A stretch of 64,000 nt of DNA from Diploptera punctata. Taxonomy: Eukaryota > Arthropoda > Insecta > Blattodea > Blaberidae. The position numbers and the translations under genes are program-made. Below the pieces are notes generated by a model. That model was not told where the DNA came from and made no database searches. It saw nothing but the letters and a program-made list of their open reading frames with translations. The stretch lies in contig JASPKZ010005708.1 of the NCBI GenBank assembly GCA_030220185.1, forward strand, positions 1,190,501 to 1,254,500, given 5' to 3'. This document shows, piece after piece, positions 1 to 64,000 of the stretch (position 1 is its first letter; the number at the start of each line of letters is the position of its first letter).

Positions 1-130
1 GCAAGATTAATATGACCATGATAAGAAAAATAAATGCTCGGACAGGATTTGAATCTGGACCTCTGGATGATACTACAGTGCACTACCAATTACGCTACAT
101 ATTAAGCTTGCATTGCTCAATGTCAAAAAT
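1..130 (-). mobile_element. tRNA-like SINE-type repeat, inverted partial copy
   Basis: Read on the minus strand, positions about 21-97 match the tRNA-like repeat at 314-382: the A-box-like region (GCGTAATTGGTAGTGCAC) and B-box-like region (GGTC..GATTCAAATCC) occur in the same order. The following block (98-130, ATTAAGCTTGCATTGCTCAA) is repeated directly at 407-430, so the two copies belong to one repeat family. No function beyond a possible internal Pol III promoter is inferred. Confidence 0.6.
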
Positions 131-257
131 TTAATTATAACATCGATAAAGCTTCACTGCTATAAAGTAAAAATATTTTCTTTAATTTGCTTACTTGTTA
201 TAGGAGCTACTAGGTGGCAGTGGAGATACAGTTCCCACTACATCTCGTAATAATAGA

Positions 258-284
258 GAATATATATATATATATATATATATA
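258..284. repeat. (TA)n microsatellite
   Basis: Uninterrupted TA dinucleotides abut the next tRNA-like repeat on its left side. Such tracts are common at insertion borders in this window (also 2057-2093 and 58906-58933). Confidence 0.95.
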
Positions 285-397
285 TAAGAAAAATGAATGT
301 TTGTGCTAGATTTGTTCGGTAGCGTAATTGGTAGTGCACTGGGGTATCATCCAGTGGTCTGGGTTCAAATCCCGTCCGAACATTTATTTTTCTTATC
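285..397 (+). mobile_element. tRNA-like SINE-type repeat with short terminal inverted repeats
   Basis: The core 314-382 folds like a tRNA: TTCGG at the 5' end, a D-arm-like GCGTAATTGGTAGTGC, a CACTGG/CCAGTG anticodon-type stem and a T-arm GGG TTCAAAT CCC. It is enclosed by a short inverted repeat, TAAGAAAAATGAATGTT on the left and AACATTTATTTTTCTTA on the right. The same plan recurs at 2745, 8725, 17950, 33866, 44865 and 51740. I call it a tRNA-derived repeat rather than a working tRNA gene because anticodon-loop bases differ between copies. Confidence 0.6.
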
Positions 398-450
398 GTG
401 TCATATTAAGCTTGCATTGCTCAATGTCAAAAATGTAATTATATCATATA

Positions 451-2049
451 TATACAGTAAAACTTGCTCAAAGCAGAATCGCATGGGACCAATTTTTTTT
501 TCCACATTGGACAAAATTCCACATTATAAAAAAACTAAAATGTATTAATAATCTTAGATTATATAGTACCTTATATGTATTTTTATGTACCTTGGATTAA
601 TTGTAGTTCCGCTGCCGTTGAAAAGAGAAGTATAGTATGTATGAGTGACTTCGATGGTAACGTGCAAAAAAAAGTCCCATTTCATTAGCGTTAAAAATGT
701 CTCTTAGGCGCGTATCTTGAAATTCAAGTATGCAGTTTTAGTTTTCGCTCACTAACTACACTTTAGTCCACATTCTTTGATTCTCCACAAATTTCATTCC
801 ACGCATCATTGTGTCATCTTTTAAAACTGTCCAGCCAACCTGAAGATTCCTTGAAATCGTAAATACCCATAGGGATTTAACAAGAGATAAAGCTTGACTT
901 TGGAACATCAGTCCGAAAATGAGAATGATACATACGTTTCAGCCATCTTTATTCCGTAAATTCAGAATGCTACCCGTGAAAGATTGGTCTCAGAACTTAA
1001 CTAATTTAAGATTTTACAGCGCAATTGTTATTTGCAAGACAGGTATTTGTTTTTCATAACGGGTGTGCAATGAGGCCGAATCTATACAGGTAGAATCTAT
1101 ACAGTAAAAGCTCCTTATTCGTGGGGATATATTCTGCAAATATGCTGCGAAAACAGAAACTGCAAATATGGAATGGTAATTTGTGTTCGGTATATAGGGA
1201 ATATGTTCCAAGGTTACAGAATAATATAAAAAATTATAAAAATAAAATAAATCAATGAGAGATTTTGAACAATTTCTATTAATTATTACTGTCAGGTTTA
1301 GGAAAGGACTTAAAGAACTTTGTATTTTTTTTTCTTGTTTTGCCACTTTTAAAAAGTCTTTCAATTAAGATTTATGTTCAGTTGTGAATTCTATGATATA
1401 ATTCCTTATTTTGTCTTTGGAATTCTTGATTCATTAACATTGAAACAGCGTGATACAGACGCAAATGACTCGCCAACGCATATAAATGGTTAAGTATTTT
1501 TATTTTTACTTTAAGCGGCAACACCATTTCTTTTTCTCTTGGTACTAATTATTTTTCTTTCCTTTTACTTGACATTATAAACTGGGAACAAAGCACAAGA
1601 GACACGTGTTATTCAATCAAAATTATTGCACTGAACAATAATATACCGATCGTGGCGATGGAGGCATTTATCAAAGTTCATATCGGCATGTGAAATGAGC
1701 AACAGCTTTTAACAATGAACTTTAGGTCAGTGGCAATTAGGTTTGTTTTGTTTTGTTTTGATATTTATTTGTCCATTTGGTTTGAATCACTATTTGTAAA
1801 GCCGTCTTGGCTCCTGCCTTCAGTAAAAAAAAAAAGAACTGCTGATGGTTAATAAACATATATACCTTTCTGCTTTATAAATTTTTTCATGAATTGTGTA
1901 GAAATATCCTTCCGTTTCCACGTTGGGCAGATTCCGTTTTATGCAAAATAAATACATGTAAAATTACTATTATTTCACTGGGACCAATAAATTTGTTCAC
2001 ATTGGACAGATTTCGGCATTATTCACGTTCTGGATTAAACAAGTTTTAC

Positions 2050-2053
<4 letters not shown>
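451..2053. mobile_element. pogo/Tigger-like DNA transposon remnant
   Basis: The left end reads ACAGTAAAACTTG and the right end CAAGTTTTACTGT, a terminal inverted repeat flanked by TA-rich DNA. Ends beginning CAGT with TA duplications are usual for pogo/Tigger elements. Near both ends lies a shared block containing GGGACCAAT and ACATTGGAC. The interior has no transposase I can recognise. A nested CAGTAAAAGCTCC fragment occurs near 1103, and a short TTTTG tandem run near 1742-1765. Alternative: two unrelated fragments that happen to share ends. Confidence 0.45.

Positions 2054-2056
<3 letters not shown>

Positions 2057-2093
<37 letters not shown>
2057..2093. repeat. (TA)n microsatellite
   Basis: A pure TA run directly follows the right end of the pogo-like remnant. 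It may have grown from the TA target duplication. Confidence 0.95.
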
Positions 2094-2097
<4 letters not shown>

Positions 2098-2549
2098 CTG
2101 CACATTTTATCTGGTAAATTCTTGATTTTTTGCCTTCATCAGTCTTTCATTTCTGTTAGTTTTAATTAGTTTATATAGGCTGTAATAATTTTTGGTGCCA
2201 AATTGTTGTTGAATTTGTTGAAAATTTTTTGAAATTTATTATATGCCAAATGATGATTTATGTAAATTTTCTGTATTTCTTAATACTTTATTTTGTGGTT
2301 TGAAGGGTACTTTCATTGATTAATTTTTGTTCTTTGAGAAATGTTTTTTGAACCTATTTATTTTCTTGTGAATAATTTTTTCTTCATATTATTTAAATTA
2401 TATTATTTAGTGTTATTTCCTACATATGTTTAATTAATATTGTAATTATGTTTAAATATGTACAATTTTTAAGAAATTATTTAGATTAAAGAAGTTAGTT
2501 AATTTAAGTAATCAGGCAGAAATGTTTTTATTATTCATTTCAACATCTC
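2094..2549. other. AT-rich intronic spacer, nothing recognised
   Basis: The stretch is T-rich and then A-rich with many stop codons in all frames. I see no coding, RNA or mobile-element signature. Confidence 0.6.
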
Positions 2550-2835
2550 AATGATGAAATGAATAATTAAAAACATTGAAAGAAGCCGTAATGGCTTTAT
2601 AATGTAATGTAAAATTCCCAAATAAATGTCCTTTTTAATAAAGGTGCCACCATTTCCAACATAAAAGCAAAGGTTTCATAGCATTTGGTGTATGGGAATT
2701 AACAGCATATATAAGAGAAAAATTTGCCTTTAGATTGGAACTTGCTTGGGTAGCTCAGTCGGTTGAGTATTGGCCTGGAAAGCCAAAGGTCCTGAGTTCA
2801 AGCCAAAGTCTGAGCGTATAATTTTTCTCTTCAAA
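2550..2835 (+). mobile_element. tRNA-like repeat with leader (long SINE-type unit)
   Basis: A leader (CCCAAATAAATGTC.., AGCATTTGGTG.., TATATAAGAGAAAAATTTG) precedes a tRNA-like core at 2745-2815 containing GGGTAGCTCAGTCGGTTGAG and a GAGTTCAAGCC T-arm. It ends in ATAATTTTTCTCTTCAAATA. The same leader, core and tail are found at 33665-33970 and 44640-44965, which defines the family by internal comparison. The T-arm 3' strand here (AAAG) no longer pairs well, so this copy is decayed. Confidence 0.65.
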
Positions 2836-3151
2836 TATGAATCAGACAGAGGTTTATTTAAAAATCATGAAATGAATAAGATTTTAGACCTTACCTCATA
2901 TATTTTATTTGCTTGTTCATCAAACAAAATGTTACATGGTTTCCCAAACAGAGTTTATATTAAGAATAGATCATAGTAATGCCATCTCTTCACCATGTGA
3001 TGAAACCTAAAGCACAGTGAATTCATATTAGGTACATGCTTAAAAAAAAACTCCATATTCCAACAGGGCCAGAAGGTCCTTGGCCTACCAACTAGCTGCT
3101 GCCATTACATCCACATGTGCTATCATAAATATGTGATTGTTTATTTTGTAG

Positions 3152-3386
3152 ATTGGCAGAAGAATATGAGGATCTTCGTGGTCGTTTTGAGAAAGCAGTG
3201 GCAGAAATACGAGCTATGAAACGAGAATTGCGCGAGTCACATGCTCTTTACGATGATTTGGAACTGAGTGTAATCAAACTGCGGCAAGATGGCAAAAGAC
3301 GAGAAGAATCCAGTGAAGCTGAAACTGCACTCATGGCTGCACGAGTGGAAGACCTCACTTTGAAACTGAGTGCAGCTGAGAAACAG
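3152..3386 (+). CDS. osp: outspread/MPRIP-like gene, coding exon (first in window)
   Basis: The exon follows a TTTATTTTGTAG acceptor and ends at CAG before GTTTGT. After one base that completes a codon, it encodes 78 residues beginning LAEEYEDLRGRFEKA and ending LKLSAAEKQ. The peptide is highly charged with heptad spacing, as in a coiled coil, and resembles the central coiled-coil region of outspread and its vertebrate relative MPRIP, an actin- and myosin phosphatase-associated scaffold. The last codon joins in frame to the exon at 18531 (EKQ then VRGLKQKL). The N-terminal PH domains known for this family must be upstream of the window. Family assignment is from remembered similarity. Confidence 0.8.
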
Positions 3387-3695
3387 GTTTGTAAGAGTTC
3401 AAGTCATTTCTTTTTTTTGGATACCATACCTTACTAGAATCTCAGGAGACTTCAGGTTTGATAAATTATCTAATATATGGCTGGAATGTTATACATTTTT
3501 CTTGGAAAACATTAATAAAAAATTTTCATATTTATAATATGATTTATGTTAAAATTGACCATTGAATTGAAAAAAAAAATTGGGATATTTCTATCCTCTA
3601 TGTACTTTTATTTAACTTTTATAGGATTTAATCACTATGAGGTTTAATTTATGGTGAAATTAAATGTTTCTTACCTCTTCTCATATATATTTTCT

Positions 3696-3742
3696 AAGTT
3701 GATCGCGATTTCGAGACTATAACTGTCTCATCATCAGAACTT
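3696..3742 (-). ncRNA. hammerhead ribozyme, intact core (PLE A, left arm)
   Basis: Read on the minus strand: stem I AAGTT, core CTGATGA, one extra T, stem II GAGAC/GTCTC with loop AGTTATA, GAAA, palindromic stem III TCGCGA, cleavage-site TC, then stem I partner AACTT. All three helices pair perfectly by eye and the conserved catalytic bases are present, so cleavage after the C is predicted. Hammerheads are known in PLE terminal repeats. The extra base after CTGATGA departs from the commonest form. Confidence 0.85.
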
Positions 3743-3993
3743 TGTTGGTGACTGGTGTTATGTCGATTGGAATAAACTCTTCTTCTTCCCTCTGTTGGTG
3801 GACCAATGAACCTCTGGATCAGGTCAAAATTTGCGGGAATTTCGAAGTTCATAAGTTGACTTATAGTCTCGAAGTTGACTTATGAACTTCGAAATTCCCG
3901 CAAATTTTGACCTGATCCAGAGGTTCATCGGTCCACCAACAGAGGGAAGAAGAAGAGATTCTTCCGATCGACATAACACCAGTCGCCAACAAA

Positions 3994-4041
3994 GTTCGTT
4001 CTGATGAGACAGTTATAGTCTCGAAATCGCGATCAACCTAG
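3994..4041 (+). ncRNA. hammerhead relic (PLE A, right arm)
   Basis: This is the inverted partner of the motif at 3696-3742. The right arm reads GTTCGTTCTGATGAGACAG where the left-arm sequence has GTTCTGATGATGAGACAG, so the spacing between the CTGATGA core and stem II has changed and stem I is disturbed. GAAA and TCGCGATC are retained. Probably inactive. Confidence 0.65.
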
Positions 4042-4195
4042 AAAATATATATGAGGAGAGGTAAGAAACATTTAATTTCACCATACCCTATGTACTTGTT
4101 TAAAAACCAGACTAATTCTCACAATTATGAAGTAATATATGAATGAAAATAATTTATTTTTGCAAGAATACTATATATTTAGGATTCAAAGTATG

Positions 4196-4700
4196 TATAT
4201 ATCATCATCATCATCCATGCAAATATTAGGCTGTGTGGCCTGTTACAGTCTCAAAGAGGAATTTTCCATCCAGCGGGCTTTTTTGGACGTCCCAGTGATC
4301 TTTTGCCTTGGGGGCAGTAGCGAAGTATGGCTTTTGGAATTTTATGAGATAGCATTCGTTGAAGATGGGCTTTCCAGTTGTTCTGGTAGTTTTGTATATG
4401 GTGAAGAATGGGTTCTACATTGAACTCTTGCATAATTTCCTCATTTCTTTTATGGTCCCACTTTGTGTAGCCTGCTGTATGGTGCATAAATCACATCTCA
4501 TTTGCTGTTATTTGGCTTTCATCTCTTCTTCGTATTGTCCATGCTTCACTACCATATCTTAATACTGGTCTTGCGAGAACCTTATAAAGCTGTAATCTTG
4601 TGTTCTTCTGTACTAAAGATGGTTTCATTATACTGTTAATTATCCCCGTTGTTTTTGTAAAATTTGTGATTTTCTTTGATATATCAGCTTCATCTTGCTA
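4196..4700 (-). mobile_element. LINE 3' fragment (reverse transcriptase C-terminus)
   Basis: On the minus strand the peptide HHTAGYTKWDHKRNEEIM is followed by QNYQNNWKAHLQRM and GKRSLGRPKK, the GRPxxRW-type tail seen at the end of many non-LTR retrotransposon ORFs. The DNA ends in a (TCA)n-like tail at 4200. It matches the same stretch of the longer LINE copy at 21225-21780. It is 5' truncated at about 4700. It also preserves the empty TTAA site (4559-4562) that a MITE fills in the other copy. Confidence 0.8.
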
Positions 4701-5539
4701 CCTGCTGGCTTCACATCCACATATTTAAATCACAGAGGTGGATGATCATCTAGGCAATATTAGGGTTGAGATGTAGTCAGCATATCAGATCCCCAGTCAT
4801 TATAGCTGGTTTTCTCAACCTGGAACTGCTACTTATTATAGCTACCCAAATTCCAACAATGTTGGGTGGGCAACGGTCCCATATTGGCCAAAGATAAATA
4901 AAAAAAAATCTGCTTGCATGGGGGTTTGAATATGCACGAATACATCATGCTTGGCTATGCACAGAACTACCTGCTGAATCTTGTCAATACACCTCTTATA
5001 TGTGGTTTTAATAGCTCAAAAAAAAAATAAATCTCTCCCATGAGGTTTTAAACTCAGATCTGCAGATTAACAGGCAGGTGTGTCACCATCTGATCTAACA
5101 TAAGAGTATTTGGTTAATGCAAATATATATAATTAAACAGTGCTACTACTATGCAGTGTGCCACATTACACCTTTGTTAAACTACAGCATAATTATACTT
5201 CTTCTTCCTTGCATATGATAGACCTAGGGGTCTGTTACGGTCTCAATCCAATGTTTGAAGGGTCTGCCCAAAGATAATAATTATACAGACAGAGCAAATC
5301 TGCTTCAGATACATCATTTTCAAATTCATAACATTTGCATACAGGAAAGAGGATGATAATCTAGCACTCAGTAAATCTCATTTAAAAACCATTTGTCATA
5401 AAACGGATTTTTTTTAAAATTCTGTGATAAATAATTTATTAAATTTTAACATCTATTTGTGACTCTAGGCATAACTGTAGTAGATTCTAGTATTATCAAT
5501 ATCTATATTTTATTTAAAAAAAATAACAGATAGAAATTC
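4701..5539. other. Intronic spacer, nothing firmly recognised
   Basis: No open frame or clear repeat end is visible. A short block at 5222-5250 (GGTCTGTTACGGTCTCAA) resembles the LINE 3' region at 21245-21268 and a fragment at 36555-36575, so a small LINE remnant is possible. Confidence 0.5.
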
Positions 5540-5826
5540 TTTATCTAATGGTTTAAGGCAAGCTGATGCTGTGTCTCCTCTACTATTCAATTTTGTACTA
5601 GAGCAGGTAATCAAATCTCTAGATGATAAAAGAAGAGGTATAATTAAAATAGTATTAATACATTGTTGGTATATATTGATGATGCATTATTATCAGGTGA
5701 TCAGATAATAAAGTTCTTAATAAAATTTTTAAATCAAAAAGAGATGAACAGATAGGTGAATGGAGAAGACTACTTAGCAGAAAGCTACACATAATATTTA
5801 TGGGAAACCAAATGTAATGAGAATGG
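5540..5826 (+). pseudogene. LINE reverse transcriptase fragment
   Basis: The + strand encodes NGLRQADAVSPLLFNFVLEQ, the strongly conserved block between two catalytic RT motifs of non-LTR retrotransposons, then a frame-shifted YIDDALLSG-like remnant of the catalytic YxDD motif. It is interrupted by the piggyBac-like element at 5827 and probably resumes at 7232. Confidence 0.8.
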
Positions 5827-7231
5827 TTAACCCTTAACCGGAGTTGTGGGGTGTTTTATGATACCAAAGACACTGGACACCCCTGACATTCTTTTAAAAT
5901 CCATTTTTTTTCGAAATCCTTTTGTGTAGCTTTCCCTTTGTTTATTATGAACCCTTAACCATGGTCTGTAACCTGTAAGTACTGTTACTTTCTCTGTGCA
6001 TAAGTAAAATAAGGAGTGGTATCCTTTACGACCCCACAACTCCAGTAGCGTTCCAGTATTTGTGTTGAATGTAGTTTATGTAAGAATGGTATAGTTGGTG
6101 TTAATATGGCCTATCATGCTCGTAAACATATATCAGTGGTTCATACTGATTTCCTGGTCTTTGAAAAGATCCTGACTATAATTATTCTGAACATGAAACA
6201 GATTCAGGTCTAGAATGTAACTCTGAAATTTTTTTAGCATATCCTTCCAAAGAAACAGGACAGCTGTGATAGACATCACAGAGTACGGGTTTAGAGATGA
6301 TCAAACAATTATTTCGCATGTATCTAAAAAAGAAAAGCTACCATTTTGCTGTCTAACATGCACCATTCGGAATGTACTGTTCCTGAGACATGCAAACCAT
6401 AAATTATATTCGTATTTTTATAATAGTATGAAAGGGGGAGTAGATACCTTTGAACAGAACATTTTTATATATAGCACAAGCAGGCGAAGAAGGAGATGAT
6501 CCCTTCCTTGGCTGTCTGTTATGCTATTCTGAACAAAACTGATGTCAATTGTTAGGTATTGCAATCATCTTTCAAGGATTACAAGCCTATTTCTCACTTT
6601 GAATTCCTGAAAACTTAAGACCGACAATTTACAGAGCCATACCTAAATGAAAGACTTGTAAATGATCGACTACCAAAAGAACTCAGAATTATTGTTTCCA
6701 GGATTTTGAAGAAACCATTTCCGAAGAATGGAAGACTAATCAAGGATGTAAAAGAAAACAGTGTGCGTTGTGTCCTCATTCAAACAAAAAGAAAACGAAC
6801 CAATATTGTGTTAGATGTGATAGACCAATGTGCCAGACATGCTGATCAGTTACGTGGAGAATTAGGAACGTTCTATTATGAAAGAAAGTTTTTGTAAATT
6901 ACATTTTTATTCAGTATATTTTGAAATTTCAGTGAAAAAAATGTGTGTGAACACAAAATCTGACAAATTCATTGTATAGATGTTGGTAATTATTGTTCTA
7001 TTTTTCGCTACACTTGTGCTATATTCTGTAATTTAGTGAATTTCCCTTCCTGAAAATCATCCATATTATTCCACAATCAATTAGTTATATAAACAAACTA
7101 TTTTATAATTCTATTTTTCACAATAAATACAAATACAACTGCATGTACTATCACATTTTCTGTTGGTATCTTTTTCGACCCCACAACTCCACTAACGGCA
7201 TACAAAATGCACAATGCCAGTTAAGGGTTAA
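5827..7231 (+). mobile_element. piggyBac-like transposon, decayed
   Basis: TTAA at 5827-5830 and 7228-7231 flanks ends reading CCCTTAAC and GTTAAGGG. A subterminal block (GGAGTTGTGGGGT near 5840 and ACCCCACAACTCC near 7178) is also inverted. TTAA duplication is diagnostic of piggyBac. It carries a damaged C-terminal transposase. It sits within a LINE fragment whose two halves flank it. Confidence 0.85.
6266..6897 (+). pseudogene. piggyBac-type transposase C-terminal remnant
   Basis: The first part encodes YNSMKGGVDTFEQN, the conserved GGVDxFDQ segment of the DDE transposase near its last catalytic Asp, followed by SRRRRRW. Further on, in a shifted frame at about 6760-6845, CALCPH, YCVRCDRPMCQTC gives the CxxC cysteine-rich DNA-binding finger typical of the protein's C-terminus. 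Several stops and frameshifts separate the pieces, so no active enzyme is made. Confidence 0.75.
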
Positions 7232-7410
7232 GTTTCATAGACTGCGATGTGCAGGACATGGGGAATGAAATAGGGGCATGAAAACTAATATAACAGTAAC
7301 CATGATTTGAAAGAGGTGAATTATACAAGGAATAACTGGAAACCATTAGCTGAGGATAGGGATGTATGGAGAGCTTATGTCCATTCAGCCACAAATATCT
7401 GGGTTTGATA
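7232..7410 (+). pseudogene. LINE C-terminal fragment, continuation across piggyBac insertion
   Basis: The + strand reads FHRLRCAGHG then NNWKPLAEDRDVWRAYVHSAT in broken frames, like the RLRWxGHVxR...WxxLAxDRxxWR tail of LINE proteins. It is the likely downstream half of the element whose RT lies at 5540-5826. Confidence 0.65.
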
Positions 7411-7424
7411 ATGCCAGTGATTTG

Positions 7425-7668
7425 TTATTAGACAATAGTATTATATTCATGAGTTACAAATATGGTACACAATTTTTTAAAAAATAAAAAAATATATAAC
7501 TGAAGGTATAAGTGTATTTTTAATTGATTATTTATTAACCATATTTCCTGTTAGGCAGTAGTATTATATTCATGAATTACAAATATAGTACATTTAAAAC
7601 ATTTAAAAATATATAACTGAAGGTATATGTATATTTTAATTGATTATTTATTAATCAAATTTCCTGTG
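7425..7668 (+). repeat. Two-copy tandem duplication, about 125 bp unit
   Basis: The unit beginning TAGTATTATATTCATGAGTT at about 7436 recurs at 7559, each containing ATATATAACTGAAGGTATA and TTAATTGATTATTTATTAA. The copies differ by small indels. No coding potential. Confidence 0.8.
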
Positions 7669-8690
7669 TAGGCCTAACCTAGAATTATAAAAATTATGTT
7701 AAATATTTCAGTAGCCATACAATATTAAATTATTTACTTAGATTTCTTTTTAGTTTAGGCATAAACCTCACATGGAATAACAATAGTAATAGTAAATCAA
7801 ACATAAAAGTTATAATGTCGTAATTTCATCTCTTAATTTTGAGGCAACAGTAAGCACTTCCATTTGAGGATCTTCACGAATACATAAAATTATTATAATT
7901 GAAATAATCATTAGAAAAAACGTTAAAATCATTATAAATGGTGGGTAATAATTTGAAAAATGAAACCCTAAGAATAAAATTTGATACGAGTTTATGAAGG
8001 AATTAAAAAAGTTGCGTCACAGGTTGTAAAGAGTAGCCTAATTTATTACAGAAATATCTGTAGGCCTATGTAATTGAGAGCGTCCATATTCAGTAAAAAT
8101 TTGCTCGTTATTTCTTTTTAACTATTACAGATATTTTTGTTTTTAAACTTTTATTTTAGAAACGAATAATATATCCATTATACAGTGGCTGTGTGCTATA
8201 ATATGCCTCAAGCTAGTTGGAAACCTAGAGAATAAGCTTTGGAAGGCATTGAAAACCGATTTTTAGCAGGTATTTAGTACCAACCTTGTCAGAAAATAGA
8301 GATTTATGCTTGATTGGTGAGCGGCTCCCTAATTCGATCATTGCATGTTCTCACGGAAAACTCGGCTCACCAGTGATTGGAAGTAATTGAGTAGAGGCAA
8401 TTGTCTTTGCATGCGGCCCTAAATCTCACTTGGATCAGTTGAATAGCTGCCCATACCAAGGTTGTAACCCTCATTCTTTCCAAAGTTGATTTTTACATGG
8501 AAAAAGATTCTACATTAACAATTTTTTTCCATCTAAAATTCAACTTTACAAAAAAATTAACATTAAACATTTTATTTTAAAGTTTCACTGGCTATAAATG
8601 TGGTGTTATTTTCCAATCAAGTCTTCTTGTTAAAGAAGCCACAGATGACATGTAGAATGAAAGTTCATAGTCTCGGTGCATGGGAATTCA
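7669..8690. other. AT-rich intronic spacer, nothing recognised
   Basis: No long frame, repeat border or RNA motif is visible in this stretch. Confidence 0.55.
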
Positions 8691-8694
8691 TATA

Positions 8695-8815
8695 AAAGGA
8701 GAGAATTAATATTCGTTTGAATCAGGAGCCTGGTAGATCAGTGGTCGGAGCACTGGTGTACAGAACCAGAGACATCGTGTTCAAATCCCATTTCAGGCAT
8801 ATATTTTTCTCAATG
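8695..8815 (+). mobile_element. tRNA-like SINE-type repeat
   Basis: The core GCCTGGTAGATCAGTGGTCG and the T-arm-like GTTCAAATCCC are followed by the family tail CATATATTTTTCTC. The flanking GAATCAGG and TTTCAGGC may form part of the long acceptor-like stem seen in sister copies. Confidence 0.6.
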
Positions 8816-8909
8816 AACGAATGACTCACTTCTTATTTTATCTCATTGTTTATACTGTAGTTTTCAAGAGGAACATCCCTTGCATTTTCAACCAATATTA
8901 TTTCCCATA

Positions 8910-9540
8910 AATTAATGAGTCATTTTTACATCTTATCTCATATTTCATGTTTTATTAAACACGGTAACTATAGTTTTCAAATGATCTTGTCATTAATTTT
9001 CAACCGCCATTATGACTACCGGATATTCGTTGGAATCTCCCTCTATAACGTTGCCATCTGGTGTTGATTTGATGAACTTCGAGATATTGTAGCCATCTGG
9101 TATTGATTTGATGAACTTCGAGATGAGGTCACGTTCATCCGGAATGTCGAAATTCATGGATTTAAATTTGTTCTTCTGAATAAATATTTTCTCCCAAACT
9201 GTCAAATCCAAAGGTTTTTCCAAATGTTTTAGAACAAATTTAAATCCATGAATTTCGACATTCCGGATGAACGTGACTTCATCTCGAAGTTCATAAAATC
9301 AATACCAGATGGCAACGATATCTCGAAGTTCATCAAATCAACACCAGATGGCAATGTTATAGAGGGAGATTCCAATGAATATCCGGTAGTCATAATGGCG
9401 GTTGAAAATGAATGACAAGATCATTTGAAAACTATAGTTACCGTGTTTAATAAAACATGAAATATGAGGTAAGATGTAAAAATGACTCATTAATTTATTA
9501 ATTAAGAACCTCATAATGTGTTTCCCATTTTTAACTTTGA
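8910..9540. mobile_element. Penelope-like foldback, subfamily C
   Basis: ATTATTTCCCATA at 8897-8909 is repeated at 9541-9553. Two inverted arms meet near 9225-9240. The minus arm encodes a GIY-YIG C-terminal tail (LDLTVWEKIFIQKNKFKSMN, FDIPDERDLISKFIKS) at 8993-9223, and the + arm a near mirror. The right edge carries the one-sided extension GAACCTCATAATGTGTTTCCC. Both hammerhead-type motifs are altered (TTGAAAA instead of CTGAAGA), so ribozyme activity is unlikely. Confidence 0.85.
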
Positions 9541-9561
9541 ATTATTTCCCATATTTAACCA

Positions 9562-9640
9562 TGAATATATTTTTCTCTTCAAATAAAATTTGTCTTTTGG
9601 TGAGAAGTGATAAATTTATTATCCAAGATTACTATTACTA
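9562..9640 (+). mobile_element. tRNA-like repeat tail fragment
   Basis: ATATTTTTCTCTTCAAATAAA with GTCTTTTGGTGAGAAGTGAT matches the tail after the tRNA-like repeat at 11100-11160. The tRNA part is missing. Confidence 0.5.
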
Positions 9641-9843
9641 CCTCATTCTGGGAAGCTGTTCAATTCTAGGATTTTTGTTTTTACTTACTTCCTCAATTGT
9701 AATACAAATATCAAGAAATTTAAATAATGATTCTCATCAGATATTAAGACAGTGTATCTACTCCGTATAGGTATAATTAAATGACACAGAGTGTCTGGTA
9801 AGATAATGTAAGACTTTTAAAGTGCAAACTTCCTTCTCCTTAG

Positions 9844-9888
9844 GTTCAAGCAGAGGATGAAGATTTAGAAGATCCTCTTACAGAACAT
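9844..9888 (+). CDS. possible 45-nt cassette exon of the osp-like gene
   Basis: A pyrimidine tract and TTAG (CTTCCTTCTCCTTAG) precede a 45-nt open segment encoding VQAEDEDLEDPLTEH. Its length is divisible by three and it starts in phase 0, so it could be spliced between the exons ending 3386 and starting 18531 without changing the frame. The donor CAT/GTGGCA is weak. The acidic peptide would fit a linker between coiled-coil segments. It may equally be a chance acceptor. Confidence 0.3.
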
Positions 9889-10527
9889 GTGGCAAGTTCA
9901 TATCAGAGTTATGTGTGCTTATGTTGAAAATAGAGCAGCGTTTTCATGTTATGATGAGCATGAGTTTGTTTAGTACTTTAAACTCACACTGCTTTAATTT
10001 ACAAAGAATCACTTAAGACCTTGCACAAAGAGACTGCAAAGTGTCCAAAGTGTACTGCATTGTGTAACCTAAATGTGTCTCTGTATTTCACATTGATATA
10101 TTGCTAAAAAAACTAAATATGGAATTACATTATGAACAAATAATTTATCACTTTTTCAACATAATCAATTTTAGAAATTGAATATAAAATGAATCTTCGT
10201 TGCATGAACATTTATGCTTTACATACTTCACAGTTGTATTTTATAATGTATAGATAGTAAAAATAGGGTAATTATTTAATTAAAAATAAATAAATTTTGG
10301 CCACTTTCTTCAGGCTATTCAATTGGTGTATATTTACTTTACTATGGCTTACCATTTAACAATGCAAGTTTTTAAATCATTGGTTACCATTAACTGCAAG
10401 TTCATTTTATATTTGGTGTTACAAATGTATTAGTGTAAATTAACATGATTTTGTATGTTTTTGGCACTTGATATTTATTTTGTTAGTTTTTTTTTGTAAT
10501 TTGTTAATAGAAAAAGAATTTTTAATC

Positions 10528-10529
<2 letters not shown>
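9889..10529. other. AT-rich intronic spacer, nothing recognised
   Basis: No coding or mobile-element signature seen. Confidence 0.55.
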
Positions 10530-10600
<71 letters not shown>

Positions 10601-10672
10601 GATAATAACGATAATAATAATAACGATAATATAAATATAAATAATAATAATATAATAATCATCATCATCATC
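10530..10672. repeat. (TAA)n microsatellite with ACGATAATA variants
   Basis: About 23 consecutive TAA units, then interrupted units (ATAACGATAATA) and a short ATC run. Confidence 0.95.
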
Positions 10673-10784
10673 TTACAGTTATAGCGTATCATCAATCAAG
10701 TAACTTAATACTATGCAGCTGAAGCTATTACTATTTTTGATAAAAAAGTAAATTAATATACACAGCTAAACTATTGTAATCAAT

Positions 10785-10945
10785 GGTAAAGAGAAAAAAA
10801 TTCTGCTTGATCCAGGAGTTGAAAAGCAAACCTTCAACTTTATGCACTGATGCTGTGAATCCTGATTAATTTCAGTGCATAAAGCTGAAAATTTATGGTT
10901 CAATTCCTGATTCAGGTAGAAAAGTTTTCTCTTTACCACTGATCT
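10785..10945 (+). mobile_element. tRNA-like repeat copy with terminal inverted repeats, decayed
   Basis: The ends are GGTAAAGAGAAAAAAATTCT on the left and AGAAAAGTTTTCTCTTTACC on the right. Next to them GATCCAGG and CCTGATTC pair less well. Between them are a TTTATGCACTGA block that nearly inverts at TCAGTGCATAAA and a TGGTTCAATTCC T-arm-like piece. Confidence 0.5.
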
Positions 10946-11029
10946 TCTTTAGCTTGTGTATTCAGATTATTTTATAAAATTGAGATATGGTTAATATAGA
11001 TTAAGTATAGATTCCAGTTTTATTTGAAG

Positions 11030-11165
11030 AGACAAGTATAGTCTATGCCTGAATCGAGATTTGTGGTTCAGACACATCGGGTTCAAAGACTGATTCAGGC
11101 ATATATTTTTCTCTCCAAATAAAATTTGTTTTTTGGTAAGAAGCGATAAATTTAATATTTAAGAT
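11030..11165 (+). mobile_element. tRNA-like repeat, internally deleted
   Basis: An inverted pair ATGCCTGAATC / GATTCAGGCAT encloses GGGTTCAAAGACT, a relic T-arm. The tail ATATATTTTTCTCTCCAAATA matches other copies. Confidence 0.5.
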
Positions 11166-11771
11166 CAAAAATAGTTTTTAGTTATTTAGATTGATTTTCT
11201 ACATAGTAAATTAGTTTAGTAACATGGTGCAGATATTGTTTTAGGTAGTTAGATAAAAATATTTTTCATATATTAATTTTTTTCAATTTATTTTATTAAC
11301 AATTATAGGTTAAAGTATTATTTAGATTAGGGTTATAATATCCATCACAAAACTATATGGAAAATCTATACTGTGCAAATTTTAATGGCAGATTAATTTT
11401 AACTATCAGCAAACATAAATTAATTAAAGCAATATTCTTCTTTATCACAGTCTTTAAAATTGTTTTTCCTAGTTATTATTTCTCCTTACGATATGTCAGG
11501 TTAATATTAAATCAGCATATCATCCTCAGAGTAGCTTTCAGAATGGTAACCAACAGTCATTGTTTACATACCACCATTTTGCATAACTTGACATACTCAA
11601 AGTTGGCTGACTAACCACCAACCCTCAGAATTATGCTAGTTGACAAAAGTTAAATTACCTGTTTGCCCATAACTAAAAATAACTAAAAGAATAAATTATT
11701 TGCAGTTAATAGTAACTGGAACCTCAAATGGAAAGAATAATACAGGTTGCTGGCAAGAGTTTTTTTAAATA
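11166..11771. other. AT-rich intronic spacer, nothing recognised
   Basis: An open frame at 11357-11614 exists, but its composition (low-complexity hydrophobic) and lack of family resemblance make it a chance frame. Confidence 0.55.
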
Positions 11772-13287
11772 TCTATAAGCAGTGCTTTTTTTCTGGGAAA
11801 AAAAAGGTGCCAGTACTCAAACTCACAGAGAGGATATTATTCTAGCAACTTGCAAAATTTTAATACATCCTCCGATGTACACTCATCGTTTCTAATTCAC
11901 TTCTTGCTTTGGTATCAACTGCAGAATGATGTCCTTGGAGCAGCCATGATTCTACATATTTGCTAGGTTTGAATTGAGTGAGAGAAGGTCCTACTATCCT
12001 GATGAACAGCAGTGCAGAAGTTGTCCTTACAAGCATAGATGACCTGGTTGAATTAACTATAAGATTCTTTTGAGAGAAACCCCTTTCACATTCACTGGAA
12101 GATATTGCAATTGTGCCCAGTATATCTGGAAATTTATTTTCTTGAAGATATTCATGAAAACCATGAGCTGCTTCTCTTTCATTTAAGCGAAATTTTCGTG
12201 CTAACTTTCTAACTTCAGCTTCACCAAATGTAAGATGTTTCCCAGTATTTTCTGGCCAATACTTGGAATCAAAAACCTTGGCACATTCATGTAAATCAGC
12301 ATCATCTCCTTCAAGCAGACACTTTCTAACAGCTTCTTTCAGACTTTTATAAAAATCAGTTGAACTGATTGCAGGACTGTGTCTTTCATTTTCGTGGAGT
12401 TCAATCCCTTTGAACTTCATAGTCTCCTTACTTTGAAGAGATATACTGTAGTATGGACCAGGATTTTCAATTCTTTCCCCAAATATTTGTTCAGTATTCA
12501 GTATGTTCCCGTGTGCTTTGTACAAGTCAATATTTGTCTCTTGTAGTTGTAGACTTAGTTCGCTAAGTTCTTGGAGAGCATCACACATAAGGCCCAAATC
12601 AAGAACAAACTTGCATGATGTTATTTTCCTCAAAAGACCCTCATAAAGACAGTGATCTGTTTTACTTCTTTTACTGTCTTCTTTGGCTTATTGAAAGGTG
12701 ATGGACAAGAGCTTCAAAGTCTTGCCACACTGCAGAAACGGTGTGAAAGCTAGATGCAACCCATCGAGTGCTTAATATTCTGCCAATTTTAAGAAGTTGA
12801 AGTTCTAGAGTCGCTGCAGAAGCCTGTAGTTCCCTAGCATCCTTAGGTGAAGCATGCTAAGTTAGATAAAGTTTGTCCATGAAACACTTCAAGCGATTCA
12901 CTTCTGCCACACTGTTCACCGTGTGATTAACAGACAATTCAAGGCGATGGTTAGCACAATGCCAGAAAATAATATTAGGAAACTTCTCTTGCATTAGCCT
13001 CCTTACACCATTATGCACACCAAATAACACAGCTGCACCATCACACGTCACAGACAATAAATTCTCCTTCAAGTAATCTTCAGAGAGTCCTAAATCGTTA
13101 AGATGACTAACTAAAGAGTTAACAATTCCTTTAGCTGTTACATCTGACAGTTCTATCAAATCTAGGAAAATATTCACTGGAGCTGAAGTTCAGGTACAAC
13201 TGCACAAATAATAACAATCAGTGTGGATCTGTTACTCACAGTTGTAGATTCATCAGTTGGTAATGACACTTTGTTCTTGTACTGCAG

Positions 13288-14194
13288 TACGAGGGTGAAT
13301 CAAATTTAAACTGAAATTATTGTTTACAATTTTATTGAATTAACAAAAAAATACAAAACCACCACCTCATTTTTCTACATAGTCTTCTGCATTTCCAACA
13401 CACTTTTGCCATCGAGTTAGCAACTTTTTGATGCCGTCCTTGAAGAATGAGGGATGACGTGTAGTCAGCCAGTTGCGCACAAACTCCTCTACTGCTGCAT
13501 TGTCACCAAACTGCCTTCCTCCCAGGTCTTCTTTCAGTGGCCCAAACAAATGGTAGTCACAGGGTGACAAATCTGGACTGTAAGGAGGATGTTCCAGAGG
13601 TGTCCAATGCATTTTCATCAGTTTTTCTTCAAATTTTTTTGTTCCTGGCTGAGGAGCCGAGGAACCCACCTGGCAGACAATTTTCGGAATTTGAGTTCAT
13701 CACTGATGATGGCTTGAACACTTCTGAAACTTATTCCAACATTGAAGCAATTTCAGAAATTGTTACATGCCGATTCTCCTCAATAAGGTCCCGTACAGCA
13801 CGAATGTTATCTGCAGTGATGCTTGTTCGTTGCTGTCTTTGGTGGGGCTCATTTTCCACTGAATCCCGGCCCGCTAAAAATTTTTTGCACCAATCATACA
13901 CCTGCGTCTTCGAAAGGGTTGCTTCCCCGAACTGCGCATGGAGCCTTTTCAAAATTTCAGAAGGTTTAGTGCCTTCTTTCGCCAAAAACTTATTAATAAT
14001 GCGTTGCGCAACAGACGTGTGTACCTCTTGCTTGCTCATGGCGTACTGAAGCAAGCGGCCACTCTTCGGAGTGCGACACATCAAGATCCCTACTCCAGAC
14101 ACCCACACCAACTTCCCTCCAAACTGCAACCTTTGCAGTTCGCTACCAGAGCCTCCAGATACAAATTCTGCTTTATATTTGATCCACCCTCGTA
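13288..14194 (-). mobile_element. mariner element, internally deleted, nested in hAT
   Basis: The ends TACGAGGGTGAATCAAAT and ATTTGATCCACCCTCGTA are inverted and bounded by TA. About 0.9 kb compared with the usual 1.3 kb: the middle of the transposase is missing. Confidence 0.9.
13367..14040 (-). pseudogene. mariner transposase with central deletion
   Basis: The N-terminal helix-turn-helix region starts MSKQEVHTSVAQRIINKFLA at 14040 and runs to HVTISEIASMLE at about 13731. Then a frameshifted SARW-like remnant jumps to KFEEKLMKMHWTPLEHPPYS with PDLSPCDYHLFGPLKED, which includes the last catalytic Asp, and the end GNAEDYVEK. The segment holding the first two catalytic aspartates is deleted. 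Confidence 0.85.
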
Positions 14195-15308
14195 TATTGT
14201 GTATTTACATTTTTCTCATTTCATTTGCGATGTGGTTCACAATGTTGATGCATGCATTTGTGGAATGAAGAATATATCCCATATCTATGCCATTAAGTTC
14301 CTGCAAATTTATTTCATCTTCAAAGTTGTTAAATGATTGGTTCTTCTTTGCAACTTTGTAAGCAGTTCGAAAAATGTTTTTTGTAATTCCCTCATTATGA
14401 GACAAAGTATTTAAGAAAACTTTCTCTAATGTTTTATTCTTTGTTTCAGATGTTACTTTTTGGCATTCTTTGTGCCCTGCACTCTCCTTATGATCGTGTA
14501 TTTTTTTCCTCAGTGACATTAACTGTTGTTCCTGGGATTCTCCAAAATAGCTGATTTTACCATTTGCCCACTCCACTGAAATTTTCATTCCCATTCATTT
14601 GTTGACAGCTAAATTTCCAACATCATGACACGATTAACAGCCCAACATTTTATTCTTGGCATACAGCTAATTGTTTCTCTGAAAAAAGTTATTTTTCTGT
14701 AATAGTGTCCAACATTCGGGCCAGTCATAGTCAGAAACTTTCTCGTCTTGACCATGTGGATATTCGACGAATTTCTGCTTCTTCAGAATCTTTGTCGTCT
14801 TAACCACGTGCAGATTCGACAATTTTTGCTTCTTCAGAATCTTTTTCGTCTTTACTATGTGCAGATTCGACAGTGTCTGCTTCTCCGGCCTTCCTATTTT
14901 TACTAATTGGCATAACGAAACTACTTAATTTATTCATTTTGAAGAATAATTACACTAATTCAAGTTAGATTGATACTAAACAGCTACCAAACACTTTCCT
15001 CTTTCGTTACACTGAAAAACTAATATAGGAAGTGATCTAAGCGCAACTTCCTGTTTCCGATACCAACATATAATAATAATAATGAAGAGCACACAATGTG
15101 CATAATGTTGATACCAACATATGAAACAAAAAAGTGTGATACCAACTTACGAGTTATAAAACAGGAAATTTCATTCGTGAAGACAGTGCAATCTACTGGG
15201 AAAAGCACATTTTGCTTGGAATAAATATACATTTCTTTTAACATGAGGAAAAAGGTCCCGGTACTGCATACCATTGCGTACTGCCAGAAAAAAAGCACTG
15301 TCTATAAG

Positions 15309-15880
15309 TATGTACTTTACCTGAAATGATATGCAGATTTATTTTGGCATGAGTTAACTTGCAAGCAGATGCACTTTTGCTGGAATTATATAGATAGAAA
15401 TTTAACATTTACCATATTATCTATGCAATAAGTCAATGTTAGATAAAATGTTTAGTAAAAACTAGATATTACATTAAATTTGTTTTTGATTTAGAGTTTG
15501 CCTTGTATAAAATTAAAACAGACAGGTTATTAAGATTATATAAATTATTTGCTTGATTAAGTGAGGTGTTCTTTCAAAGATAATAACAACCTCTAGAAAA
15601 ATGTTTTAATGGAAATAATATTCAATTTTTTTTTTAATATCATAAAATAAAAATTTTAGAAATAAGCCACGTGGTTAATGTGGTATACTTTTTGTAAATT
15701 ATGTCTTCTAGGGCAGATGTATTGGTCATAGAAGTATAATGGCTGTGTTACCATTTCTAGATCTGAGATTTGCAGGTTTGAGCCCAGTAAAGGTTTATTT
15801 TTTCCAAGGCACAAAATTCCTGAGCATGGCTTTTTTTAAAACACAAGTAAATATGTGTGATAACAAAATACATTATAGGT
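15309..15880. other. AT-rich intronic spacer, nothing recognised
   Basis: No repeat borders or coding frames of note. A short piece at 15735-15795 (TAATGGCTGTGTTACCATTTC) may be a decayed tRNA-like tail, but I cannot support that. Confidence 0.5.
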
Positions 15881-15885
15881 CAATT

Positions 15886-15887
15886 TG

Positions 15888-15935
<48 letters not shown>
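15886..15935. repeat. (TTA)n microsatellite
   Basis: About 16 TTA units close to the left end of the Tc1/mariner-like element. Confidence 0.95.
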
Positions 15936-16328
15936 AATATATTTACTATTATTATTTTAATAGTAAAGGAGATTGTCAATTAATATATTTACTTATTTAT
16001 ACAAGTGTCCCAAAATTAGACCAACAAACTTTGGGACCTAATAGATAACATTATTTTAAATACTTTTTGTTAAGGAAGGTTTTTTGCTGCGGTGTTTCAT
16101 TTAAGCACTGGACGAGTTAATGTCATTACTGCCTCCCACCCAGTTGGTTTAGATACGTAAATTACGTTTGTGTACAGTATGTATCTTTTAAAGGAAATAC
16201 ACAGAAGAAACAAAACAAAAACACTTCAATTCATTTAGCATGTTTACTTCCTGAGCTCATCGTTGTGTTTCCTTGACATTGTGTGATAGTTTGCTGGAAT
16301 GCCTGTTGCATACTAGTTTATTTACAAC

Positions 16329-17555
16329 ATGGAAAGGTACACATGGAATGAGATGACGGATATGCTGTTGGTGTATGGAAAAGTTGGTTTGGGTCATGTG
16401 GCTGTAAGGCTTTACCAAGAACAGTTCCGAAACTGAAGAGTTCCTCATCATACTGCATTTGCCAGCATTGAATGTAGACTACGTGAAAGAGGCTCCTTGG
16501 ATAGACGAGCAGAAGGTCAAGGACAGCCATGTTGTGTACGGACTCCTGAGAACAAGGAAGATGTGTTGCGGTGCATTGAGTGCAACCCTGCAGCTAGCAC
16601 TCACGCCATTGCTTGACAATTGCACCTAAGTGGTAGCACTGTGGGAAGAATTCTGCAGGAAATGTTGTTGCACCCCTTACACCTTGAAAAGGTCCATGCA
16701 CTGAGGCCTCAAGACTATCCTCTGTGACAGCAATTTTGTCAGTGGTATCTGGACAAAATTGAAAATGTACTTAATTATATTATTTTTAGTCTGATCATCT
16801 TACCTCAGTATTAATGTTGTTTTGAAACATGTCCAAGAACAAATCAACATTAATATTGAGGTAAGATGTTCAGACTAATAATATAATTAAAATAACCTCG
16901 AAATATCACTTCCTAAAATTAAATATTGAAAATGTACTGTTTGCATCCCATATCATGTCCACAGATGAAACATGTTTCACATTCGAGAAGTTATTTAACA
17001 GTCAGAATTGACTGTTTGGGCCATCAGAAATCCCCATGCTACATTTCAGAGGTCACGTCAACTGAGATTTGGTGTTAATATGTGGGCTGGTATATTTTTA
17101 ATAGGACCATACATTTTGCTCCCCCAACTCAATGCTTACAATTACTTGTATTTCTGCAACAAGTTTTGCCTGATCTAATGGAAACAGTTTCCCTTCATAT
17201 CAGGCAGGACATGTGGTTTCAACATGATGGGGCACCAGCTCACTTTGGTGCTGAAGTACACCATCATCTTATGGCTACATACGGCAATCACTGGATAGGC
17301 AGAGGTGAATCCATTGCCTGGCCGGTGTGCTCCCCTGACCTTACTCCACTTGTCTTCTTTTTGCGGGGGCACATGAAGACTATCATGTATGAAAGACTTG
17401 TTGAATCTGAAGAGTACCTTGTGGCACAAATAACCTTTGCAGGTGGCGAAATCAGAGAAATGGCTGATGTCTTTGCGAGAGTATGGCAGAATATGGCATG
17501 CCGATGCACTCTTTGTGTTAATCACAATGGGAATGTGTTCCAACATTTGCTTTGA
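16329..17555 (+). pseudogene. Tc1/mariner-like transposase, interrupted
   Basis: It starts MERYTWNEMTDMLLVYGKVG, the helix-turn-helix N-terminus of a transposase type common in arthropod genomes, with several stops before 16760. After the Penelope insertion it resumes, and from 17082 encodes MWFQHDGAPAHF (second catalytic Asp region), then CSPDLTPLVFFLRGH, where the usual Asp after TPL is Val, and a C-terminus CRCTLCVNHNGNVFQHLL. The loss of that Asp plus the stops make it inactive. Confidence 0.78.
16772..16924. mobile_element. Penelope-like mini-foldback, subfamily D, with 14-bp target duplication
   Basis: ATTGAAAATGTACT at 16758-16771 is repeated exactly at 16925-16938. It is 153 bp long. 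The arms carry CTGATCATCTTACCTCA and GAGGTAAGATGTTCAGA. The right edge has the one-sided tail AACCTCGAAATATCACTTCC. Only the GAAACATGTC part of the hammerhead survives. Removing it heals the transposase reading, which fixes its borders. Confidence 0.92.
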
Positions 17556-17924
17556 ATAGTAAAGCTGTGGTTACCTGAGATGTTTGTTTTTGTTTTTGTA
17601 TATGTGTCCTGTGTTTGTTTCTTGGATTTACATTATGTGCCTTACTCGGATAAATGATTTTGCCATAAATACTTCTTTGTTTTGTTTCTTTCATGTGTTT
17701 CTTTTAAAATATACATACTGTACACAAATGTAATTTACGTATCTAAACCAACTGGGTGGGAGGCAGTAATGACATTAACTCGTCTAGCGCTTAAACAAAG
17801 CACCGCAGCAAAAAAAACATCCCATATCAAAAAGTGTTTAAAATATTGATATCTCTCAGCTCGCAAAGTTTGTCGGTATAATTTTGGGATCCTGTATTTA
17901 TAGAACATGTATTAACCATTAAAG

Positions 17925-18055
17925 CATATAAAGAGAAAAATTTGCATTTAGATTGAAGACTTTGGATAGCTCAGTTACAGAGCATTAGCGTATAAAGCTA
18001 ACCTCAATCTAGGCATATATTTTTCTTTTCAAATATAATAACTAGTTAATAAAAA
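17925..18055 (+). mobile_element. tRNA-like SINE-type repeat, decayed
   Basis: AAGAGAAAAATTTGCATTTAG then TTGGATAGCTCAGTTACAGAG, a damaged anticodon arm, and the tail CTAGGCATATATTTTTCTTT. The T-arm is mostly lost. Confidence 0.6.
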
Positions 18056-18124
18056 AATTTAATTTTTCAAATATTGTACCAGAAGAATAAAAAAGTGATT
18101 TTTTTACTCAGGTCCATAGATATA

Positions 18125-18395
18125 AGAATTTCAAACGTGGAAGTATTATATATTGAGGAAACTAAACTGGTTATTTACACCTCACTTCTTACTTGGGACA
18201 TATTTCAAAGATCGTTAACTCCATTCTCAGCCAATAACTAAATCAGTGGCTGAGAATTGGGGTAATGGCCTTCAAAACATGTCCCAGGTGAGAGAGCAAA
18301 TTGTGAGGTGACATGTAAATAACTGGTTTAATATATTTGGTAAAATACCTCATAGTGTTACTTGCTTTCAATTTTGTGTTCTAGTGCCAAGTTAT
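18125..18395. mobile_element. Penelope-like foldback with decayed hammerheads
   Basis: The inverted arms TTGGGACATATTTCAAAGAT (left) and GGCCTTCAAAACATGTCCCA (right) meet near 18240. The right side continues to ACCTCATAGTGTTACTTGC, the family's one-sided tail. On both strands the core reads CTGAGAA, so the conserved G of CTGANGA is lost in both arms; the right arm also has AAAA for GAAA. Target duplication is unclear. Confidence 0.7.
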
Positions 18396-18530
18396 TCAGG
18401 CCAGGGTTTCACTTTGAGTTGTTGACCTACACAAAATCTTGTTCTTGTTTGCTTTAGAGCATTTTTAAAATTCTCGTAATTAACATAGAAAAATATGTAA
18501 GTAATAATTAACTTATGATCTTTTTTCCAG

Positions 18531-20733
18531 GTTCGAGGACTGAAACAGAAGCTTGCAAAGTCTGACTCACGTGAAAAGCGACGTTCCCTGTCATTGAAAG
18601 GACGAGAATCATTCCAGATGTGCAAAGAATTAGAAGAAAAATTATGCGAGGTAGAAGCCAAAATAATAGCATTAGAAACAGGGCAACCTGTGTCAGCAGT
18701 AGCATCACCCAGGCCTGTGAAACATGCAAGAAGTGAATCTCCCCAAAGCAGGAAAGAAAGTAGTAGCAGTGAAGGAAATTCTAAAAGTTCATCTCGTATC
18801 CGACGCAAGTCCCTAGACAGTGCAACAAGTTCTGAACCAATGAAAGTTCTAATTCGACTTACTTCATTAGAATCAAAAGTTGCCAAGGCTGCAGAACGCC
18901 TGGTGAAGAAGACTGACACTGAACAGGAAGTATTATCCAATAAGTCACCAACACCAAAGCTTTCACAGCATGTGGAAGTAAGTGTAGAACCAGCAGTAGA
19001 TTCTATGTTTGCAGAGGATAGTCATTCAGAAAGATTGGCCAATGTTGAAAATGTTATAATGACAACAAGATCAAAAGTTCAGGAATGTTTGAACCTAATT
19101 GCATCACTGAAGTCTACAAGTTCAAAAACACCTTCTTCTGATAGTTTAACGTGTCTAGAAAAACATCTAAGTGAAGCAAAAGACATGTTAACAAAATTCA
19201 GTAGAGGACACAGTGCAGTAGAAGTTAAAGTTACGAATGGTGTTGGAAGTCCGGTTGAACTTGTGAGGGAAACAGCAGTACAGTGTGTGGTAGGAAAACT
19301 TGAAAATCTTCTAAAATCTAAATTAAAATGAATTGGCAGCAAGAAAAAGAGAACTTGTTAAGATTGGTAGGTACGATAAGGAAGCCCGAATGCACCTTCT
19401 TGCTGAAAAACTGGCTTATGAATCTGTACTCGTCAACCGGATCACACAAGCAGTTTCCAGTAGTGAAGACAGTAGCAGTAAATTCAGGAAACGTGTATTA
19501 GAATCAGAACTTGGGGAATGCAGTCGTCTAATTCATGAGCTTAAGTCAAAACTGAAAGGAAATTCAGGGATAAAGTCGGAATCTTTTGATACATCACTTG
19601 TTCATTTAACCAAAGTACTATCAGAGAGGCTTTCATCCCAAGGGAGTCTAGCAGCTAACCACAGGCATGCTGCACAGAGTAGTGATTCAAGAAAAATGAG
19701 CTGGAGATTCAAGTCAGCAAATGCAGATGCTACAGAACTACTCTTGAAACAGCAGCAAGAACTTGAAATTTGTATGAGGAATTATCATACAACAAAATTA
19801 GATCACCTTGGCTCGAACTCTGGCAATAGAAACATTGAGTCTCACTAGCGAAAATGAAGATACAAAAGGTGATGATCAGCGAACGAGACGATCTCCACCA
19901 TCTTCATTGGAAGATCGTAGAATACGAGAAGCTTGGACAATGGCACAAGAAACTGTGAATAGAGAGTTAATACAAGCTGAAATATCACATGTGACCATGC
20001 GATGCGGCCAGGCATATGAAGCTAGTCTTGCAATGGAACAGGATGCCATGTTTAGCTTCTTAGCATCACAACGGGCAATCCTGGAACAATGGTCAGATAC
20101 TGTAGAAGGGATACTGAGGCAAGAAATGGAATCAGGAATAGATGAGCTGACAAGGAAGTATGAAGATCATCTTGTGAAGCTCAAGAGAGAGAAATCCATT
20201 AGATCCACTAGTTGTGGTGAAGAAGCGATGATAGAATCAAGAAGACTTTTGTCTGAATTTGCAGACATAATGGCTCATAAAGCTTTGATTGATGCTCGTA
20301 TTGCTGTGATATGCAATGAGACTCCTCCTGTAGACTCTTTGGATGACTCAACATCCGTTGAGATGGATGTTTCAACCAATGATAATGTTATATCCAGGCT
20401 GCTGGCTGATCCAGGCCAGGATGAGTTCAGTGTAGATTCTACAATGAGAATGGAGTTTCAGTATCTTTATGAACAGTTTGCAGACCAGTGTCAGGCTAGC
20501 GTGGAGAAAGAACTTGGTGTTAGTGGAATAGTGTCGGATACACTTCAGTACCTGCAAAATGAAGTGCAAGTAGCTTTAGATAAATGTAATATTGTTGATG
20601 ATAGTGAAGACAGAGGAGATGACTTGTGTTCAAAGTGTGCTGTTCTGCGTCATCAGATAACTAGTCTTGTTGATTTTGTGCTTCAAAATCAAGACTGCCA
20701 GAGGTGCCAACATTTACAAGACTCAATACACAG
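18531..20733 (+). CDS. osp: outspread/MPRIP-like gene, large coding exon with two frameshifts
   Basis: Acceptor TTTTTTCCAG, donor CAG/GTGAGA. It encodes about 733 residues in three frames that follow one another. The first ends near 19324 (VGKLENLLKSKL), the second runs LAARKRELVKIGRYDKEA to about 19809 (MRNYHTTKLDHL), the third ARTLAIETLSLTSENED to HLQDSIH. Each switch is explained by one extra base (A run 19325-19328; GG 19810-19811). Corrected length is 2201 nt, giving the two-base end phase needed by the next exon. Composition is Ser-rich (KSSSRIRRKSLDS) with coiled-coil blocks such as FLASQRAILEQWSDTVEGIL. In the family this region precedes the myosin-phosphatase-binding C-terminal coiled coil. 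Confidence 0.82.
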
Positions 20734-21200
20734 GTGAGACACTTCAAATTTTTATCAGAAAAAATTATAGGGGCAACCATCAGAAATTTTATTTATATAC
20801 TGCATGAATTGATGTTAAATTGAGAATGATCAACATTTTAATTTTTGATGAAATAAAGAGTCATGGAATTCTTTAAATGGTAATTTTATGGAATTTGTCT
20901 TTGGTTTAGTGATTACTTTTTTTAATTTGTTTGCTTGAATGCACTTCTGATATTTTGTACGAATACAATGAAAATTCATAGGGATGTGAGGACAAATATC
21001 AAGTTTGGGCAAAGTGAGTAAAGAAAAACCTTTACCCCATTGCTCCCTGTGATCAAATCAAGGGATTTCAGCTAATAGTAAGATGCATTCCCAAGAATTA
21101 AGTTTTGGAACCCCTGGGTTACTAATCATATACATTAATAGTTATGTGATAGAGGTAGTTCTATGACAAAATTTATGGTTTAATATTTATGGCCTGAAAA
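20734..21200. other. Intron sequence, nothing recognised
   Basis: No repeat border or coding frame until the LINE tail near 21210. Confidence 0.55.
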
Positions 21201-21558
21201 GATTCAGAGTGTGACTGTTCATCATCATCCATGCAAGTATTAGGCCATGTGGCCTGTTACGGTCTCAAAGAGGAATTTTCCATCCAGCGCATTTTTGGAC
21301 GTCCCAGCGATCTTTTGCCTTGGGGGCAGTAGTGAAGTATGGCTTTTGGAATTCTATGAGACGGCATTCGTTTCCAGTTGTTCTGGTAGTTTTGTGTATG
21401 GTGAAGAATGGGTTCTACATCAAACTCTTCCATAATTTCCTCATTTCTTTTATGGTCCCACTTTGTGTAGCCTGCTGTTCGGTGCATAAATCACATCTCA
21501 TTTGCTGTTATTCGGCTTTCATCTCTTCTTTGTATTGTCCATGCTTCACTACCATATC

Positions 21559-21719
21559 TTAACCCTTTAGCTGTCATGTGCTGATTAGATCGGCTCTGGT
21601 GCTCCTGTCCATTACCTGCCAGACAATATACTGAAACTACTTGCAAAGCCGATCACATCGGCGGGTGTGATTTAAATCTCTGACACAAGAGATTTTACCA
21701 GTGGCATGCAGAGGGTTAA
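21559..21719. mobile_element. piggyBac-type MITE in a LINE, with empty site known from paralogue
   Basis: TTAA at 21559-21562 and 21716-21719 flank CCCTTTAGC... and ...GCAGAGGG. The paralogous LINE at 4553-4570 reads ATATCTTAATACTGG with a single TTAA, so the insertion is exactly 157 bp plus one duplicated TTAA. There is no coding sequence. CGATCACATCGGC and GATTAGATCGGC form part of an internal palindrome. Confidence 0.92.
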
Positions 21720-21769
21720 TACTGGTCTTGCGAGAACCCTATAAAGCCGTAATCTTTTGTTCTTCTGTA

Positions 21770-22740
21770 CTAAAGATGGTTCATTATACTGTTAATTATC
21801 CCCATTGTTTTTGTAAAATTTGTGGTTTTCTTTGATATATCAGCATCATCTTGAAATGTTAAATTATAACCCAAATAATTGAATTTGTTTACTCGTTCTA
21901 GAATTTCATCATCCAAAACAATTTTGCTAGGTATAGGGTATTTCCCACAAAAGGCCATCACTTTAGTTTTCTTTGTATTGATTTCCATATTGTACCTTTT
22001 TGCAATTATATTAAAATTGTGTATAGAATACTGTAAATCTGTTTCTGTTGGAGCTATTAATACCAAATCATCTGCAAAAAGCAAAGAATCTATTTTCTGG
22101 TTTCTATTAATTTGGATAGAACCATGTCTCATCTGTCGCCAATCTTGGAGTATTCTATCCATGTATATGATAAAGAGCAAGGCCAAGAGGCCACATCCTT
22201 GTCTTACACCCCTATTAATTTCGGTCCATTCTGTTTGTGTATTATTGATTCAAACTGAAATCAAACTTGATTTATAGATATTGTATAAATTTAAAATATG
22301 CTGTTGTGGTAGATTGTTGTCAGCTAAAATTTCCAACAGTTTATTCCTATTGATTTTGTCGAAGGCTTTTTTGAAGTCCACAAAAGCTAAATGTGTTTCT
22401 ACATTGAACTCCCTGTGTTTTTCTAATAATAATTTCATGGAGAAATAACCATCACAGCAGGATCGACCTTTACGAAAGCCATTCTGTTCTTTGCTGAGGA
22501 GGCTCTTAAGATGTTTGTATAATTTGTTCTTAATTATATTGGCATAAATTTTGTATCCAGTATTTAGTATGCTAATGCCTCTGTAATTTTCACAGTTTTT
22601 CTTGTCTCCTTTTTTAAATATTGGTATTACAATAGATTTTGTCCAACTTACAGGAATGTCTCTCCCTTCCCATAGTTTATTTAAGAATGTTAGAAATATG
22701 TCTAAAAACGGAGGATTTGCATTTTTAAATAGTGTGACTG
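21770..22740 (-). pseudogene. LINE reverse transcriptase domain, broken
   Basis: Read from 22740 down: IPIFKKGDKKNCENYRGISI, SKEQNGFRKGRSC, LAFVDFKKAFDKINRNKLLE (catalytic block A), then after a frameshift near 22250-22200 ALLFIIYMDRIL, SLLFADDLVLIAPTE (catalytic FADD) and MEINTKKTKVMAFC, VNKFNYLGY. These are the ordered RT motifs of a non-LTR retrotransposon. Frame breaks make it inactive. Confidence 0.87.
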
Positions 22741-22989
22741 GTAAAATTGAAAATGTGATTATTTAAAATAATGTTGCATTTTACAGTTTTATTTATTCTG
22801 AATATAAAAGATTAATTATTAATAATTTTAAATATTAATTTCATATTGAGCATTTCATAATGAAGATTATAGAATCTGATGTACTTCTCTTTTAAGTTAT
22901 GTATGAGTTCACAGTTAAATATGGGAAATAACATTATGAGGTTCTTCTTCATAAATTAATGAGTAATTTTTGATATCTTACCTCATATT

Positions 22990-23690
22990 TTATGTTTTCT
23001 TAAACATGGAAACTGTAGTTTTCAAAAAGACATCCCTTTTATTTTCAACCGACATTATGACTACCCGATTTTTGTTGGAATATCCATCTATAACATTGCC
23101 ATCTGGTATTAATTTGATGAACTGATCGTTGCCATCTGGTGTTGATTTGATGAACTTCGAGATCAGGTCTCGTTCATCTGGAATTTCGAAATTCATGGAT
23201 TTAAATTTGTTCTTCTGAATATATATCTTCTCCCAAACTGTCAATTCTAAAGGTTTTTCCAAATGTTTTAGAAGTTTGGCCTCTTTTTCAATTTTATGAC
23301 TCTCCAACAAACTATGTACTGCAATAGTTGATTTTTCAATTTCACCATTTTTAATGTTTCTAAAATGTTCCTTTGTGCGAGTGTCCAAATTCCTTTTTTG
23401 TTTTTCCTATGTATACATCATTGCAGTCTCTACAACTAATTGATAAATTCAAGATTATTTACTATCTGCGGTGTTCAACTTCTTATTGGTTATTAATAGA
23501 TTACCAAGGCTAAATTTATTTATCGGTGCCAATGTAATATTGAATTTCTTGAAATTAAAAAAAAATTGTTATGTATTTCAAGATGATTAGTAATTTTCTC
23601 AAGTTGTTTTCCTTTCTTTGAATCAGATTGCAGGGTGGTGTATTCTTTTAATCTTTTTTGTTGTCTGAATTTGGATCCTGGCACTATATA
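22990..23690 (-). pseudogene. PLE GIY-YIG endonuclease part, frameshifted
   Basis: From 23690 down: LKEYTTLQSDSKKGKQLEK, ITLAPINKFSLGNLLITN, then after stops SCRDCNDVYIGKTKK (the YIG of GIY-YIG), TRTKEHFRNIKNGEIEKST, and the tail ELTVWEKIYIQKNKFKSMNF. In PLEs this nuclease nicks DNA to prime reverse transcription. Stop codons near 23460 and a frameshift near 23400 inactivate it. Confidence 0.82.
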
Positions 23691-24085
23691 ACATGAGAAT
23701 AAAACCAGTGACAACCAATCGCCTCCAAAGTAACAGACCGTGTAGAAAACATCACCACACAAGAATAAAAAAAGGTGGTTAAATTAAAATCACCACATAT
23801 CGAATAATAAAATAAACGAAGTGAATAACATACAGTTAAACCTGTAGAAAAATAAAAAAAGAAAAAAACCAAAAATATTTAAGTATCTTAATGACACTGT
23901 TTCCAAACTCAACTATAAATAAAAAAACACAATTTCCAACACACAGCCAGTCTGCAGATGACAGTTGAAGAGTTAGGAGGTCATAAAGTATGCAGAATCT
24001 CCTGAGGATGCCTACCGCAGTAGCAGAGGAAAGGTTGGGTGTTAATAAAACCAGACCATGACCATTTAGCCCGAAAGACATAAAA
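23690..24085 (+). mobile_element. second PLE terminal-repeat relic inserted in the PLE above
   Basis: This segment is foreign to subfamily C, whose coding sequence resumes at about 24085. Near its right end, CTGAGGA (24002-24008), an extra T, GCCTAC..GTAGC, then GGAAAGGTT resembles a hammerhead with small insertions before GAAA. It ends TGTTAATAAAACCAG. Borders are approximate. Confidence 0.5.
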
Positions 24086-24135
24086 GACATGAATTTGGAG
24101 AAACCTTTAGAATTGACAGTTTGGGAGAAGATATA

Positions 24136-24195
24136 TTATATTATTTTTAGTCTGATCATCTTACCTCAATATTAATATATATTAATAATAGATAT
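24136..24195. mobile_element. short subfamily-D Penelope fragment
   Basis: ATTATTTTTAGTCTGATCATC and TTACCTCAATATTAATAT match the left end of the D elements at 16772, 56907 and 61309. The host text GGGAGAAGATATAT is repeated on either side (AGATATATT), so this tiny piece inserted by itself. Confidence 0.7.
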
Positions 24196-24509
24196 ATATT
24201 CAGAAAAACAAATTTAAATCCATGAATTTCGAAATTCCTGATGAATGAGACTTGATCTCAAACTTCATCAAATCAACACCAGATTGCAACGTTCATTTCA
24301 TCAAATAAACACCAGATGTCAACCTTCAGTTCATCAAATCAACACCAGATGGCAACGTTATAGATGGAGATTCTAACGAAAATCCGGTAGTCATAATGTC
24401 AGTTGAAAATGAAAGAGATGTCCTTTTTAAAACTGCAGTTTCTATGTCTAAGAAAACATAAAATATGAGGTAAGATGTAAAAAATGATGCATTCATTTAT
24501 GTACAAGTT

Positions 24510-24885
24510 GCTTTATTGATAGTAACAATTGTGTTGAAGGGCTGTATATCCTGCTGCATATATAAAAGTTTAGTAAGGAAATTATCATTACATTTTATAT
24601 CGAACCCAACTTAAAAACTCGTTAACAAAAAACAAAATCTATGGTGCATATGCACTACTGATTTATTTAAATAGATTTAAATCACTTTATTATGGCTGAT
24701 CGTTGTTCTTCATGACAGATAACTTGTGCTTAGTATCACAATTTTTTCGCTATCAATAAATAAAAACTGTAATAAGCAACCAATTTACTCTAAGTTGACA
24801 ATTGCTCCTGAAAATGATTCCAATAAACTATTATGAAAGAATGAATTAAATAGAAGCCCTGAAAATATTTTTTAATAAAGATCAG
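24510..24885. other. AT-rich intronic spacer, nothing recognised
   Basis: No coding, RNA or repeat signature seen. Confidence 0.5.
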
Positions 24886-24889
24886 TGAT

Positions 24890-25110
24890 ATATATATCAT
24901 CATCATCATCATCTGGTATCATGGCAGCTGCCACCGTCTTCTGGAAACCAAATGCCATTCCTCTCTGTCTTCCTCCAATCTTCTCATATTCATAGCTGCT
25001 TGTACCCCTTCTATCCAAGTTTTCTTCGGTCTATCTCTCTTCCTCCTTTCCATTGGGATCCATTCCATAACAATTTTAGGCAATCTTTGCTCTGGTATTC
25101 TTTATATATA
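24890..25110 (-). mobile_element. LINE 3' end fragment
   Basis: The minus strand encodes LPKIVMEWIPMERRKRDRPK, KTWIEGVQAAMNMRRLEEDR, EEWHLVSRRRWQLP, the typical GRPxxxW...R tail of a LINE protein, then a (TCA)n-type tail at 24898-24915. It lies just upstream of an exon. Confidence 0.8.
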
Positions 25111-25182
25111 TATATTTCATCTAAAAGTTTCATATATTTCATGTTTAAATTTTGATTTAAATTATGACTGGTATTATTTTAG

Positions 25183-25285
25183 GTTGGCTTCTGAACATGA
25201 GCAGGAGTTACAAGCATTACAGAGGTGTCAAGAGCGAGAGATGGCTCGATTAAAAGGAGAATTGGAAGAACAGAGAAATTCTTTG
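25183..25285 (+). CDS. osp: outspread/MPRIP-like gene, coding exon
   Basis: Acceptor GTATTATTTTAG, donor TTG/GTGAGT. One base completes the Arg codon from the previous exon, then LASEHEQELQALQRCQERE, MARLKGELEEQRNSL. It is 103 nt long and ends in phase 0. The charged, Gln/Glu-rich helix continues the coiled coil. Confidence 0.85.
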
Positions 25286-25403
25286 GTGAGTTTAGTAATG
25301 ACATAACCAATAAAACCTTTTTCTGCGGAATTTGTAGGAAATAATAATAATAATTTTTTTATGGTGAAATTAAATGTTTCTTACCTCTCCTCATATCTAT
25401 TTT

Positions 25404-25742
25404 CTAAGTTGATCGCGATTTCGAGACTATAACTGTCTCATCATCAGAACTTTGTTGGCGACTGGTGTTATGTCGATTGGAAGAAACTCTTCTTCTTCCC
25501 TCTGTTGGTAGACCAATGAACCTCTGGATCAGGTCAAAATTTGTGGGAATTTCGAAGTTCATAAGTTTTCTTTTGTTTTTCTGATTGTGGATCTTTTCCC
25601 AAACCGTGAATTCCTTTTGTTTGTCTATTTGTTTAATTAGACTGGCTTTTGATTCAATTAAATGTTTTTCGGACCAAGCATGAGCAGCTACTGCTGATTT
25701 TTCCACTTCTCCATTTTTGATGTTTCTAAGATGTTCTTTCAC
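25404..25742 (-). CDS. PLE GIY-YIG endonuclease C-terminal part (left arm)
   Basis: A 112-residue open frame: KEHLRNIKNGEVEKSAVAAH, IKQIDKQKEFTVWEKIHNQK, FEIPTNFDLIQRFIG and the end DDETVIVSKSRST. It corresponds to the C-terminal half of the PLE nuclease, without the GIY/YIG motifs. Its last codons coincide with the hammerhead at 25406-25452. It is truncated at its start by the foldback junction and is unlikely to be expressed. Confidence 0.72.
   Translation of the reverse strand: MKEHLRNIKNGEVEKSAVAAHAWSEKHLIESKASLIKQIDKQKEFTVWEKIHNQKNKRKLMNFEIPTNFDLIQRFIGLPTEGRRRVSSNRHNTSRQQSSDDETVIVSKSRST
25406..25452 (-). ncRNA. hammerhead ribozyme, intact (PLE A, left arm)
   Basis: Minus strand: stem I AAGTT (25448-25452), core CTGATGA (25441-25447), extra T, GAGAC/GTCTC stem II, GAAA (25419-25422), TCGCGA stem III, TC cleavage site (25411-25412), AACTT stem I partner. 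Every helix pairs by eye. Confidence 0.87.
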
Positions 25743-25781
25743 CCTTGTTTTTAAATTCTTAGAAACATCAAAAATGGAGAA

Positions 25782-26084
25782 GTGGAAAAATCAGCAGTAG
25801 CTGCTCATGCTTGGTCCGAAAAACATTTAATTGAATCAAAAGCCAGTCTAATTAAACAAATAGACAAACAAAAGGAACTCACGGTTTGGGAAAAGATCCA
25901 CATTCAGAAAAACAAAAGAAAACTTATGAACTTCGAAATTCCCACAAATTTTGACCTGATCCAGAGGTTCATTGGTCCACCAACAGAGGGAAGAAGAAGA
26001 GTTTCTTCCGATCGACATAACACCAGTCGCCAACAAAGTTCTGATGATGAGACAGTTATAGTCTCGAAATCGCGATCAACTTAG
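25782..26084 (+). CDS. PLE GIY-YIG endonuclease C-terminal part (right arm)
   Basis: Mirror of the left-arm frame: EKSAVAAHAWSEKHLIESKA, ELTVWEKIHIQKNKRKLMNF, EIPTNFDLIQRFIGPPTEGR, SSDDETVIVSKSRST, stop TAG at 26082-26084. The coding text for SDDETVIVSKSRST is the same DNA as the ribozyme core, so protein and ribozyme constraints overlap here. Confidence 0.72.
   Translation: MEKSAVAAHAWSEKHLIESKASLIKQIDKQKELTVWEKIHIQKNKRKLMNFEIPTNFDLIQRFIGPPTEGRRRVSSDRHNTSRQQSSDDETVIVSKSRST
26036..26082 (+). ncRNA. hammerhead ribozyme, intact, sense to the host gene
   Basis: Stem I AAGTT 26036-26040; core CTGATGA 26041-26047; extra T 26048; stem II GAGAC 26049-26053 with GTCTC 26061-26065; GAAA 26066-26069; stem III TCGCGA 26070-26075; TC 26076-26077; stem I AACTT 26078-26082. 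Predicted cleavage is after 26077, seven bases before the end of the overlapping stop codon. Because it is on the host strand it would be transcribed within the intron 25286-32537. The equally strong inverted arm could pair with it and block folding. Confidence 0.87.
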
Positions 26085-26179
26085 AAAATATATATGAGGA
26101 GAGGTAAGAAACATTTAATTTCACCATAAATTAAATCTCATAGTGATTAATTCCTATAAAAGTTAAAAATAATTTTTTT

Positions 26180-26690
26180 ATTTAATATCTGTTGAATTTG
26201 CAGAATATGAAAAAAAAAATGAGATGAGTCAAAATAACTAACTCATAATGATTATTATTTTATTAATTTCACTTTAAGTAAAGCAAGAAAAAGTTAATAG
26301 TTAAATATGGGAAAACTGCAGTTGCCGTGTTTATAAAGTATGAGGTAAGATGTAAAAAATGACTCATTAATTCATGAATCAAGAAAAAGTTGTTATAGAA
26401 ATTCAAATGTCGTTAAGTTTTTAATTTCTAATTACAATACAATTACATGGCCTTAGATCAATTTCACAGTTTAGAGTAAACATATGTCTCTAGATCTCAA
26501 GTTTGCAGGTTCCAACATAGTCAACATTTGTTTCAAGGAAGTGGAGGACTGTAAATTTTTCTTCACTTATTAGTATACAGACTAGCCTTGAGTTTCCTCG
26601 ACTCCCAGTAAATAAGTTACAATAGTTATCTTGGTTGCTAACTAGGAGTTGCTATTTAATATTTGCAGGAGGTTTCTTACAATTATTATA
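26180..26690. other. Intronic spacer with a subfamily-C edge fragment
   Basis: At 26295-26370, AAATATGGGAAA, ACTGCAGTTGCCGTGTTTATAA and ATGAGGTAAGATGT resemble the right end of subfamily C, so a small fragment is present. The rest is unassigned. Confidence 0.5.
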
Positions 26691-26705
26691 ACTTATATAA
26701 CTCAT

Positions 26706-26921
26706 TTAATTAAATATATATAGGAAATAACACTATGAGGTTTATTTTAATTATATTTGAGTTGTGAATTTTGACTCACCTGATATTTCTTGATTTTTAT
26801 GCAGACCTAGGTTTTGTCGCTAACTTTGCATCCGAGAATGTCGCGAAGTTAGTGACAAAAAGTATGTCTGCATAAAAATCAAGAAATATGAGGTGAGTCA
26901 AAATTCACAACTCAAATGTAA
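26706..26921. mobile_element. Penelope-like mini-foldback, subfamily E
   Basis: TATATAACTCAT at 26694-26705 is repeated at 26922-26933. The arms share TTTTTATGCAGAC / GTCTGCATAAAAA and GACTCACCT / AGGTGAGTC. The left edge carries GGAAATAACACTATGAGGTTT. The hammerhead is decayed (CCGAGAA, AAAA) though stem II GTCGC/GTGAC and a palindromic CCTAGG stem III on the left arm remain. Confidence 0.9.
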
Positions 26922-27169
26922 TATATAACTCATAATAATTAGGAGCTACTATCTTTACTTCTGGATCTGAAATTAGCAGATTCAAACTGGCTGGGATTTT
27001 TTCCTAGGCCTAAAAGTCCTGATTGTGCTTCCTTTGGAAGGAAAATAAAGCCACAGATTCCGTGTAATAAATTTATGGCATGTGAAAGAATAGAAGTTGT
27101 TTGCATAGCTTTGAATTGTAATGCTAATGATCTGATATGTTAGAGTACTGTTAAATAAAATATTACCTA

Positions 27170-27251
27170 AAATTTAAAATAAAATTCTTTACACCTCATC
27201 TCATTTCCTGTCTTCTTTTAAACCTCATAATGATATTTCCTGTAATAGTTC
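27170..27251. mobile_element. 82-bp Penelope-derived insertion, subfamily H
   Basis: AAAATATTACCTA at 27157-27169 and AAAATATTGCCTA at 27252-27264 form the target duplication. The insert contains TTTACACCTCATCTCA and the one-sided edge AACCTCATAATGATATTTCC. A longer relative is at 40836-40975. Confidence 0.82.
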
Positions 27252-27488
27252 AAAATATTGCCTACTTGCTTTCTGGAGATTATTTGTTCTCTCTGTAAAT
27301 CTTAATGAGAATATGGATTGAGATCATTATCTGGTGTATCCAACCTTCATTCAATTTTCTAATCCTCTTTATAAATTTTGGAGGAAAAAATAGTAAATTG
27401 TACTGAACTTTTATAGGAATATATCACTATGAGGTTTAATTTAAGATAAAATCAAATGTTTCATACCTCTCCTCATAATTAATCTTTT

Positions 27489-27534
27489 AAGTAGATCGTG
27501 ATTTCAGGTTCATGGCAAACCCATCCTCAGTACC
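27489..27534 (-). ncRNA. hammerhead ribozyme, core intact (PLE A, composite element)
   Basis: Minus strand: stem I GGTA, core CTGAGGA (27524-27530), extra T, stem II GGGTT/AACCT, GAAA (27502-27505), stem III TCACGA with one A-C mismatch, TC, then TACT. The opposite end of the element (31700-31745) reads CCGAGGA and lacks GAAA, so only this arm is likely active. Confidence 0.72.
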
Positions 27535-27704
27535 ATTTTGCTGACTGGTGTTATGTCGATTGGAAAAACCACTTCTTCTTCCCTCTGTAGGTGGACCAGT
27601 AAACCTCTGGATCAGGTCAGAATTTGCAGGAATTTCAAGGTTCATAAGTTTTTCTTTAATAATGAATGGAGAACATATTTTAATTGACTCACCTCATACA
27701 TTTT

Positions 27705-28178
27705 CAAACTTCTTTGATACCGACGGTTTCAGACAATTTCTTGGCTAATTTATATATGAGTTACTTCGAGTGCCATATCACCAAGGCTTACCCATGGATT
27801 TTCAAGAGTTGGTACAGATATGTTGATGATATTTTTTCGATAATAAATTTTAAACATGTTGATGATGCGTTGAAATTACTTAATCTACAAGATGTATCAA
27901 TTAAATTTACCATAGAATCAGAAATTGAAAACAAAATTCCGTTTTTGGATTTATACATAATTAGGAATGAAAAAACTCAAAAAATTGAATTTGATATATA
28001 TAGGAAGGGTACACGTACTGATAATTATATTAAATCAACGGGTTTCAATCCACTGGCACATAAACATGCAATATTTAATAGTCTCTTATATAGATTAATA
28101 AAGGTCCCATTAAAAGGAGAAAATTTTAAGAAAGAATATGAAAACATCCTAAATATAGCCAGATTAAATGGTTTTTAA
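27705..28178 (+). CDS. PLE reverse transcriptase C-terminal part
   Basis: The frame carries FLANLYMSYFECHITKAYPW, then WYRYVDDIFSI, the catalytic YVDD of a Penelope-type RT, then KIPFLDLYIIRNEK and ... NYIKSTGFNPLAHKHAIFNS, the PLE signature around FLDL and HP/HK. It begins at the 5' truncation, so the palm domain is incomplete. One frameshift at about 28170 (ARLNGF, then FKKDIISNKLKKF in the next frame) separates it from the endonuclease frame, which it would normally be fused to. Confidence 0.82.
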   Translation, partial: QTSLIPTVSDNFLANLYMSYFECHITKAYPWIFKSWYRYVDDIFSIINFKHVDDALKLLNLQDVSIKFTIESEIENKIPFLDLYIIRNEKTQKIEFDIYRKGTRTDNYIKSTGFNPLAHKHAIFNSLLYRLIKVPLKGENFKKEYENILNIARLNGF

Positions 28179-28839
28179 AAAGGATATAATATCTAACAAA
28201 TTAAAGAAATTCAGAAAGATAAAACAACTTAAAGAATGCTCTACCCTACAAATGGTTAGTAACGAAAAGAAGAATTTCAAGAAAATTACTTACCATCCAA
28301 TAGTACATGGGAAATTTCAAAAAATATTTGACAAATACAACATTACTTTGGCACCAATAAATAAATTTAGTCTGGAAAAACTTTTAAATACCAATAAAAA
28401 AATCAACATCCCAGACAGTAAGAAATCTGGAATTTATCAAATTAATTGTAATGATTGTAGCAAAGTATACATAGGAAAAACAAAAAGGAATTTAGAAACA
28501 CGCACTAAAGAACATTTTAGAAATATTAAAAATTGTGAAATTGAAAAATCAGCAATTGCTGCACATAGTTTACTAGAACATCATAAAATTGAAAAAGAAG
28601 CGAAACTTTTAAAACAGTTGGATAAACCGTTGGAATTGACAATTTGTGAATTGATATTCATTCAGAAGAATAAATATCGATCTATGAATTTCGATATTCC
28701 GGTGGATAAAAATTTAATTACAAAATTTATAATCCCAACGAAAGATGGCAGCACAAGAGGTGATGTCACTAAAGAAATCAACAATCACGGAATTTCATCA
28801 ATGGACGCCATGACTGATGAAGGACATGATTTTGTCTGA
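28168..28839 (+). CDS. PLE linker and GIY-YIG endonuclease
   Basis: 223 residues: a basic linker (KLKKFRKIKQLKECSTL), ITLAPINKFSLEKLLNTNKK, then KKSGIYQINCNDCSKVYIGK (GIY and YIG motifs with the CxxC that marks PLE nucleases), TKRNLETRTKEHF with the catalytic Arg, and IQKNKYRSMNFDIP containing the later catalytic region. It ends DEGHDFV with TGA at 28837-28839, inside the hammerhead. It is intact apart from the frameshift at its start and a Trp-to-Cys change where copies usually have VWEKI (here ICELI). Confidence 0.85.
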   Translation: MVFKKDIISNKLKKFRKIKQLKECSTLQMVSNEKKNFKKITYHPIVHGKFQKIFDKYNITLAPINKFSLEKLLNTNKKINIPDSKKSGIYQINCNDCSKVYIGKTKRNLETRTKEHFRNIKNCEIEKSAIAAHSLLEHHKIEKEAKLLKQLDKPLELTICELIFIQKNKYRSMNFDIPVDKNLITKFIIPTKDGSTRGDVTKEINNHGISSMDAMTDEGHDFV

Positions 28840-28853
28840 AACCGTCGGTATCA
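28811..28853 (+). ncRNA. hammerhead ribozyme overlapping the endonuclease stop codon (PLE B)
   Basis: Stem I TGA 28811-28813; core CTGATGA 28814-28820; extra A; stem II GGACA/TGTCT; GAAA 28838-28841; stem III CCG T CGG; TA at 28849-28850; stem I TCA. The TGA stop of the protein is made of the last stem II base and the first two bases of GAAA. Cleavage after 28850 is predicted. Stem I is short (3 bp). Confidence 0.82.
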
Positions 28854-29059
28854 AAGAAGTTTGAAAATGTATGAGATGAGTCAATTAAAATATGTTCTCC
28901 ATTCATTATTAATGATATAACCTCATAATGTTTACTTCCCGATATTAATTTAAATATAAGTTTTTCTTTGTTTTTCTGAATGTGGATTTTTTTCCCAAAT
29001 CATGAGTTCCTTTTGTCTGTCTATTTGTTTAATTAGACTAGCTTTTGATTCAAGTAGAT

Positions 29060-29480
29060 TCTATCACCCTTTTTGGCCAATTTATTTATGGGAAGTTTTG
29101 AACTGAAAATAACAAGTGGACATCCTTTGATTTTCAAATTTTGGAGTAGATACATTGACAATGTCGCTATTGTGAATCACAAACAAATAGAGGATGCTTT
29201 AAAGCTTTTGAACATTCAGAGCAGAACTATAAAATTTACCATGAAAACTAAAATTGAAAAAGCAAATCCCATTTTTAGATCTTAATTTAACAAGAAATGG
29301 AGAAAACAGGATAGAATTTGGAATATACAGAAAGAATACACATATAGAGCTATATTAAAGCTTCAGGATTCAACCATTTTGCTCACAAAGAGGCAGTATT
29401 CAATAGTTTGACATGTAGATTGGTAAATATACCTATGAGCAAAGAAAATTATGAAAAAGAAAAAGAATGCATAACACTGG
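29060..29480 (+). pseudogene. PLE reverse transcriptase fragment of the subfamily-A element
   Basis: It encodes LANLFMGSFELKITSGHPLI, FWSRYIDNVAIVNHKQIEDA (catalytic YVDD decayed to YIDN) and, after frameshifts, RSLNFNHFAHKEAVFNSLTC-like text. It is parallel to the subfamily-B RT at 27705 but clearly diverged, so the two are separate lineages. Confidence 0.75.
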
Positions 29481-31020
29481 GGAACAGCAATTTCGTTGAC
29501 TTACATCTGTGACTTGTTTTCAACTAATGTATGGCTACTGAATCCAAAAATAACCATAGTTTTTGTCTATCACATCAACTTTTTAAGCTAAAGGATACCC
29601 TAAAAAATCATACAGATTGTGCATATAAATGAAAATACGTAAAAACTTACCAAATATACTGTTTCTAAATAATTATTTTATTTATACAATGTCTATAATA
29701 GTGTAAATTGTATAATATGTACTGTAAAGATTATGTTCATACAAGTGGTTGTTTGTTTTATATATATTAAGGTACAAATTATTGCTGATAGCTCTGTTGG
29801 GAGTGTTTAATCTGTTGACATTCTCGCTTGATGCTTACATTAGTCAGCCATCATACGTACATCACATCTATCTTAGTACCATGCCTCCATGACCTTAAAA
29901 TCTTGGTGGAATAGCTCACTCTGCTCATCACTAACTGCACCAAAATTTTCCGGAAAGTTAGCAAGATGGCTATGTAAAAATGCAACTTGATGCTCATGTT
30001 GCAACCAAGCATTTTGAAACTCTCCAAGAGCTGCTGAACACTTTTGGTGTAATTCTGTGCATGTGTATTTCCAAGAAAGTCTTTAACAATGTTTTTGAAT
30101 GCCAACCAAGAATTCTTTTGAATTTCTGACATGGTTCCGATAAAGTGTTTATCTTTAACAAGCTGCCGAATCTGTGGACCTTCAAATATATATCGGCCTT
30201 TTACTTTTCAAATAACAGACTAGGAAATGCCAAAATGAGATACTTGGAACAGTCTCCTTCAATTGGCAAAGCTTTACCGAATTGCTTCATGAGACCCAAT
30301 TTGATATGCAGAGGTGCAAATACAATGTTCTTTTTGTCTACAAGTAGCTGATGTACAATGTTTGGTTCACCAGGTTTCTAGTTAGATCTTTGTGGCCAAT
30401 TTGACTGCACCCATTGCTTCCCACAAGCTCTGGTGTCCCACATACACAAGAAGCAGGGATACTTGATATATCCGTGTTGCTGCCCAAGAAGGAAGCCAAC
30501 CATTTTAAGGTCAACACAAATGATCCATAGTGCAAGTGATATTGCAACAACTCAGTGACTCTGTATGCTTTCATATACTTCTCTCAAACAAACTGAATGG
30601 CCTGTCGGGAATGAACAAAATACATTTCCATTGTGGAGGAGAACACACTTCAAGCTCCGCTTTTAGTTGATAAACAGTTGCCATTCAATTGCATTAAGGC
30701 TGAAATTCCCAACTCTTCCATTAAACCATGGACGTTATGGCAAATACACAAATCCATAATCACTTCGAAAATATTGCAGAAACGCAGTTTCTCTTGTTCA
30801 AAAATAGGATACACTAGAGAAGGTTTGTATCGGCCAATAGGAGAACAATAGTGCTTCTATGATCCATGCGCTAAGTCCACTGAGAGTGATCACATTATCA
30901 TGAGGTGTAGAGAAAGAAACGTGATGTGATAGAAGAAAACTAACATCTGTTTTGAAATCAGCATGCCTAATTAACTATAAAACAGCTCAAAAATCAAACT
31001 CAACAGAAATTGTGTTACAA
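29480..31020 (-). pseudogene. unnamed arthropod repeat-borne protein, degenerate copy 1
   Basis: The minus strand from 30850 to 29851 carries pieces NIVFAPLHIKLGLMKQFGKA, then MSEIQKNSWLAFKNIVKDFL, SFKMLGCNMSIKLHFYIA and, in another frame, SDEQSELFHQDFKVMEAWY. The order (LGLMKQFVKAL, then a MSIKxHFLHSH-like and EQGERFHQDL-like region) is one I know from many uncharacterised arthropod proteins that behave as repeats. The same protein lies at 53780-55445. Molecular function is unknown to me. The DNA is foreign to the PLE that surrounds it. Confidence 0.55.
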
Positions 31021-31139
31021 ATTGTTCCCCAGTGTATGGTAATTATTGTTGCAATAGATAAAGGTTATGAAGGAAATATGGTGTACAAGAAAATAAATAA
31101 ATTTAAAAGAAAAAAAATTAATCAATGAAAGCGCACTTA

Positions 31140-31620
31140 TAAAACAAACAGAAAAAAGAAAATTCAAGAAATTCGCTTACCATCCATTGAAACACCATAA
31201 GTTTGAAAAAAATGTTCAAAAAGTTTAATATAAGATTTGCACCGAAGAACGAATACAGCCTTAATAGGATAATTAAACCAATAAAAATGAAAAAAAAATT
31301 GAAGAAGAAAACAAATCAGGAATTTATCAGATCAATTGCAGGGATTGTGACAAAATTTATATAGGAAAAACAAAAAGAAATTTGAAAACAAGGGTGAAAG
31401 AACATATTAGAAATGTCAAAAATGGAGAAGTGGAAAAGTCAGCAGTAGCTGCGCTTGCTTGGTCTGAAAAACATCCAATTGAATCAAAAGCTAGTCTATT
31501 TAAACAAATAGATAAACAAAAGGAACTCACACTTTGGGAAAAAAATCCACATTCAGAAAAACAAAGAAAAAATTACGAACTTCAAAATTCCCGCAAATTC
31601 TGACCTGATCCAGAGGTTTA
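31140..31620 (+). pseudogene. PLE GIY-YIG endonuclease of the subfamily-A element
   Basis: KSGIYQINCRDCDKIYIGKT is readable near 31313-31372, then VKEHIRNVKNGEVEKSAVAA, KASLFKQIDKQKELTLWEK. A base change after LWEK shifts the frame. The tail repeats the subfamily-A C-terminus, followed by an (AGA)n run. Confidence 0.78.
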
Positions 31621-31634
31621 TTGATCCACCAACA

Positions 31635-31637
31635 GAT

Positions 31638-31670
<33 letters not shown>
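31635..31670. repeat. (AGA)n expansion within PLE coding tail
   Basis: The GGAAGAAGAAGA codons for the Arg-rich tail in sister copies are expanded here to about eleven AGA units. Confidence 0.9.
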
Positions 31671-31954
31671 GGTTCTTCTGATCGACATAACATCAATTGG
31701 CAAAATGGTACCGAGGATGGGTTTGCCATGAACCCAAACTCACGATCTACTTAGAAGATTAATTATGAGGTAAGGCATGAAACATTTGATTTTATCTTAT
31801 AGTAAATTGTACCTTTACCAAATTTCCTGGAGATTAAGTTAGCTCATGTTTGGTGCTAGTCATTGACTCTTCTCTCCCATGCCAATTGATAAGAAGTATG
31901 AACCCTTGTATCTAAGTACCCCATAGATCTTCATGACCTATTAATAGAGTACTT

Positions 31955-31999
<45 letters not shown>
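31955..31999. repeat. (CTA)n microsatellite
   Basis: About 15 consecutive CTA units in the intron. Confidence 0.95.
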
Positions 32000-32001
<2 letters not shown>

Positions 32002-32145
32002 TGATGTTGGTTTACTATATATATATATATGTCTTCAAGTTATATTTAAATTAATATTGGGAAGTAAACATTATGAGGTTATATCATTAACAGTGAGTGG
32101 AGAACATATTTTTAATGACTCACCTCATATAATTTCAAATTTTTT

Positions 32146-32188
32146 TTATACTGGCAGTTTCAAACAATATCTTGTCCCTCTTCAGTGG
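32146..32188 (-). ncRNA. hammerhead ribozyme, intact core (PLE B mini, left arm)
   Basis: Minus strand: core CTGAAGA (32179-32185), extra G, GGACAA/TTGTTT stem II with loop GATA, GAAA (32158-32161), stem III CTG C CAG, then TA. Stem I has few pairs. Confidence 0.75.
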
Positions 32189-32194
32189 AAGCCA

Positions 32195-32237
32195 TGACTG
32201 AAGAGGGACAAGATATTGTTTGAAACCGCCGGTATCA
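32195..32237 (+). ncRNA. hammerhead ribozyme, intact core, sense to the host gene (PLE B mini, right arm)
   Basis: Stem I TGA; core CTGAAGA 32198-32204; extra G 32205; stem II GGACAA 32206-32211 with TTGTTT 32216-32221; GAAA 32222-32225; stem III CCG C CGG; TA 32233-32234; TCA. It lies 300 bp upstream of the next coding exon in the pre-mRNA. Confidence 0.78.
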
Positions 32238-32537
32238 AAGAAATTTGAAATTATATGAGGTGAGTCGTTAAAAATATGTTCTCCACTCACTATTAATGTC
32301 TTCAAGTTGTTCATTTAATCTTGTTTTCCAAATATTTCCCCAGGTTTCAATCATAATTTCATTATTTTTCTTTAGATATTAGGTGTCAGAAGCATACATG
32401 ACTATAGGCCAGTTTATTGTTCTACAAATGCTCAGTTTACAATTTATTGGTATACTTTTGGATAGAGTACTTTACTGTTTTAAATTTTAGAAATAAGATT
32501 TTTCATATCTCTTTCTTCATTATGTTTCATTTATTAG

Positions 32538-32747
32538 GTTTGTCAGCATGAGCAAGAACAGGCACAGCTGAAGGAAAGAGCTCGCAGATTAGAACGCAGA
32601 CTGGGCACTCTGGATTCAGAGTATGCACAGCAAGTAGAAAATCTGCGAGCTGCTTACCACAAAACACTTTCAGCTGGGTTGGAGCGTGATGTTGAAGGAG
32701 AAGAGAATATTCGACAGCGCTATCAGGCTGAAATTGAGCAACTTCGA
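32538..32747 (+). CDS. osp: outspread/MPRIP-like gene, coding exon
   Basis: Acceptor TTTATTAG, donor CGA/GTAAGT. It is exactly 70 codons: VCQHEQEQAQLKERARRLER, LGTLDSEYAQQVENLRAAYH, KTLSAGLERDVEGEENIRQR and YQAEIEQLR. This is the long Arg/Glu/Gln coiled coil typical of the MPRIP C-terminal half (QRYQxEIEQLR-like text is conserved). Confidence 0.9.
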
Positions 32748-32963
32748 GTAAGTAATCACTATGATTGTTTTTTTTTTTTTATATTCTCAATTTATGGATT
32801 TTGAACATCTAAGGACATAACATATCTCAAGTTTTTAGTTTTATTGCAATGTGCTGTGTTTATGTATTATTGTATGTTGTTATGATGTTGTTTCCCAATG
32901 GTAGATTTTGGATTTATTCCATGGATCTCCTAACCTCCCAATGTAATTGGACATTGTTATTTG

Positions 32964-33231
32964 CTTATATTTAAATTAATATTGGGAAGTAAACATTATG
33001 AGGTTATATCATTAATAGTGAATGGAGAACATATTTTTAACGACTCACCTCATATAATTTCAAATTTCTTTGATACCGGCGGTTTCAGACAATATCTTGT
33101 CCCTCTTCAGTCATGTGTGGAAGCCATGACTGAATGAAGAGGGACAAGATATTGTCTGAAACCGCCGGTATCAAAGAAATTTGAAATTATATGAGGTGAG
33201 TCGTTAAAAATATGTTCTCCACTCACTATTA
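32964..33231. mobile_element. Penelope-like mini-foldback, subfamily B
   Basis: ATTGTTATTTG at 32953-32963 and ATTGTTCTTTG at 33232-33242 form the target duplication. The layout is the same as the element at 32042, inserted one exon away; the two copies are about 95% alike by eye. The right arm has a small duplication (CTGAATGAAGA). Confidence 0.9.
33071..33113 (-). ncRNA. hammerhead ribozyme, intact core (PLE B, left arm)
   Basis: Minus strand: TGA, CTGAAGA (33104-33110), extra G, GGACAA..TTGTCT, GAAA (33083-33086), CCG C CGG, TA, TCA. The + strand partner at about 33129-33173 is interrupted: a 4-base duplication turns CTGAAGA into CTGAATGAAGA. Confidence 0.78.
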
Positions 33232-33307
33232 ATTGTTCTTTGTGTTTAGATACTGTTTGATTTTGAAGTTGCTAAGTTAGTAACACAGCCAGTAAATTAC
33301 ATAAATG

Positions 33308-33562
33308 ATTTGCACTTTTATAGGAATAAATCACTATGTGGTTTAATTTAAGATAAATTAAAATGTTTCTTACCTCTCCTCATAACCAATCTTCTAAGTA
33401 GACTGCGATTTCAAGGCCATTGTGGCCCGATCCTTTGTACCATCTTGACGACTGATGTTATGTCAATCAGAAGAACCACTTCTTCAGGCCACAATGGCCT
33501 TGAAATCATGATCTACTTAGAAGATTGGTTATGAGGAGAGGTATGAAACATTTTAATTTATC
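33308..33562. mobile_element. Penelope-like mini-foldback, subfamily A
   Basis: TTACATAAATG at 33297-33307 is repeated at 33563-33573. The left edge has ATAGGAATAAATCACTATG; the arms TTACCTCTCCTCATAACC / GGTTATGAGGAGAGGTATG. The hammerhead is degraded on both arms (left arm core CAAAGGAT; right arm has lost the core). Confidence 0.9.
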
Positions 33563-33664
33563 TTACATAAATGTTTATATACAAAACATCAGGTTGATGA
33601 GTAATTGTATTGTATATGGATTTGTTAGGATGAATGTTTGTTTAAATGTTTTTATTATTAATTT

Positions 33665-33970
33665 CATACATCTCAATGATGGATAATTCATATTTGAAGA
33701 GAAACATTATACGCTCAGACTGTACTGGCATTTATAATGTAATGTAATGTATAATTCCCAAATATGTCTTCTTAATAAAGGAGCCGCCATTTGCAAAGAT
33801 AGAAGCAAAGGCTTCTTAGCATTTAGTGGGCAGGAATTACAATGTATATAGAGAAAAATTTGCGTTTAGATCGGTGGTTGCTCAGGTGGTAGAGCACTTG
33901 ATCTAGAGAACCAAGGGTCCCGGGTTCAAGTCCCGGTCTGAGCGTATAATTTTTCTCTTCAAATATGGTT
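33665..33970 (+). mobile_element. tRNA-like repeat with leader and terminal inverted repeats
   Basis: The left end TTTGAAGAGAAACATTATACG is inverted at the right end CGTATAATTTTTCTCTTCAAA. The tRNA-like core 33866-33940 has GTTGCTCAGGTGGTAGAGCA, an ACTTG..CCAAG stem and CGGG TTCAAGT CCCG, a well-formed T-arm. The leader is shared with 2550-2745 and 44748-44860. Confidence 0.75.
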
Positions 33971-34089
33971 TGTTTAAATGTTTATGTGGTATAGGTATTT
34001 TGATGTGATGCATGATAATGAAAGTAAAAAGGATGATAATGGTGATAAAGGAGGAGGAGGTGAAACCTAGTGGCACAAAACTTATCTTT

Positions 34090-34445
34090 AATCCATCCAT
34101 AGTAATTCTGCCCGAGGGCAGGTCCTTCACTGCAATCATAGCATTTTCATGCTATGCTTACAGCTTTACTAGGGAATTGTAGGTGTGGTAGCTTCCCGTT
34201 GCTTTCCACACCGGTGAAGGATGATGATGATGTGATGATAATGATAAGGATGATGATGACGATGATGGCCATATGATTTCGGGGACCATTTGGGCCTTGA
34301 AGTTTTCCTGACATTTGTCTTACAGGTGAGGAAAAACCCCGATATAAACCTCACCCAGAAAAACTGCCCCGACCGGGGATCGAACCCGGGCCCGCTGCGT
34401 GACAAGGCAGCACGCTACCTCGAGACCACAGCAGTGGACTATCTT
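34090..34445 (-). mobile_element. tRNA-derived SINE, minus strand
   Basis: The head at 34440-34360 reads CTCGAGGTAGCGTGCTGCCT and CGGGTTCGATCCCCGGTCG on the minus strand, that is A-box and B-box of a Pol III promoter with a paired T-arm. A body (TTTTTCCTCACCTGTAAGAC) follows, then a tail at 34200-34110 that matches the fragment at 56070-56180. An ATGATGATG run lies at 34215-34265. Body pieces recur at 36640-36690 and 36935-37010. Confidence 0.78.
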
Positions 34446-34575
34446 TAATAATAAAATAATATTAATTTTTAAATATTTTTGTAACTTTTAAGTAATTATT
34501 ATTAAATATGGTAATATAAAACTGTAGTTACTTCAGATTATTCAGAACTCAAATATGATGATGTTATCATTGCAG

Positions 34576-34723
34576 GCTCTGTGTGAAAAGGGATTGGTTG
34601 CTATGGAAAATTCTCACCGTCGCATCATAGCCGAACTGGAGGAGAAACATCGCCAGGAACTGGAACAGCTGCGACATGAGAAAGAGCAAGCTCTGGCAGA
34701 GGAGACTCAAGCCACTCTTGCAG
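34576..34723 (+). CDS. osp: outspread/MPRIP-like gene, coding exon
   Basis: Acceptor TTATCATTGCAG, donor GCAG/GTACAT. It encodes [49 protein letters not shown]. The CEKG..AMExSH...EL..LRxEK..LLAEET pattern is the most recognisable segment of the MPRIP/outspread family. It is 148 nt long and leaves one base for the next codon. Confidence 0.92.
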
Positions 34724-34740
34724 GTACATTCTCATGTAAA

Positions 34741-36209
34741 TTAACCTTTTCACTGCTGAGATATTTCCAGCCTTTCAAACCCTCCTCCTGCTGAGTTATT
34801 TTTACAATTATTAAAATATTTTAAAATATTATCCTACCATGCTGAAAGTAATAAATATATTTAGAAGACTCACCTTACATGATGTAGATTGTTATATATT
34901 TTCCAGAAACACAGAAATATCAATTTTAAATTGCAGGGGAAAATACCGCACGCAATACATCATAAAGAGTTGTCCACAACTGGCCACAAACTTACACAAA
35001 AAAATCTACCCATTCAAGTTTTATGAATTTTTAACTATTTTATTCTTAAACTAATCATACTTCAACACGTTTTTCTTAGCACATTTAAAATTATTTTATA
35101 ATAACATTATTTACGAGTGTTAATTTTTAATTAGGGATGTACAAATATATAATGAAAGTAATTTTCTAAATCGTATTTTCTGACTTAAAAATAAATAATA
35201 TTTATTAGTTTCTTCTGAAATAATTGCATAATACTGAGAGAAAAAAATAATTCAAAATAACTAAACACTTTAGAATCATCACTTAAGCCTGCATTCACCG
35301 AAATTCCTGAATTTTCACTGTTGAAATTGTGAACAGTAGGCATAAAATTTCCACTACGCCATTGGAATAAATCACTTGAACCACGATTTCTTTTTGGCGA
35401 CTGCAGTACCGGCATGGAATCATTTTCTTCAATATCACTATCACCACTGTCTTGAGGAATATATACTGCATCATCACAATCACTAATATCCGATAAATCA
35501 AGATTTTCAAGACCGAAAAAAATAACAAACGCAATATAATACTGTACATAATAAAAATAAATATATGAAATAAAATAAGCATAGACCTATACATTATAAA
35601 ATCAGGAAAAGTTCTTCGTATATTCTTTAATTATCATAGTTATATATCGACCTGTAAATTATAAAATACTATAGATAAAAACTGGACGAAACTCACCTAA
35701 TATTTCTACCATCAGTAGCATGCACGGTTACGTTGTCACTGTATATTATTTCATCTTCCAAATCTTCGTTCCATGATAATTCACTACAATCACTGTCACA
35801 TAACATTTCATCCACTACTTCACTTAGTTTCTCAAAAGCAATACGTTCTCTCCTATTTACGCACATATTGCAAGAAAAAAAATTTAATTTAAAACTATGA
35901 ATTTTAACAAATAAACACTGAATTTATATTCATTTATATTTTACCGTAATAAATGCCTACAACTATAGTCTACTATTCTATAAATAATAACTAAAATAAA
36001 CTATACAATACACTAGGCCTATACATATTTACTTTACATAAACAAACAACAAATTTTACTGATGGTGAACCGAAAATTTAAACCACTAAAAACACCTAAC
36101 GTCTTACAGTGGGGGTTATAACACAACAACGAGTCTAGCTCGTGGAGGAGCTGTTTGGACTTTCTACCTGCTCACGAGGGAGACTTGTTAAAAGTCTCCA
36201 ATGGGTTAA
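34741..36209 (-). mobile_element. piggyBac-like element, internally deleted
   Basis: TTAA at 34741-34744 and 36206-36209 flank ends CCTTTTCAC and AATGG (weak terminal similarity). The minus strand encodes the N-terminal third of a piggyBac transposase. The catalytic core is missing. It inserted 18 bp after an exon's splice donor. Confidence 0.62.
35200..35860 (-). pseudogene. piggyBac-type transposase N-terminal fragment
   Basis: From high to low coordinate: RERIAFEKLSEVVDEMLCDS, DCSELSWNEDLEDEIIYSDN (acidic N-terminus), a possible intron, LENLDLSDISDCDDAVYIPQ, then SSDLFQWRSGNFMPTVHNFN, SGISVNAGL and YFELFF, the conserved entry into the DDE domain (F..NSGI...YFELFF). It then runs into stops. 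Confidence 0.72.
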
Positions 36210-37068
36210 TACTTTTTTTATTTCATAATATCTATTTCCTACAGTCAGATTCAACTCAGGAAGTTATCTGTGTGTTTGAAATAGGGAACTGGATTGCCAT
36301 TTAAACAGTATTTTCTTGAGAGAAATCCTTAAATAAAACTGAAGTATGCAACACAGCAGGTACAGAGTTGTAAGTTGTAGCCGTCCAAGCCACCCCCTCT
36401 TAAAGAAAAAAACAGTTACTACTTGTCACTGAGCTCGTGTGGACCTATACTGTCCTGTGTGAAAGTGTCGACTCTCATATTTACTATAAAACTAGTTTGC
36501 ATGCCATAAAAGAAAAACTTCTTCTTCTTCTTCCTTTCCAGGATTAGATCAGTGTGACCTGTTACGGTCTCAAGTTCACACATTCGTACTATACATGGCA
36601 AATATAATAATGATGGCCAGACATTGTTTATGAACCATTCCTGGCATTTGTCTTACAGGAGAGGAAAAACCCTGAAAAAAAGAAACCCATATACCTATTA
36701 TGATAAACAAAACAAACATATTTAATCAAAATTACAGTGAGAAATAACACTATGAGGGTATGTGAAAACATGGAACTTTATGAGATGTGTTGAAAAAAAC
36801 ATTTAACTGACTCAATTTATAAAAATAAACATATTGTTTTTGTCTTAAATAAAATTAAGTTCACACTAATATATTTTTAAATATATTAGGACTATATAGT
36901 AATAAATTTTCTTTAATAACTATATGTTGAAAGGTTTTTCCTCACCTATGAGACAAATTTTAGGAAACTTTAAGGCCCAAACGATCCCTGAACATCATCT
37001 GGCTATCATTAACATATTCATTAAGTTTAGGATTAAGGCCTCTCCTGGCGTATCATTATCACCTATCA
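36210..37068. other. Intron with small SINE and PLE-edge fragments
   Basis: 36540-36600 resembles the LINE 3' block (GTGACCTGTTACGGTCTCAA). 36640-36690 and 36935-37010 resemble pieces of the SINE body at 34090-34445. 36733-36790 (GAGAAATAACACTATGAGGG, TTATGAGATGTG) looks like a Penelope edge. Nothing coding. Confidence 0.5.
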
Positions 37069-38384
37069 TACGAGGGTCATACTGAAAGTCATGAGCAACA
37101 TTTTTTTAGACAATCATAATATTTATTTTAGACAAACCAAGTACACCATGTTAATCTACAGACCTTTGTGCTACTTTTCAACATAGTCTCCATTTCTCTG
37201 CACACATTTTGTCCAGCGTTCTACAAGCTTGAAAATTCCCTTATGATAGAAGTCTGTTCCAGCTGCTCGAAGACACTGATGCACTGCTTTCCAAATATCC
37301 TCCAGCGTCTCGTAGCGTTGGCTCCTCATCTGCTCCTTCACAGAACCGAAAAGATGGTAGTCAGAGGGTGTGAAATCGGGACTATTGGGAGGATGTGGAA
37401 GAGTTCCCCACCCAAATGTCCTGATCTTCTCCACAGTGGCACAAGCAGTGTGAGGACGCGCGTTATCGTGTTGCAGAATGATCTTCCTTCCAGGGTGTTT
37501 GTCGTGCAATGCACGACTGAGCTTCACAAGTGTCTGGATATAGCGGGCAGCATTTATGGTTTGTCCAGGTTTAAGAAATTCAACTAGAATGCAACCTTGC
37601 GCATCCCAGAAGACGCTGCCCATAACTTTCCCAACAGATTGCACTGTCTTCACTTTTTTCTTTGATGGCAAATTCAAGTGGTGCTATTCCATACTCTGGC
37701 GTTTTGTTTCAGGCTCGTAGCGATGAAACCAGCTTTGTCACCTGTTACAATACTCGTCAAAAAATCATCACCTTCATTTCGAAATCTCTGAAGAAGGTTA
37801 TGGGTGAAGGTTCTTCTCTGAAGTTTGTGGTCTTCACTCAATAAACGTGGAACCAAACGGGCACTAACTTTTCGGTAACCTAAGCTGTGAATCATTTCTT
37901 GCACTGCACTGTGTCCTACTGCAAGTTTTGTAGCGATTTCATTCACTGTGATACGCCTGTCGTCTCTAATGAGCACATCAACTCTTTCCTTGTTGCAATC
38001 CGTGGAGGCAGAGCATGGGCGACCGCTACGAGGTTCATCTTTGATACTCGTGTTCCCATCTTTAAAATGTTTCACCCATCTCCTAACACTGCTGACACCC
38101 ATGCAGGCATCTCCGTAAGCACATTGAAGTCTTTGGTGAATATCAACAGCAGATTGTTCCTCTTTAACAACGAATTCAATGACAGGGCGCTGTCGAAACG
38201 AAACATTGATGTCTGCCATTTTGGAAACATTGCATGTGGTCACATGATAGAAGCTATGATGCCACAAAACGGCAGTGTTGTGGTATAAAGTCTGTAGATT
38301 ACGATCCTGCAGTTGTTTTTATTACATTGTTGAAATTTGAATTTTAACAATGGGTTGCTCACAACTTTCAGTATGACCCTCGTA
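37069..38384 (-). mobile_element. mariner element, near full length
   Basis: The inverted ends TACGAGGGTCATACTGAAAG and CTTTCAGTATGACCCTCGTA are TA-bounded. Length about 1.3 kb, as usual for mariner. It carries a nearly complete transposase on the minus strand. Confidence 0.95.
37171..38220 (-). pseudogene. mariner transposase with one frameshift
   Basis: It starts MADINVSFRQRPVIEFVVKE. Helix-turn-helix regions follow (VSSVRRWVKHFKDG, DDRRITVNEIATKL). Catalytic regions: TGDKAGF (first Asp; usually TGDETW), LQHDNARPHTA (second) and SPDFTPSDYHLFG (third). It ends RNGDYVEK. Around 37675-37700 the frame shifts, and the expected Trp in MEWHHLNLPSKKK reads as a stop. The DD34D residues are present, so decay is recent. 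Confidence 0.88.
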
Positions 38385-38699
38385 TATCATCGGGGCAGTG
38401 TAACTCGGCCTTCCAGGTGCCCCATCCTCAGAAATGGGTTAACGCCATGCCAGGAGAGAATACCAGAATGTCGAAAATTATAATTGAATAAAAAAAACAT
38501 TCACTGTTTCTATAGTTCTACTTTATACAACAGTTTTCTATATTTGATTATTCTTTTTTTAAATTACTTTATGCGACATATTTTTGTACATTCAATAATA
38601 ACATAACATTATACAGAATAATTCAATGGCAAACTTTTTGTATTCAAAATAAACTAAGGCCTTTGTTTTCTAGAAAATAAGTAAATCCATTTTAAAAAT

Positions 38700-38900
38700 A
38701 CAATAGGACATAACATTAAGAGGTTTATTTAATAATTAAGATATTTTGTCTGTGTATGGTTGTTTCTGTTGAACATATGTTTCAAGGCTTGTGAGCCCCA
38801 TCGTCAGCAATTACAGACTGGGGCTCATGCTATTAACAACCGCAGTTCTGTTCAAAGTATTTTTTAATGAGGATTTTACATTACTTTAAGTAAAAACAAA
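38700..38900. mobile_element. Penelope-like fragment, subfamily I, with hammerhead
   Basis: The edge GGACATAACATTAAGAGGTTT is followed by a terminal-repeat piece TGTTGAACATATGTTTCAAGG. A partial inverted arm (GGGGCTCATGC ... TTCTGTTCAAAG) follows at 38820-38860. No target duplication found. Confidence 0.65.
38768..38812 (-). ncRNA. hammerhead ribozyme, intact core (PLE I)
   Basis: Minus strand: stem I TTG, core CTGACGA (38801-38807), extra T, stem II GGGGCT/AGCCTT with loop CACA, GAAA (38080+703 to 38783, that is 38780-38783), stem III palindrome CATATG, TT, then CAA pairing stem I. All catalytic bases are present. Its sequence outside the core is unrelated to the A, B and C versions. Confidence 0.78.
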
Positions 38901-39146
38901 ATACTTTGAATAGAAGTCGCCTGCTGCACAATAATGCATTTTAGTTGAGATACATCTCCCTAGATCATGAGTTCTCTCTCATCTATATCTTCTCCTCTTT
39001 CTTCTCTTCTCCCCTAATTTACACAAGAAGTCATATTATATTAAAGTACATTAAATTCAGCAAACTTATTTTTTTCATAGAATAGGGATTCATTTAATAT
39101 ATAATTTATTTGTATAATTACAAAGTGCTGCTTGCATTGTTTACAG
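38901..39146. other. Intron segment, nothing recognised
   Basis: A pyrimidine-rich run at 38970-39020 (CTCTCTCATC.. TCTTCTCC) and AT-rich DNA lead to the next acceptor. Confidence 0.5.
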
Positions 39147-39270
39147 CCTTGGATGCCATGAGAAAAGCTCATGAAACAGAGGTGCAGAAGGAGATTGCAA
39201 AATTCAAGTCAGAATTTATCAAGAAGATGCAATCAACACATGACATTGGTGCTTTACACAGAGAACATGA
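39147..39270 (+). CDS. osp: outspread/MPRIP-like gene, coding exon
   Basis: Acceptor ATTGTTTACAG, donor ATGA/GTGAGT. Two bases complete an Ala codon, then [40 protein letters not shown]. The segment xAMRKAHExEVxKExx[10 protein letters not shown] is strongly conserved in the family. Confidence 0.92.
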
Positions 39271-39329
39271 GTGAGTTTAGCCATATACCTTTTAACATTC
39301 TATAAATAAATTCATAGTAACATTAAGAA

Positions 39330-39550
39330 ATGGGGGCTTGAAGTAAACTTCAGTAAAACTAAATATATTGTCACACATATAAATGCAATGTATAATGGAA
39401 ATAGACAGTTAATGACAAATGAGGAAATTCTGAAGAAGTGACTGAATTCAAATACCTAGGAACATTAATTACAAACAGAAATGAGGTGCAGAGAGAGATT
39501 AAACATAGGCTAAATTCTGGAAATGCATGCTATTTCACAGTACAGAGTCA
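39330..39550 (+). pseudogene. LINE reverse transcriptase fragment
   Basis: It encodes KWGLEVNFSKTKYIVTHINA, then after a frameshift EVTEFKYLGTLITNRNEVQR, EIKHRLNSGNACYF, matching the GLxxNxxKTKxM ... FxYLGS ... EIxxRIxxANxxYF region downstream of LINE RT motifs. Short and broken. Confidence 0.8.
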
Positions 39551-39945
39551 TGAAAACAGCTGAAGATGGGAATGATATTGTTCCCAATACTGCAGTTCTG
39601 TTTAACCCATTCGCTTCAGGTTTAAATGCTCAATACATTTCACCAGAAACCCGATTTAAGTTACCGTAAATTATATTGTCTATTTTTCTGACATTCAAAA
39701 CAAACAAAATATAACGGTACTTGAGCTCACAATAAGGGTGAAGGCCAAAACACATTCCTCTACTATTCATAAATGTTAACAAAATGTTACCCTGCCAAAG
39801 GATGTACAAAATATTGCAGAATATATAACACCAGAGTTAAGCGAGAGTACCTCGTTTTCTGAGTTGAAAGTCATTTATCTGCCGGCGAGTATACCTCGTC
39901 TTTTGAAGCGAATGGGTTAAAAAGTAGATATATGAGGTAAGAAGA
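39550..39945 (+). mobile_element. Penelope-like 3' fragment with decayed hammerhead, split by a MITE
   Basis: CTGAAGA (39560-39566), extra T, a perfect GGGAA/TTCCC stem II and CTGCAG stem III are kept, but GAAA is now AATA. Beyond the inserted MITE (39602-39920) the text continues to ATATATGAGGTAAGAAGAATTC, the usual downstream motif. Confidence 0.68.
39602..39920. mobile_element. piggyBac-type MITE, TTAA-flanked
   Basis: TTAA at 39602-39605 and 39917-39920 border inverted ends CCCATTCGCTTCA and TGAAGCGAATGGG. It is 319 bp long, with no coding sequence. Confidence 0.88.
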
Positions 39946-40014
39946 ATTCACGATTCATTTAATTCTTAACTTCAAACTGTATATTATAACCAACATTATA
40001 GTTTATTAATTAAT

Positions 40015-40350
40015 TTATTAATGAGTTGGTTATTTTGACTCACCTCATATTTTTTGTATTTTATGCAGACCTGGTTTTGTCGCTTTTGTGCAACATTGTC
40101 GATGCATTCCAACTGTTGTTTTGCGGTTGTCTATCCTGCAAGTTGATTTCTACTCCCTCTGCTGGCTGAGATGGAACAAAAATCAACTTACAGAATGTTA
40201 CAATCACAAAACAACAGTTGGAATGCATCGACAATGTCGCGCAAAAGCAATGAAACCAGGTCTGCATAAAATTCAAGAAATATGAGGTGAGTCAAAGTAA
40301 CCAACTCATTAATATAATTAAAAGAAACCTCATAGTGTTATTAAATAAGA
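40015..40350. mobile_element. Penelope-like foldback, subfamily E
   Basis: The arms GTTATTTTGACTCACCTCAT and ATGAGGTGAGTCAAAGTAAC enclose GCAGACCTGGTTTTGTCGC / inverse. The one-sided tail AAACCTCATAGTGTTATTAA is on the right. Hammerhead-type features (stem II GTTGC/GCGAC, palindromic CCAGG, TC) remain but the core reads CGACAA, so it is dead. Target duplication not resolved. Confidence 0.82.
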
Positions 40351-40478
40351 CAAATATATTAATTTATATTTTTGGTAAATAACTCAGTAAAATCACTATT
40401 TAAAAACACAATTACTGAACACAGAAATATCAAATGTGTAGTTCAAAGGAATCTGTTCATTATTTGCTATATTCAATG

Positions 40479-41532
40479 TACAGTATAACCCCTCTTTTTA
40501 CACTTTTCAGGGGACCACAGGGAAAATGGTGTAAAATAGGGGAAAGTGTAAATTGAGGGAAATAAAGATGAGCTCAAAAATATTGACCCCTCTATACTCT
40601 ACATCCATTACAGAACATGAAAAAAAACAGATGGTGATAATATATTATAGCATTACCCCTCTTTTACACTTTTCAAGGAACCAGATGGAAAGTGGTGTAA
40701 ATTGGGGGAAAGAGTAAATTATGGGTAACGAGGAGAAGCTAAAAAACGTTGACTCTCATATTCAAACAAGCATTCTAGAACATGCAAAAAAGCACTGACA
40801 GGGACAATATACATTATTGACTAAATAATGTAATGTTTACTTTAATTTAAAATAAAATTCTTTACATCTCATCTCATCTCATATCCTGTCTTTTATTTAT
40901 TTAGAAGACAGGATATCAGGTGAGGTGTAAAGAATTTTATTTTAAATTAAAGCTCATTGTGATATTCCTATAATAGTTCAATATAATGTGTGTTTTGAAC
41001 TGAAGTGAACATAAAATTATATTATTTCTTTTACTTTCACCATATAAAAATAAATAACAAGGAGAGGTTCAGCAAGCACCAGTATGAATCTTTATTCAGA
41101 GATTAAAAAAAAATGTTTTACCATAGAAGTACACAGGTTGAATTTCATAAACATTTGAAAGTTCTTAGCCAACTTTGTTGGCTCGATGAACATGCTCTGC
41201 TCTTTATTGATTGTACAAAAGCCAGTTTCGTTGGCTCATTAAACTTGCTTGGCTCCTTATCGATTGTATAGCAGCCAGCTTTGTTGGCTCAATGAACTTG
41301 CTTTGCTATATATCGATTGTACAGGAGCAAAATAATCAATCAAATATCTTCGATCTTTAACGCTGAAGATAGACGTGATGTGATGTAAAATGTGGGAAAA
41401 CAAAATTTCACAAATGTAAAAGCGAGGTTTTTAATACATTGTGAATTTACGGAAACTGAAGGGATCTTTAAAGAATGTTGTAAAAGGCGGGAAAACTAAA
41501 ATGCGGGAATGTAAAAGCGGGGTAATACTGTA
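40479..41532. mobile_element. pogo-like non-autonomous DNA element
   Basis: The ends TACAGTATAACCCCTCTTTT and GTAAAAGCGGGGTAATACTG are inverted and TA-bounded. Near the left end the segment CTTTTTACACTTTTCAGGG is tandemly repeated at about 40670 (unit near 185 bp). The inside also has a threefold repeat of AGCCAGTTTCGTTGGCTCA-like text at 41168-41300. No transposase seen. Confidence 0.7.
40836..40975. mobile_element. Penelope-derived hairpin, subfamily H
   Basis: TTTAATTTAAAATAAAATTC on the left is inverted at GAATTTTATTTTAAATTAAA on the right, around ATCCTGTCTT...AAGACAGGAT. The right edge GCTCATTGTGATATTCCT is the one-sided tail. It matches the shorter copy at 27170. It lies inside the pogo-like element. 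Confidence 0.8.
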
Positions 41533-41734
41533 TTTGTTGGAGAGTCAATCACTGCAAAATAATGCTCTGACCTGTTCAGAATAATAAAAATAAAGAGCTT
41601 TCTTTATCACAAATGCAGGAGCCATAAAGAGAATTCAATAAAGAACGAGGTGAAACAGACTGTCATTGGTTGTAGAACAAAATTCATAGAAATGTGATTG
41701 GTCATTTGGGGCATGAGTTAAATAGTCAAGAGAG

Positions 41735-41815
41735 TGAATTGGAAATATACACCTCACCTCATGTTAGTCGAACATGTTCAGGTGAAAAAACAAAATGTGA
41801 GGTGTGGTGTATTTT
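41735..41815. mobile_element. short hairpin of Penelope edge type
   Basis: TATACACCTCACCTCATGTT is roughly inverted at AAATGTGAGGTGTGGTGTA, enclosing GAACATGTTC. It has no tail or duplication that I can define. Confidence 0.5.
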
Positions 41816-41854
41816 TCTGATTGCTGTTTAGCATAATTTTCCTTGAATTTTCAG

Positions 41855-42007
41855 AGCTGAAATGGAAGAAATAAAACAGGAAATCCTGTCTCTGTCAGAA
41901 AGATATTCAGTGAAGTGTGTAGAGTCGGCTGCGTTAGAAGAGCAACTGGCTGTGGTCTCAAAACAGTTGACACAAGCTGAGCAGCATATAGAGCAATTAA
42001 CAGCAAG
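41855..42007 (+). CDS. osp: outspread/MPRIP-like gene, coding exon
   Basis: Acceptor GAATTTTCAG, donor AAG/GTATCT. It completes a Glu codon, then AEMEEIKQEILSLSERYSVK, CVESAALEEQLAVVSKQLTQ, AEQHIEQLTAR. EEIKxEILSLSExYSxKCxExAALEE is a hallmark of the MPRIP C-terminal coiled coil, the region known to bind the myosin phosphatase targeting subunit. Confidence 0.94.
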
Positions 42008-42339
42008 GTATCTCAATATTAAGTAGAAACAATATGTTCAAGCAGAACTGAAAGATAAAAATTGGAGAAGATAATAAGTTTCAATGAAAATATCTATCTC
42101 TTTGCATTGTTTGTCTTGGAGTGGCATTGATATAATTTGATACTCAATCAATTTTTCACTTTCCTTTTTTTTCTACCTTGTATCACTGTTGTAATAGTCC
42201 CATGAATTGACAAAAACTTTCAGGGCCAGTATTACAATTTTGCTCAAATATTTTTAGGCTTGAAGGCCTTAATGCCCTAAGTGAGAAGTAGCTTCTCTTT
42301 GGTCTTTCTTCACCTGCTGTACATGGATTTCTCAGGAAT

Positions 42340-43215
42340 GGTCACTGCAGCATCTTGCAGTATATAGGGTTACTACAAATGATATCCTGGATTTCATTTA
42401 TAGTTTCTTGGCATTTATGAGAGTTAACGTGATTAAACAAAAAACAGAAAGCAGAACTCACCAAGTTTCCATTGGCTATAGATGTTCTATATATATATAT
42501 GCTTCTCACATTATTACAGACTAAGTTGTGTGAAATTCTAGGAATCACAGAAAGCTCCCTGTTCATCTGTGTTAGTTATTTTCTCATTCTCTCTCATTGT
42601 TGTGTCTGTCGGCCAATTAGCATACATTCACTAATCCTACCTTATTTAGACAGACATGGTGTGAGGAACATACAGAGAAAAACACATATTAAAGATAGCA
42701 AAAGAGAATGGTTTTGGAGAAAAGATGATTCATAAGAAAATAAATAGATTCAAAAAAACAAAAAAAAATTGATAAATGAAAGTAGGCCTACCCTTCAGGC
42801 AGATAAAGGAATTAGTAAAAATTCATCCTTCAGCATATAATGAGTTTTAAAAAAATTCAGAAAATTTAATATTGAATTAGCACCAAAAAATTATTATAGC
42901 CTGAATAGATTAATTGAAATCAACAGAAATGAAAAGATAGATAAAGGGAACAAATCAGGAATTTATCAAGTTGATTGCAAAAACTGTGAAAAAATATACA
43001 TAGGAAAAACAAAAAGGAACTTGAATACTAGTCTTCAATAAACTACAAATATGAGGCGAGTCGTGTATTTTCTAACTCATATCGTTTAGAACTTGGTGAG
43101 TTCTTTTTTTTATTGTTGTTTGTTTCATCACTCTGAATCTCATAACATGCCGATCAATTATTTATAGATGAAATTTGGGAGATAATTTGTAGCAACCCTG
43201 TACAGCAGGTGACAA
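42340..43215. mobile_element. inverted-repeat element enclosing a PLE endonuclease fragment
   Basis: 42355-42475 (GGGTTACTACAAATGATATC, AGAACTCACCAAGTTTCC) is inverted at 43080-43205 (GAACTTGGTGAGTTC, ATTTGTAGCAACCC), about 120 bp with moderate divergence. Between them, 42735-43050 encodes NKSGIYQVDCKNCEKIYIGK, TKRNL on the + strand after SPLNRLIEINRN-like text, then stops. The inverted repeats are probably terminal repeats of another PLE subfamily (TATGAGGCGAGTCG at 43051 is the usual motif). Confidence 0.68.
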
Positions 43216-43422
43216 AATATTGAGGGAAGTTATATCTCACCAATCTTGACCTTTAAGTCTGGAAAAATTGAGTAGGCCTACTGTCAATCCATGTTATACT
43301 GAGATATGTGCATATTAAATAACTCCGGAAAACATTATTTGTACTTGACTTTATGCAAGAGTTATACTCCTGCATGCCTTACAATTCAATCACCATTGTA
43401 CATACTTACTATACCATCACTT

Positions 43423-45320
43423 GTCTAGTAATTTACATACGTTTCTATCAGTTGGAATTGAAATAATCAGTGTGCAATATCAGTAGTGTAGTGGTCTAGG
43501 TATTCATGTGTAAAATATACTATGTGAAGGATTCAAAATATGAAAGTCTAGTAATTTAGATATGTTTCTATCAGTTGGAATTGACAATAGTCAGTTTGCA
43601 ATATATCAGTAGTGTAGTGGTCTAGGTATTCATGTGTAAAATATACTATGTCAAGGATTCAAAATATGAAAGTCTAGTAATTTAGATATGTTTCTATCAG
43701 TTGGAATTGACAATAGTCAGTTTGCAATATATCAGTAGTGTAGTGGTCTAGGTATTCATGTGTAAAATATACTATGTCATATTCATGTGTAAAATATACT
43801 ATGTCAAGGATTCAAAATATGGAAGTCTAGTAATTTAGATATGTTTCTATCAGTTGGAATTGACAATAGTCAGTTTGCAATATATCAGTAGTGTAGTGGT
43901 CTAGGTATTCATATGTAGAATATACTATGTCAAGGATTCAACATATGAAAGTCTAGTAATTTAGATATGTTTCTATCAGTTGGAATTGAAAATAGTCAGT
44001 GTGCAATATCAGTAGTGTAGTGGTCTAGGTATCCATGTGTAAAATATACTATGTCATATTCATGTGTAAAATATACTATGTCAAGGATTCAAAATATGGA
44101 AGTCTAGTAATTTAGATATGTTTCTATCAGTTGGAATTGACAATAGTCAGTTTGCAATATATCAGTAGTGTAGTGGTCTAGGTATTCATATGTAGAATAT
44201 ACTATGTCAAGGATTCAACATATGAAAGTCTAGTAATTTAGATATGTTTCTATCAGTTGGAATTGAAAATAGTCAGTGTGCAATATCAGTAGTGTAGTGG
44301 TCTAGGTATCCATGTGTAAAATATACTATGTGAAGCATTCAAAATATGAAAGTCTAGAATTTAGATATGTTTCTATCAGTTGGAATTGACAATAGTCAGT
44401 TTGCAATATATCAGTAGTGTAGTGGTCTAGGTATTCATATGTAGAATATACTATGTCAAGGATTCAACATATGAAAGTCTAGTAATTTAGATATGTTTCT
44501 ATCAGTTGGAATTGACAATAGTCAGTGTGCAATATCAGTAGTGTAGTGGTCTAGGTATCCATGTGTAAAATATACTATGTGAAGCATTCAAAATATGAAA
44601 GTCTAGTAATTTAGATATATTCCCGGTCTAGGCGAAAATTTTTCTCTTCAAATTTAATTTATCTTTCATTGAGAAATGTTAAATCAATAATAAAAACTTC
44701 ATTAGAAGCCTTACTAGCTTTATAAGTAATGTTAAATTCCCAATAAATGTCTTCTTAACTAAGAAGCCGCCATTTGTAAAGATAGAAACAATGGTTTCAA
44801 AAAGCATTTGGCGATAGGGAATTACAACGTATATAAGAGAAAAATTTGCGTCTAGATCGTAACTCGCCTCGGTAGCTCAGTTGGTAGAGCACTTGGCCCG
44901 GAAAGCCAAGGGTCCCGGGTTCGAGTCCCGGTCTAGGCGAAAATTTTTCTCTTCAAATTTAATATTTCTATCAGTTGGAATTGACAATAGTCAGTTTGCA
45001 ATATATCAGTAGTGTAGTGGTCTAGGTATTCATATGTAGAATATACTATGTCAAGGATTCAACATATGAAAGTCTAGTAATTTAGATATGTTTCTATCAG
45101 TTGGAATTGACAATAGTCAGTGTGCAATATCAGTAGTGTAGTGGTCTAGGTATCCATGTGTAAAATATACTACGTGAAGCATTCAAAATATGAAAGTCTA
45201 GTAATTTAGATATGTTTCTATCAGTTGGAATTGACAATAGTCAGTTTGCAATATATCAGTAGTGTAGTGGTCTAGGTATTCATGTGTAAAATATACTATG
45301 TGAAGGATTCAATATATTAA
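43423..45320 (+). repeat. satellite array, about 124-bp monomer
   Basis: Monomers start GTCTAGTAATTTAGATATG at 43423, 43546, 43672, 43825, 43951, 44102, 44228, 44352, 44477, 44601, 45072 and 45196. Most are 123-126 bp; two are 151-153 bp because of a 27-bp internal duplication (TCATATTCATGTG..). A higher-order alternation is visible (TTTGCAATATATCAG and GTGCAATATCAG types). It ends 46 bp before the last visible coding exon. The array is interrupted at 44619-44965. Confidence 0.95.
44619..44965 (+). mobile_element. tRNA-like repeat inserted in the satellite, with direct terminal repeats
   Basis: The insertion starts with the 3' end of a tRNA-like unit (CCCGGTCTAGGCGAAAATTT) and ends with the same 3' end after a complete unit, so a stretch of about 36 bp is repeated at both ends. 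The complete core at 44866-44940 folds well: GCCTCGG acceptor, GCTC/GAGC D-arm, TTGGC/GCCAA anticodon stem with loop CCGGAAA, CCGGG TTCGAGT CCCGG T-arm. Position 33 is C rather than T, and no CCA-ready end is present. The structure implies a tandem or circular source, or recombination between copies. Confidence 0.78.
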
Positions 45321-45366
45321 AGTTCATTATACCATATACATTAATGAAATTACTTTTTTTTTTCAG

Positions 45367-45526
45367 AAATAAGCAGTTACGAGCGCACTTAATGTCTGAA
45401 GCCAGTGAGTTAGAATTAAAATCTGAAGGAGATGCAGCACATTTGCTTCTCCAGCGTGAACGTGAATTAGAGCAGAAATGTGAGGAAGTGGATAAACTAC
45501 AACATCAACTTGATGCAGCCAAAACT
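45367..45526 (+). CDS. osp: outspread/MPRIP-like gene, last coding exon in window
   Basis: Acceptor TTTTTTTTTTCAG, donor ACT/GTAAGC. It completes an Arg codon, then NKQLRAHLMSEASELELKSE, GDAAHLLLQRERELEQKCEE, VDKLQHQLDAAKT, ending in phase 0. The family's remaining C-terminus should continue downstream, but I find no further exon up to 64000, so the next intron exceeds 18 kb. Confidence 0.9.
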
Positions 45527-45539
45527 GTAAGCATGAGTT

Positions 45540-46239
45540 AACACTACCTCATATCACATGAATTTCTCCCACTGTCTGCTTCCTTTATATTAAAAATGTC
45601 TGTTTGGATCAACTCTACTTGGAGTAGAAGATGGATCCATCAGATTTGACTTGGGAATTCATCAGGGGCAAAAATTATTTAATTATGTTTTATCAATGAG
45701 AAAAATTCTCTCTATCTGTAAACTTTATCATGTGTTAGTATTTTTGAGAAAAGCAGCCATTAAAAAAAATCAGTATTTCTATGAAAATATATGAGAAGCA
45801 AGTCCTGGTATAATCTATTGTGGAAGCATTTTGGAATCATTCGATTGAATTTCTGATTTATGTTGGAAATAATAATTGTTGATGAGTAATCATTCTTTCT
45901 CAGATAAAGAAATAAATACAATTGGTACGATTTCTATGTGTTCGATTGTACACCAATTCTAGGCCCTTTGTAGTATATATATTAAATGGAGATATTGTAT
46001 CGATAATAATGTATCTCTATTTGATGGAGATATTAAATCTGACATTTTTCTTAATGCATAATGACTAAAGCTCTATATGCCTACGTACCAATATTGTTTC
46101 ATATTTTCTCTTCTTATAATAATCATCATATTGCCAACTCTCACATAACATACACTACATAAAATACTTTAATAGGGTTTTAGATACTGTATCATTATTA
46201 GTATAAATTCTGAATGAATTCCCTAATTTATTTGAGGAG
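45540..46239. other. Intronic spacer, nothing recognised
   Basis: AT-rich with no coding or repeat borders that I can support. Confidence 0.5.
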
Positions 46240-46299
46240 TTGGAATAGATTAAAATAGAGTGTAATTATCTCACCTCATAAACTCTGTGTTCTTCAAAG

Positions 46300-46348
46300 C
46301 ACAGGACCATGGTTTCTGGAACAGTAGTTGTTCCCATCTTCAGCCATT
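46300..46348 (-). ncRNA. hammerhead ribozyme, intact core (PLE F, left arm)
   Basis: Minus strand: core CTGAAGA (46337-46343), extra T, stem II GGAACA/TGTTCC, GAAA (46313-46316), stem III palindrome CCATGG, TC (46305-46306), CTGTG that pairs ATGG with G-U pairs for stem I. Stem II may be offset by one base. Confidence 0.78.
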
Positions 46349-46642
46349 TTTACAACTTGAATTTTTCTCTTCATTTTCTAAACCGCCATCTAGTATTGAT
46401 TTGATGAACTTTGAGATCAAATCTTGCTCGCTGGAAATTTCAAAATTCATGAATCTAAATTTGTTCTTCTGAATGTATATCTTTTCCCAAACTATCAATT
46501 CTAAGGGGTTTGCCAAATATTAAAAAAAAAAACTTATTTTTCAATATTATGATTCTCTAGCAAACTATGAGCTGTAATTGTTAATTTCTCAATTTCACCA
46601 TTTTTAATATTTCTAAACAGTCTAAATTCAGCAGTCGTAAAA

Positions 46643-46687
46643 ATGGCTGAAGATAGGAAGAACTGTTCCAGAAATCATGGTCCTGTG
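46643..46687 (+). ncRNA. hammerhead ribozyme, core intact (PLE F, right arm)
   Basis: CTGAAGA 46647-46653, extra T, GGAA/TTCC stem II with an A-A mismatch at its base, GAAA 46671-46674, TCATGG stem III, TC 46681-46682. It is slightly weaker than its left-arm partner. Confidence 0.68.
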
Positions 46688-46787
46688 CTATGAAGAACAC
46701 AGAGTTTATGAGGTGAAATAATTATGACCTATTTTAACTTGAAAGCCTCATAATGTTATATCCCATAATTAAATAATTGGAATAGAC

Positions 46788-47599
46788 ATTATTATGTATC
46801 TGCTTTAATGTGGGCGAAATTTATACAGTTTCTGTAAAATTTTAATAATCCCTTTCAACTGATTTATGGATGTTTCAGCGTTCTGTTTACAGCATGTTTG
46901 TGTGTTCTAATTTAACATATATTTTTAGTGAGATCAGTTTATTATGTGATACATGGAATGCTAAAAGTAATGTTTGCATAGAATAACAATAACTTTGCTG
47001 AAATAAATGAGGATTAACATGTTGTCATGCTTTTGTGAATGTCTGCTGGATCTGTCTTGAAATGAATTTTATAGAGTTGCCAAATTTATTTCAACATTAA
47101 AGGTTATATTCATGGATGCACTGAAGTGAGAAAAGTGCTGACTTTGTCTTTCCACCAAGAAACACTATTAACAGATATTATTCATATCTCGTATGGTCAA
47201 AGAAATGTGTTTGTGTGTGTTAAATGCAAAGACTATTTACTTAAGACTGTTACAGGCTAAGTAGACCCCAGGGCCATGTTTCTGTCAGAATGTTTAGACC
47301 TATTAAAATACTGACCCCTACCAGGACCTTCTGGCTTGTAGCATATTGCCTTAATCAACTATGCTATGGCATCCAGAAGGGAATTAATATGAAAAAATGT
47401 TTAATAACCCCAAGCTTTCAAGTTGCTCTCAGTTACTGACATCAAAAAACTGAAGCTAGAAAGAAAATGGCTTTAACAAAACCTTAATATTACATACATC
47501 TTACAATGCACAACAGCCCAATGTTGGGCCCTAGCCTCCTCTCGTGAGAGGTTTCTAAATTAAGCTAATTTTTTTGTTTGTACTTTCTCCACAATGTTC
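46788..47599. other. Spacer, no gene seen
   Basis: 47505-47560 (CAGCCCAATGTTGGGCCC..) is a short palindromic stretch that may belong to the LINE that follows. Otherwise nothing is recognised. Confidence 0.5.
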
Positions 47600-48020
47600 C
47601 ATTTTTCAGGTAGATTTACTAGCTATAAAATAAGCTATTAAATGGTGTGTAACTATTGAAACAAGTCCTTTTATACACAGTGATTCACAAACAGCCTTGA
47701 AAGCAATTAATGATAAATGTAACAATAACTCTATAGCTTTTGAGATTAGGGAATAAATTAAGCAAAGTTCAAAATATATTTGTCTACCATGGGCATGTGG
47801 GCATTATGGAATATCAGGAAACAAACATGCGGATGTTTTAGCAGATTCCAATTCATGGTATGCATATGATCTCTGCCACATTTCTTTCCTGAAGTCACAA
47901 ATAAAGGAATACATGATGGCAAGATGGATCAGCGTGTGGCTCAATGGTATTACAGATACATTAACACGACAGCTATTCTTTCTGTGTATTTATGACAGAA
48001 TAAAATACAAATATATTGTT
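47600..48020 (+). pseudogene. LINE RNase H domain fragment
   Basis: It encodes SPFIHSDSQTALKAINDKCN, NNSIAFEIRE, then after a stop SSKYICLPWACGHYGISGNK, HADVLADS: the TDSQ.ALKAI and WVxGHxGIxGNExAD motifs of the RNase H domain of I/Jockey-type LINEs. Only the C-terminal part is present, with stops. Confidence 0.85.
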
Positions 48021-48023
48021 CCA

Positions 48024-48230
48024 ATGGTGAAATTAAATGTTTCTTACCTCTCCTCATATAAATTTTCTAAGTAGATCGCGATTTCGAGACCACAATGGTC
48101 TCATCTTCAGCACTTTCTTGTCAACTGATGTTATTTCGATCGGAAGAAACTCTTCTTCTTCCCTCTGTTGGTGGACTGATGAACCTCTGGATAATTTTTT
48201 TTGCAGATGTGGAATCGATGGCGACTTTTG
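48024..48230 (-). mobile_element. Penelope-like terminal-repeat fragment, subfamily A
   Basis: TGGTGAAATTAAATGTTTCT and TTACCTCTCCTCATATAAAT match the left arms at 3650 and 25365. It continues through the last codons of the nuclease and breaks off near 48200 (GGATAATTTTTTTTGCAG). No second arm. Confidence 0.82.
48069..48115 (-). ncRNA. hammerhead ribozyme, best-formed copy
   Basis: Minus strand: stem I AAGTG (48111-48115), core CTGAAGA (48104-48110), extra T, stem II GAGACC/GGTCTC (6 bp) with loop ATTGT, GAAA (48082-48085), stem III TCGCGA, TC (48074-48075), TACTT pairing stem I with one G-U. No mismatch in any helix. Unlike the foldbacks it has no inverted partner to compete with its folding. 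Confidence 0.88.
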
Positions 48231-48655
48231 ACCTTTAATTGATTTTTGCAAATTGAAATGTCTATTTTGACTGGACTATAAATAAAATATTGATTAAAGT
48301 CATTGAATATGTTGGCAACTCTATCTAATAGAAGTCAAATTTAAAATATGTGAAAGCTTATAAGCAGATGCTTAGTTGTATTGAAAATGATAAGAAGTGA
48401 ACAAAAATATTTTAAAAGTAGGAAAGAAAGGGAAAAAACAAAAATATATGTTGTTTTCTTCGTATGTTATACTAATTTCAAAATTATGATTTTTTTAAAA
48501 AATCTCTAAATTAAAATTTTATTTGAATCCATGTGTTAGAACATTTGTTCATTTCTTATTTATGCTTTTGGGAAAGGAGCAAGGTGAAGGAAAATTTTGC
48601 TTTGATATTTAATATTTAAAAAAAAAAAAAGTATTTTCTCTGTTAATGTTTAAAT
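48231..48655. other. AT-rich spacer, nothing recognised
   Basis: Low-complexity A/T runs; no frame or repeat border seen before the Penelope target duplication at 48656. Confidence 0.5.
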
Positions 48656-48770
48656 ACAAAATTAATTATATTTAATTAATGTTGGGAAGTAAACATTATG
48701 AGGTATAATCATTAAAATTCATCGGAGAACATATTGTTTAAACAACTCACCTCATAGGATTCATGCTTCC

Positions 48771-49550
48771 ATGATATCGCATGCAATATTCAATAGCTTA
48801 ATTTACAGATTGACAAATGTACCATTAAACGAAAAAAATTTCAATAAAGAGTTTAAACATATCTTAAACACTGCTAGATTAAATGGTTTTGATAAAGAAT
48901 TAATTATAAATAAGTTGAAGAAATTCAAACACAATAAAAGACTTAATGAATATACTACTCTACAAAATTGCAAAGAAAAGAAAAAATACAAGAAAATTAC
49001 TTACCATCCTGAAATGCATAGGAAATTTCAAAACATTTTTGACAAATACAACATTTCTTTGGCACCAATAAATAAATTTAGTCTGGGAAATCTTCTAAGT
49101 ACCAATAAAAAAGTCAATGTTCCAGACAGTAAGAAATCTGGAATTTATCAAATAAATTGTGAAGATTGCAATAAAGTTTATATAGGAAAAACAAAAAGGA
49201 ATTTGGAAATTCGGACAAAAGAACATTTCAGAAATATTAAAAATTGTGAAATTGAAAAATCTGCAATTGCTGCACATAGTTTATTAGAACATCATAAAAT
49301 TGGAAGAGAAGCTAAACTTTTAAAACAAGTAGAGAAACCTTTGGAATTGACAGTTTGGGAAAAAATATACATTCAGAAAAACAAAAATAGATCAATGAAT
49401 TTTGATATCCCTAACGAAATTATATCGATTTCGAAGTTCATAAATTCAACCATAGATGGCAGCACTGAAGATGGTGACAATAGAATAGTTGACGACCGAA
49501 GAATTTCATCAGTCGGAGTTATGGCTGACGATGAACATGATTATGTTTGA
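48771..49550 (+). CDS. PLE RT tail, linker and GIY-YIG endonuclease, open frame
   Basis: 259 residues, the longest intact PLE frame here. It starts inside the RT C-terminus (SHAIFNSLIYRLTNVPLNEK), then a basic linker (KLKKFKHNKRLNEYTTL), NISLAPINKFSLGNLLSTNK, KKSGIYQINCEDCNKVYIGK (GIY, CxxC, YIG), TKRNLEIRTKEHF, ELTVWEKIYIQKNKNRSMNF, DIP. It ends DDEHDYV with the stop at 49548-49550 inside the hammerhead. The catalytic Tyr, Arg and a conserved Asn region are visible. Truncated upstream, so not autonomous. Confidence 0.85.
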   Translation: MISHAIFNSLIYRLTNVPLNEKNFNKEFKHILNTARLNGFDKELIINKLKKFKHNKRLNEYTTLQNCKEKKKYKKITYHPEMHRKFQNIFDKYNISLAPINKFSLGNLLSTNKKVNVPDSKKSGIYQINCEDCNKVYIGKTKRNLEIRTKEHFRNIKNCEIEKSAIAAHSLLEHHKIGREAKLLKQVEKPLELTVWEKIYIQKNKNRSMNFDIPNEIISISKFINSTIDGSTEDGDNRIVDDRRISSVGVMADDEHDYV

Positions 49551-49566
49551 AATCGCGATATCATGG
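49519..49566 (+). ncRNA. hammerhead ribozyme overlapping the endonuclease stop codon (PLE B)
   Basis: Stem I TTATGG 49519-49524; core CTGACGA 49525-49531; extra T; stem II GAACAT 49533-49538 with ATGTTT 49543-49548; GAAA 49549-49552; stem III TCGCGA 49553-49558; TA 49559-49560; stem I TCATGG 49561-49566 (6 pairs, three of them G-U). All catalytic bases present. Confidence 0.86.
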
Positions 49567-49829
49567 AAGCATGAATCCTATGAGGTGAGTTGTTTAAACA
49601 ATATGTTCTCCGATGAATTTTAACAAAATTAATTACTTGAATTTCAAATACTGTATTTGCTAGCATAAAAGATGAACTGGCTTTTAAGATCCATCTCCTT
49701 TCACTTGTAAACTTTTAGGAAAATCACCATTTAAGGAATTTATTGTAATTCAAACAAAATGTAATAAGCAGATACACTTTAAACAAATACAGCATCTAAT
49801 ATAACTAATCATCATCATCTTAAGGCATG

Positions 49830-51210
49830 ACAACTTAAAAAGTGAAAGTTTTTGCCTTCGCAACAATCCTCTTCCATGCCAATCTGTCTCTTGCCATATT
49901 CAAAATAGTCACTTTCATTTTACGTAGATTGTACATTGTGTCATCCTGCCATCTGATCTTCAATCTTCCAAAAGCTCTGCCTCCTATATGTTTCCATTTG
50001 TAGAGTTTCTTGACCAATCTCTGATTCATTCTTATCAAATGTCGAAGCCAACCAATTCTGAGAGATCTTATATGGTTTACTATGTTTTGATTTTTGGTTA
50101 ATTTGTTTAGTTCATTATTATTTTTTGATTCTCCAACAGTTATCAGTTCCTCTATTTGGTCCAAATATTCTTCTTAAAATTTTTCTTTAAAAAATTAGTA
50201 ATTTCTGTTTTATTGTTTCTTTTAGGACCCAAGTTTCACAAGCATATGTAACTACTGGTCTAATGAGTGTTTTGTATAACCTTATTTCTGCAGTTTTTGA
50301 TATTAATTTGCTTTTAAATAAGGTTCTATTTGCAAAATGTATTCCCATATACCAATCTTTCCATAATTTCCTCTTCTAATGCATTATGTTCATTTACTTT
50401 GATACCTAGGTATTTAAATGATTCTACTGTGTTAATTTGCATGTCATCAATTTGTAGATTTTCCGATTTTCTGTTGTGATTAACTACATTTTAAAAATTT
50501 TGTTTTCTCTTGATTTATTATTAGATCAATTTTTTTAGATTCCTCTTTCAATTTTGTGAAGGTTTCACATAACGCTTGTCTGGTTCTTGCTGTAATCAGT
50601 ATGTCATCTGCATAAGATATACACTGGTTGAGTTTTGTTGTAATATTTCCCCTTAATTTCATTTTCGTAAATATATAATCAATGATTAATCCATATAAGG
50701 TAGCTGAGAGGGAGTCTCCTTGTTTGACTCCTGATTTAATACTGAAACTTTCACTTAGTTTATTGTTGATTTTTTACTTTAACAGTTGTATCTATTAAAG
50801 TTAAGGATATCAATTGAATTAATTTGTGTGGTACTTATTCAAAGTTAAAATTGGGAAACACATTATGAGGTTCTTAATTAATAAATTAATGAGTCATTTT
50901 AACATCTTACCTCATATTTCATGTTTTATCAAACACGGTAACTATAGTTTTCAAATGATCTTGTCATTCATTTTCATAGTCATAATGGCGGTTGAAAATG
51001 AATGACAAGATCATTTGAAAACTATAGTTACCGTGTTTGATAAAACATGAAATATGAGGTAAGATTTTAAAATGACTCATTAATTTATTGTGTGGTACTT
51101 GATAATGTTTAAGGCATTCAATTATTTGTTTCCTATTGACAGAATCAAAAGCCTGTGTGTAGTCTATAAAAATATTATGCAGATGTATGTTGTGTTCATA
51201 ACACTTTTAA
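49830..51210 (-). mobile_element. LINE fragment, minus strand, interrupted
   Basis: From high to low: FIDYTQAFDSVNRKQIIECL (catalytic block A) near 51200-51110, then the PLE insertion at 50837-51087, then NQCISYADDILITARTRQAL (YADD) at 50662-50480, and the C-terminus 50164-49835 (IRSLRIGWLRHLIRMNQRLV, GGRAFGRLKIRWQDD, DRLAWKRIVAKAKTF). Motif order fits a non-LTR RT. Stops are frequent. The TCATCATC run at 49809 is the 3' tail. Confidence 0.85.
50837..51087. mobile_element. Penelope-like mini-foldback, subfamily C, 13-bp target duplication
   Basis: TTGTGTGGTACTT at 50824-50836 is repeated exactly at 51088-51100, within a LINE. It is 251 bp: extension GGGAAACACATTATGAGGTT on the left, arms of about 100 bp joined at CATAGTCATAATGGCGG. 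The hammerhead cores are TTGAAAA or shorter, hence inactive. Confidence 0.93.
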
Positions 51211-51670
51211 AAAATTTGCTGGACAATGAATATATTACACAAGTCTGCATTTTAAAACTTTTTGTCAGGTTGAACGTTTCTCTATTATTACGTGAAACCT
51301 GACTTTTATAAAATACAAACCTAGCTTGTCTCCTACAAGCTCCTAATATGCAGAGTCTGTAGCTGGACCCAAGTTTTATAGACAATTTTTAAGCATACCA
51401 CTCGTAGGATAACTATAAACATCAATGCTTTTAAATTTGCAGCTAATCTATCTTTACTTTATCTTTTAAAATTAATATGACCATGACAGGAAGGAACATG
51501 CTCTACAGCACTGAAATCTCAGGTTCAAGTTTACTACGAGACAGCTATATAATTCCTAATAATCAGACATCAAGATTCTTAACTAAAATATAAATTTAAT
51601 TAATATTGAATGAATAACAAACAGTATAATTAACTAATATTATTCGTTTTTTTTTTTAAACATCTTAATG
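51211..51670. other. Spacer, nothing firmly recognised
   Basis: 51475-51550 includes CATGACAGGAAGGAACATGC and TCTCAGGTTCAAGTTTACT, which may be a tRNA-like repeat remnant, too decayed to call. Confidence 0.45.
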
Positions 51671-51674
51671 AGGA

Positions 51675-51835
51675 CAAATTATATTTGAAAAGAAAAATAT
51701 ACGCCTAGACTGGGGTTTGAACGTATTTAGATTGGAGGCCTTGGTAGCTCAGATGGAAGAGCATTGACATAGAGAGTCAAAGGTCCTGGGTCAAATCCCA
51801 GTCTAGGCATATATTTTTCTTTTCAAATATAGTAT
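51675..51835 (+). mobile_element. tRNA-like repeat with terminal inverted repeats
   Basis: The left end ATTTGAAAAGAAAAATATAC, then GCCTAGACTGGG, is inverted at CCCAGTCTAGGC and ATATATTTTTCTTTTCAAAT. The core 51738-51806 has TTGGTAGCTCAGATGGAAGA, a TTGAC/GTCAA anticodon-type stem and CTGGG TCAAAT CCCAG. Confidence 0.75.
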
Positions 51836-52425
51836 AATTAGCTGTCTAAACTTGAATATAAACATAATAAATAGAAAACAGTAAAGAACGAACAGTCGTG
51901 ATTTAAATATAACATTAGTACACATAATAAGTTCTTACATTCTTCTTCCACTATCGTACTTAGTCTTTATTCATTCCAAACAAAATTACGTATTCTTGAT
52001 GAAAAGAAAATGGAACAGTCCTCAGCCAGGGGATCTTCCCTTGATCCCCGGCGACCTTCCCCTTCCAGGAATCAAAGCTTAACTCTGACTGTTAATGGTA
52101 CCAGTCTCTGCGTCTTGGACGTAAGCATCGGCACATACCAAACCATGCCGATGACGTAAGGAGATGGAATAGGAGGGGTTGAGAAGGGAAGGAAAGAGCA
52201 CAAAGCACAGTCTTTAATAACCACAGAGAATAAACAAGTTATATCACAGTACGTCAACGGCAGTAAATTTTCGTCATCACGGCACAAGATGATTTATTTA
52301 AAATAGGTGTTTTTAAATCAATTTTTTATACTGATTCCAGAAGTGATTTCCATTTTTGACTATCATGTCAGGTTTTTACACAAAATAAGAATAATCAATT
52401 GAGTTGGTGTTTACTTGATGAAAAT
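51836..52425. other. Spacer, nothing recognised
   Basis: A GC-richer stretch at 52020-52160 (GGATCTTCCCTTGATCCCCG) stands out from its AT-rich surroundings, but I cannot assign it. Confidence 0.45.
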
Positions 52426-52493
52426 CCATATTTATTAATTAAATAAAAATAAAACGTAGTTTTATTTGATTTTCATATTTATTATATAATTCA

Positions 52494-52532
52494 GTGACAG
52501 CTGTTTCGGTACACTGTACCTTCTTCAGACAT
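52494..52532 (-). ncRNA. hammerhead ribozyme, intact core (left arm, second PLE lineage)
   Basis: Minus strand: CTGAAGA (52522-52528), extra A, GGTAC/GTACC stem II with loop AGT, GAAA, palindromic CAGCTG, TC (52496-52497). It lies about 60 nt after the nuclease stop. Confidence 0.83.
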
Positions 52533-52590
52533 GTTAACAAATTATGAATTGTGTTCCAACTGATCTAAGCAACAATACAACAATATTTAT

Positions 52591-52890
52591 TTAAATTTTT
52601 AAATTTAACAAAGGGGATTCATTCAAATCAAGTTGAGAATTTAACAGTTTTTTACTACTTTTAAATGTATTAATTTCTACAGCCTCCAAAAGATCTAACT
52701 TCTTACCCTTATCACAAATATGTAAAATTTCAAAATTTGGATTGAAACAATGATTAAATTGGAATAGGTGGTTAGCATATTTTGAATTTTCTAAATTTCT
52801 GTTATATGCTCTCATGTGTTCCTTTATCCGAGAGATAAAAGGTCTACCAGTTTGTCCTATATAGACATTGTCACATGTGCCATACTTCAA
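52591..52890 (-). CDS. GIY-YIG endonuclease domain of a second PLE lineage
   Basis: KLKYGTCDNVYIGQTGRPFI has the YIG half of GIY-YIG with a single Cys nearby (the GVY half lies just upstream in SGVYKLKYG). SRIKEHMRAY, SKYANHLFQFNH and LEAVEINTFKSS follow, the RxxEH...SxxAxHxxxxxH...E pattern of the nuclease fold with the catalytic Glu. 99 residues. Sequence is quite unlike the subfamily A-F nucleases. Confidence 0.82.
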   Translation of the reverse strand: MKYGTCDNVYIGQTGRPFISRIKEHMRAYNRNLENSKYANHLFQFNHCFNPNFEILHICDKGKKLDLLEAVEINTFKSSKKLLNSQLDLNESPLLNLKI

Positions 52891-53011
52891 TTTATATACA
52901 CCTGATATACAACTTGATTTGAATGAATCCCCTTTGTTAAATTTAAAATTTAAATAAATATTGTTGTATTGTTGCTTAGATCAGTTGGAACACAATTCAT
53001 AATTTGTTATC

Positions 53012-53051
53012 ATGTCTGAAGAAGGTACAGTGTACCGAAACAGCTGTCACT
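53012..53051 (+). ncRNA. hammerhead ribozyme, intact core (right arm, second PLE lineage)
   Basis: CTGAAGA 53016-53022; extra A 53023; GGTAC 53024-53028; loop AGT; GTACC 53032-53036; GAAA 53037-53040; CAGCTG 53041-53046; TC 53047-53048. Stem I is short or interrupted (GT with AC). Confidence 0.83.
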
Positions 53052-53394
53052 GAATTATATAATAAATATGAAAATCAAATAAAACTACGTTTTATTTTTA
53101 ATTAATTAAAAATAAGAATATATTTTTTCACGTTTTAGCTACTATAAGCATAAATATATTTAAACTTCATTTCACACAAAATAAATTTTCGTTAAGAATA
53201 CATGTTAAAAATACTGTAAAGAACTGTCCTAATTATTTTGTGACTACCTTGTAACAAAACAGAAAGTTAATGGTGTTCCATTAATTTTGAAACCTTCTCT
53301 TTTTTCACTTACTTGAAGTTCCTCCATTTTTATTCTCCATCTTCAACATCCAACTGTAGTCAGCCATCATAGTTTCATTCCATGTTTGTAAATT

Positions 53395-53775
53395 AATGAG
53401 TCATTTTTTAACATCTTACCTCATATTTTATGTTTCTTCAAACACGGGAACTAGTTTTCAAGAGAAGGATCTCTCTCATTTTCAGCCGACATTATGACTA
53501 CCGGATTTTCGTTGGAATTGTTGGAATCTCCATCAATAACGTTGCCATCTGGTGTTGATTTGATGAACTTTGAGATGAGGTCACGTTCATCAGGAATCTC
53601 GAAATTCATGGATCTAAATTTGTTCTTCTGAATATATATATCTTCTCCCAAATTGTCAGTTCTAAAGGTTTTTCCAAATGTTTTAAAAGTAGGGCATCTT
53701 TTTCAATTTTATGATTCTCCAATAAACTATGTGCTGCAATAGCTGATTTTTCAATTTCACCATTTTTAATATTTC
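53395..53775 (-). mobile_element. Penelope-like fragment, subfamily C
   Basis: TAAATTAATGAGTCATTTT, ACATCTTACCTCATATTTTA give the left terminal repeat. The minus strand encodes EDIYIQKNKFRSMNFEIPDE and, upstream, NIKNGEIEKSAIAAHSLLEN. It is cut at 53775 where the unnamed repeat begins. The hammerhead core is CTGAAAA (G lost) with a good palindromic ACTAGT stem III. Confidence 0.82.
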
Positions 53776-53779
53776 TGAG

Positions 53780-55445
53780 GTGTTGAATGTTACCTGGTAT
53801 CTCCTCTCCATCTCTTTAATATCCTGGTGAAAACGTTCACCTTTCTCTTCACTATAATGTCCCAGATTTTCGGGAAGTAGTCGATATGGGAATATAGAAA
53901 GTGAATTTCACACTCATGTTACAATTCAACTTTTTGAAATTTTTCAACATATTTTCCACAATTGCCTTGTAATTAGGATCCTCTTTATTGCCTAGAAAGT
54001 TTTCAGTAACAGATCAGAAAGCGGTCCATGTTTCTTTTCCTCTCTCATTCATTGTTTTTTTCTTCAAAATATTAATCGTTCATCAGTTTCTTTATTTGCG
54101 GACCAACAAAAATTCCACCCTTTCAATTTTTCTTGTGTGATGGACGGAAATTTCTTGCAAAGACACTTGAAGCAAGGCCCGTCCTTTGGTAGAGCTCTTA
54201 CAAACTGCTTCATCAAGCCCAATTTGATGTGTAGTTGTGGAGGCAGGGCTTTTTAAGGGCCTACAAGTGGTTCATGTTGGATGTTTTTAGTTTCAGGCAC
54301 AACATTTCTATGCTCTGGCGAAACTTTCACACCTCAATGTTTTTGCATTGCTCGGCAATCCCATTCACATAGATAGCATGGCATTTTTGTGAAACCAGCT
54401 TGTTGCGCTAATAGTATCTCTATAACTTTAAAGTCACCGCAGATTAGCCACCTGTATTCCTTATACTGGGTACTTGGTAATAGCAACTTCATGTTCTCGA
54501 ATGTCTTCATCTGAACTGAATGGGCAATAGGAATGGACCCATACACATTCCCATTATGCAGTAACACACCTTTGAGACTCCTCTTTGATGAGTCTATAAA
54601 AAAGTCTCCACTGTGTAGGAATCATGCTCAATGTCATAGAAGTGCATTAACTCATTTATGTTATTGCTGCAAACCAAGCAATCATTCTGTAAGAATAAAG
54701 GAACTAGTTCTTTTTCTCTGTGTGTTTCCACGACTAATGTGTCTGGTTCCAGAATATTCTTACTTTTAAGCCGTGAGCCAAGTAGTTCTGCAGATTCCTT
54801 TGGCAAATTCAGATCACGAACTAGATCATTAAGGTCACTTTGAGAGAATCGTTGTGGAGTAAAGCCGTCTTCAGGCTGACATATATGATCAGTATCGTGA
54901 TCAGTATCAGTGATTGCATCAAGTTCACTTTCAACATTATATTCTGTCAGGTTCTCTAAAACAGCTGGAGGAAGAGGAACAGGCAGCTCTTCTCCAGGCG
55001 GAATTGGCATAATGGCTGAAGGGATGATTGGATATATTATTTGGTTCTTATTTTTCATTTACATTCCCAAACGTTAAGAAAACAGGAGTAACAGTCATTA
55101 AGATGACCTTTAGGCTCCTTCCACACTGTAGGAATCGTAAACGGCATGCATGTTTTCTTCCCACAATCTTAACCTCTCAACACAATAGCGGCAAACTTTC
55201 TTTGGCGCCCACGCCTTATCCTGGTCACCAAGTTTCACTTTAAAATAAGCATAGTAAGGTTTTTCACAAAGTCTGTAATATCCGTTCTTTGGTTAAGCAC
55301 TGTATAATTTCCACAAATATAGCAGAAAAGTTGTCATACTTGCAGTAACACCAGAGAGATAAAATGAGAACAGCATTCATAATGCAATTTCTGAGATGAA
55401 CAACACTTCAAAGGTCATCCAATAACAACCTCAGCAGCAGTTGTG
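53780..55445 (-). pseudogene. unnamed arthropod repeat-borne protein, degenerate copy 2
   Basis: From 55058 down: a Pro-rich N-part (PPGEELPVPLPPAVLENLTE), TPQRFSQSDLNDLVRDLNLP, KESAELLGSRLKSKNILEPD, FLQNDCLVCSNNINELMHFY; then LLHNGNVYGSIPIAHSVQMK, ENMKLLL, WLICGDFKVIEILLAQQAGF, TKMPCYLCEWDCRA (a CxxCxxD knuckle); then LKNPALPPQLHIKLGLMKQF-like text and, near 53820-53900, HYSEEKGERFHQD-like text. The order matches proteins repeated across arthropod genomes. I do not know the enzyme activity. Many stops. Confidence 0.62.
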
Positions 55446-56020
55446 CCAATTTAAAGGCTTTGGAGGCTTGAACTGACAAATTTCCCTCCAACAATACTCA
55501 TTACCGCCTGGCACATATTATGCTCTCACCAATAAATATATGAAAACAGATTAGGTCCATTGTGAAAAAACTGTATGTGATAGCAGAAAACTAAGAACAG
55601 TTATGGAATCAGCATAAAAAATTGAACTATACAACATATTAGTTTTAAGTCATCTGATATTATGCAGACTAATGTTATCTTTCGTTGATCTATTTTCTCT
55701 GAAGCCCTTTTGATAGTCTTCAATTTTTCTATGTTCTAATATAACTAAAAAATAGTAATAAAATTAATAGTTGAAATTTATCAATACTTACAACTACAAC
55801 AACAGTGGGAAAGGTTAAATGAACAATATGTGATTGTCAATCAGCTTGCCAACCTTAGGGCTAGGCATGACTGTACAGAATTTAAAAATTACCTTTTTGT
55901 ACATCAGGGCCATACAGACTGTTTCAGGTTTGTGCAAATGTGTATGGTGTTAAAATCTGAGCATGTAACAACATACAAAGGTTTTAAGTTACTTTATATA
56001 CATACATATTAAGTTAAATA
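55446..56020. other. Spacer, nothing firmly recognised
   Basis: 55560-55640 (GATAGCAGAAAACTAAGAAC, TCAGCATAAAAAATTGAACT) resembles 30915-30975 next to the other copy of the unnamed repeat, so this is probably that element's flank or terminal region. Confidence 0.5.
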
Positions 56021-56025
56021 TACAT

Positions 56026-56067
56026 ATGTGTGTGTGTGTGTGTGTTGTGTGTGTGTGTGTGTGTGTG
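56026..56067. repeat. (TG)n microsatellite
   Basis: About 20 TG units with one TTG interruption. Confidence 0.95.
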
Positions 56068-56069
56068 GA

Positions 56070-56320
56070 CAGCAACGGAAGCTATCATACCTATAATTCC
56101 CTAGTAAAGCTGCAAAGCATAGCATGAAAATTCTATGATTGCGGTGAAGGACCTCCCATGGCAATGTAATTGGAATGCTCTCACACATTACAAGGAAGCA
56201 TAAATGGAATACTGGTAGCTTTAACTTAGAACAGAGAAAATTTCCAGAAATTACGGTAATAAAAGACAGAATACGGTATAAGCTTGTAAGACCCACTCTT
56301 CATTCTTCATCACATGCACC
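56070..56320. mobile_element. SINE tail fragment
   Basis: AATTCCCTAGTAAAGCTGCA with CATAGCATGAAAAT and TGCGGTGAAGGACCT is the inverse of 34120-34210 at the tail of the tRNA-derived SINE. Confidence 0.65.
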
Positions 56321-56894
56321 CAACTATAGTCGATGAAACGAATCCATTGCATGTATAAGTTGCAATGGGGCTGCATTGATGTACATGCAGCTTATGTGGG
56401 CATTTCTTGGTTCCTTGTTTACCTAATATGTCAGTAACAAGGTTAGCACTTCTCACCCGTCAAGGTGAGTGCCCACGAGGCCACAATAATTAGATAGATC
56501 GATAAAGAGGAATGAAAGTAGGAAAAGATCTCCTAGGCCTTGGAAAGGAGAAGAATAGAAAATGAAAGACTCCCAAGTCCTCAGATATCCCAATAGCATC
56601 AGGGTCGGAAAAAACAAGAGATGACCAAGGAAGGTCGAATAGAAAAAGATAAAGGTGAGGAGCAAAACATCAGTAAGTGGAAGCAATGTTTTGCTCAGCT
56701 TGGGTACCTTGTGATCGCCATCCGCATATCTCCTAGATATCTTATGTGCTGGCAAATACAATAAGTGTAAATTACAGCATCTTTAATACATTATTTGTAT
56801 AATGAATATTGAATCAGTCACTTTAAGATGTAAAAATTAGACACATGAAAACAAAATAAATAAGTGCTTTATGATTTTGTCAGTAAAAGAAACA
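56321..56894. other. Spacer, nothing recognised
   Basis: No coding, RNA or repeat border seen. The open frame at 56453-56761 on the minus strand shows no family resemblance. Confidence 0.45.
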
Positions 56895-56906
56895 TGTATA
56901 CTTTTA

Positions 56907-57136
56907 ATATTTAATTTTAGGAAGTTATATTTTGAGGTTATTTTAATTATATTATTTTTAGTCTGATCATCTTACCTCAATATTAATGTTGATTTGTTCT
57001 TGAACATGTTTCAAAACAATTCTGTTTTATCGTCAGCTTTTCCAGTTTGACGATAAAACAGAATTGTTTTGAAACATGTTCAAGAACAAATCAACATTAA
57101 TATTGAGGTAAGATGATCAGACTAAAAATAATATAA
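56907..57136. mobile_element. Penelope-like mini-foldback, subfamily D, 12-bp target duplication
   Basis: TGTATACTTTTA at 56895-56906 is repeated exactly at 57137-57148. The left edge has the extension TAGGAAGTTATATTTTGAGG. The arms of about 85 bp are almost perfectly inverted and joined at AGCTTTTCCAGTTTG. Confidence 0.94.
57003..57040 (-). ncRNA. hammerhead ribozyme, intact core (PLE D, left arm)
   Basis: Minus strand: CTGACGA (57030-57036), extra T, AAAACA/TGTTTT stem II with loop GAAT, GAAA, palindromic CATG, then TT. On the right arm the first base of the core is T (TTGACGA), so only the left arm is likely active. Confidence 0.75.
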
Positions 57137-57148
57137 TGTATACTTTTA

Positions 57149-57955
57149 CTGTACTTTAAATCTTTTACATATTTATTAGTGTGTACCTTTGTTGATATTT
57201 TTTATGTAAAAACTTATATTAAGCATATATTTCTGTTCGAAATCTAGTGTCATGAAAGAAAGCCAGAATCATGATTTTGTAATTTTTATTATTTATGATT
57301 TTACAACTGTATATTTTCAATTTGTTACAATATTGTTATATAAACAATAAAACATATAAAATTGTGGTTCAGACTTTCTATTTGCAATAAACTAAACAAG
57401 TGGTAGGTGTAAATTAATTTATCCTTCAATGAGAAGTGTTAAATTAATAATAAAAAACATCAAGTGGTAGGTGTATTCTTTCAAGTTGATCCTGAGGTGG
57501 CATTCACAAAATGACATACAAAGTTAGTGAATATCATGTGAGCCTTGCATTTCTAACATATTTTTCAAGAAGTTTGCCTACATATGACTTGTAGTGTTAC
57601 TCTACTTTGTGATCCAAGTTTGAAAAGAAATGTCCATTCATCCGTCATGTGAAATGATTGTGATGAAGGATTTGTGTCACTAACAGCATGGGGAGCAGCT
57701 GAGCGCACTTTGTGCCCAGTTGAATGAATGTACCGAACATTGCCACAGCAACCGGATGGGGCCTCTATGGGAGAGACTGCGGCAGCTAGCAGCGGCTTGG
57801 CCACCGCCAATACAGGTGAAATGAAGTGAAAATCATTTGGAAGGAAGATATTAAAGTTGCACTTTTTTTTGTAGAATTCACAAGCATGTATTATTTTAAA
57901 CGTTTTGCATGATTTTAATTGGATGACTAAAATTAAAACAAAAAAAACACATATA
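57149..57955. other. Spacer with a tRNA-like tail fragment
   Basis: 57405-57460 (TAAATTAATTTATCCTTCAA, TGAGAAGTGTTAAATTAATA) matches the tail after the tRNA-like unit near 44660-44700. The rest is unassigned. Open frame 57565-57810 (minus) has no recognisable domain. Confidence 0.5.
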
Positions 57956-57959
57956 TTGA

Positions 57960-58222
57960 CTTAGGCTTTCATGGCCAGAGTTATTATGATGATCTTGTAG
58001 AAGATTTCTGGGCTGTTGACCGTGGTCTTGAGGCTTGTAGTTCCCCGACATTTTGCCAGAGACTGCACACGGCAACCTCAAGGGTTGTCTTGAGACTCAG
58101 ATTGAATCTCAAGACAACCCTTGAGGATGCCGGATGCAGTCTCTGGCAAAATGTAGGGGAACTACAAGCCTCAAGACCATGGCCAACAGCCTGGAAATCT
58201 TCTACAAGATCATCAAAAAAAC
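57960..58222. mobile_element. Penelope-type inverted repeat with decayed hammerheads
   Basis: GATCTTGTAGAAGATTTC and CCTCAAGGGTTGTCTTGAGA on the left are inverted on the right around 58100. The right arm reads TTGAGGA, extra T, GCCGGA/TCTGGC stem II, AAAA, TGTA; the left TTGAGGT. The differences from CTGAGGA..GAAACGTC are transitions, as CpG decay would give. I regard it as an old PLE terminal-repeat pair. Confidence 0.6.
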
Positions 58223-58636
58223 ACACTTTGCCTCTTAAAATAAATCTTATCTGTACACCTTCATTCTCATTTATAACTTGATTCCCAACTTTTGTGTTCA
58301 GCTACTGTTGACAACTGATTCCTTTCTGTCTTAGATTTTGGGTAGATGAATTGTGAGATTGTATCATGCTTGTCAAAAAATTTTAAAAATTACAACTTTG
58401 TTCTTGATCTTGGTATAGATTTTTTTTTTTTTCCATTTTGTATGTTTTGTTGATTTTTCCAATTGCTTTAAAAAAATATATATTTTCTTCAATCTAATGA
58501 CTTTCCATTAAAAAAATTTACACCTTTTTAAACATTTTTCTAGTTGAGAATAAGGTCTCAGAAGTATGTCCAGGCGAGAAGATTCATTTTATGTGTATAT
58601 ATTTTTTTTGCTAATGCCACCAGGTTGTCTTTTATG
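58223..58636. other. T-rich spacer, nothing recognised
   Basis: Long T runs (58424-58436) and no coding frames. Confidence 0.5.
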
Positions 58637-58639
58637 ACA

Positions 58640-58905
58640 TTTTTGGCCTTCTCCCCAGCATGGGCAGAATTGTAATCCATTTCTTAGGTTGGGGCATCTG
58701 GAAGGCAGAGTTACGTTACCCCAATGGTATGATGGGTGATAAATGATAATGGAGCACCAGGAGAGTTCTTAACCTAAATTCCAGACCATGGGCAACCATA
58801 GGAATATTCCCTTTAAGGAAAAATTCCTATGGTTTGACTGGGAATCGTACCCGGGACCTCATGAGCAGTAGTCAGGAATGCTAACCACTAGCCCATGAGG
58901 CTGGT
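58640..58905 (-). mobile_element. tRNA-derived SINE, second family, minus strand
   Basis: The head at 58905-58835 reads CTCATGGGCTAGTGGTTAGC and CCCGGGTACGATTCCCAGTC on the minus strand: A-box and B-box spacing of a Pol III promoter. The body TTGGGGTAACGTAACTCTGC is unrelated to the SINE at 34090. Confidence 0.7.
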
Positions 58906-58933
58906 CATATATATATATATATATATATATATA
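58906..58933. repeat. (AT)n microsatellite at transposon border
   Basis: AT units run into the TA of the next element's left end. Confidence 0.9.
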
Positions 58934-59640
58934 CAGGATGTAAATGAATTATACTGCACAAATTTAACTGCTTACAGAGGGGTATTATGTATGTAATTTG
59001 AAATAGAAAACCAGTGGTCTAAGAGGGAAAAATGGGCTAGTTATAGGGAATCAAAGTAATCAACAGTTAATACAGATAAATCAATAGGAGAGCAAAGCAA
59101 GAGAGAAACTTATACTCAAATAACTTCATAATAATAATTCCGAGATCCTGATTGCTAATAATTAATCAACAACGTTTATGAAATATTGGGTTACCAAATT
59201 CCTGAAAATTTCGAACTTAGCAGATGATTGCACGCCACTGCACTGGTTAAAGTAGCATCAGTACAATGAGAGCCTTAGCTCAGAGTGAAACACACACAAT
59301 CTGTGTACTTAACGTGTGGCTTAATGGTTCAAAGCGATGGATTTGAGTTCGAACACTGATGGTTCAAATCACGGCAGGCCACTTCTTTTTTTTTCCGTTC
59401 CTTCTTCTTTTTTTCTTTCCATGTGTGTGTACTGTGATATATTGACACTGAAATTTGTTCAGTATAGGCATGCGCAAAATACCTATTCCCATATTGGTTG
59501 TTACATTAACACCTGATTAGAAGTTTCTTCAGTATCAGTTACATGACATGAGAGCATCATGGAACATCTTTACAGTTATGCTGAACTTTCAACTCTTTTA
59601 AAATTCATATTAAGGCACCGTTGAGGTTATGTAATAAGAT

Positions 59641-59786
59641 ATTAAATATAAAATTGATACCTGGTAGGTCAGTAAATTATTAAACTTCATTAAGTAGTTC
59701 CAATATGGAGGCCTTTCAAAAACAATGTTTCATCTTCTGCATTTTTAAACAGTTAACCAGGTATCAATTTTATATTTAATATCTTA
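59641..59786. mobile_element. Penelope-type hairpin with altered hammerhead
   Basis: ATTAAATATAAAATTGATAC, CTGG is inverted at CCAG, GTATCAATTTTATATTTAAT. The minus strand has CAGAAGA (second core base changed), extra T, an A/T-rich stem II, GAAA, GGCC and TC. It interrupts the transposase region. Confidence 0.68.
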
Positions 59787-59789
59787 TGC

Positions 59790-60860
59790 TGAACTTGCCA
59801 AAATGCATCTGATTTATGGTGCAGCATAAGTTAATGGTGCAAGAGCTGCTGCCATGTATGCGGAGCAGTATCTGAATAGACGCCATCCTCACCGAACAAC
59901 CTTAGAGTCTTGTTTATTTTTTATTTCACTCACCTCATACTTCATATGAAGTATGAGGTGAGTGAAATAAAAAATAAACAATATTAAAAAACCTCATAGT
60001 GTTATTTCCTATCTACATAACTTAATCTTAGAGTCTGTTGATAGGCGTTTGCGGGAGCATGGGACATTGAAGGTAAACAGAGTAGATGCCAGTGAAAGAA
60101 TTACGCACTGCACTGCAGTGTTTGAAGAAAATGTTCTTCATAGGATGGAAGATGTTCCTTCTAATAGTTCCACGTGTAATGGGCTCGAACCATCAAAGTG
60201 CATGGGAAACCCTGCACGAAGACCAGCTCTATCCCTTTCATCTACAAAAAGTACAAGCCTTACAGCCAGTGGACTACACTCAATGGGTACAATTTTGTAA
60301 TTGGGCTTTGTTGAAGTCACTGCACTTCTTTTCCTCCGTGTTATTAATTGATGAGGCAATATTTAATATGGATGGGTTGGTTCTGAACTGAAAGAATAGT
60401 AATGTGTGGGATTATGAAAATCCTCATGCCATCTTTGAGAGGGGTCACCAACAGAGATTTTGGTGAATGTATGGGTAGGTGTAATTTCTGACCACATCAT
60501 TAGCCTTACCTTCTTCCTCAGAGATTAAATTGTGTCATTTATAAGACATTTTTAGAGCACATCCTATCTAGATTGCTAGAAGAAGTTCCCCTTCACTTCA
60601 GGCTCCTCCCCATTTCTGCCAGAATATGTGAAATCATTTGGATGAAGTGTATCCTGGCCGTTGGATATAGGAAGAGGTAGTTCATCTGTAGTGTGGCCAC
60701 CTCACTCTCCAGATCACTGTCCACTCAATTATTTTTCTGGGGACACCTATAAATATTGGTGTATGCAACCCTTGAACTGTTAGTTGCATGCATAATCGCA
60801 GCATGTGATGTAATCTGCGAGACACCTGGTATCACAGGGTATGAGAATCCTTTAGTCGCC
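59790..60860 (+). pseudogene. Tc1/mariner-like transposase, multiply frameshifted
   Basis: Pieces in order: AKMHLIYGAA, ARAAAMYAEQYLNRRHPHRT, (PLE insertion), SVDRRLREHGTLKVNRVDAS, FEENVLHRMEDVPS, LHEDQLYPFHLQKVQALQPV, LHFFSSVLLIDEAIFNMDGL (first catalytic Asp region), HAIFERGHQQRFW, later RLLEEVPLHF and VVWPPHSPDHCPLNYFSGD, where the usual Asp in PLDYF is Asn. The protein type is related to that at 16329. Confidence 0.75.
59911..60026. mobile_element. 116-bp Penelope-derived hairpin, 10-bp target duplication
   Basis: CTTAGAGTCT at 59901-59910 is repeated at 60027-60036. Two perfect 43-bp arms (TTTCACTCACCTCATACTTC / inverse) meet at CATATG, then the one-sided tail AACCTCATAGTGTTATTTCC. It shows that the edges alone, without ribozyme or protein, suffice to be mobilised in trans or are the product of large deletion. 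Confidence 0.93.
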
Positions 60861-61397
60861 GATGTCGTCTGTATTGTGAGAATGGAGGTGGTAAATTTTA
60901 ACAATTTCTTCTGATGAGTCTGCAGGTGCTTTACTTTTTTTCTGATTTACTCAAATGTATTGCTTTTTATTTCCCAATAACATTATGTATGTCATGTGTA
61001 CATACACTGTATTTCTTCATGTTATTACCCTTGTGTACTGTCATTTTCTAAGTACATAAGTACTGTACAGTACAATTACACATTTTATTTGCAAAACCTA
61101 TTGTACTTTTCAATATGTGTATTATTGTTATGATCTTTCAAACGATTACCTGTACAATATGTACGTAGTTAGTTTAGTAACTCTGTACATTTCAATACCG
61201 TCAATACTGTATTCTGTAAAATAATGAATAAACAATTAAACCAGAAGTAAATCTACGTATGTAACTAATTTACATTACGTACATAATAAAGGAAGAAAGG
61301 AAAAGAAATATTTAATTTTAGGAAGTGATATTTTGAGGTTATTTTAATTATATTATTTTTAGTCTGATCATCTTACCTCAATATTAATATTGATTCG

Positions 61398-61445
61398 TTC
61401 TTGGACATGTTTCAAAATAATTCTGTTTTATCATCAGCTTGTCCA
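61398..61445 (-). ncRNA. hammerhead ribozyme, core intact (PLE D, left arm)
   Basis: Minus strand: CTGATGA (61431-61437), extra T, stem II AAAACA/TATTTT with one mismatch, GAAA (61410-61413), CATG, TC (61404-61405), CAAG. Confidence 0.74.
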
Positions 61446-61535
61446 GACTGGTTTGATTTATATTGCATTATGTTGCACACCCTGGATGGAGCTGACATCG
61501 ACATCCAGGGTATGCAACATAAATTAAACCAGTTT

Positions 61536-61582
61536 GGACAAGCTGACGATAAAACAGAATTGTTTTGAAACATGTCCAAGAA
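61536..61582 (+). ncRNA. hammerhead ribozyme, core intact (PLE D, right arm)
   Basis: CTGACGA 61543-61549; extra T; AAAACA 61551-61556 with TGTTTT 61561-61566; loop GAAT; GAAA 61567-61570; CATG 61571-61574; TC 61575-61576. Stem I may use TTGG (61534-61537) with CCAA, leaving an internal loop of the type used for loop-loop contacts. Confidence 0.76.
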
Positions 61583-62114
61583 CAAATCAACATTAATATT
61601 GAAGTAAGATGATCAGACTAAAAATAATATAAGGAAAATAAAGTTTACACATACTGTATGTAGTTTCGAACATTTGCTTCAGTAGTAAGACTGCTATAAC
61701 CACCGAGCTAAAGGCGCATACTTGTTACAAGTTACAGTCTCTGTATCATATTATTTTTATTTTAATTTGAAACAATCAATGGCGTGCCAACCATTTTACA
61801 AATTGAATCATAACTTGGACATTTTTATTCGTACACCATTAGTTCATTAACTCAAAATGCTTATATAATACCCCTCTACACATAGTTAAATTTGTGCGGT
61901 ATAATTCATTTACACCCAGTGTATATATAGTTTGAGGAGAGTATATTTATTAATTAAATTTAGTTCATCTTTTGGGGAGTGATTAAATACTTTCCTTTTA
62001 ATTATTTCTTAATTATTACTTTATAGTGTCACTTCCTATTGATTATGTGTAAATTTATAATTTTATTATTAATTAGTTAATATTTCATTTCAAAATTTGT
62101 AATTGTATGAATGA

Positions 62115-62235
62115 ATGAGTCATTCTAATCTTACCTCATATTTAATGTTTTTTTAAACATGGGAACTGCACTTTTCAAGAGGACATCCCTCTCATCTTCA
62201 GCCAATATTATGACTATCGGATTTAACTATGAACT
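62115..62235 (-). mobile_element. Penelope-like terminal-repeat fragment, subfamily C
   Basis: ATGAGTCATTCTAATCTTAC, CTCATATTTAATG match other C left ends. It breaks off at about 62225 (TATTATGACTATCGGATTTA). Confidence 0.8.
62158..62206 (-). ncRNA. hammerhead ribozyme, subfamily C copy with intact core
   Basis: Minus strand: stem I TGG, CTGAAGA (62195-62201), extra T, GAGAGG/CCTCTT stem II with loop GATGT, GAAA (62073+100 to 62176, that is 62173-62176), stem III AGTGCAGT with one G-G mismatch, TC, CCA. It shows the ancestral core from which the TTGAAAA and CTGAAAA copies at 8910, 22910, 50837 and 53395 decayed. Confidence 0.76.
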
Positions 62236-62815
62236 TGTAATTATTGGACCAAAGAGTCTAGGTGGCAAGATGCCTGGCTATGTATTGGGCAGTCTGGGAT
62301 GAATTGTGGAAATCAGTCCTAGTAATCTAGAGGCTATCATACAGATTCATATCTGATAGATCAGTGGATTTTTCAAGGGGTATAGCTTACTTGGGAAGTA
62401 GATTTGGATTATAAACTTACAACACCACTAGAACCTCAAATCTGAAATTAGAGGCCTCTGTGCAAATTCTGTTAGCTCTTTCTCACCACAGCTTTGGATT
62501 GTGACACTTGTTGTCTGGACATATTAAAGTATATCGTGGAATAAAATGTAACCAAAATAATCTTAGGCACTGAGCATCTGTATTCTGATCAACTCTTGTG
62601 CCCATTTTTCTTATTTAAAATGAGTACCAGGAACCTTCCTGGGTCTCTTTTTGTACTGTGGCAAAGATTTTGCATCTCTGAGGACCTTTCATGACCTATT
62701 AACAGGGTACCTTGTATCTTACTTTTATCATAAAAATTTCAATTTAAAAAATGCAGATAATGAGGTTAAGTTTAAAATTGATACAGTATTAAATTTCACT
62801 TAGATGCCATTTCCT
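62236..62815. other. Spacer, nothing recognised
   Basis: 62690-62720 (TTTCATGACCTATTAACAGGGTAC) resembles 31930-31955 (TTCATGACCTATTAATAGAGTAC), so a shared repeat exists whose identity I do not know. Confidence 0.5.
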
Positions 62816-62819
62816 CATG

Positions 62820-63440
62820 TTAACAAGAATTTGCTGCACCTCCATTAAACTCTTCTTCTTCTTCTTTGGCTTTCCTCCACTTATAGATTTGCCGTCTTCA
62901 GTTTCCATTTATTTCTATCATTCCAATCTCCTTCTTCCAAATTCCTATCATTCATTATAGTTATGACATAAGTTTTCCATTGCCATCTTGGTCTGCCACA
63001 TTTATTTATATATTTGGCCATCTTTATTTTCCATTCTCTGTACATGGCCATACCATTTACCATTAAACTCATGATCTTAAAATAATTAGATAGGTCATAA
63101 AATTAACTTAGTAATGAGAGAATTTTCAAAGATGGGATGGCATTGGTTATCAAGAAAATGAGTAGAATATTTTCTAAAAAACTGTCAAATTTTGTTAATA
63201 ACATATTTCTCAAACATTTCTTAATATTCTAATCATTCTTGTACTAAATTCAAAGCAAATAAATTAAGAAAATGTGTAATTTTCAAAATTTGGTGATTTA
63301 AATTCTTTTTTCTCATTTTTAAAAATAAAAACCAGTGTCTTTGAAAATTCTCTCAGTCACTAAGTTCGTTATGGTCATTCCAGGCATGCATTTTATTTTA
63401 AGATCAGAGTTTAATGGAGGTACAGCAAGTTCTTGTTAGA
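62820..63440. mobile_element. terminal-inverted-repeat element carrying a LINE scrap
   Basis: TAACAAGAATTTGCTGCACC, TCCATTAAACTCT (62821-62852) is inverted at 63408-63440. Inner text is also inverted (CTTAGTAATGAGAGAATTTT at 63106 against AAAATTCTCTCAGTCACTAAG at 63344). The 62855-63075 segment, minus strand, encodes MAMYREWKIKMAKYINKCGR, PRWQWKTYVITIMNDRNLEE, a LINE C-terminal tail inserted in the left arm. Confidence 0.75.
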
Positions 63441-63599
63441 TATCATCACTTTTAAATGGTGTCCCTATCATTATCATAAGATACTTACGTTAGATTTTAA
63501 AAATAATTCAGATACTGTATAATATCATAATAAAATAAACATAAAACTAATCTCTAATAATTTAGCTACATTTTAATACTTGAGTTTGTATATTTTAAC

Positions 63600-64000
63600 A
63601 TTCTTACCTCATATGTTTGTTTTGTTGGACAATCATTTCAAAGCTTATTGCTCTATCTTCAGCTTGTCACAAACTGTTTTTTTTCTTTTCTTCAAGTTTG
63701 GTAAATTGTTTTAAGGAATTAGGCAAAGGTTTATTCGCCTGTTTATCAAAAACATTGCTTCATCAGATACCTCTTACTTCATCTTATTTTATAATTTATA
63801 ATTTTGCACTGTGTGAAATACCTTTTTTCCTGGATCTGTGTTCCAAAGAACTTGGTAATGAGGCTCCTTTCTCTGGGAGTTTCAAAGTCCATAATTTTCT
63901 CCTTGTTCTTCTGTATATCAATTTTTTCCCCATACTGTGAGTTCATTGGTATTTTCTGTTTTAATAATCTTGTATTTAGATCTATTTTGTGTTTTTCTGT
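63600..64000 (-). mobile_element. Penelope-like element running off the window end
   Basis: The left terminal repeat has TTCTTACCTCATATGTTTGT. The minus strand encodes DLNTRLLKQ, MNSQYGEKIDIQKNKEKIMD, FETP, EKGASLPSSLEHRSRKK, a diverged relative of the nuclease tail (VWEKIxIQKNKxKxMNFEIP). The coding sequence continues past 64000. Confidence 0.8.
63624..63668 (-). ncRNA. hammerhead-type motif, core intact, weak stem III
   Basis: Minus strand: CTGAAGA (63656-63662), extra T, stem II AGAGC/GCTTT with loop AATAA, GAAA (63636-63639), then TGATTG with only wobble pairs for stem III, TC. A yet further diverged version of the same layout. Confidence 0.6.

Follow-up and report, generated by a model that had tools for sequence, protein, structure and literature searches.

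If hammerhead motifs recur throughout a single stretch of DNA, are they ribozymes, what carries them, and why do so many lie head to head? In the stretch analysed here (the window, 64,000 nucleotides of the Diploptera punctata genome) 19 copies keep CTGANGA...GAAA, and clusters counted by eye add about 17 more copies from the same families, either partners or decayed. These numbers bear out the first-pass annotation, which had claimed about 16 intact and about 12 decayed copies, and the three sequences that it named do hold hammerheads, at 26041(+), 48110(-) and 49525(+). The strict pattern with one extra base matched 17 times, against means of 0.05 and 0.175 under Markov models of order 1 and order 3, respectively, with 40 shuffles each. 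With stem II set at 5 or more, the true core gave 17 matches in the window; 191 permuted cores, run on the same real sequence, gave a mean of 0.016 and a maximum of 1.

The covariance-model check suggested for these motifs had a divided outcome. An Rfam search of the window returned no hammerhead, either at the gathering cut-off or at E<=10. On the other hand, a model trained with nine copies drawn from four families found copies in the held-out families 1, 5, 6, 8 and 9, with E between 5e-5 and 0.022, although it matched copy 27530 only at E 0.15. This recovery overturns the refutation that the Rfam result, taken literally, would imply. Since the Rfam hammerhead models miss all copies in the window, the annotation of insect genomes may be missing ribozymes of this sort. 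Scans of viral and prokaryote contigs for relatives found none. We conclude from their sequences that the motifs, borne by Penelope-like elements (PLEs), are genuine hammerheads, that is, predicted ribozymes.

How closely do they follow the hammerhead plan? C3U4G5A6N7G8A9, G12A13A14, A15.1-U16.1 and H17 are present in the 19 copies, the exceptions to the standard core being in family 8, with U3-A8 or C3-A8; copies 27530 and 62201 have a mismatch in stem III. The single extra base said to precede stem II is found in nearly all copies, as T in 12 of the 19, A in three (28814, 52528, 53016) and G in three (32185, 32198, 33110), but not in 46343, which has either two extra bases and an unpaired A or no extra base. 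The type I plan has no nucleotide in this place, after A9 and before stem II; a viroid with such a base inserted is known. The reading that dispenses with the extra base was rejected: it yields two matches versus 17 with one, and fits only 46343 and an alternative reading of 48110, which also fits with one. Other X3-Y8 cores (A-A, A-G, C-A and T-G, one each) belong to junction or decayed copies, and nine C-T matches within one tandem repeat at 43.6-45.2 kb were taken as chance.

Among 12 representatives, pairing was found in 60 of 60 cells of stem II, a figure inflated because stem II pairing helped to find the copies and because the register of 46343 was set manually. Stem III (45 of 47 cells), stem I (40 of 60) and the double changes are less affected by that bias. 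Stem I is weak beyond 3 bp, and in families 61543 and 63662 it is a single base pair; stem III is a palindrome of 6-10 nt whose loop is absent or 1 nt. The three predicted stems covary across the representatives. The claim that stems differ between families yet pair thus holds over these 12, and all six of the stem II pairs originally listed are present among the dissected copies.

What carries the motifs? They fall into about nine PLE families, in agreement with the claim of at least eight subfamilies; these nine, and the 12 sub-lineages, are our own grouping from hammerhead sequence and blastn, not formal clustering, and a low-support tree (core masking at 9003 and 24403 was off by 5-6 nt) is not counted as evidence. 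A GIY-YIG endonuclease adjoins several copies. Among the 10 proteins searched (8 PLE-like or retroelement ORFs and 2 host exons) PF01541 lay above cut-off in three and below it in a fourth, and the domain lies 5' of the hammerhead in ORFs 28168-28836 and 48702-49547. At 27684-28175 a YVDD-type motif, seen by eye, has no Pfam match; most copies are 5'-truncated. The endonuclease ORF enters or traverses the ribozyme in four families (26041, 28814, 49525, 23048), and in two the stop codon UGA includes the catalytic G12-A13. This overlap is not universal, the family 6 ORF stopping ahead of its hammerhead. The conserved [AST][DE][DE] peptide at the core was rejected as protein conservation; an in-frame CTGANGA dictates it, and it cannot count as separate evidence. 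Coding blocks at about 3129-3388, 18519-20737 and 24975-25306, one gene by eye, place the copies in at least three introns and not in the one first supposed, and the density and diversity more likely reflect a putative PLE-rich genome than this locus.

In all, about 21 old insertions, 16 head-to-head pairs and five single hammerhead copies without a partner arm, lie with additional fragments in the introns of this cockroach-like gene. Many Rfam microRNA matches below cut-off also occur, largely on the inverted repeats. Family 1 is represented by the pair 3614-4085 (tail left, target duplication about CTATGTACTT, left-arm core to H17 at 3701-3737(-)); by 25352-26164 (arms of about 390 nt, hammerheads 25447(-) and 26041(+), tail right), in which ORF 25755-26084 traverses the hammerhead at 26041-26077(+); by the decayed pair 33314-33562 (tail left); and by an outer insertion, 27406-31800, with hammerhead 27530(-) and a partner at about 31700(+). 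Nested within the last is a family 2 insertion (27655-28960, tail right) that retains the reverse transcriptase end, a GIY-YIG ORF and the hammerhead 28814-28850(+); its UGA stop codon is U11.1-G12-A13. In the family 3 insertion (48667-49623, target duplication CAAAATTAAT) the endonuclease ORF 48702-49550 ends in the hammerhead 49525-49560(+), and the left arm is short, inverted and tail-bearing. The family 5 pair (46250-46777, tail right, target duplication TTGGAATAGA) joins 46343(-) to a decayed partner at about 46647(+). In the family 6 pair (52385-53106; hammerheads 52528(-) and 53016(+), tail not scorable) an endonuclease-like ORF, 52591-52980(-), ends before the hammerhead.

Several pairs are compact. 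In family 7 these are 16771-16921 (tail right, each arm truncated within or past the hammerhead) and 56906-57137 (57036(-), decayed partner 57047(+), tail left, target duplication GTATACTTTT); the same family has the pair 61308-61632 (61437(-) and 61543(+), tail left). Two more are 32037-32298 (32185(-) and 32198(+), tail left, target duplication TCTTCAAGT) and 32965-33233 (33110(-), decayed partner at about 33134(+), tail left). Single copies stand at 38772-38807(-) (family 4, unpaired), 48074-48110(-) (family 1, a single arm), 63628-63662(-) (family 9, with a 1-bp stem I) and, in family 8, 53455-53489(-) with a C3-A8 core and 62163-62201(-) with C3-G8.

Family 8 includes the one PLE lineage in which U3-A8 replaces C3-G8, the extra base being kept. 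Its U3-A8 cores occur in three paired insertions, 8907-9536 (9402(+) and 9003(-), tail right, target duplication ATTATTTCCC), 22908-24500 (23048(-) and 24403(+), tail left; ORF 22990-23406(-) traverses the hammerhead) and the compact 50838-51089 (50992(+), tail left, target duplication GTGTGGTACT), and in one older fragment, 8845-8906(-), whose core lies at 8891 and whose stem II is decayed; the 8907 insertion is nested beside it. Is U3-A8 a new core variant? It is not: natural hammerheads are reported in which C3-G8 covaries to U3-A8, and the swap is active in vitro (PMC3088659). Here the same swap is found within a PLE lineage, together with the extra base.

Are the pairs true insertions? 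Matching flanks in 15 of the 16 correspond to target duplications of about 10 bp. Boundaries and arm ends were set by eye, and a swapped-flank control used the same windows: the match score was at least 8 for own flanks in 15 of 16 (median 13), compared with 34 of 240 swapped flanks (median 6). The weakest match (score 7) belongs to 22908-24500. A shared 'tail' of about 40 nt is present at exactly one end in 15 of the 16 pairs. In likeness to the tails of other insertions, tail-bearing ends score 44-90 and opposite ends 17-25; it is this gap that separates them, a 99% cut-off from random windows being unusable because those windows overlapped real tails (the contaminated 95% point is 41). The sixteenth pair (52404) scores at neither end. 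The inverted repeats, short target duplication and optional tail of endonuclease-bearing PLEs are thus all present. As to direct tandem copies, the clusters listed contain one case of same-strand neighbours from a single family, 9003(-) and the older 8891(-), which nesting explains, and the window showed no full-length tandem source element.

How might such pairs arise? Taken as a whole, the observations are probably best explained by PLE families with minimal type I hammerheads, predicted dimeric cutting and two-ended priming at insertion. We infer ribozyme cleavage, its timing and two-ended priming as follows. In each family the hammerhead lies close to the junction of the ORF end with the 3' stretch at which reverse transcription begins, and in several families the ribozyme doubles as the final codons of the ORF. 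Where source copies stand in tandem, adjacent hammerheads would be able to pair through the palindromic stem III, and the resulting double hammerhead would cleave the multimer into units close to the stop codon. The inserting element would nick both target strands about 10 bp apart and prime cDNA at each nick, one from the distal site (with tail) and the other from the proximal site (without tail); the two cDNAs would be joined head to head, often at a point where one of them ends within or close to the hammerhead. A start of reverse transcription on ribozyme-cut RNA was rejected, since none of the inner junctions and arm ends examined by eye lies exactly at the predicted cut. The anole PLE protein does cut and extend both strands, starts at internal sites bounding a 'tail' and uses uncleaved RNA (PMC11167929). 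Its start site is, however, described there as equal on the two strands, so that one tail per insertion is not predicted, which counts against our explanation, as do the family 6 ORF that ends short of its hammerhead, the five hammerheads with no partner and the failure to find a tandem source element in the window.

The dimer fold itself is only partly favoured. Stem III is diminished and would be completed only in a dimer, but the predicted dimer minimum holds the whole double-hammerhead fold in only one of 13 sequences (9402, 30 of 30 pairs); in the other 12, between 0 and 18 of the 20-32 pairs are retained, with very poor scores for families 61543 and 63662. Nor do the copies probably form the working swarm first described. 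Most in the window are head-to-head inverted pairs, for which no cis sense-sense dimer is expected, and they are probably dead-end products rather than ribozymes working in place.

Might the fold be kept not for cutting but for a structural job, binding the PLE protein or stopping the reverse transcriptase? We consider this rather unlikely. The hammerhead of the anole element requires protein, and insertion in vitro does not depend on that hammerhead, cleavage mutants inserting normally (PMC11167929); this also weighs against our own explanation. Two families with a 1-bp stem I would suit such a job, as would the clustering, by eye, of about 15 of the 32 arm ends between -20 and +45 relative to the core, a higher number than in adjacent stretches of equal length, though this is weak evidence because short cDNAs are commoner anyway. 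Yet the catalytic bases are kept in 19 copies, and the change of C3-G8 to U3-A8 with pairing kept points to an active fold.

Could a single priming event have made both arms? In self-priming, a cDNA or antisense template would fold back and serve as its own template. Palindromes at the inverted junctions of rotifer Penelope led to this proposal, with an antisense template, for inverted structures of the same kind (PMC3846280), and short centres, of 9-56 nt, are seen in several of the pairs here. A copied-back arm should, however, repeat the outer end of the first, whereas exactly one tail is found in 15 of 16 pairs, and arm lengths differ by hundreds of bases in some (27653, 48686, 27406). The one-tail pattern and the matching flanks favour two separately primed reverse-transcription events over snap-back copying, and we regard self-priming as unlikely. 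That the hairpins are mere by-products of ORF-end coding or shared ancestry, free of RNA selection, is highly improbable: in several families the core shares the reading frame of the endonuclease ORF, and copies within one family are related, but the core word with its stem occurs 17 times versus at most once for permuted words, stems differ across families yet pair, the palindromic stem III has no coding reason, and the family 6 hammerhead lies outside the ORF.

Two-ended priming can be carried further. We suggest, tentatively and with more doubt than conviction, that PLE insertion is obligately two-ended and asymmetric, the cDNAs always being one distal and one proximal and the hammerhead serving as ORF terminator and as the place where the two cDNAs stop and join. 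If so, every complete PLE insertion would be a head-to-head pair with exactly one tail and a duplication of about 10 bp. The in vivo activity and role of PLE hammerheads have been called a mystery (PMC7761336). The origin of inverted PLE copies is left open by PMC3846280 and PMC11167929; insertions with target duplications and a one-tail regularity turn that question into a simple genome-wide count, and mirror-image remnant pairs become a testable clue to the mode of PLE insertion.

How do these elements compare with known systems? Metazoan retrozymes likewise carry type I hammerheads in mobile DNA, but are small, non-autonomous tandem repeats with canonical loop-interacting hammerheads (PMC7229834). 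Retrozyme identity was rejected here, as several copies adjoin endonuclease ORFs and are not tandem. Minimal type I hammerheads of PLEs were reportedly described by Cervera and de la Pena in 2014 and by Lunse, Weinberg and Breaker in 2017. The copies here may differ from those hammerheads in the extra base that nearly all have before stem II, and differ in their stem III palindrome of 6-10 nt and in lying head to head, not in direct tandem. Their diminished stem III, position in the PLE terminal region and proposed dimeric action are shared with the published examples, and the occurrence of hammerheads in PLE terminal repeats, stated as known at the outset, is indeed in print (PMC7761336, PMC6155905). 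The anole Poseidon element PAc shows the same overlap of hammerhead and ORF boundary, tail-defining internal starts, and cutting and extension of both strands (PMC11167929); in PAc it is the start codon that lies at stem II, whereas in several of the present families the hammerhead overlaps the end of the ORF. The Penelope of Adineta vaga, whose description does not use the word 'hammerhead' in its main text, has the same inverted pLTRs, 8-10 bp target duplications, palindromic junctions and optional tail at one inverted pLTR (PMC3846280). It is an element of low copy number, whereas the cockroach window offers 15 of 16 pairs with exactly one tail.

Does the hammerhead layout occur in this stretch more often than chance would supply? 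A strict pattern (CTGANGA, one base, a stem II of at least 4 bp, GAAA, a self-complementary stem III, then TH) matched 17 times in the window, against a mean of 0.05 in 40 order-1 Markov shuffles and 0.175 in 40 order-3 shuffles. With the core letters permuted on the real sequence (stem II at least 5 bp), each of 191 controls gave at most one match, compared with 17 for the true core. Two copies, 46343 and 62201 (a copy is named by the window position of its core), fall outside the strict one-base pattern yet retain CTGANGA and GAAA, making 19 in total.

The first-pass annotation had looked to a covariance model for confirmation. The Rfam models did not provide it: in the window they gave four tRNA matches above cut-off and, even at E ≤ 10, none to a hammerhead. 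A model of our own did, by recovering held-out families. Trained on nine copies with a 16-nt stem-loop (families 2, 3, 4 and 7 of our grouping) and run with filters off, it found 63662 (E 5e-5), 62201 (0.0016), 46643, the partner of 46343 (0.003), 46343 itself (0.005), 48110 (0.012) and 52528 and 53016 (0.015), and more weakly 3737, 25447 and 26041 (0.018), 53485 (0.022) and 27530 (0.15). Counting against the model, matches at 13699 (E 0.006), 18202 (0.022) and 59713 (0.064) coincide with no known copy of a Penelope-like element (PLE); the first, in or at a mariner-like remnant, is probably due to chance. Another, at 39556 (0.041), falls where blastn shows weak similarity to 46343. By eye, mariner-like transposase remnants lie at 13367-14204 and 37171-38318. 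A tandem repeat array at 43423-45376 (periods about 124-126 and 277), which contains a tRNA-like element at 44866-44939, yields nine partial imitations of the hammerhead pattern. The six tRNA-like genes reported by ARAGORN (313-383, 2743-2817, 8728-8799, 33879-33945, 44865-44940 and 51738-51809) are perhaps SINE heads.

Covariation of the stems between families, claimed at first from inspection, is borne out. Among 12 representatives, one per sub-lineage, double changes exceeded those of shuffles in all three stems. Stem I had 40 of 60 cells paired and 14 double changes (shuffled mean 7.6), stem III 45 of 47 and 13 (3.7), and stem II 60 of 60 and 21 (5.4), a pairing inflated because stem II served in copy selection and the register of 46343 was set by hand. 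In a model-made alignment (27 matches, 24 distinct rows, a few of the matches outside PLEs), biased towards the structure by construction, stem II was 96.6% paired, lost its pairing on sliding the partners and held 40 double-change cells against 10.9 in shuffles. The number of pairs with double changes (reached by 66 of 500 shuffles) and the pair-type count (185 of 500) were unremarkable.

An extra nucleotide separates A9 from stem II in 18 of the 19 copies; 46343 is ambiguous. This base is T in 12 copies, A in 28814, 52528 and 53016, and G in 32185, 32198 and 33110. A viroid hammerhead reportedly also carries an extra nucleotide in its core, U being tolerated best. When the endonuclease reading frame extends into the ribozyme, this base supplies the third position of a codon for Asp, Glu or, in copies with U3-A8, Asn. 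The 26041, 28814, 49525 and 23048 families have endonuclease ORFs that enter or cross the hammerhead in the frame NCT-GAN-GAx, and in all nine copies with the 16-nt stem-loop this frame meets a UGA built from U11.1, G12 and A13. As a real stop the UGA is supported for 28814 and 49525 alone, where the upstream ORF is intact enough. The overlap is not general, because the family 6 ORF (52591-52980) terminates ahead of its ribozyme (core 52528).

With 10 proteins given to the domain search, GIY-YIG endonuclease (PF01541) scored above cut-off at 48702-49547, 28168-28836 and 31277-31600 and below it at 52591-52980. A protein database search returned 14 proteins, nine of them named from Diploptera punctata and five without a name; the predicted host proteins P0007, P0008, P0009 and P0013 of this species contain PLE-like pieces, through either gene-model artefact or exonisation. 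A separate reverse transcriptase fragment (RVT_1) at 22250-22762 belongs to another retroelement.

Do the ribozymes share a single intron, as the first-pass annotation held? To the eye, three blocks of host coding sequence (3129-3388, 18519-20737 and 24975-25306) resemble a single coiled-coil gene, possibly outspread/MPRIP; the database matches for the middle block (nine and three) carry no descriptive names. If the three blocks are one gene, hammerheads occupy at least three introns. The middle block changes reading frame near 19330 and again near 19805, so that three frames are open in turn; the shifts would reflect assembly indels, small introns or decay.

How are the copies arranged? By blastn and inverted alignment, 16 head-to-head pairs were found, 3' ends outward; five copies (38807, 48110, 53485, 62201 and 63662) have no partner. 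Within the blastn list, adjacent copies of one family on the same strand occur only once: 9003 and 8891, the 8907 insertion having nested next to an older copy. For 15 of the 16 pairs the outer flanks share a word that scores 8 or more (median score 13); with flanks swapped, 34 of 240 comparisons do so (median 6, maximum 14). The exception is the pair at 22908-24500 (score 7), and the matches at 32965-33233 (score 8) and 61308-61632 (score 9) include a mismatch. One end of a pair reaches about 35-45 nt beyond the other. Comparison with other insertions marks exactly one end as tail-like in 15 of the 16 pairs (scores of 44-90 versus 17-25); in the remaining pair, 52385-53106, neither end has a relative and a longer left end is suggested only by the target duplication. 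If each end had chosen between the start sites with equal odds, independently of the other, the probability of a single tail in 15 of 15 pairs would be roughly 3 in 100,000. The tail lies on the left in 10 scoreable pairs and on the right in five, by eye without rule as to the longer or shorter arm. A 44-nt family 7 fragment (24135-24178) lies within the 22908-24500 insertion, in its right arm, and is perhaps a nested mini-insertion.

Priming at two ends would account jointly for the paired ends, the 10-bp duplications and the unequal ends. In the available text of PMC11167929, both strands are cut and extended by the anole protein, which initiates inside the RNA at positions delimiting the tail; the RNA that it inserts is uncleaved. 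The start site is described there as alike on both strands; one tail per insertion is thus not predicted by that text. Self-priming on an antisense template, proposed in the available part of PMC3846280, would make the second end a copy of the first, an outcome to which the one-tail pattern lends no support. Of 32 arm ends, some 15 were placed by eye between -20 and +45 relative to the hammerhead core, and no end so read coincides with the predicted cut; because shorter cDNAs are always commoner, this clustering only suggests that the fold slows synthesis.

Could the ribozymes cut? The predicted double hammerhead lies 2.0, 2.2 and 3.7 kcal/mol from the dimer minimum for 26041, 9402 and 48110, and 4.9 to 13 kcal/mol for most others, with 61543 and 63662 far off. 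Alone of 13, 9402 (U3-A8) has the whole double hammerhead inside the predicted dimer minimum. Inverted neighbours in the window could pair as a long hairpin, and self-cleavage in place therefore seems unlikely. A splice-donor-like AGGTRAG stands about 15-25 nt past the predicted cut in 13 of 19 copies (e.g. 32255-32264 and 49580-49589), in seven of the 19 as ATGAGGTRAG; it is missing from 27530, 28814, 38807, 52528, 53016 and 61543. Some families have a TATGAGGT that complements the ACCTCATA of the tail; the two may form a stem-loop where reverse transcription starts.

Within the family 8 clade the core itself changes: 62201 is C3-G8, 53485 is C3-A8, and 9402, 9003, 23048, 24403 and 50992 are U3-A8. 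These five derive from three paired insertions with different flanks, alongside an older fragment, 8891, whose stem II has decayed. In 24403, G12 is changed as well. The junction truncates 50977 on the minus strand, the partner of 50992, whose position 3 is A in 50977. When the bases at positions 3 and 8 were scanned, C-G occurred 18 times and T-A four times (three in PLEs; 20820 is unrelated), T-A averaging 0.33 in 60 shuffles with a maximum of 2. The swap preserves the known C3-G8 pairing. The C-terminal peptide of P0009, a Diploptera punctata protein with a zinc-finger model, resembles one that a U3-A8 hammerhead would encode.

In the accessible portions of the open-licence literature we found no report of the extra base, the ORF-end overlap or the one-tail count. 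The U3-A8 swap has already been found in nature, according to the available part of PMC3088659. The anole element, as described in the available text of PMC11167929, has its hammerhead at the start codon, whereas in the 26041, 28814, 49525 and 23048 families of the window it is the end of the ORF that overlaps the ribozyme.
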